Positions 1-64,000 of a stretch of DNA of 64,000 bases are shown here, piece after piece (positions within the stretch are counted from its first letter, which is position 1; each line of letters begins with the position of its first letter). The notes under the pieces were generated by a model. It saw nothing but the letters and a program-made list of their open reading frames with translations. It made no database searches and was not told the DNA's origin. This DNA comes from Alcaligenes aquatilis (GTDB taxonomy: Bacteria > Pseudomonadota > Gammaproteobacteria > Burkholderiales > Burkholderiaceae_B), in NCBI RefSeq assembly GCF_003076515.1, contig NZ_CP022390.1, forward strand, positions 2,920,472-2,984,471, given 5' to 3'. The position numbers and the translations under genes were made by a program.

Positions 1-1148
1 TGTTCTCCCTGGATGCGGTCATTACCGCCGTGGGTATGGTAGACGAACTGCCCGTGATGATGACGGCCGTGATCATCTCCATCGCCTTGATGATCTGGGC
101 CTCCAAACCGCTCACCACCTTCGTGAACAACCATCCCACCGTGGTGGTACTGTGCCTGAGCTTTTTGCTGATGATTGGTCTGACACTGACCGCCGAAGGC
201 CTGGGCTTCAAGATTCCCAAGGGCTATTTGTACGCGGCCATTGGTTTTTCTATTCTGATCGAGTTCTTCAACCAGATTGCCCACCGCAGCCTGCTGCGCT
301 CACAATCGCGCCGCCCTTTGCGAGACCGTACGGCTGAAGCCGTGCTGCGCATGCTCAGCAACCGCAAGAATCAAGACAAGGACGACGGCGGTAGTGACGG
401 CCAACTGGAACTCAATGAGCAGACTTTCCGCACCGAAGAACGCAATATGGTCAGCGGTGTGCTCAGTCTGGCAGAACGCCCGATCCGCTCCTTGATGACT
501 CCTCGCCAGGAAATTACCTGGCTCAATATCGAGGACTCCACCGACACCTTGCGCCAGCAATTGCGCGCGACTCCGCACAGCTTCCTGCCGGTGTGTCAGG
601 GCGATCTGGACCAGGTAGTGGGTGTGGCCCGCGCCAAGGACTTGCTGGCCGATCTGGACAACTACCCCGAGGTGAAAGTGTGGCCAGACTTGCGCGAACC
701 CATCATCGTGCACGAGCACACGGATGTCCTTAGCGCGATTGCCATGCTCAAGCAGTCCAATGGCCAGTTCGTGCTGGTCACTGACGAGTACGGGGCAATT
801 GAAGGTCTGCTGACCCCTATCGACATTCTCGAGGCCATTGCCGGTGAGTTCCCCGACGAGGACGAACAGCCCGCCATTCAGCAAATTGGCCCCAATCTGT
901 GGCAGGTGGACGGCAGCACCGACTTGCTCTTGCTGGCCCAGGCGGTAGAGGCAGACGATTTGCTCTTGAAAGACAGCAACTTCAACTCCGTAGCCGGCTT
1001 CTTGCTGGAGCGTCTGGATTCCCTACCTACGGTAAGGACCGTTGTTGAGGCCGAAGGCTTGCGCTTTGAGATCACCGAAGTCAGCCAGCGTCGTATTGCA
1101 ACGGTACACGTCAGCCGTTTGCAAACACCCGCGCAGACACAAGAGTAA
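1..1148 (+). CDS. TerC-family membrane protein with CBS pair and CorC/HlyC domain (5' partial)
   Basis: The reading frame is already open at base 3, before the first possible in-window start, and reads SLDAVITAVGMVDELP, the conserved TerC-family motif with an intramembrane Asp. The gene therefore begins upstream of the window. Hydrophobic segments follow (about residues 20-38, 45-65 and 70-90 of the visible part). After them come a charged cytoplasmic linker, two CBS motifs (SLMTPRQEITWL and a second around VLVTDEYGAIEGLLTPIDILEAI) and a C-terminal CorC/HlyC transporter-associated domain (DGSTDLLLLAQAVE onward). This order matches the YegH/YoaE group of inner-membrane proteins, proposed to act in metal ion efflux or resistance. 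The substrate cannot be told from sequence. It ends just before a strong terminator. Confidence 0.85.
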   Translation, partial: FSLDAVITAVGMVDELPVMMTAVIISIALMIWASKPLTTFVNNHPTVVVLCLSFLLMIGLTLTAEGLGFKIPKGYLYAAIGFSILIEFFNQIAHRSLLRSQSRRPLRDRTAEAVLRMLSNRKNQDKDDGGSDGQLELNEQTFRTEERNMVSGVLSLAERPIRSLMTPRQEITWLNIEDSTDTLRQQLRATPHSFLPVCQGDLDQVVGVARAKDLLADLDNYPEVKVWPDLREPIIVHEHTDVLSAIAMLKQSNGQFVLVTDEYGAIEGLLTPIDILEAIAGEFPDEDEQPAIQQIGPNLWQVDGSTDLLLLAQAVEADDLLLKDSNFNSVAGFLLERLDSLPTVRTVVEAEGLRFEITEVSQRRIATVHVSRLQTPAQTQE

Positions 1149-1150
1149 AG

Positions 1151-1178
1151 AAATGGCCCGCTTCACAGCGGGCCATTT
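1151..1178. terminator. Bidirectional Rho-independent terminator
   Basis: A perfect 12-bp stem (AAATGGCCCGCT / AGCGGGCCATTT) with a 4-nt loop begins three bases after the TAA of the upstream gene. The stem has A-rich and T-rich ends, so it can stop transcription from both converging genes (the TerC/CBS gene and the FecR-type gene). Confidence 0.85.
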
Positions 1179-1182
1179 TCAA

Positions 1183-2163
1183 TCAGGCACGGCTCAAAAG
1201 AGCAATTCCACCCGGCAAACACATCACCTGTACGCCGTATACCTGCTGCAAGACCTCCAGCACCTCGGGCAAGTTATCCAGACTGACCGCAAAGCTGACC
1301 AATACAGAGCCCAACGTGGCGTCTCGCAAAATCAAATGTCCTGCCCAATAGCGGTTCAGCTCAGCCAGCACCTGTGACAAGGGCTGCTCATGAAAAGCCA
1401 ATCGGCCCTGCCGCCAGGACGGCAAGTTCTCCGCTGCAACCGTCTGCACCGAACTGATGGCATGGCGTCCATACACCAACTGCTCTCCGGCCCCCAAACG
1501 ATAGCCTTGCCCGCCAACGTCCACCTGCGCACTGCCGGACAAACAGGTCACCTGAGTTTGGCCATTCAGATAGCGAATATTGGTACGGCCATTAAAAGTC
1601 TGAATGGAGCCTGCGCCAGCGAACACCGTAGCTACCGAGGCCGACCGCTCGGACTGACGCACCTCCACCTCTCCATCCAGCAGGGCCACAACCCTGCCCA
1701 AATGTGGGTCGTCACTGACATTCAAACGACTGCGGGTATTCATATCCAGCCAAACATGGTCCATCAGTTGGACGCGCCGCTGCTCGCCTGCACCCGTGCG
1801 ATAGTCAGCACGTAAATCGGCCAAGGAGGGCCACAGTTGCAAAGGGGGTTTGGCGAGCAAATACAGTCCACCCCCCACTAGCAAACCACCCAGCAAGGCA
1901 CGGCGCAAAGGCTGATGACCGCGTTTTTTCATCAACTTGGCCTCGCGCAGCCATTGTTCACGGTCTTGAGGTGTGGCATCCCACATTTCGCGCGCGTGGG
2001 CGAAAGCGGCCGCATGAGACGGGCTGCGCCCACACCAACGACGCAACTCCCGAGCCTGACGAGAGGTCAGCGAGGACGTTTTCAGGCGGCTGACCCAGGC
2101 TCGTGCCTCCTTGTGCAAGGTGTCTTCATCCAGATTCACGGCATTAGCAGGGTTCATCAACAA
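1183..2163 (-). CDS. FecR-family anti-sigma/regulatory membrane protein
   Basis: FecR-family proteins sit in the inner membrane, bind an ECF sigma factor in the cytoplasm and receive a signal from a TonB-dependent transducer in the periplasm. The 326-residue protein has the N-terminal cytoplasmic part (DUF4880-like: EARAWVSRLKTSSLTSRQARELRRW, read in pieces as a helix with conserved W). It has one transmembrane segment near residues 88-105 (LLGGLLVGGGLYLLA), the FecR core (YRTGAGEQRRVQLMDHV, LDMNTRSRL, LLDGEVEV) and a C-terminal secretin/TonB short domain-like end (DUF4974-type). No ECF sigma gene or TonB receptor lies next to it, so it is an orphan here. Upstream is a 16-bp palindrome. A role in iron/siderophore signalling is inferred from the family and the neighbouring iron genes. 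Confidence 0.85.
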   Translation of the reverse strand: MLMNPANAVNLDEDTLHKEARAWVSRLKTSSLTSRQARELRRWCGRSPSHAAAFAHAREMWDATPQDREQWLREAKLMKKRGHQPLRRALLGGLLVGGGLYLLAKPPLQLWPSLADLRADYRTGAGEQRRVQLMDHVWLDMNTRSRLNVSDDPHLGRVVALLDGEVEVRQSERSASVATVFAGAGSIQTFNGRTNIRYLNGQTQVTCLSGSAQVDVGGQGYRLGAGEQLVYGRHAISSVQTVAAENLPSWRQGRLAFHEQPLSQVLAELNRYWAGHLILRDATLGSVLVSFAVSLDNLPEVLEVLQQVYGVQVMCLPGGIALLSRA

Positions 2164-2220
2164 ATCAATTCAAAAAGCACGACACAAGGACTGAAAATCG
2201 CAATCCAAAACGTTTTGCCT

Positions 2221-2236
2221 ATCCGTTTAAACGGAT
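2221..2236. other. 16-bp perfect palindrome upstream of the FecR-type gene
   Basis: ATCCGTTTAAACGGAT is a perfect palindrome without a loop, flanked by A/T-rich sequence. It lies 58 bp upstream of the FecR-type start and about 90 bp after the end of the LysR-type gene, both on the minus strand. Its symmetry and place suggest a dimeric repressor or activator site. As a terminator it would need to open a loop and has only a short T run. Confidence 0.4.
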
Positions 2237-2327
2237 AAAAATTAAATTTCAAGGGCAAGCGTAAATTGTCGGAAACTGCAGGCCCTACCGTCAAGCCACA
2301 GGCAGTCATAAAGGGTAAAGTCCAGTG

Positions 2328-3224
2328 CTAACAGCACTGCATCATCTGCCGACGCAGCCAGGCATGGCCCGGGTCGGCATGGCGACGGCTATGCCAGACT
2401 TGCTGAAACAATACCGAGGGAATAGGCAGCGGCGGCTGGAAAAACACCAGTTCGGCCTGCTCGCGCAGATGCTCGGCACTGCGGCTGGACACTGTCAAAA
2501 TCAGGTCCGTGCCAGCCAGTACTTGAGCGGCAGCACTCCAATGCGGCAAAGACAACACGATTTGCCGTTTAAGACCGCATCGATTCAAGACATTGTCGAC
2601 TTCACTTTCCCCTCCCGGACGCATGGCCAGCAGTACATGCGGGCGCTGTAACCATTCTGCCAAAGCGGGCGCTTGCCCCTCAGCCAGGCTGGCCCGATCC
2701 GCAATACAGATCAGATGTTCCTCAAACAAGGTCTGCGCCTGCAGACTGGCCGGGATTTCCGAAAACACCCCCAGGGCCAGATCAATCTCGCCATCGTGCA
2801 ACTGCGCCAACATGGCTTCCCGGCTGGCCTGGCTGACCGCCAAGCGAATCCCCGGCGCTTCTTGCCGTAGGCAGCGCATCAAGGGAGGCAAAACGATTTG
2901 TGCACCGTAATCCGACATGGCAAGACGGAATTCACGTTGTTCGCTGGCCGGGTCAAAACCGCCCGTATCCAGCAAACCATTTAATTGCTCTAAAGCCTGT
3001 TCCAGCGGGCGCTGCAATTGCAAGGCCAGCGCGGTTGGTTCCAAGCGGGAACCCCGACGTATCAGCAAAGGATCGTTGAACACTTGGCGCAGATGCGCCA
3101 AAGCATGACTGACGGCGGGCTGACTTTTATGCAAACGCCTGGCAGCCCGCGTCACATGCTGTTCGGTCAACAAGGCATGCAGGCTCAGCATTAAATTCAA
3201 GTCTATACGGCGTAGCTCATTCAT
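2328..3224 (-). CDS. LysR-family transcriptional regulator
   Basis: The N-terminus (from MNELRRIDLNL) carries the LysR winged helix-turn-helix: LMLSLHALLTEQHVTRAARRLHKSQPAVSHALAHL in outline, followed by the conserved FNDPLLIRRG turn. Residues from about 95 on form the periplasmic-binding-like effector domain. I chose the internal ATG at 3224 because the family starts two to eight residues before the conserved RxDLNLL; an upstream ATG at 3260 would add 12 atypical residues. It is divergent from the YdcZ-like permease gene. An imperfect inverted repeat lies between them, so it probably controls that gene and itself. The effector is unknown. Confidence 0.88.
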   Translation of the reverse strand: MNELRRIDLNLMLSLHALLTEQHVTRAARRLHKSQPAVSHALAHLRQVFNDPLLIRRGSRLEPTALALQLQRPLEQALEQLNGLLDTGGFDPASEQREFRLAMSDYGAQIVLPPLMRCLRQEAPGIRLAVSQASREAMLAQLHDGEIDLALGVFSEIPASLQAQTLFEEHLICIADRASLAEGQAPALAEWLQRPHVLLAMRPGGESEVDNVLNRCGLKRQIVLSLPHWSAAAQVLAGTDLILTVSSRSAEHLREQAELVFFQPPLPIPSVLFQQVWHSRRHADPGHAWLRRQMMQCC

Positions 3225-3241
3225 AGAACGAATAATGACTG

Positions 3242-3280
3242 TGCACACTATTAATTTCAATAAGAATTACGAATAGTGCA
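3242..3280. promoter_or_regulatory. Imperfect inverted repeat in the LysR/permease divergent region
   Basis: TGCACACTATT (3242-3252) and AATAGTGCA (3272-3280) form an imperfect inverted repeat in the 89-bp region between the divergent LysR-type and YdcZ-like genes. This is where LysR regulators normally bind. The site assignment is inferred from position and symmetry only. Confidence 0.4.
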
Positions 3281-3313
3281 AGATAGAGCTTTGATTCTTA
3301 GGGAGATGCGCTT

Positions 3314-3883
3314 ATGCCGGGTACCGTTTTATTCAGTATGTTGGTGGCTGTCTTTGCCGGATCGGCTGTGCCGTTTCAAGCCGCCAGCAATGCCGTTCTG
3401 GGTAAAGTCCTGGGGCATCCGCTATGGGCAACACTGGTCTCACTCTGTATCAGTGCGGCGCTGGTGCTGCCAACAATCTGGCTGATGCGCGCCCCCGCTC
3501 CCCTGACTGCACAACTGGCACATGCCCCCTGGTGGGTATGGACAGGTGGTATTGGCGGGGTGATTTACATCAGCGCCGCCCTGATCCTGACGCCACGCAT
3601 GGGCGCGGCCAGCTTTATTGTCTGTGTGGTAGCCGGGCAAATGCTCAGCTCCATGCTGATCGACCACTACGGCTTGATGGGCCTGACCCCGCGCCCTGTC
3701 CATATGGGACGCATCGTGGGCGTGCTGCTGATTCTGGCTGGCATGGGCTTGGTGCAATGGTTTACGCCATCCGTGCCTGCAGCGGCTGAAAATGAAAGCG
3801 CCACTGCGGATCACAGTGGCGCTCAGCGAGGCAATCCAAGTCTTGCTCACCGTGCAGGCGCTAAAAGCAGCACCCGCTCTTGA
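3314..3883 (+). CDS. YdcZ-like (DUF606) DMT-superfamily permease
   Basis: About 150 residues contain five hydrophobic segments typical of the DUF606/YdcZ half of the drug/metabolite transporter superfamily. Signatures are FAGSAVPFQAASNAVLGKVLG near the start, PWWVWTGGIGGVIYISAAL and GAASFIVCVVAGQMLSSMLIDHYG. Members span the inner membrane and often work as duplicated or paired halves; substrates are mostly unknown. The last 40 residues are polar and not family-like, and their DNA contains a 10-bp hairpin (3797-3806 with 3814-3823), so the tail may be a recent extension. Divergent from the LysR-type regulator, which probably controls it. Confidence 0.75.
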   Translation: MPGTVLFSMLVAVFAGSAVPFQAASNAVLGKVLGHPLWATLVSLCISAALVLPTIWLMRAPAPLTAQLAHAPWWVWTGGIGGVIYISAALILTPRMGAASFIVCVVAGQMLSSMLIDHYGLMGLTPRPVHMGRIVGVLLILAGMGLVQWFTPSVPAAAENESATADHSGAQRGNPSLAHRAGAKSSTRS

Positions 3884-3889
3884 GCCCGC

Positions 3890-5083
3890 TTAGGTGCAAG
3901 CCTTGGTCGATTTGGAGCGGAACTGGCTGCCCCACCAGAACCCGGCCGACAAGGCAGCCGCACACAACATGCCCAAGGCCAGCAACAGGCCGCTGTCGAA
4001 CAACAGCGGAGCCACTACACCAGAAACAGTGGCAAACAAGAGCATTTGCCAGGCACTTTGTACCGAGGAAGCCAGACCGCGCATGGTGGGGAAGGTGCCC
4101 AAGGTCACCACCGTCATGCCTGGCAAGGCCATCGACATGCCAAAGGCGTACACAAAAATAGGCATCACCGCCCAAGGCACTTCAGCCTGGAACAGCAGGT
4201 TATACACGGTGTTAAAGGTTGCACCAGCCAGCATGATGGACAAGCCCAGACGAATCATGCGTGCCGGGGCCAATTTTTCGGCAAAGCGAGCATTCAGAAT
4301 GGAGCCGCCCAACATACCCCCAATAAAGGGCAGGAACAGCCAGGCAAAGGCGGTTTCTGTCAGACCCAGCACACCAATCACAAAGCTGGCCGCTGACGAA
4401 ATGTACAAGGCAAAACCACCAAAAGCGAATGCAATGGCCGAGATGGCCAGCACAAACCGGCCATTGCTCAAGGCGCGTGCATAATTGGCCAAAATGACCC
4501 ACAGTTTCAAGGGCTGGCGCGATGCCACAGGCAAGGTTTCAGGTAGTTGTCGCCAACACAGCGCAATCAGGCCGATGCTCAGTACCGTCAGCATCCAGAA
4601 CACGGAACGCCAGCCCGAATAGCTGCTTAAATAGCCTCCCATTACCGGAGCAAGAGCGGGCGCCAAACTGAACACCATGGTGATGTGGGCAAACAAACGC
4701 TGGGCCTGCACCCCTTGTACACAGTCGCGCGCCAGGGCCTGACCGACGACCCGCCCCGCACCAGCCGAACAGCCCTGGATCAAACGGAAGAACAACAGCC
4801 AGGAAAAGCTAGGGGCCAGCGCCGAGCCCACGGACCCGATCAAGAACAGGATCAGGGAGGCCAGAATCACGGGACGCCGCCCGAAACTGTCGGACAACAT
4901 GCCCCAGAACAGGCTCATGAAGGCAAAACCAAACAGATACAGACTTAAGGTCTGCTGAACCATTGACTGGTCAACGGAAAATTCAACACCGATACGGTGA
5001 AATGACGGCAGATAGGCATCGGTAGCAAAAGGCCCCAGCATCGCCAACGCCGCCAACACCAAGGTCAGCTTGCGGTAATTCAT
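3890..5083 (-). CDS. Bcr/CflA-family MFS drug efflux transporter
   Basis: The protein has about 12 hydrophobic segments and the MFS motif A between helices 2 and 3 (GMLSDSFGRRPVIL). It also has the Bcr/CflA signature FATDAYLPSF in helix 1 and the RLIQGCSAGAG region in helix 4. The family exports bicyclomycin, sulfonamides, chloramphenicol or small peptides such as cysteine across the inner membrane by proton antiport. The start at 5083 (MNYRKLTLVLAALAMLGPFA) places the first helix as in the family; the frame stays open upstream to 5173 but those 30 residues are proline-rich and unlike the family. It converges on the YdcZ-like gene with only six bases between. Confidence 0.88.
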   Translation of the reverse strand: MNYRKLTLVLAALAMLGPFATDAYLPSFHRIGVEFSVDQSMVQQTLSLYLFGFAFMSLFWGMLSDSFGRRPVILASLILFLIGSVGSALAPSFSWLLFFRLIQGCSAGAGRVVGQALARDCVQGVQAQRLFAHITMVFSLAPALAPVMGGYLSSYSGWRSVFWMLTVLSIGLIALCWRQLPETLPVASRQPLKLWVILANYARALSNGRFVLAISAIAFAFGGFALYISSAASFVIGVLGLTETAFAWLFLPFIGGMLGGSILNARFAEKLAPARMIRLGLSIMLAGATFNTVYNLLFQAEVPWAVMPIFVYAFGMSMALPGMTVVTLGTFPTMRGLASSVQSAWQMLLFATVSGVVAPLLFDSGLLLALGMLCAAALSAGFWWGSQFRSKSTKACT

Positions 5084-5251
5084 AGATAGCTTTGGAAAAC
5101 AGGAGGGCGCCAGAACTGGCGCAGGGATAGGGGCATGGTACCCCTTAACCGGACCGTACGGACATATCCGCACAAGGCGTAGTGTATCAAACGATATAAG
5201 CTGGATTAAGCCCGCCTGTTTCTGCTCTCGCTCGGTAAGGACTAAGACAAC

Positions 5252-8200
5252 TCAGCGTCTGCCCGGCGACGGTGTCCCATAAGCCTCGCGGCTGGTCTGC
5301 CCAAAACCGCTTTGATGCAGCAGGCTGCGTTCAATAAAGCGGCTGACTTGAGAGCGCACTTCCGGCAACCACGGACCCTGGTCAAACACTTGCGGGAACT
5401 TCATGCTGAACCAGGCATAAAGGCTGATCTGCTTGCTCAACAATTCGGCATCTTCCAGACGGGAGGGGCTGGCAGATTTCAGCCAGGACGGAGCCGGTGG
5501 CAAGGCCATGGGGCGTTGTGCCACATAGGCGGACAGGCAACGCTTGAAGTAATCCAGCTCGGTATCTTTATCCACAGACACCGGCGCACACGCAAAGGTA
5601 AACTTCTCACGCAGATCCAGCTTGGGTGCCAGACGGTCTACACAAAAGCCCAGTTCAATAGCGTCTTTCAAGCCTGCTGTCTGGAACAAGGGGCTGTCAG
5701 AGGCCACTTTTTGCGCAAAATATTGGAGCACTGCGCCAATATTGTTGTTATCCAATAAAGACGCCAGCGCCTGCACGTGCTCAGGGCTGGGTGCAATAGG
5801 CAAGCGCAAATCCACGCTGGGGGCTTCGCTCTGCAATTGGGTGCGAATATGATTCAGGTCCTGCTTGTCCATCGCCCCCACATAGCCTTTGGGGTACAGA
5901 CCGTAGCGGCCTGCCCGTCCGGCAATCTGGCGCACTTCCGTTGCGTTCAGGGCACGCATGGAGCGGCCATCGAACTTGTGCACCGTCGAGAACAAGACGC
6001 GGCGAATCGGCAGGTTCAAGCCCATGCCAATCGCATCGGTCGCCACCAGCACATCGGCCTCGCCTTGGGAAAAGCGTTCGGACTCGGTACGGCGCACTTC
6101 AGGAGCCAGCGCGCCATAAATCGTGGCAACTTTCCAGCCTTGGGCGCGGTAACGGGCGCTTAGCGTCAATACGTCCTTACGGGTAAAGGCCACCACCGCA
6201 TCGCCCTTGGACACGCCCTGAGCCTCGCGTTGACGGTCTTTACGACCCCGCCACGGCGCTTCCTGACGCCCTTGCTTGCCCGTCGCACGCGGCGGGTCTA
6301 CCGGATAAGGCATGACTTCCAGCGGAGTTTTGCGTTCGGTAAACTCCAGCTCCATGGTCTCTTGCATGGAGCGCACCAGACGCTCGCACGGACGCAAAAC
6401 CGATGCGTCACCACAGACAAACAAAGTACGGGCTGGCACACCGACCAAGGCGGCCGTCCAGGCCCAGCCACGCTGCTCGTCTTGCAGCATTTGAATCTCG
6501 TCCAGGACGGCCACACGCACTTCCATCGTGGGGTCCATCATCTCGACCGTGCAGGCAGTGTGCTGGGCACCGGGCACCATCACGCGCTCTTCACCCGTCA
6601 CCAGATTGCAGGGGATACCAGCATTCATCAAGCGGTCGCGCACTTCCATGGCCAGCAGTCGCAACGGCGCCAAATACACGCCGGACCGGGCTTCCATCAG
6701 GGCTTCCAAGGCCTCGTGCGTCTTGCCCGAGTTGGTCGGCCCCAAACGGAACACAAGATGACGCCGTATGCCACGGGCCAGGCTGAACATTTCCGGGAAA
6801 TCGCCCAGGCGCATCAAATCCTGGGCACGTTGCTGCTCCACGCTTTCCAGAATGCGACGCACCGGGCCATTGAGCAGGCGTTTCTCAAAATCTCCAGCTT
6901 CAATTTCCTTTTGCTCGATGCCCTCTTCCAGAGCCATGCGCAAGGCTTTGGCCAGCTCCAGGAAGGACGAGCCATCAATCAAGGGGCGCTGCGTTTGCAA
7001 AAATGCCTCCAGCGAATCTTCCAAGCGCTGGGACAGACGGTTTTGAGCCGCCGTATTGAACAAGACCGTGACACGGGCGGGTAATCTGTCCAGCTCCGAG
7101 CCGGTACGTGGCAAAGGCACGGCAGCCTGCATACGCACATTGGCACGCCAGTGCTGGCGCTCCCCCGCCACTGACACATTCACGGCCAGCCACAAATCCT
7201 TGTGCCACCACAGGCGCTGCGGATCTTCCGGATCAATGTCGTAATCGCATGCCTCTTGCGTCTTGATCTGATTCAGCACTTGTTGCTGACGCCATTGCGT
7301 GCGAGCACGGTCAGCAGCGCGCTGATACTGCACACGTTCACGATTGCTCAAGGTGCTGGCGTGCTGATCGCGCCATTGCTCAATCTGGTTCTGGTCAATG
7401 GCCACCAGCAAATCCGGATGATGGGCAATACGATCACGCCCGCCAGCGGCTCCGCCACGCACTTCCAGCTTGGTGCTGGGCAAGCGGCGATCAGCCAGCC
7501 ACAACTCATATTCCTGACGGGTAATACCCAGCAAGGCCATGGTTTCTTCCGAACCGATGCACTCCTGCTCCCAGGCCCAACGCTGCTGGCGTTGCTCGCG
7601 CTGACGTTCCTGACGTTGTGCTTGGGCCTGCAACAGAAACTCCTGCTGCTCGGCATCCAGCTTGAACTCTTGAGTCAAGACAGCGGCACTGGCATTGCGG
7701 CCATACACGGTCATGAACCAGTGGGCAGGTTCACCGGCTTGCAGGCCCTCAAAGGCCTCCAGGGTGATGCGCTGCGGCTCGCAACCCTGCTCTTTCAGCC
7801 AGGCGGTCAACCGCGCCTGGGCTTGATCGAACTTGCGCTGCTTGTCGTTTTGTTCTTTTTGACGGGCTTGCTCACGTTCTTTCTGAGCCTGCTCCCAGCG
7901 CTGGGCACGTTGATCGCGATCGCGCTGTTCGGCCTGCAACTGCCACAAATAGGTTTGCGCCAAAGGCAAGGACTGCCAGGCCTGTACCAAAGCCTGCAAG
8001 CGCGGCCCGCGTTCGGCGTCGGGCCAGTTCTCGCTTAAAGGCAAAGACTGGGAAGCAATCGCTCCGGCCAATTGCCCGCGCTGTTCAAGCAGTTGCTCGC
8101 GCAAGGCTTCATACACATCCGCCCCCAGCTTGTCTGCACTCATTTGATAGAGCAGACGCAGGGTACGAATCACGACCTCAGGCACCCCTTGGGACTGCAG

Positions 8201-8452
8201 GCGCTGGTCCGCATCCTTCAAACCCAGTTCAGCAGCAATGATCTGATTGAAAAAAGCGGCATCCTGCGGCAAGCGCCAGGCTTTCAGCCACAGGCGTCGT
8301 ATGCCTGCCCGGTCCTGATAACGCGCTTTTTTGGCGACCTGACGAGCCACTCCCTCCAGACGCGGATAATCCAGCCATTGGGGATGGAGCAGCAAACCCG
8401 CTTGAGTGGGGACGGGGGAATCGGAAACAGACGAAGCGCGACGCGCAGCCAT
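5252..8452 (-). CDS. SUV3-like DExH RNA helicase with long N-terminal extension
   Basis: This large protein (about 1,066 residues from the ATG at 8452; a TTG at 8512 in frame would add 20) has a superfamily-2 helicase core in its C-terminal half. Walker A is GPTNSGKTHEALEAL near residue 575, the Walker B variant is LDEIQML near 650, and motif VI is QIAGRAGRYG near 845. GPTNSGKT and DEIQM are hallmarks of SUV3/mitochondrial degradosome helicases, and the segment after the core resembles the SUV3 C-terminal domain. The N-terminal half is unusual: helical, with a Gln/Glu/Arg-rich probable coiled coil around residues 180-225. Expected role is RNA unwinding in RNA turnover in the cytoplasm. It is a single gene between convergent and divergent neighbours. 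Confidence 0.85.
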   Translation of the reverse strand: MAARRASSVSDSPVPTQAGLLLHPQWLDYPRLEGVARQVAKKARYQDRAGIRRLWLKAWRLPQDAAFFNQIIAAELGLKDADQRLQSQGVPEVVIRTLRLLYQMSADKLGADVYEALREQLLEQRGQLAGAIASQSLPLSENWPDAERGPRLQALVQAWQSLPLAQTYLWQLQAEQRDRDQRAQRWEQAQKEREQARQKEQNDKQRKFDQAQARLTAWLKEQGCEPQRITLEAFEGLQAGEPAHWFMTVYGRNASAAVLTQEFKLDAEQQEFLLQAQAQRQERQREQRQQRWAWEQECIGSEETMALLGITRQEYELWLADRRLPSTKLEVRGGAAGGRDRIAHHPDLLVAIDQNQIEQWRDQHASTLSNRERVQYQRAADRARTQWRQQQVLNQIKTQEACDYDIDPEDPQRLWWHKDLWLAVNVSVAGERQHWRANVRMQAAVPLPRTGSELDRLPARVTVLFNTAAQNRLSQRLEDSLEAFLQTQRPLIDGSSFLELAKALRMALEEGIEQKEIEAGDFEKRLLNGPVRRILESVEQQRAQDLMRLGDFPEMFSLARGIRRHLVFRLGPTNSGKTHEALEALMEARSGVYLAPLRLLAMEVRDRLMNAGIPCNLVTGEERVMVPGAQHTACTVEMMDPTMEVRVAVLDEIQMLQDEQRGWAWTAALVGVPARTLFVCGDASVLRPCERLVRSMQETMELEFTERKTPLEVMPYPVDPPRATGKQGRQEAPWRGRKDRQREAQGVSKGDAVVAFTRKDVLTLSARYRAQGWKVATIYGALAPEVRRTESERFSQGEADVLVATDAIGMGLNLPIRRVLFSTVHKFDGRSMRALNATEVRQIAGRAGRYGLYPKGYVGAMDKQDLNHIRTQLQSEAPSVDLRLPIAPSPEHVQALASLLDNNNIGAVLQYFAQKVASDSPLFQTAGLKDAIELGFCVDRLAPKLDLREKFTFACAPVSVDKDTELDYFKRCLSAYVAQRPMALPPAPSWLKSASPSRLEDAELLSKQISLYAWFSMKFPQVFDQGPWLPEVRSQVSRFIERSLLHQSGFGQTSREAYGTPSPGRR

Positions 8453-8512
8453 AGGGCGGGGACCTGAAAATACGGGAAGAGGAGAACGAGAAGGGCAGAA
8501 AAGCCGGTTCAA

Positions 8513-8838
8513 GCCAGCATGAGCAGCATTATACGGGTCTGCTCCGGTACGGTCAGAGGATACATGCCATCACCGTGCTGAACGTCTTGGTGGACAGAAA
8601 GAAACCGGGCCATCCCAGCACACGATCAAGAAGGAAGCGAGTCAACGCAGGCAGAAAAAGTAAACCAAAGCCGCATCGGATGGCTCAGAGCCCATCACAT
8701 ACGCGGTCAGCCTCGACGCAACCGCAGCGGCGTGTCCAACCAAGTCGGGATAAAAGGTCGCCCAAGGCGTCAGAGACGGCCCCATCGCCTAGCGCGGTAG
8801 CAAAACAGCGACACATCTAAACAAAGCCAGCGATACCA
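8513..8838. other. Intergenic stretch without a convincing gene
   Basis: About 330 bases separate the helicase start from the esterase end. An 81-codon frame on the plus strand (8575-8820, GTG start) is Arg/Lys/Ser/Pro-rich, has no ribosome site or recognisable domain, and I do not call it. No tRNA, terminator with T run or clear repeat was seen. Confidence 0.5.
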
Positions 8839-9594
8839 CTAATCAGCCAACCATTCCAGACAGCCTTGCGGCAAGGCGACCAAACCGGACTGACTGTGAT
8901 TGCAGCCCGGCACGATGCGAAAACGCGGTTCACCACCTTGTTGTTGCGCCAAAGCCTGCGCCAGTTCGCGTGTGCCATCGACCATGCGGCGCGCTTGCAA
9001 ACGCAAGCGACGCAGCTCGCGCTTGTCCTCGGGCATGGCTTTCTCTGCCGGGCCCAGGCTTTGCTCGAACTCGCCAACGGAGAACTGCACAGGCATCGTC
9101 AAAGCGGCTTTGGGCAAGGGTTGAGCAAGCAGTCGAGCCAGATAGCCCTCCCCCCACCAGACCGAGGGGCTGGACACCACCAGCGCATCGAACAATTCCG
9201 GCTGCTGATACAGCAGTTGCAAAGCAAACAGGCCTCCCAGAGAATGACCGCCAAGCAAACGCCGTTGCACATTCAAGGGCGCTTGTGCGTAGGCCCAAGG
9301 CAAGAACACGTCTTGCATCATGGCCAGAAAATCCGGCGCGTGGCCCGCTTCTCCATTTAGCGCGGGCGTGAAGTCCTGGTCGCGCCAGACCTGCCCGCCA
9401 TAACCGATCCCCAACACCGCACAGGCTTGTGGAGCCTGCTTTTCACAGGTGGCCAGCACCGCATCAAATTGCGGTAGATCAAGCACACACAGCAATGGCC
9501 AGCCATCCGCAGGCGCTGGCGTGTCCGGCCAGGCCAAAGTCAGACGATACTGTCGGCCCAATGGGGAAAGAAAATCCAGGTGTTCAAGCTGCAT
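8839..9594 (-). CDS. IroE/Fes-like siderophore esterase (alpha/beta hydrolase)
   Basis: The 251-residue protein has the alpha/beta-hydrolase nucleophile elbow GHSLGG at residues 116-121 (Ser118) and a late catalytic His in PGCNHSQSG (His233). The SSPSVWWGEG segment is typical of IroE/Fes-type putative esterases (COG2819). These enzymes cut the ester bonds of tri-catechol siderophores such as enterobactin to release iron or trim the scaffold. There is no signal peptide, so it should be cytoplasmic. It is divergent from the FecCD-type import operon and shares a control region with a Fur-like site. Specificity for a siderophore is inferred from family and place. Confidence 0.8.
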   Translation of the reverse strand: MQLEHLDFLSPLGRQYRLTLAWPDTPAPADGWPLLCVLDLPQFDAVLATCEKQAPQACAVLGIGYGGQVWRDQDFTPALNGEAGHAPDFLAMMQDVFLPWAYAQAPLNVQRRLLGGHSLGGLFALQLLYQQPELFDALVVSSPSVWWGEGYLARLLAQPLPKAALTMPVQFSVGEFEQSLGPAEKAMPEDKRELRRLRLQARRMVDGTRELAQALAQQQGGEPRFRIVPGCNHSQSGLVALPQGCLEWLAD

Positions 9595-9713
9595 AAATGA
9601 ATCGCGGTCAGCACGTTAAAGGCTTCGGTCTACAAGCACAAACAGCCGGCCCGAAGCGGGCTGCTTTTAGTGTTAACAGACCCTAGCCAATGAACTATAC
9701 TTTCTTTCTATGT

Positions 9714-9732
9714 AAACGGTTATCATTCAGAC
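9714..9732. promoter_or_regulatory. Candidate Fur box upstream of the siderophore import operon
   Basis: AAACGGTTATCATTCAGAC contains the Fur-box half TTATCATT in an A/T-rich region 6 to 24 bp before the permease ATG at 9738 and within the divergent region shared with the esterase gene. The match to the 19-bp consensus is partial, so binding is plausible but not certain. Confidence 0.5.
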
Positions 9733-9737
9733 TCTTA

Positions 9738-10790
9738 ATGTCCACATCCGCTGTTCCGGCCCCTGCCCTGGCCGACTATCAACATATCCTCAGACGTCGC
9801 TGGCTCCTGGTAGGTGCGCTGGTCCTTGTGATTTTGGCCTCGATTGTGGCCGACTTCATGTTGGGGCCGTCGGGCCTTAGCTTGGGTGAGCTAAGCCACG
9901 CTCTGTTCTATCCGGAACAGTCCGACCCAACCACCCGCGTCATCGTCTGGGAAATCCGCCTGCCTTACGCCCTGATGGCCATGGCCATTGGTTTAGCGCT
10001 GGGGCTGTCCGGCGCGGAAATGCAGACCATCCTGAATAACCCGCTGGCCAGCCCCTTTACCTTGGGGATTTCCTCGGCGGCGGCCTTTGGCGCGTCCTTG
10101 GCCATTGTGCTGGACTTGTCGATTCCTGGCATTCCGCAAGCCTGGACCATTGCCGCCAACGCCTTTATTTTTGCCTTGCTGTCCGCCTTTTTGCTCGATG
10201 CAGTGGCCCGCTGGGGCGCCATGAGCACCGCCAACCTGGTGCTGTTTGGCATTGCACTGGTGTTCTCCTTTAACGCGTTGGTCTCGCTGGTGCAATTTGT
10301 GGCCAGCGCCGAGGCCCTGCAGGGGCTGGTGTTCTGGACCATGGGTAGCCTGTCACGCTCGTCCTGGGGCAAGGTCGGTATCATGCTGGCGGTGTTTGCG
10401 CTGATCCTGCCGCTGTCCCTGCGTGATACCTGGAAGCTGACCGCTTTGCGTCTGGGTGAAGACCGCGCCACCAGCTTTGGTATCAACGTCTCGCGCCTGC
10501 GTCTGGTGTCCCTGCTGCGCATCAGCTTGCTGGCCGCGCTGGCTGTATCCTTTGTGGGCACCATCGGCTTTGTGGGCCTGATTGCCCCGCATATTGCCCG
10601 CCGTCTATTTGGTGAAGATCACCGTTTCTACCTGCCCGGCAGTGCGCTGGTCGGGGGGGTGATTCTGTCGCTGGCCTCGATTGCCTCAAAAAACATTGTG
10701 CCGGGCATCATCATCCCGGTCGGCATTGTCACCTCGCTGGTGGGTGTGCCCTTCTTCCTGGGCGTTGTGCTGCGCCGCCAAATAAAGTGA
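9738..10790 (+). CDS. FecCD-family iron-siderophore ABC transporter permease
   Basis: The 350-residue protein has about nine to ten transmembrane helices and the BtuC/FecCD family motifs: RLPYALMAMAIGLALGLSGAEMQ near the N-terminus, NPLASPFTLGIS, GIALVFSF, and the conserved FVGTIGFVGLIAPHIARRL that contacts the ATPase. Such permeases form homodimers in the inner membrane and import ferric siderophores or cobalamin. I chose the ATG at 9738 because it matches family length; an ATG at 9690 would overlap the candidate Fur box and add 16 residues. It is followed after three bases by the ATPase gene, so the two are one operon with the binding protein and a second esterase. Confidence 0.92.
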   Translation: MSTSAVPAPALADYQHILRRRWLLVGALVLVILASIVADFMLGPSGLSLGELSHALFYPEQSDPTTRVIVWEIRLPYALMAMAIGLALGLSGAEMQTILNNPLASPFTLGISSAAAFGASLAIVLDLSIPGIPQAWTIAANAFIFALLSAFLLDAVARWGAMSTANLVLFGIALVFSFNALVSLVQFVASAEALQGLVFWTMGSLSRSSWGKVGIMLAVFALILPLSLRDTWKLTALRLGEDRATSFGINVSRLRLVSLLRISLLAALAVSFVGTIGFVGLIAPHIARRLFGEDHRFYLPGSALVGGVILSLASIASKNIVPGIIIPVGIVTSLVGVPFFLGVVLRRQIK

Positions 10791-10793
10791 ACC

Positions 10794-11579
10794 ATGCTTG
10801 AAGTCCACGATCTGAGCCTGTCTTACGGCAAACGCGAAATCCTGTCCAAGCTAACCATCGAGCCCTTGCAGCCCGGTCAGTTGGTGGCGTTGCTGGGCCC
10901 CAATGGCAGCGGTAAATCTACCCTGCTCAAGTCTTTGGCGGGACTGCTCAAGCCCACGACCGGCAAGATTTTGCTGGACGGTCAGGAACTGAGCGGCATC
11001 AGCTTCGAGCAGCGTGCCCAAAAAGTGGTGTATCTGCCCCAGTCCCTACCGGCCTCGGTCCACCTGCGTGTATTTGAATCCGTGCTGGTAGCGGCCAATG
11101 CCTCAGCCCCCGGCGGCCACGCCCGCGATGTGGACCACGAACACATCATGCACATCCTGCAACGCCTGGGCATTGCACACCTGTCCATGCACTATCTGGA
11201 CCAGCTCTCCGGTGGCCAGAAACAGTTGGTGGGCCTGGCACAAGCCTTGATCCGCAAACCCACTTTGCTGCTGCTCGATGAGCCTTTGTCTGCTCTGGAC
11301 CTGAACTATCAATTCCACGTCATGGATTTGCTGGCCCAGGAAACCCACGACAACAATCTGATCACTCTGATCGTGCTGCATGACCTGAACGTGGCTCTGC
11401 GCCACAGCGACTATGCCCTGATGATTGAAGGCGGTGGTCTGCTGGCGCAAGGTGAGCCTGCCAAGGTCATTACCCCCAACTCGCTGGCCCAGGCTTATGG
11501 CGTACGTGCCCGCGTGGAAAGCTGCTCGCAAGGCACCCTGCAAATCATTATCGACGGGCTGCAAGAGCCTGTGCTGTGA
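10794..11579 (+). CDS. Iron-siderophore ABC transporter ATP-binding protein (FecE/FepC-like)
   Basis: Walker A is GPNGSGKST near residue 36, the Q-loop is VVYLPQSLP, the ABC signature is LSGGQKQL near residue 139, Walker B is LLLLDEPLSALD and the switch His is in VLHDLNVALRH. Length (261) and the DLSLSYGKREIL opening match FepC/FecE ATPases that power siderophore uptake. It works in the cytoplasm on the FecCD-type permease encoded just upstream. The stop overlaps the broad start region of the binding-protein gene. Confidence 0.92.
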   Translation: MLEVHDLSLSYGKREILSKLTIEPLQPGQLVALLGPNGSGKSTLLKSLAGLLKPTTGKILLDGQELSGISFEQRAQKVVYLPQSLPASVHLRVFESVLVAANASAPGGHARDVDHEHIMHILQRLGIAHLSMHYLDQLSGGQKQLVGLAQALIRKPTLLLLDEPLSALDLNYQFHVMDLLAQETHDNNLITLIVLHDLNVALRHSDYALMIEGGGLLAQGEPAKVITPNSLAQAYGVRARVESCSQGTLQIIIDGLQEPVL

Positions 11580-11593
11580 CCTTCGGAGAACCC

Positions 11594-12727
11594 ATGAACA
11601 TCCTGCGCCACCTGCTGTTGTCGCTGACCTTGCTCTTGCCTTTGGGCGTGCAGGCCCAGCCCATCGACGTTACCGATGCCATGGGTCGTACCGTTACCCT
11701 GCCCGGCCCGGCCAAACGTATTGTGCTGACCCAGGCGCGCCATTTTCCGGTATTGGCTTTGGTCCACCCCGAACCCGCCACGCTGATTGCCGGTTGGTCG
11801 GACGAATTCAAGACCTCCTTCTCCAACGAATACAACACCTACCTGAAACGCTACCCACAACTGGCCAATATTCCTATTGTGGGCCGCCATACCGCTGATA
11901 CCTTCTCGGTCGAGCAAGCCTTGGCTCTGCGCCCCGATCTGGTGGTACTGACCGCCGCCTTTGCGGGCCTGACACCCGGCCAGGACACACGCGACTCGGC
12001 GCTGATCCAGCGCCTTACTGCCGCCAAAGTGCCCGTCATCGTCATTGACTTCTTTGTCAATCCACTGGAGAACACCGTACCCAGCCTGCGCGCATTGGGC
12101 TACGCCGTGGGTGAAAAAGAGCGCACCGACGATTTCATCCAGTTTTACGAAGAACACATGCAAGACGTAGCCCAGCGACTGGCCGATCTGCCCAAGGAAG
12201 ATCACCCGCCCGTTTTTGTCCATGCCCATGCTGGCAGCACAGACTGCTGCAACTCGCCCGGCGCAGGCACCTTCAACGACATGATCACCTATGCAGGCGG
12301 CCACAATATTGGCGCCGATGTCCTGAAAAGCGCCACTGGCAAGCTGAACTTTGAATACATCCATTCCCGTGCCCCGGTGGTCTATGTGGCCACCGGCACA
12401 GGCGCAGGCAAGCGCACGACCTCCGGTGGCCTGACCATTGGCACGGGCGTCAGCAAAGAGCAGGCTCGTAAAAGCCTGCAAGCCATTATCGACGGCAACC
12501 GTCTGCAGGCCTTGCCTGCCGTACGCAGCGGCAATAGCCACGGTATCTGGCACGCCTTTAACGATTCGCCTTTGCACATGATCTTTATCGAAGCACTGGC
12601 AAGCTGGATTCACCCGGATCGTTTTGAAGGTGTCTCGGCCCTGAAAACACTAGAGGAAGTGAATCAGCGTTTCCTGACCGTGCCGATGGAAGGCACCTAC
12701 ATGATTGATCTGAAGCCCGCCTCCTAA
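11594..12727 (+). CDS. Periplasmic iron-siderophore binding protein (FecB/BtuF superfamily)
   Basis: The first 22 residues (MNILRHLLLSLTLLLPLGVQAQ) read as a Sec signal peptide cut after AQA. Next come VTDAMGRTVTLPGPAKRIVL and the helical-backbone Fe/B12 periplasmic-binding fold (TroA superfamily), with RPDLVVL near residue 120. The ATG at 11594 follows GGAGA at good distance; an in-frame ATG at 11576 lies before the signal and is less likely. It would hand a ferric siderophore to the upstream-encoded permease and ATPase. The segment AHAGSTDCCNSPGAG, with a Cys pair and HAH, is noteworthy for this family and may be disulfide- or ligand-related. Confidence 0.88.
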   Translation: MNILRHLLLSLTLLLPLGVQAQPIDVTDAMGRTVTLPGPAKRIVLTQARHFPVLALVHPEPATLIAGWSDEFKTSFSNEYNTYLKRYPQLANIPIVGRHTADTFSVEQALALRPDLVVLTAAFAGLTPGQDTRDSALIQRLTAAKVPVIVIDFFVNPLENTVPSLRALGYAVGEKERTDDFIQFYEEHMQDVAQRLADLPKEDHPPVFVHAHAGSTDCCNSPGAGTFNDMITYAGGHNIGADVLKSATGKLNFEYIHSRAPVVYVATGTGAGKRTTSGGLTIGTGVSKEQARKSLQAIIDGNRLQALPAVRSGNSHGIWHAFNDSPLHMIFIEALASWIHPDRFEGVSALKTLEEVNQRFLTVPMEGTYMIDLKPAS

Positions 12728-12733
12728 GCCTTC

Positions 12734-13513
12734 ATGTCGCGCCTGATTCCACTAGAGCTGCCGCCTGCGGGCGGCCATCCCCATCACGTCTTGCTGCGCC
12801 TGCCGGACGGCAAGCCCGAACAAGGCCCTCTGCCTTTGCTGTGCCTGCTCGATGGTCAGTGGACCTTGCCCTTGCTGGAAGAAAGCGGTCACCCCGCCCT
12901 GGAACGCTGCGCCATTTTGTCGCTGGGCTATCAAGGCGAACGCGATCAGATCACCCGCTATCGCGCTCTGGATTACACCCCGCCCGGCCCGGACGGTGGT
13001 TTATGGGAAGACCCGCGCGTCCCTCAGTGGCAAGCCGGTGGCGCCCCAGCCATGATCGAACAAGTACGCATGGCGCTGGCATTGGCCCAAAGGGTAGAAC
13101 CCGCACTAACCCGTTCGCGTATCAGCCTGTACGGTCATTCCTACGCCGGCTTATTCGTGCTGTATGCCCTTAGCCAGCACAGCCTACCCATTCATCATTA
13201 CCTGTGCGCCAGCCCTTCTTTGTGGTGGCGCGATCCCCTGATCTGGACCTTGCTGGAGCAATTGGGCAAGCCGGTGCAGGTAGATATTCTGGCCGGTGCC
13301 TCCGAGGCCTGGTATCCGCTTAGCGCTCAGGCGGCAGGGCCGGACGGACGCAAAAATGGCGTGCCTACCCTGCCCACCATGCAAAAACTGCAAGCGCACC
13401 TGCAAGCCCAAGGCATGCAAGCCAAGTTGCATGTTCTGCCCGGAGCCGGTCACGGCCATGTGCTGGCACAAGCCACCCTGCGTGCGCTGGAACTGGCCTG
13501 CGGCGCGGCTTAG
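12734..13513 (+). CDS. Second IroE-like esterase, last gene of the siderophore import operon
   Basis: A 259-residue alpha/beta hydrolase with nucleophile elbow GHSYAG (Ser136), SPSLWWRD after it and a catalytic-type His in PGAGHGHVLA. This matches the IroE-like putative esterases but is only distantly like the one at 8839-9594, which has GHSLGG. No signal peptide, hence probably cytoplasmic. It begins six bases after the binding-protein stop, so it belongs to the import operon and probably hydrolyses imported ferric catechol siderophore. A short hairpin with T's follows. Confidence 0.78.
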   Translation: MSRLIPLELPPAGGHPHHVLLRLPDGKPEQGPLPLLCLLDGQWTLPLLEESGHPALERCAILSLGYQGERDQITRYRALDYTPPGPDGGLWEDPRVPQWQAGGAPAMIEQVRMALALAQRVEPALTRSRISLYGHSYAGLFVLYALSQHSLPIHHYLCASPSLWWRDPLIWTLLEQLGKPVQVDILAGASEAWYPLSAQAAGPDGRKNGVPTLPTMQKLQAHLQAQGMQAKLHVLPGAGHGHVLAQATLRALELACGAA

Positions 13514-13529
13514 CCGATTTTTTCTTGCG

Positions 13530-13546
13530 GGCACTGGGTGCCTTTT
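13530..13546 (+). terminator. Short hairpin terminator after the siderophore import operon
   Basis: GGCAC TGG GTGCC followed by TTTT, 17 bases after the esterase stop. The stem is only five base pairs, so termination may be partial. Confidence 0.4.
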
Positions 13547-13635
13547 CACTTCGTATCCAAGTTTTCCCGCCCTAGGGTAACTCCCCCCATTCGTCCTCTT
13601 GTTTTAGGCCTCAACTTCTTTTAGTCTGTATTTAT

Positions 13636-13647
13636 ATGCAAGTGCAT
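13636..13647. promoter_or_regulatory. Palindrome ATGCAAGTGCAT, possible MarR operator
   Basis: The perfect inverted repeat ATGCA-AG-TGCAT lies 30 bp before the first gene (ATG at 13678) of the dehydrogenase/ABC operon. MarR proteins bind such short palindromes near promoters, and a MarR gene lies at the far end of this gene group. The link is inferred. Confidence 0.4.
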
Positions 13648-13677
13648 AGAAATCAAAAAAAGAGATTGGAGACGAAT

Positions 13678-14760
13678 ATGAAGGTAGCGGTATTAGGTGG
13701 CGGGCACGGTTGTTATGCAGCAGCGGCAGACTTGAGCGAGCAGGGCCACGAAGTACGTTTGTGGCGCCGTGATACGGCTCAGCTGCAGCCCTTGCTGGAC
13801 CGCCCAGTCATGACACTGAAAGACGAAGCAGGTGAGCGCGACATCCCCATTGCCAAGGTCTGCGCGGATATTGGCGAGGCCATCGCCGGTGCCGATCTGG
13901 TACTGATCCCTTCGCCCGCCATTGCACAAACCGATATTGCCCGCGTCATGGCCCCTCACCTAACAGACGGCCAGGTCGTGTTCCTGCCACCGGGCACCTT
14001 TGGCTCCTTCATCATGAGCGAGATCGTGCGCGGCACCGGCAACAAGGCCGATGTCAGTTGGGCCGAAACCGGCACCCTGCCCTGGCTGGCCCGCAAGCAT
14101 GGCGATACCGTCATCAACATCACCACCCGCGCCACCCGCCTGCCTACCGGCGTGTACCCGGCGCGCAATACCGATCACGCCCTGGAGGTGATTGGCAAAG
14201 TGTTCCCCAGCGTGGAGCGCTGCGAAGACGCCCTGTCTGGCGCCTTGATGAATGCCGGCCCCATCATCCACCCCCCGCTGATCATGATGAACGCAGGCCC
14301 GCTGGAGCATTTCCCGGCCTGGGATATTCATAACGAAGGCACTCAGCCCTCGGTACGTGCCGTGACCACACAGTTGGACAATGAGCGCATGCGCATTCGT
14401 GAAGCGCTGGGCTACGGTGCCCCGCACTTCCCCCTGTCCGACCACTACGAAAACGACCAGTGGATGTATGGCGACCGTTCCTCGCACTCCAAGCTGGTAA
14501 AAAGCGGCGACTGGCGCGAGAAGATCGACCTGCACGAGCACCGCTACATGCGTGAAGACACCATGCTGGGTCTGGCCTTCTTCGCTTCCGTAGCCGACTG
14601 GGCCGGTGTGGACGCCCCCGTCACCAAGGGCTTGCTGGCGATTGCCGGTGCCATCGTGGGTGAAGATCTGCGCCAGGGCCAACGCACACTGGCCAGCCTG
14701 GGTCTGGACACGATGAGCCGCGAGCAATTGCAAGAGATGCTGCACGCCGGGAGAGCCTGA
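13678..14760 (+). CDS. NAD/NADP octopine/nopaline dehydrogenase-family protein
   Basis: The N-terminal Rossmann motif is VAVLGGGHGCYAAAADL. A C-terminal octopine-dehydrogenase domain carries the family's active-site region NAGPIIHPPLIMMNAG and the following His/Asp-bearing helices. Opine dehydrogenases reductively join, or oxidatively split, an amino acid and an alpha-keto acid using NAD(P)H. The direction and substrate here are unknown; next to an importer, catabolism is more likely. The ATG at 13678 has GGAG upstream (TTGGAGACGAAT); an upstream in-frame ATG at 13636 lies within the palindrome. The stop overlaps the next start (ATGA). Confidence 0.82.
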   Translation: MKVAVLGGGHGCYAAAADLSEQGHEVRLWRRDTAQLQPLLDRPVMTLKDEAGERDIPIAKVCADIGEAIAGADLVLIPSPAIAQTDIARVMAPHLTDGQVVFLPPGTFGSFIMSEIVRGTGNKADVSWAETGTLPWLARKHGDTVINITTRATRLPTGVYPARNTDHALEVIGKVFPSVERCEDALSGALMNAGPIIHPPLIMMNAGPLEHFPAWDIHNEGTQPSVRAVTTQLDNERMRIREALGYGAPHFPLSDHYENDQWMYGDRSSHSKLVKSGDWREKIDLHEHRYMREDTMLGLAFFASVADWAGVDAPVTKGLLAIAGAIVGEDLRQGQRTLASLGLDTMSREQLQEMLHAGRA

Positions 14761-15776
14761 TGAGCACGCCCGCCCCGATCAAACGTATCGTTGCGGTGGG
14801 CGCAGGTCGCATGGGGCGGGGCATTGCCCTGGCCTATGCGCTGCGCGGCCAAGCCGTGACCTTACTGGATTTCAAACCCCGGCAGCCTGCCGATAGCGCC
14901 CGTCTGGAAGCCGAAATACGTCAGGAGTTACGTGCCACGCTGGAACAGTTGGCCGACCTGGGCATGTTCGCCGCCGAGCAGATCGACGGCTATCTGGCCT
15001 GCATCGGTGTTGCCCCTTTAAGTGATGCTGCCCACGTGTTGGGCCAGGCAGATCTGATTTACGAAGGCGTGCCCGAAACCCTAGCAGCCAAGACCGACGC
15101 TCTGGGTCGTATCGGTGAACTGGCCCAGCCCGATGCGCTGATCGCCTCCACCACCTCCACCATGCTGGCCTCGGATCTGGCCCCCATGTTGAGCCATCCC
15201 GAGCGTTTCCTGAACGCGCACTGGCTCAACCCGGCCTTCCTGATTCCGCTGGTTGAAATCAGCGCCCACCCCGGCACCAGCGAGCAGACCTTGAACCGTC
15301 TGCAAAGCAATCTGGAGTCCATCGGCAAAGTGCCCGTAGTCTGTGGCTGCCACCCCGGTTTCATCGTCCCGCGTCTGCAAACCCTGATCATGAACGAGGC
15401 CGCTCGCATGGTGGAAGAAGGCGTGGCCAGCGCGGCGGATATTGATAAAGCCACCCGCTACGGCCTGGGCTTTCGCTTTGCCAGCATCGGCGTGCTGGAG
15501 TTCATCGATTACGGCGGCAACGACATTCTGTATCACGCCGGACAGTACTTGTCGCAGAACCTGGACCCGGAACGCTACGCCGTACCCGACATCATCACCC
15601 GCTATATGGAAAGTGGGCGCAACGGTCTGCGTAGCGGACAGGGCTTTCACGAATACCCAGTGGACCAGCAACAGGCATACCGCCGAGATGTGCTGGCCCG
15701 CGTACTGGGAATGCTCGATCACATCGGCCTGGCCCCTGCCCGCGCCGAACACCTTGCCAAGGAGACACAGGAATGA
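14760..15776 (+). CDS. 3-hydroxyacyl-CoA dehydrogenase-like NAD-dependent oxidoreductase
   Basis: The dinucleotide motif is VAVGAGRMGRGIALAYAL at the N-terminus, followed by DFK for NAD preference. The 3HCDH hallmarks are STTSTMLASDLA, HWLNPAFLIPLVEI (the usual HFFNP region) and the C-terminal helical domain with GFIVPRLQTLIMNEAARMVEEGVAS. Length (338) fits 3-hydroxybutyryl-CoA, L-gulonate or carnitine dehydrogenases, which share this fold. It is translationally coupled to the opine dehydrogenase-like gene, so it probably acts on the same compound. The precise substrate cannot be assigned. Confidence 0.8.
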   Translation: MSTPAPIKRIVAVGAGRMGRGIALAYALRGQAVTLLDFKPRQPADSARLEAEIRQELRATLEQLADLGMFAAEQIDGYLACIGVAPLSDAAHVLGQADLIYEGVPETLAAKTDALGRIGELAQPDALIASTTSTMLASDLAPMLSHPERFLNAHWLNPAFLIPLVEISAHPGTSEQTLNRLQSNLESIGKVPVVCGCHPGFIVPRLQTLIMNEAARMVEEGVASAADIDKATRYGLGFRFASIGVLEFIDYGGNDILYHAGQYLSQNLDPERYAVPDIITRYMESGRNGLRSGQGFHEYPVDQQQAYRRDVLARVLGMLDHIGLAPARAEHLAKETQE

Positions 15777-15850
15777 AAAAAGACACCCACGCTGCGCCTT
15801 CGGCTTGCTGCCCTCCAAGAGGGCGCCTTTCATCCTGGAGCGGCCCGGCG
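15777..15850. repeat. REP-like GC-rich palindromic segment between dehydrogenase and binding-protein genes
   Basis: This 74-bp segment holds short hairpins (GCGCC-TTC-GGC type and CCCTCCAAGAGGGC) and ends CGGCCCGGCG. It resembles the dispersed intergenic repeat of Burkholderiales genomes as I remember it. It lies between a strong ribosome site with ATG (15759-15775) and a second start (15851) that begins a classic signal peptide. The two junctions carry similar ATGAAAAAA sequence. Repeat status needs a genome search. Confidence 0.4.
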
Positions 15851-16825
15851 ATGAAAAAAACCGCTGCATTGTTGTTTGCCCTGATGAGCTGTCACGGTCT
15901 GAGCCAGGCTCAAGAAGTCCCCACCCTGCGGGTAGGTTGGACCATTCCGGGTGAGGAAGCCAAGTATCTGATGGCCAAGCGCCCCGAGCTGTTCCCGCAA
16001 TTGGGCAAGAAATATCAAATCCAGTGGACCCAGTTCCAGGGCACCTCACCCATGGTGCAGGCCATGCGCGCTGGCGTTCTGGAGTGCTCCACCATGGCCC
16101 CCATGTCGCTGGCCAATGGCGCGATTGAAAGCGGTCTGCAGGCCTATATCGTGGCCCAGCACGTGCACTCGGACGATAAGCACTTCTCCGTCTATTGGGC
16201 CGTGAAAGAAGACAGCCCGATCAAGACGGCAGCGGACCTGAAAGGCAAGGTCATCGGCACCAACGCCTACGGTGCCGGGGTGTACTTCGACATGCTGCTG
16301 TGGCTGCGTCAAAACGGCATTGACCCGGACAAGGATGTGAAAATCGTTGAAACCGGTTTTCCGCCTGCGGCTGACGCCATTCGCAGTGGCCGCATTGATG
16401 CCGGCCCCATGGCCCAACCCTTTGCCCTGCTGAATGAAAAGAAAGGCGGCTTGCGCAAGCTGTTTTCCCTGTCCGAAGTGGCCAGCCCGTCGGTACAAAT
16501 TTTCGAGGCCTGCAGCAAATCCTATAGCGATGCCAACCCCGAAGTGGTACGCGCCTACGTACAGGATTTGAAAACTGCCATGAGCATGCTCAGCAAGGAT
16601 CCAGCATTGGCCGTGGAAGTCACCGCCCAAATCACCCGCGCCCCCAAGGACTTGCTGGCCCAATACCTGTTCACCGACAAGGACTTTGCACGTGTGCCCG
16701 ACATGCAGCCCGATCTGGAGTCCATTCAAGGCACCTATGACCGCTACCACAAGGCCGGTTTCCTGAAAGAAGCCTTGAACGTGCAGGATTTTTACCGGGC
16801 TGATTTACGCGAGGCCAAACCATGA
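15851..16825 (+). CDS. ABC transporter substrate-binding protein, NMT1/TauA/SsuA type
   Basis: From the ATG at 15851, MKKTAALLFALMSCHGLSQAQ is a good Sec signal peptide. It is followed by a type-2 periplasmic-binding fold of the NMT1/TauA class (TLRVGWTIPGEEAKYL, FQGTSPMVQAMRAGVLECSTMAP, DLKGKVIGTNAYGAGVYFDMLLWLRQNGIDPDKDV). The family binds sulfonates, nitrate, thiamine precursors and aromatic acids. An earlier ATG at 15773 has a stronger ribosome site (AAGGAG, 8 nt) and overlaps the previous stop. It would add 26 polar residues before the signal peptide that are encoded by the REP-like segment, so I prefer 15851. First gene of the importer, ligand unknown. Confidence 0.85.
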   Translation: MKKTAALLFALMSCHGLSQAQEVPTLRVGWTIPGEEAKYLMAKRPELFPQLGKKYQIQWTQFQGTSPMVQAMRAGVLECSTMAPMSLANGAIESGLQAYIVAQHVHSDDKHFSVYWAVKEDSPIKTAADLKGKVIGTNAYGAGVYFDMLLWLRQNGIDPDKDVKIVETGFPPAADAIRSGRIDAGPMAQPFALLNEKKGGLRKLFSLSEVASPSVQIFEACSKSYSDANPEVVRAYVQDLKTAMSMLSKDPALAVEVTAQITRAPKDLLAQYLFTDKDFARVPDMQPDLESIQGTYDRYHKAGFLKEALNVQDFYRADLREAKP

Positions 16826-17586
16826 TTGAACTGGATGGTGTCGGTAAAACCTTTAACACCCGGCAGGGCCACAGCCATACGGCCCTGCAAGACATCGCCC
16901 TGAGCATTCCGGCAGGGCGCTTTGTGTCTATTCTGGGACCCAGCGGTTGCGGCAAAAGCACCCTGCTCTATATGTTAGGGGGCTTTGAGTCCTGCTCCAG
17001 CGGCCAGATCCGCGTCAAGGGCAAGCCCATTACTGGCCCAGGTCCAGACCGGGGCCCGGTGTTTCAGGAATATGCTCTGTTTCCCTGGAAAACCGTGTTG
17101 GGAAACGTGGCCTACGGCATGCGCGAACAAGGCATGCCTAAAGCCCAGGCCGAACAACGCGCCAGCGAATGGTTGGACAAGGTCAAGCTGGGGCCTTACG
17201 CCGCCTTCTATCCTCGTGAACTGTCCGGCGGCATGCGTCAGCGCGCGGCCATTGCCCGCACCCTGGCCTATGAGCCGGACATTCTGCTGATGGACGAACC
17301 CTTCGGGGCGCTGGATGCCCATACGCGCGTCACCCTGCAAACGGAACTGCTCAGCTTGTGGGAGCAGTTGCGCAATACCGTGGTCTTTGTGACACACGGC
17401 GTGGACGAAGCGGTCTTTCTGTCCGATACCGTGATTGTCATGACTGGCTCGCCTGGCCGCATCAAGGAAGTGGTGGAGATTGACTTGCCCCGCCCCCGCA
17501 TCCGTAGCGAGCTGTTGCGCAATCCGGTCTATCAGGAAACCATTATTCGTCTGGAGCAATCCTTGATGGCGGAGGCCCACCCATGA
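16822..17586 (+). CDS. ABC transporter ATP-binding protein (TauB/SsuB-like)
   Basis: Walker A is GPSGCGKST, the Q-loop is PVFQEYALFPWKTV, the signature is LSGGMRQRAAIART, Walker B is ILLMDEPFGALD and the switch region is FVTHGVDEAVFLSD. The Q-loop W in FPWKTV and the C-terminal PRIKEV/IDLPRPR tail are typical of nitrate/sulfonate/taurine ATPases. It overlaps the binding-protein stop and the next permease start by four bases each, so it is coupled with both. Confidence 0.92.
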   Translation: MIELDGVGKTFNTRQGHSHTALQDIALSIPAGRFVSILGPSGCGKSTLLYMLGGFESCSSGQIRVKGKPITGPGPDRGPVFQEYALFPWKTVLGNVAYGMREQGMPKAQAEQRASEWLDKVKLGPYAAFYPRELSGGMRQRAAIARTLAYEPDILLMDEPFGALDAHTRVTLQTELLSLWEQLRNTVVFVTHGVDEAVFLSDTVIVMTGSPGRIKEVVEIDLPRPRIRSELLRNPVYQETIIRLEQSLMAEAHP

Positions 17587-18368
17587 CGCCACAGCACTGG
17601 TATGAACATCGCTGGGCCTCTTTGGTCATGGCGGCCATTCTGGTGCTGCTGGCCTGGGCAGGACTGGCCCGTTGGGTAGAGCTGGACTCCTTCCCCAGCC
17701 CCTGGGCGGCTCTGGGTGAACTACCCGCCCTGATCAGCGACCCGATGGCCTGGTCGGCCATCCTGCAGTCAGTAGGCCGCATGTTTACGGGCTATGCCCT
17801 GGCGCTGGTCGTGGCCGTACCGCTGGGTTTGGCCATGGGCCGCAGCCGCCTGGTCTATACCGCCTTCTATCCCTTGGTGGCCCTGGCTTATCCCATGCCC
17901 AAAGCGGCCTTGATGCCAATCTTGATGCTGTGGTTCGGTCTGGGGGATTTCTCCAAAATTCTGGTCATTGCGCTAGGCGTGTCCCTGCCTTTGCTCTATC
18001 ACAGCTATCACGGTGCAACCCGTATCGAGCCCAAGCTGATCTGGGTAGCCCAGTCCATGGGTATGGGTCCACTGGCCCGTCTGGGCAAGATCGTACTGCC
18101 CGCCTCTTTGCCGGAAGTCATGATTGGCTGCCGCGTCGGCGTGGTCATGGCGCTGATCGTGATGGTGTCCTCCGAGATGATTGCGCGTCAGGAAGGCATC
18201 GGCAATCTGCTGTTCACCTCTATGGATATGGCGCAGTACTCCACGGTGTATGCGGTCATCATGCTGCTGGCGGTCCTGGGCATTGCCTTTGACGCCTTGT
18301 TTGAGTTCGTGCGCAAGCGCTGCACGCACTGGCATGACTCCACCCAGGGCCTGATGGACAAAGGATGA
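17583..18368 (+). CDS. ABC transporter permease (TauC/SsuC-like)
   Basis: A 261-residue inner-membrane protein with about six helices and the BPD_transp_1 EAA loop, here GPLARLGKIVLPASLPEVMIG in pieces, with the conserved G and P. Helix content YAFYPLVALAYPMPKAALMPILMLWFG is typical of nitrate/taurine permeases. It probably forms a heterodimer with the permease encoded five bases downstream. Confidence 0.9.
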   Translation: MTPQHWYEHRWASLVMAAILVLLAWAGLARWVELDSFPSPWAALGELPALISDPMAWSAILQSVGRMFTGYALALVVAVPLGLAMGRSRLVYTAFYPLVALAYPMPKAALMPILMLWFGLGDFSKILVIALGVSLPLLYHSYHGATRIEPKLIWVAQSMGMGPLARLGKIVLPASLPEVMIGCRVGVVMALIVMVSSEMIARQEGIGNLLFTSMDMAQYSTVYAVIMLLAVLGIAFDALFEFVRKRCTHWHDSTQGLMDKG

Positions 18369-18372
18369 CGCG

Positions 18373-19185
18373 ATGACCACTAAAACCTTAGCCTCATCGG
18401 GGCAAGCAATGCGTTCTACTGAAACCCGCCCGGCCAGGCGCCGGGATCTGTCCGGTCTGTCTTTGTGCATCAGCCCGGCCATCTTGCTGATTATCTGGGA
18501 GCTGTGTACCCGCTCGGGCTGGGTCAGCCCGCAGTTGTTGCCTGCCCCTTCTGCCATTTTGATGCGGGTATTGGAGCTGGCCGGTCAGGCTGACTTCTGG
18601 CAGAACCTGGGCATCACCGTCTACCGTCTGATCAGCGGTTTGCTGATTGCCTGTGTGGCTGGTGTAGCCCTGGCATTGATTGCGCAGCTAACACGCTGGA
18701 GCTCGTTTTTACTGGATGCGCTGATCCGTCTGCTGGCCCCCATTCCCAAGATCGCCCTTTACCCGGCACTGATCCTGATCATGGGGTTTGAAAGCGCATC
18801 GAAAATTGCGCTGGTGGTCTCGGATGCCATTTTCCCTGTGCTGATGGCCAGTTGGGTGGCGGCGCAAACGGTGGACCGCAAGCTGATCTGGTCGGCACGT
18901 GCCGCAGGCACCTCCCGCAGTACCTGCCTATGGAAAATCATTTTGCCCGCCATCAGCCCGACGGTGCTGGCCGGTGTGCGGGTGGCCGGCGTGATTGCCT
19001 GCGTAGTGGTCTTTCTGGCCGAGATGATTGCCTCCACCGACGGTCTGGGCCATATGCTGACCGCCGCCGCTCGCAGTTACCGCACGCTTGATATGTTTGT
19101 ACCCCTGGTCTGGATCTGTGTGCTGGGCTTCGCACTGAACCTGACCATTGCCGCTTTGCAACGCAAAGTGGATCATGCAAACTAA
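18373..19185 (+). CDS. ABC transporter permease, second subunit (TauC/SsuC-like)
   Basis: The 270-residue protein has a polar N-terminus of about 35 residues, then six helices and the EAA loop (RSTCLWKIILPAISPTVLAG). LLAPIPKIALYPALILIMGFE matches the same family as the preceding permease but the two are clearly diverged. The pair, one ATPase and the binding protein complete one importer. Followed by terminator hairpins. Confidence 0.9.
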   Translation: MTTKTLASSGQAMRSTETRPARRRDLSGLSLCISPAILLIIWELCTRSGWVSPQLLPAPSAILMRVLELAGQADFWQNLGITVYRLISGLLIACVAGVALALIAQLTRWSSFLLDALIRLLAPIPKIALYPALILIMGFESASKIALVVSDAIFPVLMASWVAAQTVDRKLIWSARAAGTSRSTCLWKIILPAISPTVLAGVRVAGVIACVVVFLAEMIASTDGLGHMLTAAARSYRTLDMFVPLVWICVLGFALNLTIAALQRKVDHAN

Positions 19186-19247
19186 GTTCCACTCACCGTA
19201 AAAACCACCACTTGCCCGGTCTGCTTACAGCGATGACCGGGCTTTGG

Positions 19248-19289
19248 CAGGCTATCTCAATCATCTGGAACGAGTAGCCTGCTTTTTTT
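19248..19289 (+). terminator. Rho-independent terminator after the importer operon
   Basis: CAGGCTA (19248-19254) pairs with TAGCCTG (19275-19281), followed by C and seven T's. A second GC hairpin (GCCCGGTC with GACCGGGC, about 19213-19241) precedes it and may strengthen the stop. Confidence 0.65.
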
Positions 19290-19313
19290 CTGCATCAAGG
19301 AAGCCGCTTCACT

Positions 19314-19775
19314 ATGGCCAGCCCCCCTCTGACCGACGCCTATACCGGGCACGATACCTTTATTCCCTATCTGCTCAATCGCAGTACCTCGGCCTTAAAT
19401 GCTGACTTTCAAACCTTGCTGCGCAGCCATGAACTGACCCTGCTGCATTGGCGCGTGCTGGCTTTTCTGAATGAAACCGATGGACTGGGCGTCAGCACCC
19501 TGGCGCAATATACCGATGTGGACCAAACCACCTTGTCACGCGCCCTGGTGGTGATGGAAAACGCGGGCCACCTGTCCCGCCAGCCCGATCCGCTGGACCA
19601 GCGTCGTGTGTTGATCCATCTGCATGAGCAAGGTCGGCAGCACTTTTTGCGCGTCCTGCCCGCCGCGCTGGATATTCATCACCGCGCCATTCAGGGCTTT
19701 TCGGCTGAGGAACTGGCCCAGCTACGGCAGTTTTTGAACCGCATTCGCGCCAATATCAACGGGGATGGGCGCTAA
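19314..19775 (+). CDS. MarR-family transcriptional regulator
   Basis: The 153-residue protein has the MarR winged helix: LTLLHWRVLAFL, then GVSTLAQYTDVDQTTLSRALVVMENAGHLSRQPDPLDQRRVLIHL (in part), which is the recognition helix and wing with the conserved D-x-R-R. Terminal helices give the dimer interface. AAGGAA lies upstream of the ATG. It follows the dehydrogenase/ABC operon on the same strand behind a terminator and likely controls it, perhaps through the palindrome at 13636. The ligand is unknown. Confidence 0.88.
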   Translation: MASPPLTDAYTGHDTFIPYLLNRSTSALNADFQTLLRSHELTLLHWRVLAFLNETDGLGVSTLAQYTDVDQTTLSRALVVMENAGHLSRQPDPLDQRRVLIHLHEQGRQHFLRVLPAALDIHHRAIQGFSAEELAQLRQFLNRIRANINGDGR

Positions 19776-19939
19776 GCACCCCGCCCCTGCGCCTTTCCTG
19801 CAAAGCGTCCACGTGGCCGCTTTGACCTGCCTCAACCCCTGAATCTGCCCCCAATCGAGGCCTGCTGCCCTTGAAGGCCCACGCTTGAAATGGACATTCA
19901 AGGGCGATGAGCCTTTATTTACATCAGGAAAGACCATAA

Positions 19940-19958
19940 AATGATAATGATTAACATT
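19940..19958. promoter_or_regulatory. Fur box upstream of the LIV-type/siderophore gene run
   Basis: AATGATAATGATTAACATT closely matches the Fur consensus GATAATGATAATCATTATC (tandem NATAAT-type hexamers). It lies 25 bp before the first gene of the LIV-type transporter. This is the clearest iron-control signal in the window and places the transporter, and probably the siderophore genes after it, under ferric uptake regulation. Confidence 0.85.
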
Positions 19959-19982
19959 TAGTAGTGCAGCCTCCTGCCTGAA

Positions 19983-21230
19983 ATGTCTACCCAGGCGAAC
20001 TTGGCTCTCTTACGGAAACAAGCTCTCGTGACTCTCTCCCCTACCCGTGCTGGACGTCGTCAGCTTTTGCTGGCCGCTGCGGCCAGCCCTTTGCTATTTG
20101 GCGTACCCCGCCTGCTTCGTGCCCAAGACGGTCCCCTGAAAATTGCCTTGCTGACATCCTTGTCCGGCCCCTTCGCCTCCTTGGGCGAGAGCATGCGCGC
20201 CGGTCTGGAGTTGATGCTGCAACAGTGCAATAACGAGATGGGCGGACGCAAGGTGCAGTTGCTGGTCGAGGACGACCACGGCAAACCGGACGAAGCCATC
20301 CGTAAAGTGCGCAAGCTGATCGAGCGCGACAAAATCGATGTGTTGGGCGGCGTTATCAGCGCCAATATCGCGCTGGCCATTCGTGACATCGTCCACGATG
20401 CGCAACTGCCTACCTTTATTTCCAATGCCGCTGCCAATGGCCTGGCCCGTGAAGCCGCCAGCCCCTACGTGTTCCGCCCCACCAAAACGAGCTGGATGCT
20501 GGGTCATACCGGCGCTTTGTGGACCTTCGAGCAGATCGAAAAATCCGGCGGTATCACGCTGGGTTCGGACTACACCGCAGGCCGCGAATACATTGAGGAC
20601 TTCGCCAACACCTATCAGGAACAAGGCGGCACACTGGGCGAGCGCATCTGGACTCCCTTGGGTACCCCCGACTTCGCGCCTATCCTGATGAATCTGGCCG
20701 CCAGCAACCCCAAGTTTGTCTACACCTTCCTGGCTGGTGCCGACGCCGTTCGTTTCCACCAGCAAATGCAGGATTACCAACTACACGGCAAGATCCAGAT
20801 CGTGGGCCCCGGTGCCTTGTTCGACCAGGAAGATGTGATCACTGCGGTGGGCGAGGCCGCATTGGGTGGCGTCAGTACCTTCCACCAGTCCCCCGGCGCT
20901 CCGGCTGCCCAGGACTTTGTGGCCGCCTACCAAGCCAGCCGTGGCCGTTTGCCCGGCGAGGCCAGCACCTCCGGTTACGTGACCGGCCAGGTCATCAAGG
21001 CCGGTCTGGATGCGGTTAAGGGCGATCTGTCCAACAAGGCCGCTTTCAAGCAAGCCCTGCTGGACAAGCCTATCGACACCGCCTTTGGCCCCATGGCGTT
21101 TGACCCGCGCAATAACCAGTCCATTCTGGATATTTACGTCAACCGGGTGGAAAAAGACGCGCAAGGTCGCCCCTTTAACACCGTGGTTCATACTTACCAG
21201 CGTATCCAGGACCCCGGCCCGCGTTCTTGA
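19983..21230 (+). CDS. LIV-type (HAAT) ABC substrate-binding protein with Tat signal
   Basis: The N-terminus has a twin-arginine signal (GRRQLLLAAAASPLLFG, Arg25-Arg26) with a likely cut after LLRA. The mature part is a type-1 periplasmic-binding protein of the branched-chain amino-acid family (LKIALLTSLSGPFASLGESM, VEDDHGKPDEAIRKVRKLI, IDVLGGVISANIALAI). Relatives bind Leu/Ile/Val, amides, urea or aromatic acids. It lies directly behind a strong Fur box and heads an unbroken run that leads into siderophore biosynthesis, which is unusual. Ligand candidates are the siderophore, a DHB-serine fragment or dihydroxybenzoate; this is inference. No strong ribosome site is seen before the ATG. Confidence 0.85.
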   Translation: MSTQANLALLRKQALVTLSPTRAGRRQLLLAAAASPLLFGVPRLLRAQDGPLKIALLTSLSGPFASLGESMRAGLELMLQQCNNEMGGRKVQLLVEDDHGKPDEAIRKVRKLIERDKIDVLGGVISANIALAIRDIVHDAQLPTFISNAAANGLAREAASPYVFRPTKTSWMLGHTGALWTFEQIEKSGGITLGSDYTAGREYIEDFANTYQEQGGTLGERIWTPLGTPDFAPILMNLAASNPKFVYTFLAGADAVRFHQQMQDYQLHGKIQIVGPGALFDQEDVITAVGEAALGGVSTFHQSPGAPAAQDFVAAYQASRGRLPGEASTSGYVTGQVIKAGLDAVKGDLSNKAAFKQALLDKPIDTAFGPMAFDPRNNQSILDIYVNRVEKDAQGRPFNTVVHTYQRIQDPGPRS

Positions 21231-22108
21231 GCCACACCTTGTCTTACTACCTGCTTCAAATCCTCAATGCCCTGTCCTTCTCGGCCCTGCTGATGTTGGC
21301 GGGGCTGGGGCTGTCTTTAGTGCTCAGCCTGATGAACTTCATCAACCTGACACACGGCTCTTTTTTCCTGCTGGGCGGCTACATCAGTGTCCAATGGCTG
21401 GCCTCTGGCGCGCCCTGGTGGCTGGCCTTTCCCGCCGCGTTTGTACTGTGTGGGCTGATGGGCTTGTTACTGGACCGCTTTCCCTTTCGCCAGTTCTATC
21501 AACGCACTCACCTGATGCAGGTGCTGCTGACCTACGGCCTGTCCGTGATTCTGGCCGATTTGATGCGCTGGGGTTTCAGCGCCGACACGCTCTCGCCCAT
21601 GCTGCCGCAAGTGCTGCGTGGCGGGGTGTGGATCATGGGCCTGCCTTTCCCCACCTATCGCCTGTTCCTGATCGTTACCGGCCTGACACTGGCTTTGTTG
21701 TTCTGGTTCCTACTGGATCGCACCCTGTGGGGTGCGGCCATTCGCGCTTGCGTACAAGACGCCCAGATTGTCGAGACCCTGGGCCTGAACTCGCGTCGCC
21801 TGTTTGCCATCGGCATGGCGCTGGCCGCCGGTCTGGCCGGTTTGGGTGGCGCCTTGGGCGCAGGCATGTTGTCGGTCTACCCCGGTCTGGATGAAGAAAT
21901 CCTCTTGCTGGCCTTGCTGGTGGTGGTCATTGGTGGCTTGAACTCAGTGCGCGGGACCTTGCTGTGCGCGCTGATTCTGGGTTTCGTCACCACTTTTGCC
22001 CGCGTCTGGGTCCCTGCTTTTGCCAATGCCGCTACCCTGGCCGTCATGCTGGGCCTTCTGCTTTGCTGGCCCAATGGCCTAAGCAAATCCGCTACGCGTC
22101 AGGTTTAA
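21227..22108 (+). CDS. LIV-type ABC permease (LivH-like)
   Basis: About eight hydrophobic helices, with LivH family features: LMLAGLGLSLVLSLMNFINLTHGSFFLLGGY near the N-terminus and GLNSRRLFAIGMALAAGLAGLGGALGA in pieces near residue 190. The frame starts with TTG at 21227 overlapping the preceding TGA (TTGA), which fits translational coupling. It forms the inner-membrane channel with the following LivM-like protein. Confidence 0.88.
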   Translation: MSHTLSYYLLQILNALSFSALLMLAGLGLSLVLSLMNFINLTHGSFFLLGGYISVQWLASGAPWWLAFPAAFVLCGLMGLLLDRFPFRQFYQRTHLMQVLLTYGLSVILADLMRWGFSADTLSPMLPQVLRGGVWIMGLPFPTYRLFLIVTGLTLALLFWFLLDRTLWGAAIRACVQDAQIVETLGLNSRRLFAIGMALAAGLAGLGGALGAGMLSVYPGLDEEILLLALLVVVIGGLNSVRGTLLCALILGFVTTFARVWVPAFANAATLAVMLGLLLCWPNGLSKSATRQV

Positions 22109-23047
22109 ATGAACAAGCTCAACACCTGCCTGCTACGCACTGGACTTTGGCCCGCTTTGGCCTGCCTGGTCTTGCTCAGCAGCTATTTCTGGGGCGACGC
22201 CTTCTTATGGCGCTTTGGCACCGAAGCCCTGCTGATCGGTTGCGCCGTCCTTAGCATCAACCTCTTGATTGGTTACGGTGGTCTGGTCTCTCTGGGCCAC
22301 GGTGCCGTCTTTGGCTTTGCCGCGTACGCCACTGCCGTCAGCAGTCAATACTGGGGCGCATCCTTGCCCTTGATGCTGCTGGTCGGCATTGCGGCAGGCA
22401 CCCTGCTGTCCATGTTGATGGCGCTGATCAGCTTGCGCAGTTCCGAGCTGTTTTTCATGGTGGCCACGTTGGTTGCCGGTCAGTTGATCTGGGAAGTGGC
22501 ATTTCGCTGGCGTGACGTCACCGGTGGTGCAGACGGCCTGCGCGGTTTCCCGCGTCTGAGCCTGGGCGAGTTGCCCCTGAGCGCCCCCTACACCCTGATG
22601 ATTCTGGCCCTGGTGCTGGCGGTGGTCTGCTGGTTGTTGCTGCGCTCCTTCAGCCGCGCCCCGATCGGGTTGGCCTTGACCGGCCTGCGCGACCAGCCCT
22701 TGCGCATGGCCGCCCTGGGTTATCAAGCATGGCGCATTCGCCTTTACACATTCATGATTGCGGGTGCGGTAGCGGGTGCGGCTGGCGGCCTGTATCCCTT
22801 TGCAAACCAGTACGTCAGCCCACAACAAGTGCATTGGAGTTTCTCGGCCACGCTCATCATCATGGGTGTGATCGGTGGCATACGCACCTGGCGCGGCGCA
22901 TTCATCGGCGCTACGTTTTATCTGTTTGCCCAGACCTACCTCAGCTCCTACACAGATCGTTGGCAGTTGCTGGTGGGGTTGATCTTTGTGCTGACGGTTC
23001 TGTTCATGCCCAACGGTCTGGCTGAGCGGCGCAAGAGGTCCTCATGA
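22109..23047 (+). CDS. LIV-type ABC permease (LivM-like)
   Basis: A 312-residue protein with about eight to nine helices and LivM signatures (SINLLIGYGGLVSLGHGAVFGFAAY, SLRSSELFFMVATL, RDQPLRMAALGY, and the EAA-like loop after it). It starts directly after the LivH-like stop and overlaps the next ATPase start by four bases. Partner of the LivH-like subunit. Confidence 0.9.
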   Translation: MNKLNTCLLRTGLWPALACLVLLSSYFWGDAFLWRFGTEALLIGCAVLSINLLIGYGGLVSLGHGAVFGFAAYATAVSSQYWGASLPLMLLVGIAAGTLLSMLMALISLRSSELFFMVATLVAGQLIWEVAFRWRDVTGGADGLRGFPRLSLGELPLSAPYTLMILALVLAVVCWLLLRSFSRAPIGLALTGLRDQPLRMAALGYQAWRIRLYTFMIAGAVAGAAGGLYPFANQYVSPQQVHWSFSATLIIMGVIGGIRTWRGAFIGATFYLFAQTYLSSYTDRWQLLVGLIFVLTVLFMPNGLAERRKRSS

Positions 23048-23802
23048 GCGTGTTACTAAGCACTCGCGAACTGGCCTTGCATGTGGGGGGCCTGGATATC
23101 CTGACAGATGTCAGCCTGGAGCTGCGTGCAGGCGAAACCCTGGGGCTGATTGGCCCCAATGGGGCAGGCAAAACCACGCTGTTCAATATCATCAGCGGTT
23201 TGGCCACGCCATCCAGCGGCCAGGTTTTGCTGGAAGGCAAGGACCTGCGCAGTCTGGGGCCTATTGAGCGCGCCAGGCAAGGTCTGGTGCGCAGCTTTCA
23301 GACCAGCCGCATTTTTCCCGAACTGAGCCTGCTGCAAAACCTGGCCCTGGCCGTGCGCATCAAAAAAGGCTGCGGCTATCACTGGTGGGGCCGCAAGTCT
23401 GCCCGCAGCGCCAGTCAACAGGCGGCCGAAGCATTGCTGGAGCACAGCGCCCTGGCCGGTAGCGGGCATTTGCTGGCACGCTCCCTGTCCTATGGCGAGC
23501 AACGCATTCTGGATTTGCTGATTGCCCTGGCGCAGCAACCCCGCGTACTCTTGCTGGACGAGCCAACGGCTGGCCTGTCCGAATCCGAATCCCGTGAAGT
23601 CATGGCGCTGGTCCATGCCATGCGCGGCCAATGCGCCGTGCTGCTGATCAGCCACGACATCGATATTGTTTTCCAGGAATGTGACCGGATCGCCGTGCTG
23701 TCGTCCGGCACCTTGCTGACCTGCGATACCCCGGACGCCGTGCGCCAGCACGCTGGCGCGCGCCAGGCCTATCTGGGTGAACTGGCTTTGGAGACCGCAT
23801 GA
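23044..23802 (+). CDS. LIV-type ABC ATP-binding protein (LivG-like)
   Basis: Walker A is GPNGAGKTT, with RSFQTSRIFPELSLLQNL, the typical LivG Q-loop. The signature is LSYGEQRILDLLIALAQQP and Walker B is LLLDEPTAGLS. The LSYGEQ signature is characteristic of the LivG branch. Start and stop overlap both neighbours by four bases, showing a tightly coupled operon. Confidence 0.92.
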   Translation: MSVLLSTRELALHVGGLDILTDVSLELRAGETLGLIGPNGAGKTTLFNIISGLATPSSGQVLLEGKDLRSLGPIERARQGLVRSFQTSRIFPELSLLQNLALAVRIKKGCGYHWWGRKSARSASQQAAEALLEHSALAGSGHLLARSLSYGEQRILDLLIALAQQPRVLLLDEPTAGLSESESREVMALVHAMRGQCAVLLISHDIDIVFQECDRIAVLSSGTLLTCDTPDAVRQHAGARQAYLGELALETA

Positions 23803-24515
23803 GCACAGCGCTGAACATCTCGGGCCTGCATGCACGCTACGATCGGGCCGACATTTTGCAAGAAATTTCGCTGAATATTCCCGTCGGACAAAGCGTGGCC
23901 CTGCTGGGCCGCAACGGTGCCGGAAAAACCAGTCTGCTGCACTGCCTGTTCAATATGGGCCCGCAATGGAGTGGGCAAATCCATGTGCACGGTCAAAACA
24001 TTACGGGTTGGCCTACCCACAAAATCGCCCTGCTAGGCATGGCGCTGGTGCCACAAGGCCGGGGCCGCTTTCCCACACTGACCGTGCAGGAAAGCCTGCG
24101 CCTGGCCGGGCTGGCCCGCCGTCCACGCTCGGATGATCGCTGGACGCTGAACAGCATTTATGAATCCATGCCGCGTCTGTACGAGCGCCGCCAGTCCTCC
24201 TGCTCCGCCTTGAGTGGTGGCGAACGGCAATTGCTGGCACTGGCCCGCGCCCTGCTGACACAGTCCTCCATTATTGTTCTGGACGAACCCAGCGAAGGCC
24301 TGGCCCCCATGACAATTCAGGACACCTTGCTGCCGCAGCTGCAAACGCTAAACGAGCAGGGCATTACCGTGCTGATTGCCGAACAGAATTTAAGCCTGGC
24401 TCTGCAATTGGCGGATCGAGCCTTGTTGCTGGGCAATGGTCAGTTGGTTTACGACGGCCCTGCCGAACAGTTGCGCCAGGACGCCGCCCTTTTGCAACGC
24501 CATTTGGGACTTTGA
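23799..24515 (+). CDS. LIV-type ABC ATP-binding protein (LivF-like)
   Basis: Walker A is GRNGAGKTS, the Q-loop is LVPQGRGRFPTLTVQESL, the signature is LSGGERQLLALARALL and Walker B is IIVLDEPSEGLAP. The GRNGAGK and VPQGR..F motifs are the LivF hallmarks. Together with the LivG-like subunit it powers the transporter. The siderophore phosphopantetheinyl transferase gene begins one base after its stop, so transporter and siderophore activation genes sit in one transcription unit. Confidence 0.92.
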   Translation: MSTALNISGLHARYDRADILQEISLNIPVGQSVALLGRNGAGKTSLLHCLFNMGPQWSGQIHVHGQNITGWPTHKIALLGMALVPQGRGRFPTLTVQESLRLAGLARRPRSDDRWTLNSIYESMPRLYERRQSSCSALSGGERQLLALARALLTQSSIIVLDEPSEGLAPMTIQDTLLPQLQTLNEQGITVLIAEQNLSLALQLADRALLLGNGQLVYDGPAEQLRQDAALLQRHLGL

Positions 24516-24516
24516 C

Positions 24517-25194
24517 ATGCTGGCTGTGTACAGCTTGTCGCTTCCCCTGCCTGCAGGTATGGAATCCTGGTTACGAAGCCAGATCCCGGACAGCACCCTG
24601 GCCGTGATTGCCCGCCGCAAGCGTCAGTCAGATCAGCACTTAAGCCTGCTGGCCCACGGTGCCCTGCGCCATTTTCTGGCGCCTTTGCTGGGGTGTACGC
24701 CACGCGCCGTCCCCATTACTACGCTGGAACATGGCAAGCCGGTGCTGGATCTGGACGATACCGATCTGCACTTTAGCCTGTCGCACAGCGGCGAGCGCGT
24801 GCTGATTGGCATGGCCGACCGAATCATCGGCGTGGACATAGAAGCCATGCGCCTGCCCGTCAAACCAGGGTTGGTCGAACATTGCAGTGTGCCGTCCGAA
24901 CGCAGTTGGTTAAAATGTGATCTGGATTTTTATGCGCTGTGGTGTGGAAAGGAAGCAGCCCTGAAACAGGCGGGCACCGGTTTTCATATTCAGCCTCAAG
25001 AGTTATCCTTGAACGGCCATCCGGATTACGGATGCACCGTACAATCCCCCCATCCCATCTTGCAAGATTTGGTGGTGCACAGTCACCGGCCAGTAGAAAA
25101 CTATGCCGCTGCGATCTGCCTGAACACCCCTTTTGCTCCGTGGACGGTCAGCTTGCTGGACAGTGTTGAACTGCCTGACACCAAGCTGACTTAG
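24517..25194 (+). CDS. 4'-phosphopantetheinyl transferase, Sfp/EntD type
   Basis: This enzyme attaches the phosphopantetheine arm of CoA to the serine of carrier domains, here the aryl carrier protein and the NRPS. The Sfp-type motifs are visible: HFSLSHSG, GVDIE (Mg-binding Asp/Glu) and FYALWCGKEAALKQ (the W..KEA..K motif). The ATG at 24517 (MLAVYS) directly follows the LivF-like stop; an ATG at 24436 would lie inside that gene. Length 225 fits. Its place between the LIV-type genes and the DHB ligase ties the two parts together. Confidence 0.88.
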   Translation: MLAVYSLSLPLPAGMESWLRSQIPDSTLAVIARRKRQSDQHLSLLAHGALRHFLAPLLGCTPRAVPITTLEHGKPVLDLDDTDLHFSLSHSGERVLIGMADRIIGVDIEAMRLPVKPGLVEHCSVPSERSWLKCDLDFYALWCGKEAALKQAGTGFHIQPQELSLNGHPDYGCTVQSPHPILQDLVVHSHRPVENYAAAICLNTPFAPWTVSLLDSVELPDTKLT

Positions 25195-25225
25195 CACGAG
25201 TAAATCTGACAAGCCTACTTATTTA

Positions 25226-25244
25226 TGTAATAGTTCTCATTACC
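25226..25244. promoter_or_regulatory. Candidate second Fur box before the DHB ligase gene
   Basis: TGTAATAGTTCTCATTACC has Fur-like TAATA and TCATTA halves and abuts the ATG of the DHB-AMP ligase at 25245. If functional, it gives the biosynthetic genes their own iron-controlled promoter. The match is weaker than the box at 19940. Confidence 0.45.
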
Positions 25245-26891
25245 ATGATGAAATCTATTCCTGTTGAACAAATTTGGCCTGACGCCTTTGCCCAGCGATA
25301 CCGCGATGCTGGACACTGGCAAGGGGAAACGTTTGGCGCTTTGCTGCGCGCGCGCGCACAAAACCACCCGGAACGTGAAGCCCTTGTTGGCGGCACCCAA
25401 CGCTGGACCTATGGCGCGCTGGATCAGTACGCCAGCCAAATCGCAGCGGGCCTGCTGCAAGCTGGTCTGCGCAAGGGTGATCGGGTTCTGGTCCACCTGC
25501 CCAACATCCCTGAATTTGTCAGCGTGATCTTTGGCCTGTTCCGTGCTGGTCTCCTGCCCGTGTACGCCCTGCCAGCGCACCGCATTACCGAAGTCGAACA
25601 TTTTGCCAATACCGCCCAGGCACGCGCCTATATCGGTGTCGATACGCATGCCGGCTTTGACTATCTGCCTTTGGTGCGCGAGCTGCGTGAACGCTGTCCG
25701 CATGTAGAACAGGTTTACATCGTGGGCGATGCACAAGAGTTCACCTCCCTGGCCCTGTTGCAAAGCAGCGCCGCCGACGTAGACGTGCCCGTATCGGCAG
25801 CCCAGCCTTCTGACGTGGCTTTCCTACAAATTTCAGGTGGCAGCACAGGCTTGTCCAAGCTGATTCCCCGCACGCACGACGACTACATCTACACCTTGCG
25901 TGAAAGCGCCAAGATTGCCGGTCTGAACGAAAACAGCGTGTTCCTGGGCGCCTTGCCCATTGCCCACAACTTCCCCATGAGTTCACCCGGTTTTCTGGGT
26001 GCGCTGTACGCCGGTGCCAAAGTGGTGCTCAGTCCCGCCCCCAGCCCGGACGTTTGCTTTGAGCTGATCGAGCGCGAAGGCGTGACCGACACCAGCCTGG
26101 TCCCCCCACTGCTGATGCTGTGGATGGATGCGGCCACCAAGACCCATGCCAATCTGGAGTCGCTGCAAGTGATCCAGGTCGGCGGAGCCAAGCTGAACGC
26201 CGAAGCCGCCAAGCGCGTGCGCCCCACGCTGGGTGTGACCTTGCAGCAGGTGTTTGGCATGGCCGAAGGCCTGGTGAACTACACCCGCCTGGACGACCCC
26301 GAGGACATCATCATCAACACCCAGGGCCGCCCTATCAGCCCGGACGATGAAATCCTGATCGTGGACGACAACGGCAACCCGGTCGCCCCTGGCGAAACCG
26401 GCTACCTGCTGACACGTGGCCCTTACACAATCCGCGCGTATCACAACAACCCGTCGGCCAATGCCCGCTCCTTTACCGAGGACGGTTTTTACCGCACAGG
26501 CGACGTGGTACGCATGACGCCCGAAGGCTATTTGATGGTTCAGGGCCGTGCCACTGACCACATCAACCGCGCTGGCGAAAAAATCTCCGCCGAGGAAATT
26601 GAAGATCATCTGCTGGCCCACCCGCAGGTCTTTGACGCTGCCGTGGTATCGGTGCCAGACGAGTTTCTGGGCGAGCGCAGCTGCGCTTTCATCATCCCCA
26701 AGGATGACAAGCCGCGCGCGATTGAACTGAAGAAATGGATACGCAGCCGTGGTCTGGCCGACTTCAAAGTACCGGACCAAATCGTGTTTGTAGACCGTTT
26801 CATGGAAACGGCGGCCTTGAAGATCAGCCGCAAAGAACTGCGCGCCCAGTTGCGCGAGCAATTAGAAAACACAACGCAAGAATCATCATGA
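25245..26891 (+). CDS. entE: 2,3-dihydroxybenzoate-AMP ligase (EntE/DhbE-like)
   Basis: This adenylating enzyme activates 2,3-dihydroxybenzoate and loads it on the aryl carrier protein. It has the AMP-binding core motifs FLQISGGSTGLSKLIPRTH, FGMAEGLVNYT, FYRTGDVVR and the catalytic Lys region LKISRKELR. The substrate pocket segment AHNFPMSSPG matches DHB enzymes (a Ser where salicylate enzymes have Cys in LACPG). The start is ATG at 25245 or the next codon ATG at 25248; no ribosome site precedes either, and the candidate Fur box touches the start. Its stop overlaps the carrier protein start (ATGA). Confidence 0.93.
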   Translation: MMKSIPVEQIWPDAFAQRYRDAGHWQGETFGALLRARAQNHPEREALVGGTQRWTYGALDQYASQIAAGLLQAGLRKGDRVLVHLPNIPEFVSVIFGLFRAGLLPVYALPAHRITEVEHFANTAQARAYIGVDTHAGFDYLPLVRELRERCPHVEQVYIVGDAQEFTSLALLQSSAADVDVPVSAAQPSDVAFLQISGGSTGLSKLIPRTHDDYIYTLRESAKIAGLNENSVFLGALPIAHNFPMSSPGFLGALYAGAKVVLSPAPSPDVCFELIEREGVTDTSLVPPLLMLWMDAATKTHANLESLQVIQVGGAKLNAEAAKRVRPTLGVTLQQVFGMAEGLVNYTRLDDPEDIIINTQGRPISPDDEILIVDDNGNPVAPGETGYLLTRGPYTIRAYHNNPSANARSFTEDGFYRTGDVVRMTPEGYLMVQGRATDHINRAGEKISAEEIEDHLLAHPQVFDAAVVSVPDEFLGERSCAFIIPKDDKPRAIELKKWIRSRGLADFKVPDQIVFVDRFMETAALKISRKELRAQLREQLENTTQESS

Positions 26892-27133
26892 GTACTCCCC
26901 TTACCCTGGAACGCATGCGGCAAGACATTGCCGCCATGCTGCATGAAGACCCGCAAGACATTCTGGACGATGACAACCTGATCGATCTGGGCCTGGACTC
27001 CATGCGCGTCATGACCCTGGCCACCCGCTGGCGCGAGGCCGGCGCTCCTATCGAGTTTTCCGAAATGGCCTCGGTTGTCACCCTGGGCCAATGGTGGTCG
27101 CTGATCGAGCGTGCCCAACAAAACGGCCGCTGA
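26888..27133 (+). CDS. Free-standing aryl carrier protein (ArCP)
   Basis: An 81-residue four-helix carrier protein with the phosphopantetheine site LGLDSMRVM (Ser39). It carries the DHB unit from the ligase to the condensation domain. In the E. coli-type EntB and the Bacillus DhbB this domain is fused to isochorismatase; here it stands alone and is coupled to entE, while the isochorismatase is about 8 kb downstream. Confidence 0.9.
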   Translation: MSTPLTLERMRQDIAAMLHEDPQDILDDDNLIDLGLDSMRVMTLATRWREAGAPIEFSEMASVVTLGQWWSLIERAQQNGR

Positions 27134-27154
27134 TTTTCTTACTGCAACACGCTT

Positions 27155-30100
27155 ATGTTTAGCTCCCCTTCCGAACTGCCATTGCGCCCCCTGACCGAAG
27201 CACAAGAAGGTCTGTGGTACGCCCAGCGTTTGGACCCGCTCAACCCGATTTTCAACACCGGGCATTGCACCCACATCCACTCGGCGCTGGACACCGCGCT
27301 GTTTGCACAGGCCATCAATCTGACGCTGACCGAAGCCGATGCCTTGACCTTGCGCATGGTGGACACGCCCGACGGCCCGGCCCAGTACCTGCGCCCGCAA
27401 GAGCCGATTCAGCTGGAAGTTGTGGACCTGTCTGCCCACGCAGACGGTGCCGAACAAGCCCAAACCCAGTTGATGGCGGACCTGCGCACACCGCTGGACC
27501 CGACCATTGCACCGCTGGCACGGCACATTCTGTTTGTGCTCGGGCCCAAGCACCATCTCTGGTATCAGCGTATCCATCACCTGGCCGCTGACGGCTATGG
27601 CATGGCGCTGATCGAGACGCGGGTAGTCAAGCTCTACAAGGCCTTGCTCAATGGCCATGAAGATCATGGCCATGAGCTGGAATCGTTCGCCCTCTTGCAG
27701 GATGACGATCAAAGCTATCGGGAGAGCGAGCGCCGCAGCAAGGACAGACAGTTCTGGCTGGACACCTTGAGCGATGCAGAACCCGCCCAAAGCCTGAGCG
27801 AATCCCAGGCCTTGAGCGACCATCATTTCCTGCTGGCACGCCGCGCCGTCAAGCCCGAGCTGACAGCCAGCCTGCAAGCATTGGCACAAAGCAGCGATAT
27901 CAGTTGGCCAGACATTCTGACGGGCCTGACCGCCGCGTATGTGCGCCGTCACACCCGCCAGGACGAATGCACCGTCGGTGTGCCGTGGATGGGACGTCTG
28001 GGCCATATCAGCGCCCGTATCGTCTCCACCGTCATGAATGTGGCCCCGCTGCGTTTGCAGATCGACGAAACCCAGCCGTTGAATCAATACCTGATTCAAG
28101 TTTCCAAGGCACTGCGCCAGGCGCGTCGCCATGGCCGCTACCGCAGTGAACAACTGCGTCGTGATCTGGGTTTGCTCGGTGGTATGCGTCGCCTGCACGG
28201 CCCCATCATCAACGTGCTGCCGTTCGATGCCCCCTACGAACAGGCGGGCCTGACCGCCAGCCAGACCGTGCTGTGCGCTGGCCCCGTGGAAGACTTGAAC
28301 TTCACCTTCCGCGCCCAACCCGATGCCAGTGGCTTGCGTCTGGAAGTGGAAGCCAACCCGCGTTTGTACACCGACGAGCAGATTCAAACCCATTTGGTCC
28401 GGCTGGAACAGTTCCTGCTGCGTGCTTTGCAGGCTGAAACCCTGTCTGCCGTGCCAACCTTGACGGATGCCGAACACCACCACTGGATTGAGACCGTCAA
28501 CCAGACTGCTCACCCGGTTCCTGAAACAACGCTGTGGGCACTGATCCACGCCCAGTTGCAGGCTCACCCGGAACAATGTGGCCTGGAATTTGAGGGCAAG
28601 AAGCTCAGCTACGCCCAGATCGACGAGCAAACCGCCAATCTGGCCGCGCAACTGCGTCTGGCCGGTGTGCAGACCGGCGACATCGTTGCCGTGGCCCTGC
28701 CTCGTTCGCTGGAACTGGTGCTGTCCTTGCTGGCTATTCACCGTGCTGGTGCTGCCTACTTGCCGCTGGATCTGGACCAGCCTGCCGATCGTCTGAACAC
28801 CATCTTGCAGGCCGCTCAACCACGTCTGCTGGTCGGCCAGCCCGGTTGCACGCTCAATGCCTCTTTGCTGGTCCCGCAGCCAGAACAAACCTGCAGTGCG
28901 CCAGACTGGGCCGCCGCCGGTCCGCACGATCCTTCCTACCTGATCTACACCTCCGGCTCTACCGGCACACCCAAGGGCGTGCTGGTCAACCACGACGCCA
29001 TCGTCAATCGTCTGGTATGGATGCAAACCCATTACGGCATTGGTGCCGGTGATCGAATTTTGCAGAAAACCCCAGCCACCTTTGACGTGTCGGTGTGGGA
29101 GTTCTTCCTGCCCTTCCTGTCCGGTGCGACCCTGGTCGTGGCTCCCCCACAGGCACATCGGGACCCAGCCCATATTGCCCGCCTGATGCGCGAACAGTCC
29201 ATCACCGTGCTGCACTTCGTGCCCTCCATGCTCAGCGCCTTCCTGGATGAGCCTGAGGCTCGTGGGCTAGCGCCGCGTCTGGTGTTTTGCAGTGGTGAGG
29301 AACTATCGGCCGCTACCCGCGACCGCTTCCACTCTCTGCTGAACGCCGAGCTGCACAATCTGTACGGCCCAACCGAAGCTGCCGTGGACGTGTCCTACTG
29401 GCCGGCTTCGCGCGAGGACCAATCCCAGCCTGTGCCCATCGGCTTCCCTGTGTGGAACACCGCCCTGTACATTCTGGACGAGCAATTGCAGCCTGTACCG
29501 CCGGGCGTGGCCGGCCACCTGTACCTGGCTGGCAGACAGTTGGCGCAAGGCTACTGGGGCCGCCCGGACCTGACTGAAGAACGCTTTGTACCCGACCCTT
29601 ACGCCCTACATGGCGACCGCATGTACGCCACTGGCGATGTAGCCCGCTGGCGTGACGATGGCGCGGTTATTTTCCTGGGCCGCTCCGATCACCAGATCAA
29701 GCTGCGTGGCCAGCGTATCGAGCTGGGCGAAATTGAAGCCTTGCTGGCGCGCCACCCCGATGTGGCCCACGTCGCCGTGATTGCCCGTGAAGATGTACCC
29801 GGTCAAATGGCGATTGTGGCTTACTGGGTGCCGCAAGCAGGCAGCCAGTGCACGGACAACACGCTGGCCGCGTATGTCGGCGAGCACTTGCCGTCCTATA
29901 TGGTGCCCAGTGCCTGGATCAGTCTGGACACCTTGCCCGTAACGGCCAACGGCAAGCTGGACCGCAAGGCTCTGCCCGTACCGGCCTTGCAAGCACGCTC
30001 TGCTGGTTTGCCACTGGAAGGTGCCACTCAACATCAAATCGCCGCTGCTTTCGCCACTGTGCTGGAAAGCAGCGACGCGTTTTACGCCGACGACGATTTC

Positions 30101-31078
30101 TTCGCCCTGGGCGGACATTCGCTGCTGGCTGCCAAACTGGCCTTGCTGCTGCGCGAAGCACGCGGTCAGGCCGTCTCGATTGGCACTATTTTTGAGTACC
30201 CCACCATTGCCCGTCTGGCCAAGCATCTGGATCAGGCAGGCAGCACGACTGCCGATGGTTTTGGCCCCATCATCACCTTGCGTCCGGCACAAAGCGACCA
30301 GCCTGCGCTGTTCGTGATTCACCCGGCTGGTGGCTTGTCCTGGTGCTATGGGGCACTGGCTCGTCATCTACCCCCTGGCCGTGCCGTCTACGGCCTGCAA
30401 GCCAGTTTGCTGTCTGACGCCTCGCTGGGTCTGGATGGCAGCCTGGATGCCATGGCCAAGGTGTATGTGGATCGTATCGAGCACGTTCAGCCACAGGGCC
30501 CCTACCATCTGGCCGGCTGGTCGGTGGGCGGCATTATTGCTCAGGCCATGGCGGTCGAGCTGCGTCGTCGCGGTCAATTAGTCGGCATGTTGTCCTTGCT
30601 GGACGCCTATCCCAGCGACGCCTGGCGTAACGAACCACCTCCCGAGCCCAACGCTATCTACAAGGCCCTGCTGCATATTGCAGGCCATGACCCGGACAGC
30701 TTGCCCGACGTTTCCCTGACCCGTCAGGGTGTGGTGGACTTCCTCAAGCGCAGTGCTCACCCGCTGGCCGAATTGCCCGACACGCGTCTGGACCGCGTGT
30801 TCCAGGTGGTCGAGAACAATAACCGTCTGGTACGTCTGTACGAGCATCACACCTATGACGGCCCCATGCTGTATTTCCGCGCCGCTCTGGATCACGCAGG
30901 CACACAATTGCATCCCGATTTGTGGCAACCCTATGCAGGGCAGCTGGACGTGCACGATATTGCCTCCCTACACGCGCATTTGACCGGTACTGAAGCCGTG
31001 GCCATCATGGCCCCGCTGATGGACTCGGCCATGGCTTTTGCCGAACAGGCACAAGCCCAACCTGAACTCGATGTATAA
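27155..31078 (+). CDS. entF: Enterobactin synthetase F-like NRPS (C-A-T-TE), serine specific
   Basis: The 1,307-residue protein has the order and length of EntF (about 1,290). The condensation domain (about 10-430) has HHLAADGYG near residue 140. The adenylation domain (about 460-880) has YLIYTSGSTGTPKG near 600. The carrier domain has FFALGGHSLLAAKL near 985 and the thioesterase has GWSVGG near 1125. The A-domain pocket reads DVSVWEFF, HFVPSML, FCSGE and LYGPTEAAVDVS, which gives the Stachelhaus code DVWHFSLVDK, as in E. coli EntF for L-serine. Expected reaction: joining DHB to serine and release as a DHB-Ser oligomer, probably the cyclic trimer. A very long antisense frame over it is a codon-bias shadow. 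Confidence 0.93.
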   Translation: MFSSPSELPLRPLTEAQEGLWYAQRLDPLNPIFNTGHCTHIHSALDTALFAQAINLTLTEADALTLRMVDTPDGPAQYLRPQEPIQLEVVDLSAHADGAEQAQTQLMADLRTPLDPTIAPLARHILFVLGPKHHLWYQRIHHLAADGYGMALIETRVVKLYKALLNGHEDHGHELESFALLQDDDQSYRESERRSKDRQFWLDTLSDAEPAQSLSESQALSDHHFLLARRAVKPELTASLQALAQSSDISWPDILTGLTAAYVRRHTRQDECTVGVPWMGRLGHISARIVSTVMNVAPLRLQIDETQPLNQYLIQVSKALRQARRHGRYRSEQLRRDLGLLGGMRRLHGPIINVLPFDAPYEQAGLTASQTVLCAGPVEDLNFTFRAQPDASGLRLEVEANPRLYTDEQIQTHLVRLEQFLLRALQAETLSAVPTLTDAEHHHWIETVNQTAHPVPETTLWALIHAQLQAHPEQCGLEFEGKKLSYAQIDEQTANLAAQLRLAGVQTGDIVAVALPRSLELVLSLLAIHRAGAAYLPLDLDQPADRLNTILQAAQPRLLVGQPGCTLNASLLVPQPEQTCSAPDWAAAGPHDPSYLIYTSGSTGTPKGVLVNHDAIVNRLVWMQTHYGIGAGDRILQKTPATFDVSVWEFFLPFLSGATLVVAPPQAHRDPAHIARLMREQSITVLHFVPSMLSAFLDEPEARGLAPRLVFCSGEELSAATRDRFHSLLNAELHNLYGPTEAAVDVSYWPASREDQSQPVPIGFPVWNTALYILDEQLQPVPPGVAGHLYLAGRQLAQGYWGRPDLTEERFVPDPYALHGDRMYATGDVARWRDDGAVIFLGRSDHQIKLRGQRIELGEIEALLARHPDVAHVAVIAREDVPGQMAIVAYWVPQAGSQCTDNTLAAYVGEHLPSYMVPSAWISLDTLPVTANGKLDRKALPVPALQARSAGLPLEGATQHQIAAAFATVLESSDAFYADDDFFALGGHSLLAAKLALLLREARGQAVSIGTIFEYPTIARLAKHLDQAGSTTADGFGPIITLRPAQSDQPALFVIHPAGGLSWCYGALARHLPPGRAVYGLQASLLSDASLGLDGSLDAMAKVYVDRIEHVQPQGPYHLAGWSVGGIIAQAMAVELRRRGQLVGMLSLLDAYPSDAWRNEPPPEPNAIYKALLHIAGHDPDSLPDVSLTRQGVVDFLKRSAHPLAELPDTRLDRVFQVVENNNRLVRLYEHHTYDGPMLYFRAALDHAGTQLHPDLWQPYAGQLDVHDIASLHAHLTGTEAVAIMAPLMDSAMAFAEQAQAQPELDV

Positions 31079-31081
31079 GCC

Positions 31082-32332
31082 ATGTCTGTAAGACGTTTCT
31101 TTCTGGATATCTCACCACTGATCGAAAGCCGGGCATTCCGTTTTGCCTACTTCGCTCGGGCCGCGACTGTACTGGTTACCGGCATGTTGATGGTGGCTGC
31201 CAGCGTACAGCTCTATGAGCTGACCAAATCCAGTGTGGCCGTTGCTTTCCTGAACGTATCCATGGCCACCCCCATGGTGCTGGCACTGATTGCCGGCGGT
31301 GTCTTGTCGGACCGCATGGACAGGCGCAGCCTGATGGTCTGGTCGCGCAGTGTCTATATCCTCAGCGTGGTGCTGTTCCTGCTCAATACGCTGCTGCCCA
31401 ACCCGCAGGTCTGGTTGATCTATGTGGCCGCTGCCATTGGTGGTGCGGCAGGCGGGATCAGCGTCCCGGCCATGATGTCGGCCACCCCTGCCCTGGTCGG
31501 TCGAGACAAGCTGGCCGCTGCGGCTGCCCTGTCCGGTTTGGCCATGCAGTTGGGCGGCATTATCGGCCCCGCACTGGCAGGCGTACTGATCTCCGGCCCT
31601 GGCCTGATTTTCTGCTACGTGATCGTGCTGTGCGGTGTCATCGTCACCCCTTTGCTCTTGCGCGCTCTGCCGCCCTTGCCTCCGCAAGCGGGCAAGCAGC
31701 CCCAGAAAAACGCCTTCCAATCCCTGCGCGATGGCCTTGCCTTTGTAGCCAGCCACCCTTTGCTGCGCGCCCTATTGCTGATTGATCTGGCCGCCCTGAT
31801 TTTGGCCACGCCCTTGGCCTTGATGCCCGAGTGGGGCGACACCATTCTGAACATGGGCGCTACCGCCACCGGCTATCTCTACGCCGCCCCGGCGGTAGGT
31901 GCCACGCTGGCTGCCCTGTCCAGTGGCTGGTGCCGCCAAGTGTCCCGTCCCGGTGCCGCCATTGTGCTTGCCGTACTGATCTGGGGTCTGGCTGTTGCCG
32001 CCCTGTCCCTGCAAACCACCTTATGGTGGGCACTGATCTGCCTGGCCATCATGGGCGCAGCCGACACCATCTCCAAAATCATGCGTATGGCGCTGGTTCA
32101 GCACCACACCCCCGATTACCTGCTGGGCCGTGTTTCCAGCCTGTGGATGACGCAATACTCCCTGGGCCAGGCCCTGGGCAATATGCAAATGGGCTATCTG
32201 TCCCGCCTGCTTGGCCCTGCAGTCGCTGTGGCCGTAGGCGGTCTGGCTTGCGCTGCGGTCGCAGGTGGTTTCGGCGTGTTCAATCAAGGTCTGCGTTCAG
32301 CCCGCAAACAGGATGGCCCACCCCATGCCTGA
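31082..32332 (+). CDS. entS: EntS-like MFS siderophore exporter
   Basis: A 416-residue major facilitator with about 12 helices and EntS-type features: FFLDISPLIESRAFRFAYFARA at the N-terminus, then motif A (GGVLSDRMDRRSLMVWSR). Helix 4 has AAAIGGAAGGISVPAMMSA and a late motif is GRVSSLWMTQYSLGQALGN. EntS exports enterobactin across the inner membrane. It begins three bases after the NRPS stop, which supports this role. Confidence 0.88.
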   Translation: MSVRRFFLDISPLIESRAFRFAYFARAATVLVTGMLMVAASVQLYELTKSSVAVAFLNVSMATPMVLALIAGGVLSDRMDRRSLMVWSRSVYILSVVLFLLNTLLPNPQVWLIYVAAAIGGAAGGISVPAMMSATPALVGRDKLAAAAALSGLAMQLGGIIGPALAGVLISGPGLIFCYVIVLCGVIVTPLLLRALPPLPPQAGKQPQKNAFQSLRDGLAFVASHPLLRALLLIDLAALILATPLALMPEWGDTILNMGATATGYLYAAPAVGATLAALSSGWCRQVSRPGAAIVLAVLIWGLAVAALSLQTTLWWALICLAIMGAADTISKIMRMALVQHHTPDYLLGRVSSLWMTQYSLGQALGNMQMGYLSRLLGPAVAVAVGGLACAAVAGGFGVFNQGLRSARKQDGPPHA

Positions 32333-32429
32333 CATCTCGATTTTGTTCTACCCACGCCTGCTACACGCCTGTAGAAAGAGCTCCTACATGGACCGTCTTG
32401 TCGACCGAACTTTTATTTAGGATTAAAAG

Positions 32430-33827
32430 ATGCTAATCAATGTCAATTGCATTCGTCGTACCCCCGCTGCCCTGCTACGCAAGGCCGGCCTGAGCGCAGC
32501 CGTCCTGTCCTTGTCCCTGGCCAATGCCTTTGCCGCTCCCGCCTTCGACCAGCCTGATGCTGACTTCCGTGGCTCCATGAATGCCGCTGGCGTGGTCTAT
32601 GCAGGCAGCGAAGCCCAACTGGCAGGCCGTGGTTTTACGCCCGGCCAGGAAGTGATCCTGCTGCAAAACGGCCACACCCTGACCCCTGCCGCCCTGGTCG
32701 CCGATAAAGACGGCAATCTGAGCACCACCCTTGCCATTCCAGCCGAAGCCGCCGTTGGAGTGCACCCAGTGGTCATGCAGGTCAGCAAGCCATCGACCGC
32801 TGGCATCTTCAACCTGAAGGTTTCCCCTAAAGTTGAGCTGAGCGGCCAGGACAAATTTGAACTGCAATCCCAGCACCTGGTGCCCGGCTTGTACCAAAGC
32901 GCCTACAGCCCCAAGAACAACGTGCTGTTCGTGACTTCCGCCGTGGGCCGTCCCCCCGTCAAGCAATCGCAATTGGTCAAAGTGAACCCCAAGACCCTGG
33001 TCGTTGAAGCCAGCGTGACACCTGCCGCCCAAAAAGGCCGTGACGATGGTCAGGTTCAAGCCGTGTACGGTGTGGACGTGGACGACAAGCAAGGCAATGT
33101 CTGGGTCACCAACACCCGCAGCAGCTCCATCGCTGTGTACAGCCAGAAAGACCTGAAACTGGTCAAACAGTTTGAAGACGGCGTCGTCAGCCACCCACGT
33201 GATGTGGTTGTGGACGAAAAGACCAACCGTGCTTACGTGTCCTCGCCCGGCGCTGACACTCTGGCCGTGTTCGACACCAAAAAGCTGACTCAGTTGGACC
33301 CGATCGAACTGCAATCGAAAACCCGCAACAAGCCCGGCAGCATGAGCCTGATCCTGGACGCTGAAAAAGACCGTCTGTACACCGTCAGCGCCAGCACCAA
33401 CGAGCTGATCATTGTTGACCTGAAAAACGGCAATGCGCAAACCGTATTCCCCGTACCCGGCGCACGTGGTCTGGCTGGTGTGTCGGTAGACAGCAAGAAT
33501 GACCAGGTCTACGTAGCCGCCCAAGGCAGCGACAACCTGCTGATCATCAACGCCAAAGACGGTGCCGTTCAGCACGACATCAAGATTGGCGCTGGCGCCT
33601 TGAACGTAGTCTTTGATCCCAAGACATCCCTGGCTTACGTGGCCTCCCGCGGTGCGGGCACTGTGACGGCCGTGAACGGCAAAGGTGAAATCGTTGCCAA
33701 CCTGGACGGTGGCAGCTTCCCCAACCACGTTTCCCTGGATGGCGAAGGCAATGCCTATCTGGTCAACAAATCCAAAGGTAAGGATGACCAGACCGCTGAC
33801 CGTATCACGCGTATTCACCTGAAGTAA
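32430..33827 (+). CDS. Exported YncE-like beta-propeller with N-terminal Ig-like domain
   Basis: Residues 1-36 form a signal peptide (LSAAVLSLSLANAFAAP). Residues about 45-130 look like an Ig-like beta-sandwich (YAGSEAQLAGRGFTPGQEV). From about 140 on there are repeated YVTN-type blades (VYGVDVDDKQGNVWVTNTRS, DVVVDEKTNRAYVSSPGADT, VSVDSKNDQVYVAAQGSDN, VVFDPKTSLAYVASRGAGT) of a YncE-like propeller. E. coli YncE is an iron-repressed periplasmic propeller of unclear role. This one sits inside the siderophore gene run, between exporter and isochorismate synthase. Its start codon lies in an A/T-rich imperfect inverted repeat (32430-32453) that is weakly Fur-like. A periplasmic siderophore-handling role is inference. 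Confidence 0.8.
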   Translation: MLINVNCIRRTPAALLRKAGLSAAVLSLSLANAFAAPAFDQPDADFRGSMNAAGVVYAGSEAQLAGRGFTPGQEVILLQNGHTLTPAALVADKDGNLSTTLAIPAEAAVGVHPVVMQVSKPSTAGIFNLKVSPKVELSGQDKFELQSQHLVPGLYQSAYSPKNNVLFVTSAVGRPPVKQSQLVKVNPKTLVVEASVTPAAQKGRDDGQVQAVYGVDVDDKQGNVWVTNTRSSSIAVYSQKDLKLVKQFEDGVVSHPRDVVVDEKTNRAYVSSPGADTLAVFDTKKLTQLDPIELQSKTRNKPGSMSLILDAEKDRLYTVSASTNELIIVDLKNGNAQTVFPVPGARGLAGVSVDSKNDQVYVAAQGSDNLLIINAKDGAVQHDIKIGAGALNVVFDPKTSLAYVASRGAGTVTAVNGKGEIVANLDGGSFPNHVSLDGEGNAYLVNKSKGKDDQTADRITRIHLK

Positions 33828-33837
33828 GCCGCCCAAC

Positions 33838-33862
33838 GCGCCCCTTTCATAAAAAGGGGCGC
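33838..33862. terminator. GC hairpin between propeller and isochorismate synthase genes
   Basis: GCGCCCCTTT pairs perfectly with AAAGGGGCGC over a 5-nt loop, eleven bases after the propeller stop. No long T run follows, so it may act as an mRNA-stabilising or partial stop structure rather than a full terminator. Confidence 0.4.
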
Positions 33863-33896
33863 AAAGGCAAAACCCTTGCCCTTAAAAAGGACTCCT

Positions 33897-35102
33897 ATGA
33901 ACAGCCGTATAGCCGACCAAGTCCGCCCCGCCACCATTGAAGAATGGTTAAGGCATTACCGGGCCGACAGCAGCGTATTTGCCTCTCCCACCGTCAGTTT
34001 GATGGCACACGGCACGGCACTGGAGCGGCATACCCATAATGCCCAAGGACAATTGCTGGCAGATGCCCAGACCTTGCTGTCACAAGCCGCACAACAAGGT
34101 CTGGACGCCCCCCTGCTACTGGGTGTGATTCCCTTTAACCCGGCCCGCGAAGCCTATTTGCGCGTGCCCAAGGAATACCGACGCGATCCCGTCTTGCTGC
34201 GCCCGGTCCAGCGACCACCGCTGGCCAAATCCGGTAACAGCATTGCCAGCCAAAGTCTGCTGCCCAACGGTGCGGGCTACGAAGACAGCGTCAGCCGCAT
34301 CCTGGCAACGATGCGCGAACAGGACATTTCCAAAACCGTGATGGCCCGTACCGTGACCATCACGCTGAACGAAGCCCTGGATCGTCAGACTGTGTTGAGC
34401 AATATGCTCCACAGCAATCCGGCTGGCTATACCTATGCCCTCCCCCTGCCGGGCGGCAAGACTCAAGACCCGGATCTATTTTTTGGAGCCAGCCCCGAGC
34501 TGCTGGTGCGTCGCCAGGGCGATCTGGTTACCGTCAACCCGCTGGCAGGCACTGCCCCCCGCTTTGCCGACCCACAGCGCGACCAGGCCAGCGCAGAAAC
34601 CTTGATGGCGTCCAGCAAAGACCTGCGTGAACATGCCTACGTGATCCAGGATGTAGTACGCATCCTGTCCCAGTTCTGCGACGGCCTGGACGTGCCCGAC
34701 GGCCCCAGCCTGACCAGCACCGCCAACCTGTGGCACCTGTCCACGCGTATCAGTGGCCGTTTGCGCGACCCATCCGTCACCTCTCTGGAACTGGCATTGG
34801 CCATGCACCCCACACCGGCCGTGTGCGGTTTGCCCACCCAGCCCGCCATGCAGGCCATCGAAGCCACCGAAGTCTTTGATCGTGGCTACTTTGCGGGTGC
34901 CATAGGCTGGAACGATCACGAAGGCAACGGCGAATGGGCCGTGGCCATCCGCTGCGGCCACTACACCCGGCAAAATCTGACCTTATCGGCTGGCGCTGGC
35001 ATTGTGGACGGCTCCGTCCCTGCCCTGGAGCGTCAGGAAACCGGCAATAAACTCATGACCCTGATCAACTCCCTGGGTCTGGCACAAGACATCACTCTTT
35101 AA
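33897..35102 (+). CDS. entC: Isochorismate synthase (EntC/DhbC-like)
   Basis: Converts chorismate to isochorismate, the first step to 2,3-dihydroxybenzoate. The C-terminal chorismate-binding domain shows FFGASPELLVRRQGDLVTVNPLAGT, SSKDLREHAYVIQDVVRIL, LWHLSTRISG and AMHPTPAVCGLPTQPA; the last is the isochorismate-synthase active-site region with the conserved HPTPAV. The ATG at 33897 follows AAGGACTCCT; an ATG 21 bases earlier is in frame but lies before the ribosome site. Length (401) is normal. Confidence 0.93.
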   Translation: MNSRIADQVRPATIEEWLRHYRADSSVFASPTVSLMAHGTALERHTHNAQGQLLADAQTLLSQAAQQGLDAPLLLGVIPFNPAREAYLRVPKEYRRDPVLLRPVQRPPLAKSGNSIASQSLLPNGAGYEDSVSRILATMREQDISKTVMARTVTITLNEALDRQTVLSNMLHSNPAGYTYALPLPGGKTQDPDLFFGASPELLVRRQGDLVTVNPLAGTAPRFADPQRDQASAETLMASSKDLREHAYVIQDVVRILSQFCDGLDVPDGPSLTSTANLWHLSTRISGRLRDPSVTSLELALAMHPTPAVCGLPTQPAMQAIEATEVFDRGYFAGAIGWNDHEGNGEWAVAIRCGHYTRQNLTLSAGAGIVDGSVPALERQETGNKLMTLINSLGLAQDITL

Positions 35103-35116
35103 CGGAGACACGATTC

Positions 35117-35755
35117 ATGACGATTCACGCCTTGCCCAGCTACGAGCTGCCTCAAACCCCCGTAGCCAACCGCGTCAATTGGCGGCCTCAGGCCAATCGT
35201 GCCGCCCTGCTCATTCACGATATGCAGACCTACTTTCTGCAGAAATACGATATGAGCCAGGCTCCGATCCCCATGTTGATCGAACGCATCGCGGCCCTGC
35301 GCGAGGTCTGCCACACGCTGGGCATTCCCGTGTTCTACACCGCCCAGCCTACCGAGCAGCCCGAGAAAGACCGTGCCTTGCTGAACGATTTCTGGGGTCC
35401 AGGCCTGACCGCCACCGAATTTCACACCCAGCAAGCCGTCGTGCCCGAGCTGACACCGGCCGAGCAGGACATCATGCTGACCAAATGGCGCTACAGCGCC
35501 TTCCAGCGCTCCAACCTGCGTGAGCAACTGCGCAATCTGGGCCGCGACCAGCTGATCATCACCGGCGTTTACGCCCACATCGGCTGCATGACCACTGCCT
35601 TGGAAGCCTTCATGCAAGACGTACAACCCTTCCTGGCCATTGACGGCGTTGCCGACTTCTCGCTGCAAGAACACCACATGGCCATCCGCCACGTCTCGCA
35701 ACGCTGCGGCGTCAGCCTGACCTGCGCCGAAATCCAGGACAGCCTGCAACGCTAA
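35117..35755 (+). CDS. entB: Free-standing isochorismatase (EntB N-terminal domain equivalent)
   Basis: Hydrolyses isochorismate to 2,3-dihydro-2,3-dihydroxybenzoate and pyruvate. Cysteine-hydrolase-family features are LLIHDMQTYF (Asp), MLTKWRYSAFQ (Lys) and ITGVYAHIGCMTTALEAFM, almost the same as E. coli EntB. The protein stops at 212 residues, after the isochorismatase domain, and lacks the carrier domain of EntB; that is supplied by the separate ArCP gene at 26888-27133. Fourteen bases after isochorismate synthase, so same operon. Confidence 0.92.
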   Translation: MTIHALPSYELPQTPVANRVNWRPQANRAALLIHDMQTYFLQKYDMSQAPIPMLIERIAALREVCHTLGIPVFYTAQPTEQPEKDRALLNDFWGPGLTATEFHTQQAVVPELTPAEQDIMLTKWRYSAFQRSNLREQLRNLGRDQLIITGVYAHIGCMTTALEAFMQDVQPFLAIDGVADFSLQEHHMAIRHVSQRCGVSLTCAEIQDSLQR

Positions 35756-35768
35756 ACAGAGAGTACAC

Positions 35769-36551
35769 ATGAGCACACAAGAATTTGCAGGTGAATGCGT
35801 TGCCGTCACGGGCGCGGCCCGTGGCATCGGCGCCTCTGTGACCAAACTGCTGCTGGAGCGAGGCGCCAGCGTCATCGCCCTGGACCTGGACGTAGAAGGT
35901 CTGACCCAACTGAGCCAATCCGAATACAGTGATCGGGTTTCCTGCCACCTGGTCGACATCAGCCAGGCCGATGCCGTTGATGCAGCGCTGGCCCAAGGCC
36001 AGGAAAAACTGGGCCCCATCCAGCGCCTGGCCTGTGTCGCGGGCGTCCTGCAAATGGGCCGCATCACCGAACTGAGTAACGAGCAATGGGACCGCACTTT
36101 CGCCATCAACACCACCGGCGTCTTTAACGTCTGTCGCAACGTGGCCAAAGGCATGATAGAGCGCAAACAAGGCGCCATCGTCAACGTCAGCTCTAACTCC
36201 GCCGCCACTCCCCGCATCGCCATGGGCGCCTATGCCGCCTCCAAAGCTGCCGTCACCCAACTGAGCCGCTGCCTGGGCCTGGAACTGGCCCCACACGGTA
36301 TCCGGGTGAACATCATCTCCCCCGGCTCCACCGACACCCCCATGCAACAAGCCTTGTGGGCGCAAGGTAGCTCGCGCGAAACTGTCATCGCAGGCTCCGG
36401 CGAGAACTACCGTCTGGGCATCCCCCTGCAGAAAATTGCCACTCCCGAAGAAATTGCTGAAGCCGTGCTGTTCCTGCTCTCGGACCGCGCCAGCCACATC
36501 ACCCTATCTGACTTGCGGGTAGACGGCGGTGCCACACTGGACCAAGGCTAA
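35769..36551 (+). CDS. entA: 2,3-dihydro-2,3-dihydroxybenzoate dehydrogenase (EntA-like SDR)
   Basis: A classical short-chain dehydrogenase: cofactor motif VTGAARGIGASV, NAD-type Asp after beta-2 (ALDLDV), CVAGVLQMGR, and catalytic Ser (VNVSSNSAATPRI) with YAASK (Tyr and Lys). The end SHITLSDLRVDGGATL matches EntA closely. It oxidises 2,3-dihydro-DHB to 2,3-dihydroxybenzoate, completing the aryl branch. It is the last gene of the run and is followed by a strong terminator. Confidence 0.93.
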   Translation: MSTQEFAGECVAVTGAARGIGASVTKLLLERGASVIALDLDVEGLTQLSQSEYSDRVSCHLVDISQADAVDAALAQGQEKLGPIQRLACVAGVLQMGRITELSNEQWDRTFAINTTGVFNVCRNVAKGMIERKQGAIVNVSSNSAATPRIAMGAYAASKAAVTQLSRCLGLELAPHGIRVNIISPGSTDTPMQQALWAQGSSRETVIAGSGENYRLGIPLQKIATPEEIAEAVLFLLSDRASHITLSDLRVDGGATLDQG

Positions 36552-36563
36552 ACAGCCAGACGC

Positions 36564-36593
36564 AAAAAAGGGCGGCTTCTCCGCCCTTTTTTT
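36564..36593 (+). terminator. Rho-independent terminator at the end of the siderophore run
   Basis: AGGGCGG-CTTCT-CCGCCCT with A's before and six to seven T's after, 13 bases past the EntA-like stop. Confidence 0.9.
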
Positions 36594-37077
36594 ATTGCCC
36601 TGCCCCGTCCTGAGCTACGTTGACACTTTTTCCCCTATCGGAAAAGAATCAATTAGGGCAAAGAGTCCGAAGTCGCCAAGGTCATTACGCGTCTGGCTTT
36701 TAAACTCCCCACCGGAAAACCCCAGATAAAAGCCTACGTACACTCACATTAGTGACCTCGCTGATAAGAACTGACCACATAAAGCCAAACCAAGAAAAAA
36801 ACACAAGAAAACCGAATCATCTTGAGCATGGCTAAATGAAGCCAGGCTCAGTCAGAACAAATTCGGATCAAATCGGATCAAATCAGGTCAGGTCAGGTCA
36901 GGTCAGGTCAGGTCAGGTCAGGTCAGGTCAGGTCAGGTCAGGTCAGGTCAGGTCAGCATCAGATTAGCCCACATTACTGACAACACCCTACGGCACCATC
37001 CCCTAACCCAGTCAAATCTTCTGCAGTAGATCGAGCAACTCCAGTATTCCAAACGCCCCACCAACAACTGTTGAAAG
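36594..37077. other. Intergenic region, repeat-bearing, no gene seen
   Basis: No frame with protein-like composition or ribosome site. It contains two copies of CGGATCAAAT (36864-36883) leading into the GGTCA tandem array, and otherwise unremarkable sequence. Confidence 0.6.
36886..36955. repeat. Perfect tandem repeat, 14 copies of GGTCA
   Basis: Fourteen uninterrupted GGTCA units (70 bp), preceded by two CGGATCAAAT units that look like a degenerate origin of the array. Such a pure pentanucleotide array is prone to slipped-strand copy changes. It lies between the terminator of the siderophore run and the 3' side of the Fes-like gene, so it does not alter a visible reading frame. Confidence 0.95.
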
Positions 37078-37351
37078 CCGGTCCACTCAAGAGCACGGCT
37101 GCCATGCTGTTCGGGTCGGGGCAGGCTCAGGCGGGGCGGATCAGAGTGCTTGCCGCGGGCCTGAAATTGCGTAGGGATGCAAGGGGCCTGCTGTTTGAGC
37201 CAGGCGCTTGTACTTGGCCCGGGGGACCAAGTACCTGGCGAGTTCAGGCCCCGCCCGTAGCAATCTCAGGCCAAGGAAACTGGTGCGCAGCACCAGCAGG
37301 CGCTCAGCCCAGCCGGAGCCTGCCCCGACCCGAACAGCCCCCGGTCCACTC
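37078..37351. repeat. Palindromic element with 23-bp inverted repeats, bracketed by 11-bp direct repeats
   Basis: The arm at 37106-37128 (begins GCTGTTCGGG) is the exact reverse complement of 37316-37338. Between them lie further symmetric parts: GTACTTGG / ACCAAGTAC around 37210-37234, and GGGCCTGAA / TTCAGGCCCCGCC. The 11-mer CCGGTCCACTC occurs at 37078-37088 and again at 37341-37351, outside the arms, like an insertion duplication, though the spacing to the arms differs. A 100-codon frame across it is GC-driven and not called. Resembles a MITE or a structured RNA. Confidence 0.65.
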
Positions 37352-37404
37352 TCCTGAGCCTGTCTGTATGTAGCCCGTCCCTCACAGCTTAAGTCCAGGT
37401 GCAG

Positions 37405-38982
37405 CTACTTCTTCTCCTCAGCCGGAACCTCACCCTGCTCAATCCCAAACAAATGCTCCAGCCCCAACGCCAACGCATCCCGCCAAGCCACAAAATCATG
37501 TGCCGTCGCACTTTCCACGTAACGCACGTCATACCCTCGCGCCCGCAGCACATCATCCAAATGGCGATTAGCCTGCACCAGGCTGACATCCCGGCTGGAG
37601 CCAGAGGACTCAAATACCCCAGCACTCATGTAAATCTTCACTGGCACAGCAGGCGAGTCCGCCATCTGCCGCGTCAGCCACTGCCCGCGCGCCTGACCGG
37701 CGGGAGCCCACCAGAACGAGCCTGACATGCTCAAAACATTGCCAAACAACTGCGGCAATCGCCAGGCCGCATGCATGGCAGCCAAACCACCATAACTGGA
37801 ACCACCAATCGCCGCCTTATCTGCTGTCGATTGCACACCCTGAGCACTCAACCAAGGCATCAGCTCCTTTTCCAGAAACTGAATATAAGCCTCATTCGGC
37901 GGCAACTCGCGTGCACGCTCCGCCATGCCTGGATTGTCCACCAGGACCAACCACATCGGCGCCACACGCCCCTGCGCAATCAAGGAATCCAGCATGGCAG
38001 GCGCGCGCGCCAAATCCCGATAGTCACGGCCATCAAACAAAATCAAGGTGTGATCAATTTCCTGAGCCCGAGTACCAGCAGGCTGATAAATCTGCACCTT
38101 CCGCTCCACACCCAGAGCCTCACTGGGCAAGCGTTCCGTACGCCATTGCCCCTGTCCCAACTGCTGCGACTCCAGATTCACCACCTGGGCCGGTGCCTGC
38201 GTCAGACGCAAGACCGAATCGCCATCAAACAGATCCTTGCTGTTCTCCGGCAACACCCTGAAATTGTGAGGATCCCGCTGCAAGGCCGCACGCAACACTT
38301 CACGCGCCAGATTCTGGCCTACATAAGGCACATCCGGTGCCATGCGATAGGCAAAGCGGGCATCACGCGGCAAATCGTAGGTGATGTACCAGATATCGGA
38401 CTGGCCCAAACGATGCATGCGATCACTATAAGAGAAGGGTCCACCATGCAGACGAACCTCGTTTTGGGCCCCGCGCCAGACAAACGTGACGCGATCATGC
38501 GTATTGCTGTAGCGTTCCACCAAAGGCGAGCCGACACGCTGCACATAGTCCCAGAAACCGCGAGACGACTCACCCGCCCGCAAACGCATGCTCCACTGAC
38601 GGATCACATCACCTTGCAAAGGCTCGGCCTGAACGGGAGCTTGAGGCGCCGTGACGGATTTCACCTGCCACTGGTACTCGCCCTGCCCCAGCACACGCAA
38701 ACGATACTCGCCCGCCGTGCTGGCAATAAAACCAAAAGGACCACCTCGCTCCGGGGCATCCGCCCAATGACGAATCGCCTTGCCATCCGGGCCGAACAGC
38801 TCCAGCATCACATCACCACTGTGCTGCCAACTGCCTTGCACCAGATCATTGTGCTGCAAGCTCAGTATGCGTTCATGATGTTCGTGCGGCTGAACCTCAC
38901 CCTGAGCCGAGGGCAGCGTAGCCGCCCAAGCCGACCCGAGCATTCCCACCATCAATACAGCAACAACAGGTGCGCGCAACAT
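37405..38982 (-). CDS. Periplasmic enterochelin esterase (Fes/PfeE-like)
   Basis: A signal peptide (MLRAPVVAVLMVGMLGSAWAA) is followed by a pre-peptidase-like beta domain (to about residue 130). Next come a Fes N-terminal-like region (GGPFSYSDRMHRLGQSDIW, YRMAPD) and the alpha/beta hydrolase domain with nucleophile elbow GGSSYGG near residue 396, FWWAP after it, and a late His in TAHDFVAWRDAL. Fes hydrolyses ferric enterobactin; the signal peptide makes this a periplasmic form, as PfeE of Pseudomonas. AGGAGG lies directly before the ATG. It is convergent with the siderophore run and very likely acts on its product. Extra N-terminal domain makes it longer (525) than Fes. Confidence 0.87.
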   Translation of the reverse strand: MLRAPVVAVLMVGMLGSAWAATLPSAQGEVQPHEHHERILSLQHNDLVQGSWQHSGDVMLELFGPDGKAIRHWADAPERGGPFGFIASTAGEYRLRVLGQGEYQWQVKSVTAPQAPVQAEPLQGDVIRQWSMRLRAGESSRGFWDYVQRVGSPLVERYSNTHDRVTFVWRGAQNEVRLHGGPFSYSDRMHRLGQSDIWYITYDLPRDARFAYRMAPDVPYVGQNLAREVLRAALQRDPHNFRVLPENSKDLFDGDSVLRLTQAPAQVVNLESQQLGQGQWRTERLPSEALGVERKVQIYQPAGTRAQEIDHTLILFDGRDYRDLARAPAMLDSLIAQGRVAPMWLVLVDNPGMAERARELPPNEAYIQFLEKELMPWLSAQGVQSTADKAAIGGSSYGGLAAMHAAWRLPQLFGNVLSMSGSFWWAPAGQARGQWLTRQMADSPAVPVKIYMSAGVFESSGSSRDVSLVQANRHLDDVLRARGYDVRYVESATAHDFVAWRDALALGLEHLFGIEQGEVPAEEKK

Positions 38983-39091
38983 ACATCCTCCTAAACGCCG
39001 GTTTGCCGCAGGACAATCCCAGTACCAAGAAGCAGTATACGATCAAAAATAATCAGCGCCCCCCTTGGCTGACGCGAGATGGCGCCATTGA

Positions 39092-40639
39092 TCACTCCAG
39101 GCGGAAAGCCTGAATCAAACGATCCAGCTCTTGCACCTGGTCCTGCAATTCACTGGAGGTGTGTGCCACCTGGTTCACCATCTCCGCGTTTTGTTGAGTA
39201 GCAGAATCCAGCTGCCCCACAGCCACGTTAATCTGCTCGATACCAATCGTTTGCTCGCGGGTAGAAGCGGCAATCTCATGCACAATCGTCATCACTTGCG
39301 AACTACCCGTGACCATCTCATCGATCACCTCACCCACCTGCCCCATCAATCTGGCCCCTTCCCGAGTACTGTCGGAGGACGCTTCCACCAATTGAGCGAT
39401 CTCCTGAGCAGAGGCCGTGGTGCGCTGCGCCAAGGCACGCACCTCACCGGCCACCACCGCAAAGCCTCGACCTTGCTCACCGGCCCGTGCCGCTTCCACA
39501 GCCGCATTCAAAGCCAGAATATTGGTCTGGAAAGCAATCGAGTTAATCACAGTCGTAATGTCTGCCACCTTGCCGCTGGAGTCACGAATCGCATCCATGC
39601 GGTCCACCAGCTCGCTGACCATCTGACCACCATGCTGAGCGGTTTTCTGCACCTGGCTGGAGACTTCCTCGGCACGCATGGCGTTCTCTTCGCTCATACG
39701 CACTGTGCCGGTCATCTCTTCCATGGCCGATGCCGTTTCCTGCAAGGCCGCCGCCTGCTGAGTGGTGCGGCTGGACAGCTCCAGATTGCCAGCGGACAGT
39801 TGCGAGGTATCGTCCGCAATCACTCCGCTGCTGTGCTGCAAGGTGCGCATGACGTCATTTAGCTTCAAACGCATCTGCTCGATGGACGCCATCACGCTAT
39901 TGTCCGGAATCGAACGCAGGGAATGGGTAACCCGCAAATCACCATCGGCAATTGCTTGGGCAGCGCCATGTAAAACGGTGGGTTCGGCACCCAACTCGGC
40001 CAAAATCTGGCGCGCCAGAAACACCGTCACTGCCGACACCAGCACAATAATCAACAAAAACACCACCGAGGAACTGAACAGGCGGCTTAGAAAACTGTCC
40101 TTGATGTTATCGATATACACGCCCGAGGTCAGCACCCAGTCCCACTGGGCCACCCCTTTGCCATAGGCCAGTTTGGGCGCATTGCTTTTGTCAGTGAGTT
40201 TGGGCCAGTGATACTCCAGAAATCCTTCGCCGCCATTGCGGGCAATACGGCTCATCTCGGCAAAGGGGTGTACCCCATTGCTATCGACCACGGCACTGAC
40301 GTCCTGGCCATCGAGATCCGGTCGGGTGGGGTTCATGATGGACACAACGTCAGTCGATAAAACCGACACATAACCTTCCTGTCCAAAGCGAATACTGCCA
40401 ATGCGTTGCAGCGCCTGTTTTTGCGCCTCTTCCTTGCTGAGTATGCCTTTGCTGACCAGTTGCTGGTAGTCCTGCGTAATGCTCACGGCAATATTGACGA
40501 TATGCTGCAAACTGCTTTTTCGCTCTTGCATCTGTGCCTGATAGAGCTGGTAGTTCACAAACGTAAAAACCGCCGCCAAAGCCATCAAACACAAGATCAA
40601 TGGCAACCACAATTTCTGTCTCAAACCCAAACGCATCAT
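39092..40639 (-). CDS. Methyl-accepting chemotaxis protein with single Cache sensor
   Basis: TM1 spans about residues 9-30. A periplasmic single Cache domain (about 35-185) shows [13 protein letters not shown], the P-x-R-P-D-L-D-G-Q loop and [14 protein letters not shown]2 is at about 193-215, then HAMP, then the signalling domain with the hairpin tip [34 protein letters not shown] in part. It senses a small molecule and controls the chemotaxis kinase. There is no C-terminal pentapeptide tether for CheR. I chose the ATG at 40639 because the in-frame ATG at 40681 would start inside the terminator of the upstream gene; CGGGGAAT gives a ribosome site. Confidence 0.9.
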
Positions 40640-40679
40640 ATTCCCCGAGCAGCACTGAAAAGACAGGTCCCAGGTATGC

Positions 40680-40706
40680 AAAAACCGACCGTGTCAAAAC
40701 GGTCGG
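40680..40706 (-). terminator. Terminator of the wHTH-EAL regulator gene
   Basis: On the minus strand, CCGACCGT-TTTGAC-ACGGTCGG is followed by five T's, about 100 bases past the stop of the regulator gene. Confidence 0.75.
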
Positions 40707-40802
40707 CCTGCCAGGAGGCCCCATCGAACAAGCTGGGTAACGGCCTCGGGCTTAAAATACTTAACTAAAGTTACATATGGAGATAATTGATACTAAGGCG
40801 GC

Positions 40803-42419
40803 TTACAAAACACTACCGCTCAAACGTCGGGAAGCATCGTGACCTTGACCAAAAGAGGGCTCACTGCTGGCTAAAGTCAGCAAGAAACCGTCTTCAGACA
40901 TTAACTCCGAGGTCAGGCGACCCTGGTAATGGCCCAACTCCAGACTCAGCGCCAGATCACGCTGCTCTAGGTTATCGACGCCTTTAATGACCAGCTCAAA
41001 ACCCTGTTCGCTCAGCAAATGGCACCCGGTTTCCAGCAAAGCCTTGAAGGTGGACTCACGGCAGGCGCGCTGAATGACCTCAGCTTCCAGCTTGACGCCA
41101 CTAATCGGCCAGCCCCGCAAGCGGCTAAGCTTATGGTTTTCAATGTCAGTGCTGGTCAGCCAGACCTGAATGTCCTGCTCTTTCAGGAACTGCAAGGCCT
41201 GGATCAGTTCCGGCGTTTCTTCCAGCTCCTGGTCGCTGAACAAATCCAGCTCCACGCAGCAAGGCTGTAACTCAAACTGACGCAACATAGCCGGCATGCG
41301 CTTATAGATAGGAAGCACCATATCGATAGGCAGTTTCAGGCCAATATGGCTGGCGCGCAGCGAATAGTCTTGCCACCAGCGACGCACATCGGCCATCAAA
41401 GTGCGCAGCATCCATTCACACAAGGCCTGGCGGTGAATCGAGTCCAGCATATGACGCAGCACCAGATCCGAGGACAGGCGCAGACCGGTGGGCGCTGTCC
41501 AGAACACCTGGGCATCCACGCCACTGTACTGGCCAGTACTCGTGGCCACACGCAACTGATAAGAAAAAGACAGCGCTTCACTAACCTGAGGATCGAGCAC
41601 ATCCAACGTTTCCAGCGCGTGCAACAGTTCCAGCGGCGTAGGCTGGGACGCTTCCTGCTCGATGCGCGGAGTGTAAAACTCCATAATTTCGGTGTCTTGC
41701 AGCTCTTGCTGGGCGATTAATTTACCCGTAAAGGTATAACCCCAACCATGCACCGACTTGATCGGCAAAGCCACACCCGCCTGGCTGGCCTTGCGGCGCA
41801 AACGGCTGATCAAAGAATCCACGGCACGGCTGTCGCTAGCAGCCAGACCCTTGTCACGCATCAGGTCTTCACGGCTGAAACGGGCATCCGCATGCCGTAT
41901 AAATGCATCCATTAATTGACGCTCGCTATGCGTCAGCTCCAGGCCCACACCATTAGGAGCTACCAGGGTCCAGCCCTTATCACGCAGGATCCACTCCTGC
42001 TGCCCGCTATGTTCCTGAACCTCTTGCATCGCCTGGGAGGCACTCACGGCAGCATAAACATTACGGCGGCGCACGGCATGGCACCAGGCCATCAACTCGG
42101 GAACTTGCACATCCAGTGCCAGACAGGCATCCGCCCCCGTCAGCAACAACTGTACTCGCGCACTGGCAGACAGGCCGGACTGAACGGCCACAATACCCAA
42201 AGAGCCAAAGTCATTGCGCAATTTGGCCACCATCAACGGCACGTAGCCCGCCTCAACGGGGAACAACAGCAGATCAGCCTGGCTCAGGCGTGCCTCGGCG
42301 ACCTGCTCCAAGGAGCTGACAACGCTTGTTTTGGTACCGAAAACCCGCAGTTGCTCCAGCCAGTAGTGCAAGCCCTCGCCTTCTTCCAAAACAATCAACA
42401 CGCAGCGTGCATGTTCCAT
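40803..42419 (-). CDS. Regulator: degenerate receiver, OmpR-type winged helix, degenerate EAL domain
   Basis: Residues 1-120 look like a receiver fold without a usable phospho-Asp (LIVLEEGEGLHYWLEQLRVF, then PVEAGYVPLM where the Asp strand would end). Residues about 150-235 are an OmpR/PhoB DNA-binding domain (LTHSERQLMDAFIRH, SRAVDSLISRLRRKA, IKSVHGWGYTF). Residues about 255-520 resemble an EAL domain, but every catalytic motif is lost: EAL reads DAQ, the DDFG loop reads TDIENHKLS, and the AEGVE region reads IKGVDN. It probably binds DNA and perhaps c-di-GMP or a partner, without phosphodiesterase activity. AT-rich sequence lies upstream. I know no named equivalent. Confidence 0.75.
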   Translation of the reverse strand: MEHARCVLIVLEEGEGLHYWLEQLRVFGTKTSVVSSLEQVAEARLSQADLLLFPVEAGYVPLMVAKLRNDFGSLGIVAVQSGLSASARVQLLLTGADACLALDVQVPELMAWCHAVRRRNVYAAVSASQAMQEVQEHSGQQEWILRDKGWTLVAPNGVGLELTHSERQLMDAFIRHADARFSREDLMRDKGLAASDSRAVDSLISRLRRKASQAGVALPIKSVHGWGYTFTGKLIAQQELQDTEIMEFYTPRIEQEASQPTPLELLHALETLDVLDPQVSEALSFSYQLRVATSTGQYSGVDAQVFWTAPTGLRLSSDLVLRHMLDSIHRQALCEWMLRTLMADVRRWWQDYSLRASHIGLKLPIDMVLPIYKRMPAMLRQFELQPCCVELDLFSDQELEETPELIQALQFLKEQDIQVWLTSTDIENHKLSRLRGWPISGVKLEAEVIQRACRESTFKALLETGCHLLSEQGFELVIKGVDNLEQRDLALSLELGHYQGRLTSELMSEDGFLLTLASSEPSFGQGHDASRRLSGSVL

Positions 42420-42680
42420 AAGCGCCTACTATTTAATTATTGCCAGCGCTGCGATGATCCAAGTGCAGGCCGACAATACTATTTTTTATCAATAGTTGGA
42501 ATTATCACTTCTAGAATACAGAGCACAAAGTAAAGAATGGTCAAATGTGGCTTTTGAAATTTTTTGTCTTCAAAATAACGCCAGCCTTACCCTATGAACC
42601 AGATCGGGATTATTTTCCAACACTGATTTCTTAAAATACCCATCTCACAAATAATTATAGTTTTCATAACACACGGGTAT
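42420..42680. other. AT-rich intergenic region
   Basis: About 260 bases, clearly richer in A+T than the surroundings, upstream of the wHTH-EAL regulator. No gene seen. Likely holds its promoter; no specific site could be named with confidence. Confidence 0.5.
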
Positions 42681-42704
42681 AAAAAACCCGCTCGAAAGCG
42701 GGTT
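42681..42704 (-). terminator. Rho-independent terminator of dsbC
   Basis: On the minus strand, AACCCGCT-TTCG-AGCGGGTT followed by T's, 28 bases past the dsbC stop. Confidence 0.9.
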
Positions 42705-42731
42705 GCTCTAGCTCAAGACTGGCTGGAATAG

Positions 42732-43463
42732 TTATTGGACAGCGGCCTGCAGACGGGACTGCAGCTGGTCAACAGGTAACCAGCCATCCACACGACTGCC
42801 ATCAGCAAAATAAATAGCCGGTGTACCTTGGATGCGCAGTTTCTGCCCAGCGGCCAGTATTTGATCCAAGGGATGTTCACACGAGGCTTTCTCGGGCCGA
42901 GCTCCACCCCCCATCCAGTCGCTCAGAGTTTTAGCCGGGTTCTGTGCACACCAGATATCCTCGGCTTTACGGCGGCTATCGGGGCCCAGGATGGGGAACA
43001 TCAGGCTATAAACCGTAATATTGTCGATCTCCTGCAAAGTGGTATGCAGACGTTTGCAATAACCACAATTGGGATCTTCAAAAACCACCATTTGGCGACT
43101 CCCATCGCCTTTCACCAGCTTAATGGCTTTATCCAGCGGTAAGTCATTCAGTGAAACACGGCTGAGCTCCTGCATGCGTCGCTCGGTCAAGTCAATTCGA
43201 TTTTTACTATCCAGCAAAGAACCCTGCATCACAAAATTGGCCTGCGGATCGGTATAAAGCAAGGTTCCGCCTACCTCCACTTCCAGCAGATTGGGAAACG
43301 GTGTGGCACGAATACCATCCACCGTCACGCCCGGAAAAACCGCCTCAAACGCTTGGCGAGTAGCCTCGAAACGCGTGTCTATTTTGGCAGGGCCGGCTGC
43401 CTGAGCCAGGCCACACAGCGACAACAGGGCCAGGGCCAAGACAGAACGAAGGTGCAACATCAT
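42732..43463 (-). CDS. dsbC: Thiol:disulfide interchange protein DsbC
   Basis: A 243-residue protein with signal peptide (LRSVLALALLSLCGLAQA), an N-terminal DsbC dimerisation domain (residues about 25-80) and a thioredoxin-fold domain with active site CGYC (Cys133-Cys136) in VVFEDPNCGYCKRLH. The cis-Pro loop GTPAIYF is also present. DsbC isomerises wrong disulfides in the periplasm and is kept reduced by DsbD. The ATG at 43463 (next codon also ATG) has AAAGGAAG upstream. Single gene with its own terminator. Confidence 0.95.
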   Translation of the reverse strand: MMLHLRSVLALALLSLCGLAQAAGPAKIDTRFEATRQAFEAVFPGVTVDGIRATPFPNLLEVEVGGTLLYTDPQANFVMQGSLLDSKNRIDLTERRMQELSRVSLNDLPLDKAIKLVKGDGSRQMVVFEDPNCGYCKRLHTTLQEIDNITVYSLMFPILGPDSRRKAEDIWCAQNPAKTLSDWMGGGARPEKASCEHPLDQILAAGQKLRIQGTPAIYFADGSRVDGWLPVDQLQSRLQAAVQ

Positions 43464-43502
43464 GACGTACTTCCTTTGCTAATCAACAAGGCTCTAGCGG
43501 CC

Positions 43503-44696
43503 TTAGAACAGGAGAGCGCCTGGTTTGATTCCAGCCGCATGAGCAATCAGGCGGCGTTTGACCCAAGGCAGGCGGTCCACCACTTGCATACCAGCATTAC
43601 GCAACATGGAGATCGGAGCCCCCGGTGCCGCAAACAGACGGTACAGACCATCGGTGGCAGCGCGCATGGCCGCAATCGGTTCAGCGCGAGCGCGCTTGTA
43701 GCGATTGAGCACACGCATATCACCTACCGAATAATGCGGGCCGCGCTCGGACAACACCTTGATCAGAGCTTCGATATCGCCCAGACCCAGATTCAATCCC
43801 TGACCGGCCAAAGGATGCACGCGATGCGCCGCATCACCGACCAAGGCCACGCCGGGCGACACCAGGCCACTACGCTCAAAGGTCAAAGGGAAACCGTGTA
43901 CCGGGCTACGCAAGCTTAACTGCCCCAAACGGCCATTCGATAAGGAGAACAAGCTGTTTTGCAGATATTGCGCCTGCTCCTCTGAGGGCATGGCCAACAC
44001 TTTGTCGGCCTGCGCTTGCGGCACAGACCAGACCATGGAGACTTGCGGCTTGCCATCCACATCCGGCATAGGCAACAGGGCAAGAATCGAATCGCCGGTA
44101 AACCACTGCAAGGCAACTTGCTGATGTGGCCGCTCTACATTGAAGTGGGCCACCAAACCGGCATCGCCATATTCACGTCCGTGGTGCTCAATTCCGGCTG
44201 CAGTACGCAGTCCCGATCGAGCCCCATCCGCACCTACAAACAAGTCCGCAGTGATGCGTTTTTGCCCGGCAGTCACAATGGTATTGCCTTCCAAACGCTC
44301 GAAGCGGTCTTCAATCCAGGGCACTCCAAATACTTGCAGTGCCTGATACAACGCCTGCTCCATCTGACCGGACTCAACAATCCAGGCCAAATAGTCCTGC
44401 GCATCCTGCCAGGCATGCAAATTCAGACAAGCACCGCCATCACCATGCACTTCCATGGCCTGCACCGGCGAAATGCGCTGGGCTGACATCAAGTTCCAGA
44501 CACCCAGTTGCGCCAAAAAACGCTGACTGGCCACCGAGACAGCATAGACACGGGGGTGATACTGCCCGCCCGCCAGCTCCATAGGCTTGTAGGCGGGGGA
44601 CAAGATGCTGACATCAAACCCGGCCTTGCGTAAACCCAGGGCGCTGGCCATACCGGCCAAGGCCCCACCACACACCACAATCCGTTCTTTATTCAT
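43503..44696 (-). CDS. UbiH/Coq6-family FAD-dependent monooxygenase
   Basis: FAD motifs are VVCGGALAGMASALGLRKAG at the N-terminus, FVGADGARSGLR in the middle and VALVGDAAHRVHPLAGQGLNLGLGD at the end, the UbiH/UbiF/UbiI/Coq6 signature. These enzymes hydroxylate the ubiquinone ring at the membrane, using O2. Which ring position cannot be told from sequence. The ATG at 44696 overlaps the MltA stop (ATGA), so both genes are coupled; an ATG 42 bases upstream lies inside mltA. In this genome an O2-independent set (ubiU, ubiV, ubiT) is also present at 58-60.5 kb. Confidence 0.88.
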   Translation of the reverse strand: MNKERIVVCGGALAGMASALGLRKAGFDVSILSPAYKPMELAGGQYHPRVYAVSVASQRFLAQLGVWNLMSAQRISPVQAMEVHGDGGACLNLHAWQDAQDYLAWIVESGQMEQALYQALQVFGVPWIEDRFERLEGNTIVTAGQKRITADLFVGADGARSGLRTAAGIEHHGREYGDAGLVAHFNVERPHQQVALQWFTGDSILALLPMPDVDGKPQVSMVWSVPQAQADKVLAMPSEEQAQYLQNSLFSLSNGRLGQLSLRSPVHGFPLTFERSGLVSPGVALVGDAAHRVHPLAGQGLNLGLGDIEALIKVLSERGPHYSVGDMRVLNRYKRARAEPIAAMRAATDGLYRLFAAPGAPISMLRNAGMQVVDRLPWVKRRLIAHAAGIKPGALLF

Positions 44697-45988
44697 CGCG
44701 CGCTCGGTTCTCCTGCCTGACGTGGCCACAGCAGCCACATTTGCCCCTGCTGCTTCATGCGTCCGGCCTGTGCACCCGCCTGATCGCCCGTACCCCAGTA
44801 CAAGTCGGTACGTGCAGGCCCCTTGATGGCCGCACCCGTGTCCTGGGCAAAGACCAGCCGCTGCAAAGGCTGCTTAGTTGCAGGTTGCGAAGTGGCCAGA
44901 TACACCGGCGTACCCAAGGGTACATAAGTGGGGTCAATAGCAACGGAGCGCAGGCCAATCAAAGGAATGCCATAAGCGCCTTTAGGCCCCAGTTCCGGGT
45001 CCACAATGGCCTCTTCACGAAAGAAAACCATGGCCGTATTTACATTCATCATTTCCTGAACACGGTGCGGATTGCGCTTGGCCCAGGCTTTGATGTTTTG
45101 CATGGAGGTCTGGGCCAAAGGCATCTCGCCCTGCTTGGCCAGCCATTGGCCTACGGAAGCGTAAGGGCGTCCGTTATGATCGGCATAGGCCAGGCGTACG
45201 GCACTGCCATCAGGCAGTACGGCACGGCCCGAACCTTGAATCTGCAAGAAAAAACCTTCTACCGGGTCTTTCGCGTACACAATCACGGGCGGCTGGCGCT
45301 CCGACTGGGCCATGATCTGTTCGCGCGTATCGTACGGCACAACGCGTTTGCCCACTTGCTTGCCACGAATACGCTTGCCAGCCAGCTCGGGATATAAACT
45401 GCCCAGATCAATCGTCAACAAATCATCCGGCGCAGCGAACAGCGGCCACTGATAGCCAGCGCTGCGAGTACGGGAAGCCTGGAGCAAAGGCTCGTAATAG
45501 CCTGTGACGGTGTTTTGAGCCACCTTGCCATCGCCTGTCAACAAGCGCCAGGGCTGCAACTGTTGCTGTAGAAAATTGCGTACAGCCGCCGTATCTTTGG
45601 TGTCAGCGTTCAGGCCCGCAGCCGCCGCAGCTTGGCAGACAGGCTGCCAGGCACGAGGGTTGGCACGAGCAGGCATAGCCAATGATCCACTGACCGGACG
45701 CATCAAACCCTTGCAGTTATTGATAAAGCCTTTCCAGACATGATCCAGCGAATCGGCCTGCCAGCCTGGCAAGGTTGACCAGTTCACGGCCTGATAGCGC
45801 CCCGCCAGCGCCCGCGCCGGGGTTTCCGGCAAAGCCGACAAGGACGGCACCTGCAAAGGCTGCAAGGCGATATCAGGACCACTGTCTGCGGTGCCCGGAG
45901 CCGTTGACGAAGAGCCCTGATCCACAGGCGTGGTTGAACAGGCGCTTAATGCCAGCAGTACGGCTGGCACGCAATAAATTAACTTCAT
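44693..45988 (-). CDS. mltA: Membrane-bound lytic murein transglycosylase A (lipoprotein)
   Basis: Lipoprotein signal with lipobox LSAC (Cys17). The MltA domain and 3D domain follow: TGYYEPLLQASRTRS, GRPYASVGQWLAKQGEM, NPHRVQEMMNVNTAMVFF, and the catalytic-Asp region FAQDTGAAIKGPARTDLYWGTGDQAG in part. It cuts the glycan chains of peptidoglycan at the outer membrane, making 1,6-anhydromuropeptides. Length (431) is a little over the E. coli enzyme because of an extended N-terminal linker. Followed by apaG on the same side, upstream in transcription order. Confidence 0.92.
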   Translation of the reverse strand: MKLIYCVPAVLLALSACSTTPVDQGSSSTAPGTADSGPDIALQPLQVPSLSALPETPARALAGRYQAVNWSTLPGWQADSLDHVWKGFINNCKGLMRPVSGSLAMPARANPRAWQPVCQAAAAAGLNADTKDTAAVRNFLQQQLQPWRLLTGDGKVAQNTVTGYYEPLLQASRTRSAGYQWPLFAAPDDLLTIDLGSLYPELAGKRIRGKQVGKRVVPYDTREQIMAQSERQPPVIVYAKDPVEGFFLQIQGSGRAVLPDGSAVRLAYADHNGRPYASVGQWLAKQGEMPLAQTSMQNIKAWAKRNPHRVQEMMNVNTAMVFFREEAIVDPELGPKGAYGIPLIGLRSVAIDPTYVPLGTPVYLATSQPATKQPLQRLVFAQDTGAAIKGPARTDLYWGTGDQAGAQAGRMKQQGQMWLLWPRQAGEPSAR

Positions 45989-46003
45989 GGCTGGATTTGG
46001 CCC

Positions 46004-46378
46004 TTAGTGCAAGGTACGGGGGGAGGAAAGGATGAACTCCTGGATGAGGACCTCAAAGGGCACACCATTTTCACCTACACATTGATAGCTGCCACGCATG
46101 GTGCCAAACGGTGTATTTAAGGGACAGCCACTGGTGTACTCGAAGGTCTCGCCGGGAGCGAGCACCGGCTGTTGTCCCACAACACCCAGGCCACGCACTT
46201 CCTGAACCTGCTGATTGTCGTCCGTAATGATCCAGTGACGACTGATAATCTGGGCCGTCTGCTGTCCATTGTTGGTAATCCGTACGGTATAGGCAAACAC
46301 GTATTGGTTACTCTCGGGCTCGGATTGCTCAGGCAGGTACTGGGGCGTGATTTGCACCTCAATATCGTCAGGCTTCAT
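46004..46378 (-). CDS. apaG: ApaG protein
   Basis: The 124-residue protein is an ApaG fibronectin-like beta sandwich: FAYTVRITNNGQQTAQIISRHWIITDDN (in part), VRGLGVVGQQPVLAPGETFEYTSGCPL and GTMRGSYQCVGENG are the family's conserved strands. The biochemical role of ApaG is not settled; it has been linked to divalent cation resistance and diadenosine tetraphosphate. The ATG at 46378 (MKPDDIEV) fits the family; an in-frame ATG at 46405 adds nine residues. It lies 15 bases before mltA and divergent from rpe. Confidence 0.93.
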   Translation of the reverse strand: MKPDDIEVQITPQYLPEQSEPESNQYVFAYTVRITNNGQQTAQIISRHWIITDDNQQVQEVRGLGVVGQQPVLAPGETFEYTSGCPLNTPFGTMRGSYQCVGENGVPFEVLIQEFILSSPRTLH

Positions 46379-46495
46379 GATGGATTCCAGGTTACGGCTG
46401 TACAAATACGGGGCGCTGCACAGCCCCCCGCTTGAAACTATAATGATGACATATGGCCACGATTTTCGTGATGTCTAATCTTTACGGCACCTATT

Positions 46496-47191
46496 ATGTC
46501 CCAAGCCAGCACCACACGTATCGCTCCCAGTATTTTATCGGCTGACTTCGCCCGTCTGGGAGAAGAAGTCCGCAATGTCATTGCCGCCGGAGCCGACTGG
46601 GTTCATTGCGACATCATGGACAACCACTTTGTACCCAACCTGACTTTCGGTCCCATGGTCTGTGCTGCGCTGCGCCCCCACACCACCGCTCCCATCGACG
46701 TACACCTGATGGTAGAACCCGTAGACGCACTTATCCCTGAATTTGCCAAGGCGGGTGCCGACTACATCAGTTTTCACCCCGAAGCCTCGCGCCACGTGGA
46801 TCGCACGTTATCGCTGATCCGTGACCACGGCTGTAAGGCCGGCCTGGTGTTCAACCCGGCCACCCCGCTGAACTGGATGGATCATTTGATGGACAAGTTG
46901 GATCTGGTCTTGCTGATGTCCGTTAACCCTGGCTTTGGTGGCCAGGCTTTCATCCCCAGCGCCATGGACAAGCTGCGCCAGGCCCGCGCCCGCATTGATG
47001 CCTGGACGGCAGAAGGTGGCCAACCCATCCTGCTGCAAATCGACGGCGGTGTGAAAGTGGACAATATCGGGGCCATTCGTGCTGCCGGTGCTGACACCTT
47101 TGTGGCCGGTTCCGCTATTTTTGGCCAGCCCGACTACGCTCAGGTCATCCGCGACATGCGTGCTCAAATCGCTTTGGCAGAGCAAGCTTAA
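46496..47191 (+). CDS. rpe: Ribulose-phosphate 3-epimerase
   Basis: Interconverts ribulose 5-phosphate and xylulose 5-phosphate in the pentose phosphate pathway. TIM-barrel with family motifs: [34 protein letters not shown] (metal-binding His and catalytic Asp), [22 protein letters not shown] and [11 protein letters not shown] with the second catalytic Asp. Length 231 is normal. In many betaproteobacteria rpe, gph and the trp genes are contiguous; here a minus-strand EAL-CBS-GGDEF gene separates rpe from gph. Confidence 0.96.
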
Positions 47192-47246
47192 GTGCAATGC
47201 CCGGCCCGCCAACAGGCAGGGCCGCTGCAAATCCCAGCCACCTTAT

Positions 47247-49049
47247 CTACTGCAGCATCGTACTGCGGTTGTAGCAGCCTTGCTGCATCGTATTGTCTGG
47301 CCGACGGCGCTCCACAAACAAGGCATTACCCTGCACCCGTTTGGCCTGCGCCTTGGCTGAACTGGCCAGCTCCGCAATTAAAGAGCCCGAATACAATTCG
47401 GGCTCTTCAACAGTAACGACACCTAAAGACAGGCTCACAAGCGGGTGAAACACCAGCACACCCTGGCGGTTCTCAGCCAAATAACCGCCTGCTTGCCGGT
47501 GCTCCATTCGATACAAGGACTCCAGCTCTTTTTCCAGCTCGTCCAAAATACCTTGGCAGCGCTCAGCCCAATCCGGGCTGGTAAACACCAAAATAAAATC
47601 ATCTCCCCCCACATGACCCACAAAGTCCATGCGCGCAACGGCATATCGAGTAAAGAGCTCTGCCATGGAACGCAGTAACTCATCTCCTTTGCGATAGCCG
47701 TATAAGTCGTTATAGGGTTTGAAATGGTCCAGGTCCGCGTAACATACGGCAAAGCTCTGTCGATTACGCAACAAACCCTCTATATGCTCATCAATGGGCA
47801 CATTGCCCGGCAATTGCGTCAATGGATTGGCATAGCGGGCCGTCATAATCTGAATCTGCGTAATTTCACGCATGAGCTCCACACTGGAGCCCAGGCCCAA
47901 ATATTCATCCGCACCGGTGATGATGAACCCATCACTCAGGGCCTCGCCCTCGCCCTGCGTCATCAAGGTGCCCAGCTCCAGCAGACTGGTATCGCAGTCC
48001 ACAATCAATGGCGGCGTTTCAATAAACAAGGAGCATGGCTTATTACCATACAGTTCGCGGTGATAAGGACGTGCCAATTGGTCGTAAAGCTGACTACGAC
48101 GCAAAATCCCCGTTGGCCTGTCGCCCCGCAACAAAGCCACCGCACTCAAATCAGGGCGGCTTTGAAAGAGTTCATAAACGCGATTGGTCGGAGTGTGGTC
48201 CGGAACAGCCGGCGCCGCACGCAGCAAACGCCGCACACTCATCGAATCCCGGCCCTGCACTTGGCGCTGGGCCCGCACGGTGGAAGGGCCAAACAAAGCA
48301 GCCTGGGCCGGTTCCAATTGAGGGGGAGGGTTGGGTTGGGGCCGACACAGCAAATAACCTTGGCCGCAGGTCACACCCAAATAACGCAAGGTGCGCAATT
48401 CCGCCCCAGTTTCAATTCCTTCGGCAATCACAATAGAGTGCGCGTGATTGGCAATATCGCAAATGGAGCGCACCAACTGCTGCTTGAGCACATCGGTATC
48501 AATATCGCGCACAAAATATTTGTCGATTTTGACGTATTCGGGCCGCAACTCGGACCACAAACGCAGCGAGGCATAACCTTCGCCCAGATCATCAATCGCA
48601 AACTGCAGGCCTTCTTTTCGATATAGCTCAATTGCCTGATTCAAATAATCGTAGCTGTCGGTGCGCTCGGACTCGGTCAGCTCGACCACCACGCGGCTCC
48701 AATCAATACCATCGAGTTGTGGCATGCCTGTACGCGGTTCAATGCGGGCCGAGGGCAACAGCCCCATCACGACATCCGGACTGGAATTCAGAAACAGTTT
48801 GCCGGCCAAACCCTGCTGGTTAAAGCTATTGACCAAAGTATGGCAACATAGCTCTTCCAGATCCCATAAGCGCCCGCACTGTCGGGCAGCGTCAAACAAG
48901 GCTAGGGGCGAATAAAAACTGGTGTCCTTCGGACCTCGAATCAAACCCTCGTAACCCAGAATCAAGCCAGACTGCAGATCTACAATAGGCTGAAACACGG
49001 GCGTAACTTGTTTTTCTAAGAGAATCTGATGAAATGTCTCGAACATCAT
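47247..49049 (-). CDS. EAL-CBS-GGDEF cyclic di-GMP signalling protein
   Basis: A 600-residue cytoplasmic protein. The N-terminal EAL domain (about 1-250) keeps the phosphodiesterase motifs: GYEGLIRG (EGL for EAL), LFLNSSPD, VVELTES, DDLGEGYASL, VKIDKYFV and AEGIET. A CBS pair (about 290-410) follows, then a GGDEF domain whose signature reads VGGDDF, with YADLDHFKPYNDLYGYRKGDELL. It may both degrade and make c-di-GMP; the intact EAL residues favour degradation, and the CBS pair may sense a nucleotide. The ATG at 49049 follows AGGAG. Convergent with rpe and divergent from gph, it splits the usual rpe-gph pair. Confidence 0.9.
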   Translation of the reverse strand: MMFETFHQILLEKQVTPVFQPIVDLQSGLILGYEGLIRGPKDTSFYSPLALFDAARQCGRLWDLEELCCHTLVNSFNQQGLAGKLFLNSSPDVVMGLLPSARIEPRTGMPQLDGIDWSRVVVELTESERTDSYDYLNQAIELYRKEGLQFAIDDLGEGYASLRLWSELRPEYVKIDKYFVRDIDTDVLKQQLVRSICDIANHAHSIVIAEGIETGAELRTLRYLGVTCGQGYLLCRPQPNPPPQLEPAQAALFGPSTVRAQRQVQGRDSMSVRRLLRAAPAVPDHTPTNRVYELFQSRPDLSAVALLRGDRPTGILRRSQLYDQLARPYHRELYGNKPCSLFIETPPLIVDCDTSLLELGTLMTQGEGEALSDGFIITGADEYLGLGSSVELMREITQIQIMTARYANPLTQLPGNVPIDEHIEGLLRNRQSFAVCYADLDHFKPYNDLYGYRKGDELLRSMAELFTRYAVARMDFVGHVGGDDFILVFTSPDWAERCQGILDELEKELESLYRMEHRQAGGYLAENRQGVLVFHPLVSLSLGVVTVEEPELYSGSLIAELASSAKAQAKRVQGNALFVERRRPDNTMQQGCYNRSTMLQ

Positions 49050-49259
49050 TCTTCCGCTCCTAGGGCCTTTCTGAACAGACCATCGAAAGCCAATCTTGTA
49101 CCAAAATACGGTTTGCTCACTAAATTGATAAGCCCGCGCGCAGTAAGGAGCTTTAACATGATGAATCAAACGAAATGAAAACTCGATTTTCCGGAAACTA
49201 TTTCTGCTCGACCTTAACAGGAATTTGACAATATTTTGTCACAAGCTCGCTACAAAAAG

Positions 49260-49940
49260 ATGAATATTTGCTCTGTACTGTTTGATTTGGATGGCACCCT
49301 TCTGGACACCATTCCTGATTTGGCCTCGGCATGTAATGCCATGCGCATTGACCTGGGTTTGCCTGCGCTCCCCGAGGAGCGTATCGCCACTTTCGTGGGT
49401 AAAGGCTCGGAAAATCTGGTCCGGCGCGCCTTGACAGACCTGCCAAATCCCCCCGCCCACTACACCCAGGCATTGGAATCATTTTATTACCATTACCAAT
49501 TGTGTAATGGCCAACACAGCCGCCTGTATCCCGGTGTACTAGAAGGATTGAACGACTTTAAAAGCCAGGAGTTGCGTCTGGCTGTCGTCACCAACAAGCC
49601 TGAACAATTTGCGCGCCCCTTGCTGGAACAAACTGGCTTAAGTCCCTATTTCGAGCTGATTGTGGGCGGCGATACCTGCCCGCGCAAAAAGCCCGATCCC
49701 ATGCCTTTTCTATACGCCTGCGAGCAAATGAAACTCGCTGCTGAACAAGCTTTGGTCATTGGGGACTCCATGAATGATGCCCAGGCAGCACGCGCAGCGC
49801 ATATCCCCGTACTGTTGGTGCCCTACGGCTATAACGAAGGCAAGGATGTGCAAACCCTGGATTCCGATGGTATAGTTGCCTCTATTGCCGACGCCGCCAT
49901 TTGGCTGCGCAACAAAAGCAACCCCATATTTACGTCATAA
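49260..49940 (+). CDS. gph: Phosphoglycolate phosphatase, HAD family
   Basis: HAD motif I is LFDLDGTLLDT (nucleophile Asp and acid Asp), motif II is VVTNK, motif III is the Lys in CPRKKPDP and motif IV is VIGDSMNDAQAA. The cap domain is of the phosphoglycolate phosphatase type. It removes 2-phosphoglycolate made during DNA repair. I chose the ATG at 49260; a TTG 24 bases earlier is in frame. Its stop lies five bases before the trp leader peptide, so the trp genes may also be read through from its promoter. Confidence 0.9.
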   Translation: MNICSVLFDLDGTLLDTIPDLASACNAMRIDLGLPALPEERIATFVGKGSENLVRRALTDLPNPPAHYTQALESFYYHYQLCNGQHSRLYPGVLEGLNDFKSQELRLAVVTNKPEQFARPLLEQTGLSPYFELIVGGDTCPRKKPDPMPFLYACEQMKLAAEQALVIGDSMNDAQAARAAHIPVLLVPYGYNEGKDVQTLDSDGIVASIADAAIWLRNKSNPIFTS

Positions 49941-49945
49941 AATTC

Positions 49946-50017
49946 ATGTCTACTCGCACTCACGCATCCACAATCTACGGCGCTTATTGGCGCTGGTGGC
50001 GTTCGTGTATCGGGTAG
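49946..50017 (+). CDS. trpL: trp operon leader peptide with clustered Trp codons
   Basis: A 23-codon frame (ATG at 49946, TAG at 50015) ends ...GAYWRWWRSCIG, with three Trp codons within four positions. It is followed 62 bases after its stop by a strong terminator hairpin, then trpE. This is the layout of ribosome-mediated trp attenuation: when charged tRNA-Trp is scarce the ribosome stalls on the Trp codons and the terminator does not form. The Trp-codon segment CTGGTGGCG (49993-50001) could pair with CGCCTCCAG (50065-50073) at 8 of 9 positions, as in a strand 1:2 arrangement. The frame is too short for routine gene finders. Confidence 0.85.
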   Translation: MSTRTHASTIYGAYWRWWRSCIG

Positions 50018-50079
50018 ATATAACCTTGAAGTCTGGCGTCCCTGCAAAGTAGTACACAGCGGACCGCCTCCAGGAAAAT

Positions 50080-50113
50080 AAGCCCGGTAATCACAACGAC
50101 CGGGCTTTTTTTT
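50080..50113 (+). terminator. trp attenuator terminator
   Basis: AAGCCCGGT (50080-50088) pairs with ACCGGGCTT (50099-50107), followed by eight T's in total, 44 bases before the trpE start. Together with the leader peptide upstream it forms a classical attenuator. Confidence 0.88.
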
Positions 50114-50156
50114 GTTTCTGTCCGGCTCGTCGTACCCACTGACCCTCGAGATCCCA

Positions 50157-51677
50157 ATGACAGAAATAGAATTCAATGCCCTAGCAGCAGAAGGCTTTAA
50201 CCGCATTCCCCTGATTGCGGAAACCTACGCCGACCTGGATACGCCCCTGTCGATTTATCTGAAACTGGCGCACAACGGCCCTGAAGGGGGGCGTTACAGT
50301 TGCCTGATGGAATCGGTTGTGGGCGGCGAGCAATTCGGTCGCTATTCCTTTATTGGCTTGCCCGCCCGTACCGTGATCCGCAGCTATGGCCGCCATACCC
50401 AAGTGCTGCACGATGGCAAGGTTGTCGAAACAGCCGAAGGCGATCCACTGGAATTTATCGAGCAATTTCAGGCTCGTTTCAAAGTCGCCCTGCGCCCTGG
50501 CCTGCCCCGCTTTGCAGGTGGCCTGGCCGGTTACTTCGGCTACGACACCGTGCGCCACATCGAACCGTCTCTGGGCCCGAACCATAAACCCTTCCCTGCC
50601 GATCAGGAAGAAGGCGTGCCGGACATCATGTTGCTGCAAGTGGACGAGCTGGTGATTGTGGATAATCTGGCTGGCCGCACTTACCTGCTGGTCTACGCGG
50701 ACCCGGCCCAGCCCGAAGCCTACGTACTGGCCAAGCGCCGTCTGAAAGAGCTGCGTGAAAAGCTGCGCTCACCCGTGGTGATCCCTTACGCCTACGCCAG
50801 CATGCAAACCGAATGCGAGCGCGACTTCAACAAAGAGGATTACCTGAAGGCTGTCGCCCGCGCCAAGGACTACATTGCGGCAGGGGATCTGATGCAAGTG
50901 CAGATCGGCCAGGTCATCACCAAGCCTTTCCGCGACTCGCCCCTGTCCCTGTATCGCGCCCTGCGTTCGCTGAACCCATCGCCCTACATGTACTTCTGGA
51001 ACTTCGACGACTTCCAGGTTGTGGGCGCATCGCCAGAAATCCTGGTGCGTCAGGAAGAACACCGCCAGGATGGTCGCAACCATGAGCGCGTCACGATTCG
51101 TCCTCTGGCCGGCACCCGCAAGCGCGGAGCCACACCTGAAGCCGATGCCGCGCTGGCCGCCGAGCTCAAGTCCGATCCCAAAGAGCGCGCTGAACACCTG
51201 ATGCTGATCGATCTGGCCCGTAACGATATTGGCCGCATCGCCAAAACCGGCACGGTTCAAGTAACGGACACCATGGCGATCGAACGTTACTCGCACGTGC
51301 AGCACCTGGTCTCCAACGTCTGCGGTGAACTGCAAGACGGCATGAGCCAAATGGATGTACTGCGTGCCTCCTTTCCCGCTGGCACCCTGACCGGTGCCCC
51401 CAAGGTGCGTGCCATGGAAGTGATTGATGAACTGGAGCCCGTACGCCGTGGTGTATACGGTGGTGCGGCCGGCTACTTGAGCTACTCAGGCGAGATGGAT
51501 CTGGCTATTGCGATCCGCACCGGCGTCATCAAGGACGGCATGCTCTATGTGCAAGCCGCTGCCGGTGTTGTAGCCGACTCCGATCCCGAAAAAGAATGGC
51601 AAGAGACCGAGGCCAAGGCACGTGCGGTTATCCGCGCGGCCGAACAAGTGCAATTCGGTCTGGACGAACCTATTTAA
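50157..51677 (+). CDS. trpE: Anthranilate synthase component I
   Basis: Makes anthranilate from chorismate and glutamine-derived ammonia, with TrpG. The N-terminal tryptophan-binding motif is visible as [19 protein letters not shown] (the feedback-inhibition LLES region). The chorismate-binding domain has [45 protein letters not shown] and [21 protein letters not shown] at 50157 matches family starts; a longer frame from 50112 begins in the attenuator. Length 506 is normal. First structural gene of trpE-trpG-trpD-trpC. Confidence 0.96.
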
Positions 51678-51714
51678 TCGCCTGACTGCCCCCCTTTCTT
51701 GCCGGAGTATTCCC

Positions 51715-52278
51715 ATGCTGTTCATGCTCGATAACTATGACTCGTTTACCTACAACCTGGTCCAGTATTTTGGAGAACTGGGTCAGGAGGTAGTGGTACG
51801 ACGCAACGACCAAGTCACTCTTGAAGAAATTGAAGCCCTGAATCCCAGCCATCTGTGCGTCTCGCCCGGCCCCAAATCCCCTGCGGATGCGGGCCTGTCG
51901 GTTGCACTGATCCAGCACTTTGCCGGCAAGCTACCGATTCTGGGCGTCTGCCTGGGTCACCAAGCAATCGGGCATGCTTTTGGTGCCCGCATTATTCGTG
52001 CGCAGCAAATCATGCATGGGAAAGTCTCCCCGATTACCCACCATGGCACGGACGTATTTGGCAACTTGCCCTCGCCCTTTAACGTCACCCGCTACCACTC
52101 CCTGGCCATCGAGCGCAACAGCCTGCCCGATTGCCTGGAAGTCACCGCGCAAACCGAAGACGGCGAAATCATGGGCATACGTCACCGTGAATTGCCTATT
52201 TATGGCGTGCAGTTTCACCCCGAATCGGTGCTCAGCGAGCATGGCCACGCCTTACTGAAGAACTTTCTGGACCTTTAA
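51715..52278 (+). CDS. trpG: Anthranilate synthase component II (glutamine amidotransferase)
   Basis: A class-I glutamine amidotransferase with [15 protein letters not shown] at the N-terminus, the oxyanion region [11 protein letters not shown], catalytic Cys in [14 protein letters not shown] and the His-Glu pair in [15 protein letters not shown]. It gives ammonia to TrpE and may also serve PabB. GGAG lies 9 bases before the ATG at 51715. 37 bases after trpE, same operon. Confidence 0.95.
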
Positions 52279-52281
52279 ATC

Positions 52282-53316
52282 ATGAACACCATCACTCCTA
52301 CCGAAGCACTGGTGCGCTGTATCGAACACCGGGAAATCTTCCACGACGAAATGCTGCATTTGATGCGCATGCTGATGCGCGGCGAAATGTCGCCCCAGAT
52401 CTCGGCTGCCTTGCTGATGGGCCTGCGCGTAAAAAAAGAAAGCGTCGGTGAGATTTCTGCCGCCGCCCAGGTGATGCGCGAATTTGCCACCCCCGTCATT
52501 ACACCGAACCCGGACGAACTGCTGGATATGTGCGGGACAGGTGGCGACGGCTCCAATACCTTCAACATCTCCACGGCTTCCATGTTTGTGGCTGCCTCCG
52601 TAGGGGTGAAAGTAGCCAAGCACGGCAACCGCAGTGCGTCTTCCTCGTCCGGCAGTGCAGACGTGCTGGAAGCCCTGGGGGTGAACCTGACTTTCTCGCC
52701 CGAGCAAGTGGCGCAAAGTATTGCCGACACCAATATCGGCTTTATGTTTGCCCCTGCTCACCACGGAGCCATGAAAAACGTGGCCGCCGTGCGCAAAGAA
52801 CTGGGCGTGCGCACCATTTTCAATATTCTGGGCCCCCTGACCAACCCGGCCGGAGCAACCAACCAGCTGATGGGCGTCTTTCACCCCGACCTGGTGGGGA
52901 TTCAGGTCCGCGTCATGCAACGCCTGGGCGCCAAACACGTATTGATCGTACACGGCAAGGACGGCATGGATGAAGCCTCTCTGGGTGCGGCCACCCTGGT
53001 AGGCGAACTGAAAGACGGCCAGGTGAGTGAATACGAAATTCACCCCGAAGACTTTGGTATGGCGATGACCTCCAACCGCAGCATTCGCGTCTCCAGCAAA
53101 GAGGAATCCGCCGTCATGATTATGGAAGCCCTCAATAACCAAGAGGGGACGGCTCGTGATATCGTGGGCCTCAACGCTGGTTTGGCCATCTATGCCGCCA
53201 ACCACGCTGACTCCATTGAACAAGGCCTGCGCATGGCTTTTGAGGCCATTGCCAACGGTGCCGCACGCGAAAAACTCGAACAATTCCGTGCCTATACAAG
53301 GAATTTACATCCATGA
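52282..53316 (+). CDS. trpD: Anthranilate phosphoribosyltransferase
   Basis: Transfers the phosphoribosyl group of PRPP to anthranilate. Motifs: [15 protein letters not shown] near the N-terminus, [18 protein letters not shown] (PRPP-binding glycine loop), [23 protein letters not shown] and [22 protein letters not shown] in part, ending with [12 protein letters not shown]. Length 344 is typical. Three bases after trpG and overlapping trpC by four bases. Confidence 0.96.
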
Positions 53317-54113
53317 ACGACATTCTGGCCAAGATCCTCGACACCAAAAGAGCTGAAGTCGTCACCGCCCGCCAACTGCGTAGCGAGTCCGATCTGCTGC
53401 GCGAAGCGAAGAACCGGAACGACCTGCGCGGCTTTGCCAGCGCCATTGAAGACAAAATTGCTCAAGGCAAGCCTGCCATTATTGCGGAAGTCAAAAAGGC
53501 CTCCCCGTCCAAGGGTGTGATCCGTGCCGACTTCAACCCCACGGAAATTGCTTCCAGCTACGCCGCCCACGGCGCGGCCTGCCTGTCGGTGCTGACCGAT
53601 ATTCAATATTTCCAGGGTTCTTACGACCACCTGCGTCAGGCCCGCGCGGTATGCGCGCTGCCCGTACTGCGCAAAGATTTCATTATTGACCCCTACCAGA
53701 TCATCCATGCCCGCGCCATGGGTGCCGACTGCATCTTGCTGATCGTCGCCGCGCTGGAGCAGGATCAACTGATGGAATACGAAGAAATGGCCCACGAACT
53801 GGGCATGGACGTACTGGTTGAAGTGCATGACCGCGCCGAGCTGGATATTGCCTTGCAAATGAAAACCAGCCTGCTGGGTATCAATAACCGTAATCTGCGC
53901 ACCTTTGAAACCAGCACTCAGAATACCCTGGACCTGCTGCCCTTCATTCCTAGCGAAAAACGCGTTGTGACCGAAAGCGGTATCCACACTATTGAAGACG
54001 TGGCCCTGATGCGTGAAAACCAGGTGCAAGCCTTCCTAGTGGGTGAAGCTTTCATGCGTGAACCTGATCCGGGCGTCGCCCTGCAAAACCTGTTCTTCGG
54101 TCAACCTGCATGA
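53313..54113 (+). CDS. trpC: Indole-3-glycerol phosphate synthase
   Basis: TIM-barrel enzyme closing the indole ring. Family motifs are [19 protein letters not shown] (catalytic Glu and Lys), [39 protein letters not shown] and [11 protein letters not shown]. Length 266 is the usual size for monofunctional TrpC; there is no fused TrpF. It overlaps both trpD and the following HIT gene (ATGA). Confidence 0.96.
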
Positions 54114-54568
54114 GCTCCACCGCTTGCCCTCTGTGCGCCTTGAAACCCGATCAATTGTTATGGTCGGGTGCAGGGCTGCAGGTGCTGGCTGTCTCAGACA
54201 GCCCGTTTCCCGGCTATACACGGGTGATCTGGCAAGATCACGTGGCTGAAATGACAGATCTGTCTGACGCGCAGCGGCAGCACCTTATGGCGGCGGTCTA
54301 TGTAGTTGAACAGACACAACGCGAGCAGTTGGGAGTCACCAAGATCAATCTGGCCCAATTCGGGAATCAGGTGCCGCATCTGCACTGGCACATCATCCCA
54401 CGCTGGACGGACGACCCTTTCTTTCCGGACTCGGCCTGGTCGCCCGCCCCCGCACGCACAGAAGAACAAAAACAAGGCTGGGCTTCCCACGAAGAACGCC
54501 TGCTTGAGCAAGTCAGCCAGTATCAGCAGGCACTGTGTACTGCGCTAAAAGCACGATTCAAGCACTAA
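54110..54568 (+). CDS. HIT-family protein
   Basis: A 152-residue protein with the histidine triad motif HLHWHIIPR, preceded by FGNQVPH as in HIT/Fhit-type nucleotide hydrolases. CPLC at residues 5-8 hints at a zinc pair. The substrate is unknown (dinucleoside polyphosphates or nucleoside phosphoramidates in relatives). It overlaps trpC by four bases, so it is the last gene of the trp operon here, before a terminator. Confidence 0.88.
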
Positions 54569-54585
54569 ACCCGCTATTCAAGAAG

Positions 54586-54621
54586 TACCCGCTGGCCTAT
54601 GAAAAGGCAGCGGGTATTTTT
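54586..54621 (+). terminator. Terminator of the trp operon
   Basis: TACCCGCTG (54586-54594) pairs with CAGCGGGTA (54608-54616), followed by five T's, 17 bases after the HIT gene stop. Confidence 0.85.
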
Positions 54622-54906
54622 GTGCCTCCCCAAAAAAAGAGACGGCGCACAATAACTGGCAAGCACGCCGCCCATCCATAAGGCGCACTGACGCGTTATT
54701 GCACCGACAAGAGCAAGCCTGCTCTTGCGCTACTTACTCGCAAACCACATAAACTGCTTGCTTGGCATGGTCATAGCCACCTCTTTGCGCTTGAGAGCCC
54801 GGCCTTCTCGCCGTCACACACCCTCCACATCAGAACGATACGGGCAAGCCGCGTCCTGCAACCTCCTTCCGACAAGATCGCTGCTCTTGTCACTTCAAGC
54901 ACAGAA
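54622..54906. other. Intergenic region before nrdD
   Basis: About 285 bases with no convincing gene. A 61-codon frame (54725-54910) lacks a ribosome site and protein-like composition. The promoter signals of nrdD begin at its right end. Confidence 0.5.
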
Positions 54907-54920
54907 TTAACCTAGATCAA
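54907..54920. promoter_or_regulatory. Candidate Fnr/Anr/Dnr box upstream of nrdD
   Basis: TTAACCTAGATCAA matches TTGAT-N4-ATCAA at 8 of 10 defined positions, with a perfect ATCAA half. It lies 93 bp before the nrdD start, in line with oxygen control of an anaerobic enzyme. The same TTAAC-N4-ATCAA form occurs again at 60553. Confidence 0.6.
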
Positions 54921-54953
54921 GCCTAGGCGACAATCGTCTGGCCCCACCAAAAA

Positions 54954-54969
54954 CCACCATATATAGTGT
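54954..54969. promoter_or_regulatory. NrdR box 1
   Basis: CCACCATATATAGTGT matches the NrdR box ACACWATATATWGTGT. It lies exactly 31 bp (three helical turns) from the second box, the standard arrangement for the ribonucleotide reductase repressor NrdR. Confidence 0.85.
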
Positions 54970-54984
54970 CGTAAATCCTAAAAA

Positions 54985-55000
54985 TCACTACATATAGTTT
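54985..55000. promoter_or_regulatory. NrdR box 2
   Basis: TCACTACATATAGTTT, the second NrdR box, ending 12 bp before the nrdD ATG. The pair marks nrdD as a NrdR target. Confidence 0.85.
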
Positions 55001-55012
55001 TTGGCGAAAAAT

Positions 55013-56857
<1,845 letters not shown>

Positions 56858-57037
56858 ATCCGATCTCTTCGAACAGATCCTTTTTGCCAAGACCAGCTAA
56901 ACCCAACCCACTTAGCTCAGCGAAAGCCAGATTCTTCACTTTCCTCAGCATGTATCTACACAACCCACCTCTTGGCACACACCTTGGCTAGTCACATCCG
57001 CTTAGCGTGACGGCCCTTTTTATCCAGGGAGTTACTC

Positions 57038-57220
57038 ATGAACACCGACACCATCACTCTTGAAGATTGCGAACGCCAGCCCTGCGAAATCTGGACACGC
57101 GTCATGGGCTATCACCGCCCCATGTCATCCTTCAATATTGGCAAGCAAGGCGAATTTCATGAGCGCCGCTACTTCACCGAAGCCAGCGCCTCTGTAAGCA
57201 GCACTGGCCCCAATCTGTAA
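57038..57220 (+). CDS. Separate glycyl-radical domain protein of NrdD
   Basis: A 60-residue protein with WTRVMGYHRPMSSFNIGKQG, the class III reductase glycyl-radical motif (Gly24) and the conserved GKQGEFHERRYF tail that follows it in full-length NrdD. It has its own ribosome site (GGGAG, 7 bases before ATG) and lies 180 bases after nrdD in the same frame, with two in-frame stops between (TAA at 56855 and TGA near 57008). It must fit into the active site of the large chain and be activated by NrdG, encoded 17 bases downstream. It is comparable in concept to the free GrcA/YfiD domain of pyruvate formate-lyase, but here the large chain has no domain of its own. Confidence 0.85.
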   Translation: MNTDTITLEDCERQPCEIWTRVMGYHRPMSSFNIGKQGEFHERRYFTEASASVSSTGPNL

Positions 57221-57237
57221 AAATCTGGTTAAGTGAC

Positions 57238-57987
57238 ATGATTTACGCCACGCGCCATCTTTACCCGGCCAAGCCTGCTCGCAAAGAGGCATTGAAAGTG
57301 GGCGGCTGCACCCCTTTCTCGGCTACGGATTACCCCGGCCAGTTAGCCGCTGTCATCTTTGTGCAAGGCTGTCCCTGGCACTGTGGCTACTGCCATAACC
57401 CTCACTTGCAAGACCGCAGGCCAAACAGTGCTATTGATTGGAACGCCTTGCTGGATTTTCTGAATCGCCGCGTCGGCCTGCTGGATGCCGTGGTCTTTAG
57501 CGGTGGCGAACCCACACTGGACCTAGCCCTGGGTTCCGCTATACGCGCAGTGCGTAGACTAGGTTTCAAAATCGGTTTACACACAGCAGGCACACATCCA
57601 GCCAGGTTGCTGGAAGTCCTGCCGTGGGTAGACTGGATAGGTCTGGATATCAAAGCCGAGTTTCAACACTACGACGCCATCACGCAACGCAGTAATAGTG
57701 CGGCGGCGCCGCTACGCAGCTTGCAGTTGCTGCTAAACGAGGATGTCCTGTTTGAATGCCGCAGCACCATTCACCCCCAGCTGCATAGTCCAGTATCGGT
57801 ACTGGCTTTGGGGCAACACTTGCATGATTTGGGCGTACAGCGCTATGCCGTACAGATTTTCCGCAAGCAAGGCTGTAATGATGATTTCCTGAATGAAACT
57901 GGGCAGGCCTCTCAGGCCTACCCAGGAACAGAGGTCTTGCAAAACCTGCAGAAGCTGTTTCCGCATTTTGAAGTGCGGCGCTCTTAA
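57238..57987 (+). CDS. nrdG: Anaerobic ribonucleotide reductase activating protein (radical SAM)
   Basis: Radical SAM activase that makes the glycyl radical on NrdD. The cluster motif is CPWHCGYCHNP (CxxxCxxC) after FVQGC. The SAM-binding GGE motif is VFSGGEPTLD, and the N-terminus has GGCTPFSATDYPGQLAAVIF as in NrdG2/TIGR02495-type activases. Length 249. Same operon as the split reductase; it converges on ubiT. Confidence 0.92.
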   Translation: MIYATRHLYPAKPARKEALKVGGCTPFSATDYPGQLAAVIFVQGCPWHCGYCHNPHLQDRRPNSAIDWNALLDFLNRRVGLLDAVVFSGGEPTLDLALGSAIRAVRRLGFKIGLHTAGTHPARLLEVLPWVDWIGLDIKAEFQHYDAITQRSNSAAAPLRSLQLLLNEDVLFECRSTIHPQLHSPVSVLALGQHLHDLGVQRYAVQIFRKQGCNDDFLNETGQASQAYPGTEVLQNLQKLFPHFEVRRS

Positions 57988-57994
57988 GAGAGAG

Positions 57995-58492
57995 TTATGA
58001 AGAGGCAGGCGTACGAATCGGGCGGCGCAGCACATCCTGTAAAGCCGCTTTCCCCTGCTTAATCACCGCACGCGGATGCAGAATGTCGGGGTCCAAGGCG
58101 TCCAGAGTGTTTTTCACCATCAGGCCCAGCTCCGTATCACCTTCAATCGATAAACGTCGATTGAAGAACAAGGTATCCGGATCTTCCTGCCGCTGTAAAA
58201 GCTGATAAAACGCCCAAAGATCTGCTTTCAGAATCAGATCCGGACTCTGCGCGCGCGCAGACAAAGGGTAAAAAGCGCCCTGACGCCAGGTGTAGTCAAA
58301 CGCCAAACCAGCATCCGCCACTTGTATGCGTAAAGCCCGGCCTTCCAGTCGCTCCGCAATATCAGCAGGCAAGTGCGGACGCATCAGCACGTTCAAACCC
58401 GTACAAAACAAGCGGGAGCCGGGCCAAGGGGGCAAGCGGCTTAAAACACCAGCCACCACAGCGGGCAAACGAGGAGTCGTCATTTCATTCAC
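57995..58492 (-). CDS. ubiT: UbiT, SCP2-domain ubiquinone biosynthesis accessory factor
   Basis: A 165-residue SCP2 (sterol carrier) domain protein: LEGRALRIQVADAGLAFDYTW, SPDLILKADLWAFYQLLQRQEDPDTLFFNRRLSIEGDTELGL (in part) is the typical UbiT/YhbT core. UbiT binds lipid intermediates in the O2-independent route to ubiquinone. It follows ubiV by 15 bases, the known ubiU-ubiV-ubiT set. Confidence 0.9.
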   Translation of the reverse strand: MNEMTTPRLPAVVAGVLSRLPPWPGSRLFCTGLNVLMRPHLPADIAERLEGRALRIQVADAGLAFDYTWRQGAFYPLSARAQSPDLILKADLWAFYQLLQRQEDPDTLFFNRRLSIEGDTELGLMVKNTLDALDPDILHPRAVIKQGKAALQDVLRRPIRTPASS

Positions 58493-58507
58493 TCTTGCAT
58501 CCTTCCC

Positions 58508-59410
58508 TTAAAAACGCTCGGACACCGGCGCCACCCATTCAAGACCGGGACGACCATGCCAGAAACCGTTGCAGGCTTTAGCGGGCAGTAAAGGCAGCAT
58601 GTCCTCGTGGGCATCCGCCGCTTGGATACGTCCTTGCACGACATCCTTAAACAAATGCACCACCGCATCCATATGTTGAGACTGCGGACTCAAGCGCAGC
58701 ATGTCCACACCCAAGTCGCGCAAATCCTGTATCTGCTCCAGCAAGGTGTACACCCAGGCAGATTGAGTCTGAATACCGTTGATCGTCAAGAATCCCTGCC
58801 CTTCACGGGTTTCCAGCAACAGGCCATCGGGATAGTCCATGCACACGTACTGGCAATTATCCTTAGGCAAGTTGCGGTTACGTGCGGCAAAGCAACGAGC
58901 CGAAAAAGCCAGAGGTAAACGCCCGAAGGCGAAGACTTCGGTTTCCAAACCAGCAGGCCTGTCTTGCTGCAGTTGTGCCAATCCCGCACGCCCCATTTCC
59001 AGGGGCATCACCCAGCGCACAGCGCCTTGAGAGGCAATCAAATCCAGCACCGGCCCGTTATAAACATTCAAAAAAGGGCCGGCGACAAAGTCCCGGCCCT
59101 GCATCAAACGTACTGCACCCATATCATTGGCTTCGACCAGATAATCGGCCTGCTCGGTGACCTTGCGTAGCGTATTCACGTCCCGCCCGGACTCCAGCAG
59201 AACCTGGCTGGACAGAACCGGCACTTTGCCGGCCTGGGCCAGCATCTGGGCAATATCCAGCCAATCATCCAGTCGTAGCTCGTGACGGCGTGAACATACG
59301 GTTTCGCCCAGATACACCACCTCTACCGGCCAATCGCAGGCCGACTCATAAAACTGCATGGTGGCAACACGGGACCAGTAGTACTGCAAGGGGCCTAAAG
59401 ATAATTTCAT
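58508..59410 (-). CDS. ubiV: UbiV, O2-independent ubiquinone hydroxylation protein (U32 family)
   Basis: A peptidase-U32-family protein with the [4Fe-4S]-binding Cys set of UbiV: LGETVCSRR, then ARCFAARNRNLPKDNCQYVC (spacing C-x12-C-x3-C). It works as a heterodimer with UbiU to hydroxylate ubiquinone precursors without oxygen. ATG at 59410 (MKLSLGP) is the family start; an in-frame ATG at 59425 overlaps the ubiU end region. 18 bases after ubiU. Confidence 0.93.
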   Translation of the reverse strand: MKLSLGPLQYYWSRVATMQFYESACDWPVEVVYLGETVCSRRHELRLDDWLDIAQMLAQAGKVPVLSSQVLLESGRDVNTLRKVTEQADYLVEANDMGAVRLMQGRDFVAGPFLNVYNGPVLDLIASQGAVRWVMPLEMGRAGLAQLQQDRPAGLETEVFAFGRLPLAFSARCFAARNRNLPKDNCQYVCMDYPDGLLLETREGQGFLTINGIQTQSAWVYTLLEQIQDLRDLGVDMLRLSPQSQHMDAVVHLFKDVVQGRIQAADAHEDMLPLLPAKACNGFWHGRPGLEWVAPVSERF

Positions 59411-59428
59411 GTTTGAGCCTCCCATGCT

Positions 59429-60469
59429 CTACTTCCAGGGCCGAGAATAGGCACCCAGCGTATGTTGCTGCCCTTCGGCCAATTTGTTCAAAGCCCCCAT
59501 CCAGGCTGGATGAACGGAATAACGGGCTGGCGTGGATTTGGCCGAGTCAATGGCTTGACGCCAAACCTGGGTAACTTGAGCCACATAAGCCGGGCTGCGC
59601 TGTCGGCCTTCAATCTTGATTGCGCTAACACCCGCCGCCAGCAACTGTGGCAACAAGGACAAGGTATTCAGACTGGTGGGCTCTTCCAGGGCGTAATAGT
59701 TTTCGCCCGCCACATCAAAGCGCCCTTTGCATAAAGTAGGGTAAGCCGCGTTCTCGCCATCCTGATAACGGTCGATCAACACACCATTCAAACGTGATTC
59801 CAGGCCCTGATCAGTTTGTTCCCAACGCACATGCCCGGCGGGAGAACAGACTCCATGCGTATTGGGCGATTCACCGGTGGCATAGGAGGACAAGGCACAA
59901 CGGCCCTCCACCATCACGCACAAGCTGCCAAAACCAAAAACTTCAACCTGAACAGGGACCTGCTCACAGACCTGTTCCACTTGGGCCATGGACAAGACAC
60001 GCGGCAAGACCACACGCTGAATACCAAAGTTCTGGTGGTAATACTTGATGGCTTCCGGGTTGGTGGCTGAGCCTTGCACCGACAAGTGCAAGCGCAAATT
60101 AGGATGTGTCTGGCTGGCATACGCCATCAAACCAGGGTCTGCCATGATGACTGCATCGACCTGAGCCTGGGCAGCCCGGTCCACCGCGTCGCGCCACTGC
60201 TGCCAGGCATTGGGTTGCGGATAGGTATTAAGAGCCAGCAAAACCTTGCGGCCGCGCTGATGTGCGTAATCGATCCCTTGTGCAATCGCCTGCGCATCAA
60301 AATTAAGCCCGGCGAAATTCCGGGCATTGGTGGCATCCCGAAACCCCAAGTAAACACTATCGGCGCCGTTATCAATCGCCGCTTTCAAGGCAGGCAGGCT
60401 GCCTGCAGGACAAACCAATTCCATCTGCGGGTTATCGGACGCGGCTAAAGCCGTGGACGCAGTATTCAT
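59429..60469 (-). CDS. ubiU: UbiU, O2-independent ubiquinone hydroxylation protein (U32 family)
   Basis: U32-family motif MELVCPAGSLPALKAAIDNGADSVYLG in part at the N-terminus. Cluster cysteines lie in GSLCVMVEGRCALSS, HGVCSPAGH and YPTLCKGRF. Partner of UbiV. First gene of the ubiUVT operon; an Fnr-type box lies 84 bp upstream of its start, between it and the divergent DUF2249 gene. The N-terminus carries about 15 more residues than the core family. Confidence 0.93.
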   Translation of the reverse strand: MNTASTALAASDNPQMELVCPAGSLPALKAAIDNGADSVYLGFRDATNARNFAGLNFDAQAIAQGIDYAHQRGRKVLLALNTYPQPNAWQQWRDAVDRAAQAQVDAVIMADPGLMAYASQTHPNLRLHLSVQGSATNPEAIKYYHQNFGIQRVVLPRVLSMAQVEQVCEQVPVQVEVFGFGSLCVMVEGRCALSSYATGESPNTHGVCSPAGHVRWEQTDQGLESRLNGVLIDRYQDGENAAYPTLCKGRFDVAGENYYALEEPTSLNTLSLLPQLLAAGVSAIKIEGRQRSPAYVAQVTQVWRQAIDSAKSTPARYSVHPAWMGALNKLAEGQQHTLGAYSRPWK

Positions 60470-60552
60470 GACATTCCCCGATCAGCAATCTGGCCAGGGC
60501 GAATCCTGGCTCGACAAGACCACCACTATGCCTGCTCTGAAATGAAGGGGCC

Positions 60553-60566
60553 TTAACGCATATCAA
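60553..60566. promoter_or_regulatory. Candidate Fnr/Anr/Dnr box between ubiU and the DUF2249 gene
   Basis: TTAACGCATATCAA has the same TTAAC-N4-ATCAA form as the box before nrdD. It lies between the divergent ubiU and DUF2249 genes and could control both. Confidence 0.6.
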
Positions 60567-60672
60567 ATTCTTCCCACCTCCTGACCCTCGGCAAACAAGT
60601 CCCACTTTGCCTGCGCCATCGGCGGTCAGAATAGTCCACAATGCTTTTCAAGCCTTTCGTGCTGGAGTTTTG

Positions 60673-60894
60673 ATGACACAGACTGAGATCACACTGGATA
60701 CTCGCGGCCTGCCCGCACCCGAGCCCATGGAGCATTGCCTGGAAGCCCTGGCCGAACTGGCCCCCACCCAGGCTTTGCTCATGTGGCTGGATAGAGAGCC
60801 CTTCCCTTTATATGAAATTCTGCGGCGCAGTGGCTTCAAGTATCAAGGCACACACCAAGAAAACGGCTTTCGGCTCATCATCCGCAGGAACTAA
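60673..60894 (+). CDS. DUF2249 domain protein
   Basis: A 73-residue protein with DUF2249 signatures: LDTRGLPAPEPMEHCLEAL near the N-terminus and a C-terminal G-F-R-L-I-I strand. The family resembles the TusA/SirA fold but lacks a Cys here; it is commonly found among nitrogen-oxide and anaerobic respiration genes. Function unknown. GGAG lies 6 bases before the ATG at 60673; a longer in-frame start at 60607 is unlikely. The membrane protein gene starts four bases after its stop. Confidence 0.8.
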   Translation: MTQTEITLDTRGLPAPEPMEHCLEALAELAPTQALLMWLDREPFPLYEILRRSGFKYQGTHQENGFRLIIRRN

Positions 60895-60898
60895 ATCT

Positions 60899-62266
60899 AT
60901 GCAACGCGCTTTATCGCTGGATCAATCGCCCTCTTTGTCCCTGACCTTGCCCCTGTTTGCGAACGTCCCTTTTTTTGGACTGCTGGCTGCCTTGCTGGCG
61001 CTCTATAGCGGACCGGAATTGTTCAACTCCCGCTGGCACCCGGCTACCTTGGCCTTGACCCACGCCTGGACCTTGGGGATCGTGGGCAGCGCCATGTTTG
61101 CCTCTTTGACGCATATTTTGGCGGTGGCCTGTAATGTGCGTATTCAGGTATCAAGCGGTCGGGCTCTGGTTTTCTGGAGCTTGCTCAGCGTCGGCACACT
61201 GCTCCTGATGACAGGCTTCCTTAGCTGGCAAAGCTGGACATACAAGCTGGCGGGCATTTGCCTGGCTCTTGCTCTGGGAGGCTATCTGCTGACGGTCATG
61301 CTGGCCTTGTGGCACTCTCGGCGCGACGTCTTTCGCGGAGCCAAAGAGATCGTCGCCCCTATCCGACTGGCTTTGCTGGGGCTGTTGCTGACTGTCTTGA
61401 CCGGACTGGCCATGCTGGTTGCGCTGGCAAGCGAACAAGCCGTCGCCAATCTACTGAACCTGCACATGATGATGGGTCTGGCCGCCTGGGCAGGCTTACT
61501 ACTGCTTGCCATGTCATTCCAGTTGCTGCCCATTTTTCAAATCACCGAGCTTTACCCTGCCCCCTTGGTGCGTTGGCTACCTTGGGTTGTCAGCGCGTTG
61601 CTGATCGCGCAGTGGGCCTTGGCCTCTTTGCCTGGCTCCTGGCTACCTGTGCGTGATCTGGTCACCTACCTGATCTTCCTAAGCTACGGTTTATGGGCAG
61701 TGATCACTTGGGCGCGGCTCTGGCAACGCAAGCGTCCAACAGCAGGAGCCAGCACCTTGTTCTGGTATAGCTCCTTAAGCAGCCTGTTGATTGCTGTACT
61801 TCTGAACTTCTGGACTCACAACCCCGCCGCTTCCAACACAGAACTGGCGATAGGAGTGTTGCTTATTATGGGAGCCTTAGGTTCCGTAGTGTGTGGAATG
61901 CTCTATACCATCGTACCCTTTCTGCTTTGGCGCGAGGCACAAAAGCATGTCAGCATGGACACCGATAATACCGAGCACACACGCGCCCTCTTGCGCTTCA
62001 TCCCCAAGACTGCCAACTACATCCCCGCATCCACCGCCCGAGCTCACTGGGCTTTGCATAGCCTAAGCCTGGCGCTTTGGACCGGTGCAAGCTTGGGTAT
62101 CGAATCTTTCACGTGGATAGCCGCACCTGCCTTGCTACTGTCCTTTGCGATCTTGTCGTGGAATCTCTGGACAGCCTGGCAGCGCTACCGCAATAGCCTA
62201 CATGCTATCCGCGCATATCAGGCAGAGCACCATATTGCCGCAAAGCCGCACTGTCCAGAATCGTAA
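60899..62266 (+). CDS. Multi-pass membrane protein, NnrS-like/haem-copper-oxidase-I-like
   Basis: From the ATG at 60899 the protein has about 455 residues and 11-12 hydrophobic helices. Histidines lie within or at helix ends in positions reminiscent of NnrS or oxidase subunit I proteins: LTHAWTLGIVGSAMFASLTHIL, LNLHMMMGLAAWAGLLLLAMSF and VVCGMLYTIVPFLLW. I cannot place it firmly in a named family. The gene pair with DUF2249 and the Dnr-like regulator next door suggests a role in nitrogen-oxide or low-oxygen physiology. Its 3' end overlaps the convergent regulator gene by 62 bases. Confidence 0.65.
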   Translation: MQRALSLDQSPSLSLTLPLFANVPFFGLLAALLALYSGPELFNSRWHPATLALTHAWTLGIVGSAMFASLTHILAVACNVRIQVSSGRALVFWSLLSVGTLLLMTGFLSWQSWTYKLAGICLALALGGYLLTVMLALWHSRRDVFRGAKEIVAPIRLALLGLLLTVLTGLAMLVALASEQAVANLLNLHMMMGLAAWAGLLLLAMSFQLLPIFQITELYPAPLVRWLPWVVSALLIAQWALASLPGSWLPVRDLVTYLIFLSYGLWAVITWARLWQRKRPTAGASTLFWYSSLSSLLIAVLLNFWTHNPAASNTELAIGVLLIMGALGSVVCGMLYTIVPFLLWREAQKHVSMDTDNTEHTRALLRFIPKTANYIPASTARAHWALHSLSLALWTGASLGIESFTWIAAPALLLSFAILSWNLWTAWQRYRNSLHAIRAYQAEHHIAAKPHCPES

Positions 62267-62975
62267 AATTACGCCGCTGAACCCGAATCAGATCCCGGTC
62301 CATCAAATCACGCAAAGTACGTGACAAATGCTCCGGGGTTAGATTCAGGCGGGAAGCAATCACAGACTTGCCTACCTCTATCTTGAAAGGCACGCCTTCT
62401 TCGCCCGGCCACTCTTGCAAAAGATAACTGACTAAACGCTGCACACCATTTTGCAAGGTATAAGCCTCCAGCTCTCCCATCAAACGGTAAAGTCGCTCAC
62501 TTAAGCCAGCCAGCATCAGACGAGCAACGTCACTGCCTTTGCCCAACTGCTCCATCAGAGTGTCGCGGTTGATATGCAATAACAGAGAATCCACTAATGT
62601 CTGGGCCGTCACAATGTAATTGCGCCCCATGAACATCAACGCCTCTCCAAATCCCTCACCTGGGCCTACCAAACGTACAACACGCTCGGCCCCCGTGGAC
62701 GATACAAATACTAGTTTCACCCGACCATAGACCAGCATATGAAAGCCCAAACAAGGGTCGCCGCTGTGAAATAAAGTCGTTCCACGCAAAGCGTGCACTT
62801 CCTGAGTGCCTTTAGCGATAGGCTCCAACTGCTCTGAGGGCAACTCCTTGAATATGGGCAGATGAGCCAATTGAGCCTGTATGCGTTTCCAACGGCCAGG
62901 CCCTTCCCCCTGCGCTAGCTTGGTGTCTGATAAATCTTCATTGCTTGCCGGTGAGGCTGTGTCTTGAACCGCCAT
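62205..62975 (-). CDS. Crp/Fnr-family regulator, Dnr-like
   Basis: A cAMP-receptor-like sensor domain (about 45-160: GTTLFHSGDPCLGFHMLVYGRVKLVF in part, VGPGEGFGEALMF) and a C-terminal winged helix (IASRLNLTPEHLSRTLRDLMDRDLI). The recognition helix has E-x-x-S-R, the Fnr-type contact residues for TTGAT sites. The N-terminus lacks the Cys cluster of Fnr/Anr, so it is closer to Dnr-type regulators that respond to nitric oxide through haem. ATG at 62975 follows GGAAAAG. A TTGAT-N4-GTCAA box 80 bp upstream suggests autoregulation or Fnr control. Confidence 0.87.
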   Translation of the reverse strand: MAVQDTASPASNEDLSDTKLAQGEGPGRWKRIQAQLAHLPIFKELPSEQLEPIAKGTQEVHALRGTTLFHSGDPCLGFHMLVYGRVKLVFVSSTGAERVVRLVGPGEGFGEALMFMGRNYIVTAQTLVDSLLLHINRDTLMEQLGKGSDVARLMLAGLSERLYRLMGELEAYTLQNGVQRLVSYLLQEWPGEEGVPFKIEVGKSVIASRLNLTPEHLSRTLRDLMDRDLIRVQRRNFTILDSAALRQYGALPDMRG

Positions 62976-63054
62976 ATCTTTTCCATAAACCAATAGAACC
63001 ATTGCTAGACTGACACACTCCTTTCCCTCTTGTTCAGATTCGCTCGGCGCCTGA

Positions 63055-63068
63055 TTGATACACGTCAA
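63055..63068. promoter_or_regulatory. Fnr/Dnr box upstream of the Dnr-like regulator
   Basis: TTGATACACGTCAA is a near-perfect Fnr/Dnr site (TTGAT-N4-RTCAA), 80 bp upstream of the regulator start. Confidence 0.7.
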
Positions 63069-63156
63069 ACGGATAAATCGAGGCATTCAGGAGAAAGTAA
63101 AAGGCTGTCAGAACGGTTAGTTCAACATGACTTAAGAACAGATCCAAGCAAGAAGC

Positions 63157-63170
63157 GGTCAAATTTGACC
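63157..63170. other. 14-bp perfect palindrome
   Basis: GGTCAAATTTGACC, about 180 bp upstream of the Dnr-like regulator. A possible operator for a dimeric regulator; no known consensus assigned. Confidence 0.35.
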
Positions 63171-63300
63171 ATGTTAGAGGTAAGGAATATGAGATGGCAG
63201 AATTGATTGAAACAAGCGCGTTACCCACATCTTCTTAAATGCTGAATAAGCGCAATCCACCTATCAGGCCTGACAGCTCCGAGACCAGAGGAGGATCGGT

Positions 63301-63566
63301 AACCGAAACGGGCTGATGGTGATGCAGGTGTGCAGAGCTATCAACAATAGACGCTCCACGCAGCTAGAGTCAGGCAAGCACCATGACGATGGAAGCAATG
63401 GCGGGTAACAGCCGTACAGCAGGAAGGAAGATCAGTAACCGAAACGGGCTGATGGTGATGCAGGTGTGCAGAGCTATCAACAACAAACACCCCACGCAGC
63501 CAGAGTTAGGCAAGCACCATGACGATAGAAGCGACGGTGGGTAAGCGAACAGAGGAAGGAAGGTAG
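63301..63566. repeat. Imperfect tandem repeat, two copies of about 136 bp
   Basis: The sequence starting AACCGAAACGGGCTGATGG at 63301 recurs at 63437. The first ~45 bases are identical and the rest (CACGCAGC..AGAGT..GGCAAGCACCATGACGAT..) differs at scattered positions. Period 136 bp; the second copy fades near 63566 at the AGGAAGGAAGG tract. Confidence 0.85.
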
Positions 63567-63717
63567 GTTAAGAAGCGCCCGGAATGAGTTTTTACGGGTG
63601 GGATGGAGGGGTGTTGTAGAAGAAGAATGGGGAAGATCCAGCGTCCCCCCAGCCGATAGACCATCAGCTCGATCAAACCACAGGCTTTCTTGGCTCACTG
63701 GATGCCAATCCACGTAA

Positions 63718-63896
63718 CTACCCGAGGCAAGCCGAGAAGAAGGGGCGGACAACAGCCGTACAGAAGAAGGAAGGAAGGTGAGGCTGAAGGCTCCGACCTG
63801 TATTAGCAGCACCGGATGCTACGCGGCGGAGCTACCCGAGGGGCAAGCCGAAGCAGACACGAGTAAGCCGTACAGAAGAAGAAGGGAGACAAGGTG
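63718..63896. repeat. Diverged direct repeat with CTACCCGAGGCAAGCCGA and GCCGTACAGAAGAAG
   Basis: CTACCCGAG(GG)CAAGCCGA occurs at 63718 and 63832, and GCCGTACAGAAGAAG at 63755 and 63867. A related GCCGTACAGCAGGAAGG occurs at 63411 in the tandem repeat to the left. All may be pieces of one dispersed repeat family. Confidence 0.6.
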
Positions 63897-64000
63897 CCCA
63901 GAACGGGCCAGGAGGAAGGAAGGGACGTCCGACCGATGATCGCAGGGATCCGGTCCTTATGCCGCCAGAACACAGCTGGGCAGCCGTGTGTACGTGTGGC

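What the first reader, a model, noticed from the sequence alone, without database searches (positions are those of the whole stretch)
19940..36551. A branched-chain amino-acid-type ABC transporter is built into a Fur-controlled catechol siderophore locus
A strong Fur box (19940-19958) is followed by a complete LIV-type transporter (binding protein, two permeases, two ATPases). Overlaps of 1-4 bases link it to the siderophore phosphopantetheinyl transferase and then the DHB/serine NRPS genes. Known siderophore importers are FecBCD-type, and one of those is present separately at 9.7-12.7 kb. LIV-type binding proteins in soil bacteria also bind aromatic acids, so this system may recover DHB or DHB-serine released by the three esterases, or take up a ferric siderophore by a new route.
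Basis: partly seen in the sequence, partly recalled or inferred. Interest (0 to 1): 0.8.

Follow-up and report, generated by a model that had tools for sequence, protein, structure and literature searches.

The report
DHB re-uptake transporter in siderophore locus
Inside an iron-regulated enterobactin-type siderophore locus of an Alcaligenes bacterium sits a complete ABC importer that probably takes up 2,3-dihydroxybenzoate, the siderophore's building block, so the cell may recapture or scavenge the part instead of only making it.

Summary
In detail: a five-gene LIV-type ABC importer (20028-24515) with a strong Fur box directly precedes a siderophore PPTase and enterobactin-type genes. The link is conserved: 17 of 18 Alcaligenaceae relatives with an orthologous binding protein have it beside entE/entF, and all 18 carry an orthologous EntE. 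Eighteen relatives have EntE but no LIV; 17 of those loci join fec/esterase genes straight to PPTase/entE, one is cut by a contig end. The ligand is probably free 2,3-dihydroxybenzoate (DHB). Nearest structures of known ligand bind hydroxybenzoates; LivJ's amino-group ligands are lost. DHB is the compound common to both settings. Best reading: a Fur-controlled DHB (re)uptake system feeding EntE. Against: LIV-bearing genomes make DHB, and the EntB-less ones lack LIV. No binding or expression was measured.

The parts
19942..19956 (+). Fur box (7-1-7, 13/14), overlapping a sigma-70-like -10 (TTTACA 19918, 16, AATGAT to 19945)
   Evidence: promoter-like matches in the region are at chance level; 13/14 in 8 of 18 relatives, 10-12/14 in 4, 9/14 or less in 6
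20028..21230 (+).
   Evidence: Pfam PF13458 236 bits; structural neighbours; RR at least 90% conserved in A1
21227..22108 (+). LivH-type permease
   Evidence: PF02653
22109..23047 (+). LivM-type permease
   Evidence: PF02653
23044..23802 (+). LivG-type ATPase
   Evidence: PF00005
23799..24515 (+). LivF-type ATPase
   Evidence: PF00005
24517..25194 (+). 4'-phosphopantetheinyl transferase
   Evidence: PF01648
25195..25244 (+). 50-base gap with a weak Fur-like site (9/14) and a sigma-70-like match: possible second promoter for the ent genes
   Evidence: neither is above chance here by itself
25245..26891 (+). EntE, DHB-AMP ligase
   Evidence: relatives so named
26888..27133 (+). stand-alone aryl carrier protein
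   Evidence: PF00550 36 bits
27155..31078 (+). EntF-type NRPS (C-A-PCP-TE), serine code residues as in E. coli EntF
31082..32332 (+). EntS-type exporter
   Evidence: NF007792 345 bits, over cut-off 324
32430..33827 (+). YncE-like beta-propeller protein
   Evidence: below cut-off
33876..35102 (+). EntC/DhbC isochorismate synthase
   Evidence: TIGR00543 over cut-off
35117..35755 (+). EntB isochorismatase domain only
35769..36551 (+). EntA-type dehydrogenase
9690..12727 (+). FecCD-type permease, ATPase, Peripla_BP_2: the likely ferric-siderophore importer
12734..13513 (+). putative esterase (est2); its homologue directly precedes livBP in 9 of 18 relatives
8839..9594 (-). esterase-type hydrolase (est1)
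37405..38982 (-). Fes-type enterochelin esterase
   Evidence: PF11806 + PF00756

Best explanation
The five genes encode an ABC importer for 2,3-dihydroxybenzoate (DHB), recruited into the enterobactin locus between the fec/esterase block and the PPTase. Under iron starvation Fur releases the promoter at 19942-19956; the Tat-exported binding protein captures free DHB in the periplasm (lost overflow of EntCBA, or DHB made by neighbours), LivHMGF imports it, and EntE, encoded just downstream, re-activates it onto the stand-alone ArCP for enterobactin assembly. Shown: gene content, conserved placement, Fur site, purifying selection, structural kinship to hydroxybenzoate binders, and the same subfamily in front of DHB-cleavage genes in another lineage. 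Inferred: the ligand, the benefit, Tat export and Fur control.
Against: No binding, transport or expression data. LIV-bearing genomes make DHB themselves: EntB in 13 of 13 tested, EntC in 12 of 13. The two tested genomes without EntB (G004, G192) lack LIV, so no genome was found that depends on import. Half of the 36 enterobactin-type relatives do without LIV. In Paenalcaligenes (G138) LIV sits about 1.1 Mb from the ent locus. Six of 18 relatives have no clear Fur site before livBP. The catabolic setting was read directly in one genome; four more rest on contig length; the dioxygenase name also covers dihydroxy-p-cumate, and no substrate was tested. Pocket mapping is by alignment, without ligand modelling.
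Confidence: 0.7

Rival explanations
1. LIV imports DHB-serine (monomer or dimer) left by periplasmic or extracellular cleavage of enterobactin, recycling both carbon and building block.
For: Three esterase-type genes flank the locus; est2 directly precedes livBP in 9 of 18 relatives.
Against: LIV is absent from loci that keep est2 (15 of 18 LIV-less loci). The G1479 operon has DHB-cleavage-type enzymes and no peptidase or amidase among the ORFs scanned. Closest structures of known ligand bind single-ring acids.
Confidence: 0.12
2. LIV is a new route for a ferric catechol complex (ferric enterobactin, its linear forms or Fe-DHB).
For: Fur box and siderophore linkage.
Against: A FecCD-type importer gene is seen in the window, in 8 of the 9 LIV-bearing relatives whose stretch reaches est2 upstream of livBP (L044 shows only fecB; in the other 8 plus L045 it was not covered or not found) and in 16 of 18 LIV-less loci, the other 2 being cut by contig ends. 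Fold and pocket kin bind small acids; the subfamily is linked to DHB cleavage elsewhere.
Confidence: 0.05
3. LIV imports other aromatic acids (salicylate, benzoate, protocatechuate, plant phenolics) as carbon source or signal; its place in the locus reflects shared iron control only.
For: Related proteins bind several benzoate derivatives (PMC3223731 passages).
Against: Strict nesting of LIV within EntE-bearing genomes and the DHB-type catabolic setting.
Confidence: 0.08
4. An ordinary amino-acid importer (serine or branched-chain) supplying EntF or general metabolism.
For: Family annotation (LIV); EntF uses serine by its code residues.
Against: NCBIfam Liv and urea-transporter models all below cut-off; both alpha-ammonium ligands of LivJ replaced.
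Confidence: 0.05

Closest known systems
R. palustris benzoate-derivative LIV binding proteins (RPA0668/HbaE, 4ey3/4eyg, 4evs, 4f06)
   Same: Same fold and transporter class; nearest solved relatives with a ligand named; Gly in place of LivJ Glu226 (GPG) in 4evq and 4ey3 by the alignments.
   Different: Only 23-27% identical. RPA0668 lies between benzoate and 4-hydroxybenzoate degradation operons (passages); I know of no siderophore link for any of them (recalled).
E. coli LivJ-LivHMGF
   Same: Same five-subunit architecture.
   Different: Below NCBIfam cut-offs; amino-acid ligand residues lost.
E. coli enterobactin locus (entCEBA, entF, entD, fepBCDG, fes, entS; recalled)
   Same: Enzymes, exporter, esterase, FecCD-type importer, serine code.
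   Different: Separate ArCP instead of EntB's domain; LIV importer added, with no E. coli counterpart known to me (recalled).
2,3-DHB meta-cleavage pathways (opa of Pseudomonas PTH10, dhb of P. reinekei MT1)
   Same: Extradiol dioxygenase, class II aldolase (dhbB) and semialdehyde dehydrogenase types also lie beside the LIV subfamily in G1479.
   Different: The opa cluster carries TRAP-type transporter genes, and the passages seen name no LIV genes (PMC6362003).

Membership tests
LIV/HAAT-type ABC importer | Peripla_BP_6 protein, two BPD_transp_2 permeases, two ABC ATPases in one run | tested here: met
Branched-chain amino acid importer (LivJHMGF equivalogs) | NCBIfam model scores over cut-off | tested here: not met
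   54 v. 477 bits for the binding protein; the four other subunits also below
Branched-chain amino acid importer (LivJHMGF equivalogs) | Glu226 and Tyr202 for the alpha-ammonium group (residue roles recalled) | tested here: not met
   Gly in 37 of 38, Ala/Pro in 38 of 38 subfamily members
Aromatic-acid LIV binding proteins | Closest fold and sequence relatives of known ligand bind benzoate derivatives | tested here: met
Aromatic-acid LIV binding proteins | Measured binding of an aromatic acid | not testable with these tools
   needs protein
FecBCD-type siderophore importer | FecCD permease and Peripla_BP_2 protein | tested here: not met
   LIV genes match other families; such an importer is at 9690-12727
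Enterobactin synthase locus | EntE, EntF with C-A-PCP-TE and Ser code DVWHFSLVD | tested here: met
   (nine of ten code residues read from the EntF alignment; positions recalled)
Enterobactin synthase locus | EntB with fused aryl carrier domain | tested here: not met
   EntB 212 aa, isochorismatase only; ArCP separate
Fur regulon | Fur box at the promoter | tested here: met
Fur regulon | Iron-dependent transcription | not testable with these tools
   no expression data

The most novel reading that the evidence does not exclude
A transporter subfamily dedicated to 2,3-DHB exists that bacteria use in two opposite ways: to eat DHB (alphaproteobacterial meta-cleavage operons) and, under Fur control in Alcaligenaceae, to recapture or pirate DHB from outside for enterobactin assembly, so that siderophore building blocks are a contested public good.
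Probability: 0.5. Interest if true: 0.8.

Novelty: new variant of a known kind. Interest (0 to 1): 0.68.

Why it matters
Siderophore biology treats import as import of the ferric complex. A Fur-controlled ABC importer for the bare aryl precursor would add a salvage or piracy step to catechol siderophore economy, explain what happens to DHB lost by producers, and give a ligand to a LIV subfamily now annotated only as branched-chain amino acid transport. It is directly testable with one purified protein and one deletion.

Tried and rejected
Binding-protein orthologues outside the family: 1 of 398 genomes of the phylum and 1 of 399 of the order, in both cases the window's own; 0 of 385 alphaproteobacteria with P0063 (where nothing rang, so the empty answer proves little); 1 of 309 in one order of that class. 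Plasmids held two records at E 1e-60, both Thermus, about 37% identical.

Prediction that some LIV-bearing genomes lack DHB synthesis: not borne out (31 of the 37 EntE-bearing genomes, own included, were given: 13 with LIV, 18 without; the own genome and 5 further Alcaligenes were left out). EntB was found in 29 of 31, an EntC orthologue (E below 1e-60) in 27 of 31.

Decay of LIV where the ent genes are lost: G138 looked like this, but its ent locus exists elsewhere and also shows broken frames, so sequence errors are likelier; rejected.

One origin of LIV on the EntE tree: the label needs 5 changes, 4 forced by supported branches, so gain plus losses or several gains; undecided.

An independent Fur promoter for entE: considered; in LIV-bearing loci the site is weak (10/14 or more in 4 of 17), in LIV-less ones strong (16 of 18); left open.

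A 1725-base contig-length match between LIV and dioxygenase lists was set aside as too short to hold both. Those lists are 99 LIV hits, the best 120 of 3417 dioxygenase hits and the best 120 of 4990 EntE hits.

Papers: PMC3223731, PMC7643998, PMC6362003, PMC6461280 and PMC10530903 were seen as found passages (some including the abstract), not in full. In the titles and abstract openings listed by the nine answered paper searches (several list only the top of a longer result) I saw no LIV transporter in a siderophore locus and no DHB ABC importer; most subscription papers are not held.
Full report
What is there. Gene content was confirmed with Pfam and NCBIfam. The order is fecCD-fecE-fecB-est2, an octopine-dehydrogenase/NMT1-type transporter module with a MarR gene, then Fur box, livBP-H-M-G-F, PPTase, entE, ArCP, entF, entS, yncE-like, entC, entB, entA, with fes on the other strand.

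Fur box. TGATAATGATTAACA (19942-19956) differs from the 7-1-7 consensus at one position. With up to 3 mismatches the window has 3 matches against 0.79 expected (4 of 100 shuffles reach 3), so the strength of this one match, not the count, is the point: genome-wide only three places reach 0-1 mismatch. In relatives the best site before livBP scores 13/14 in 8, 12/14 in 1, 11/14 in 1, 10/14 in 2 and 9/14 or less in 6 of 18; random 200-base windows of the fetched loci, which include these sites, reach 10 or more in 59 of 1140. Before entE, 20 of 36 loci reach 10/14 or more: 16 of 18 without LIV, 4 of 17 with LIV beside it, and not the G138 locus. Where LIV is inserted, then, the strong Fur site tends to be at liv; whether entE keeps its own promoter in the window is open.

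Conservation. Of 200 genomes of the family (own genome included) 19 have an orthologous binding protein, in 8 of 43 genera. In 17 of the 18 relatives the five liv genes are followed by PPTase/entE/entF (in L042 and L044 no PPTase match, but entE); in 9 of them est2 directly precedes livBP, so the NMT1-type module, seen in the other 8, looks like a later insert within Alcaligenes. EntE orthologues (66% identity or more, including fragments in G029 and G138) occur in 36 relatives: 18 with LIV, 18 without; no sampled genome has LIV without EntE. In the 18 loci without LIV, 15 show est2 and 2 show fecB directly before PPTase or entE, and 1 is cut by a contig end. On the EntE tree LIV needs 5 changes. 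dN/dS against L034 and L035 is 0.03-0.18 for the liv genes, 0.06 for entE, 0.07-0.13 for entF and 0.17-0.29 for the PPTase; against L036 synonymous sites are saturated.

Ligand from a second context. The subfamily is sharply bounded: of 99 hits at E 1e-60, 96 are 52% identical or more and the other 3 are 36-38% (only the 7997 candidates sharing most words were scored). It includes alphaproteobacteria. In G1479 (contig of 7,354,671 bases, the length given for Phreatobacter stygius P0051) livF overlaps by 4 bases the first of two VOC/extradiol proteins; a class II aldolase and an MFS gene follow, with a divergent FCD-GntR regulator, an SDR and a dehydrogenase. The dehydrogenase is a 2-hydroxymuconic semialdehyde dehydrogenase over cut-off; the aldolase's best model is 3,4-dihydroxyphthalate decarboxylase, far below cut-off; both VOC proteins match extradiol models below cut-off. 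For the second VOC protein every JGI name among the 120 relatives listed (of 3417) reads 2,3-dihydroxy-p-cumate/2,3-dihydroxybenzoate 3,4-dioxygenase; NCBI names say only VOC or extradiol dioxygenase family protein. PMC6362003 (abstract, passages) gives these enzyme types as DHB meta-cleavage steps, the aldolase type being that of P. reinekei MT1. The window's ent proteins found no entE or entF match in the 36 kb read there, the only ent match being an SDR to entA; no ring-hydroxylating oxygenase was seen among the ORFs scanned, some of which were spurious frames; the upstream 300 bases show no Fur box by eye. Exact contig lengths over 5 kb link LIV with this dioxygenase in 4 clusters and with EntE in 8 others; the dioxygenase and EntE lists share none; unequal pairs within 20 bases number 2 and 1. 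The EntE-linked members are 65-77% identical to the window's protein, among them a Comamonadaceae strain, and the three of them put on the tree fall in the window's clade; the dioxygenase-linked ones are 57-60% identical and were not on the tree.

Synthesis. DHB is the compound shared by an enterobactin assembly line and a DHB-cleavage operon. The simplest model is a DHB importer whose cargo is burned in one lineage and re-used by EntE in another. The supply is more likely leaked or foreign DHB than esterase product, because enterobactin esterases leave the DHB-serine amide (recalled). Against it stand the lack of any measured binding, the fact that LIV-bearing genomes make DHB, and that the two EntB-less genomes lack LIV.

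Known or new. Aromatic-acid LIV transporters and enterobactin loci are known; Alcaligenes ent genes are in print (PMC7643998, PMC10530903, passages), and the passages seen do not link them to LIV (the first counts nine liv clusters separately). The combination, its Fur site and the DHB assignment were not seen in the listings of the nine paper searches made.

Noticed in passing
window 13636-19775: An octopine-dehydrogenase/3HCDH/NMT1-type ABC transporter module with a MarR gene sits between est2 and the Fur box; in 9 relatives est2 joins livBP directly, so it looks inserted within Alcaligenes.
   Followed up: partly
window 26888-27133: Stand-alone aryl carrier protein overlapping entE by 4 bases, while EntB lacks its carrier domain.
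   Followed up: yes
L045 (G138) 3973-8436: A LIV operon with a Fur-like site about 1.1 Mb from the ent locus in Paenalcaligenes; livBP and livH frames are broken, as are several ent genes, probably sequence errors.
   Followed up: partly
L096 (G004), L095 (G192): Loci with entE/entF in genomes where no EntB and no EntC orthologue was found: possible users of foreign DHB, yet without LIV.
   Followed up: partly
window 25195-25244; The Fur-like site before entE is strong in 16 of 18 LIV-less loci but in only 4 of 17 with LIV, as if the Fur site had moved to the liv promoter.
   Followed up: partly
window 32430-33827: YncE-like beta-propeller protein with an extra N-terminal part, kept in the siderophore loci of relatives; role unknown.
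   Followed up: no
window 39092-40681: Methyl-accepting chemotaxis protein with a Cache domain next to the Fes-type esterase.
   Followed up: no
L127 4000-4240: Palindromic TAATTTCGAAATTA-type repeats before the Phreatobacter LIV operon, possibly the GntR operator.
   Followed up: no
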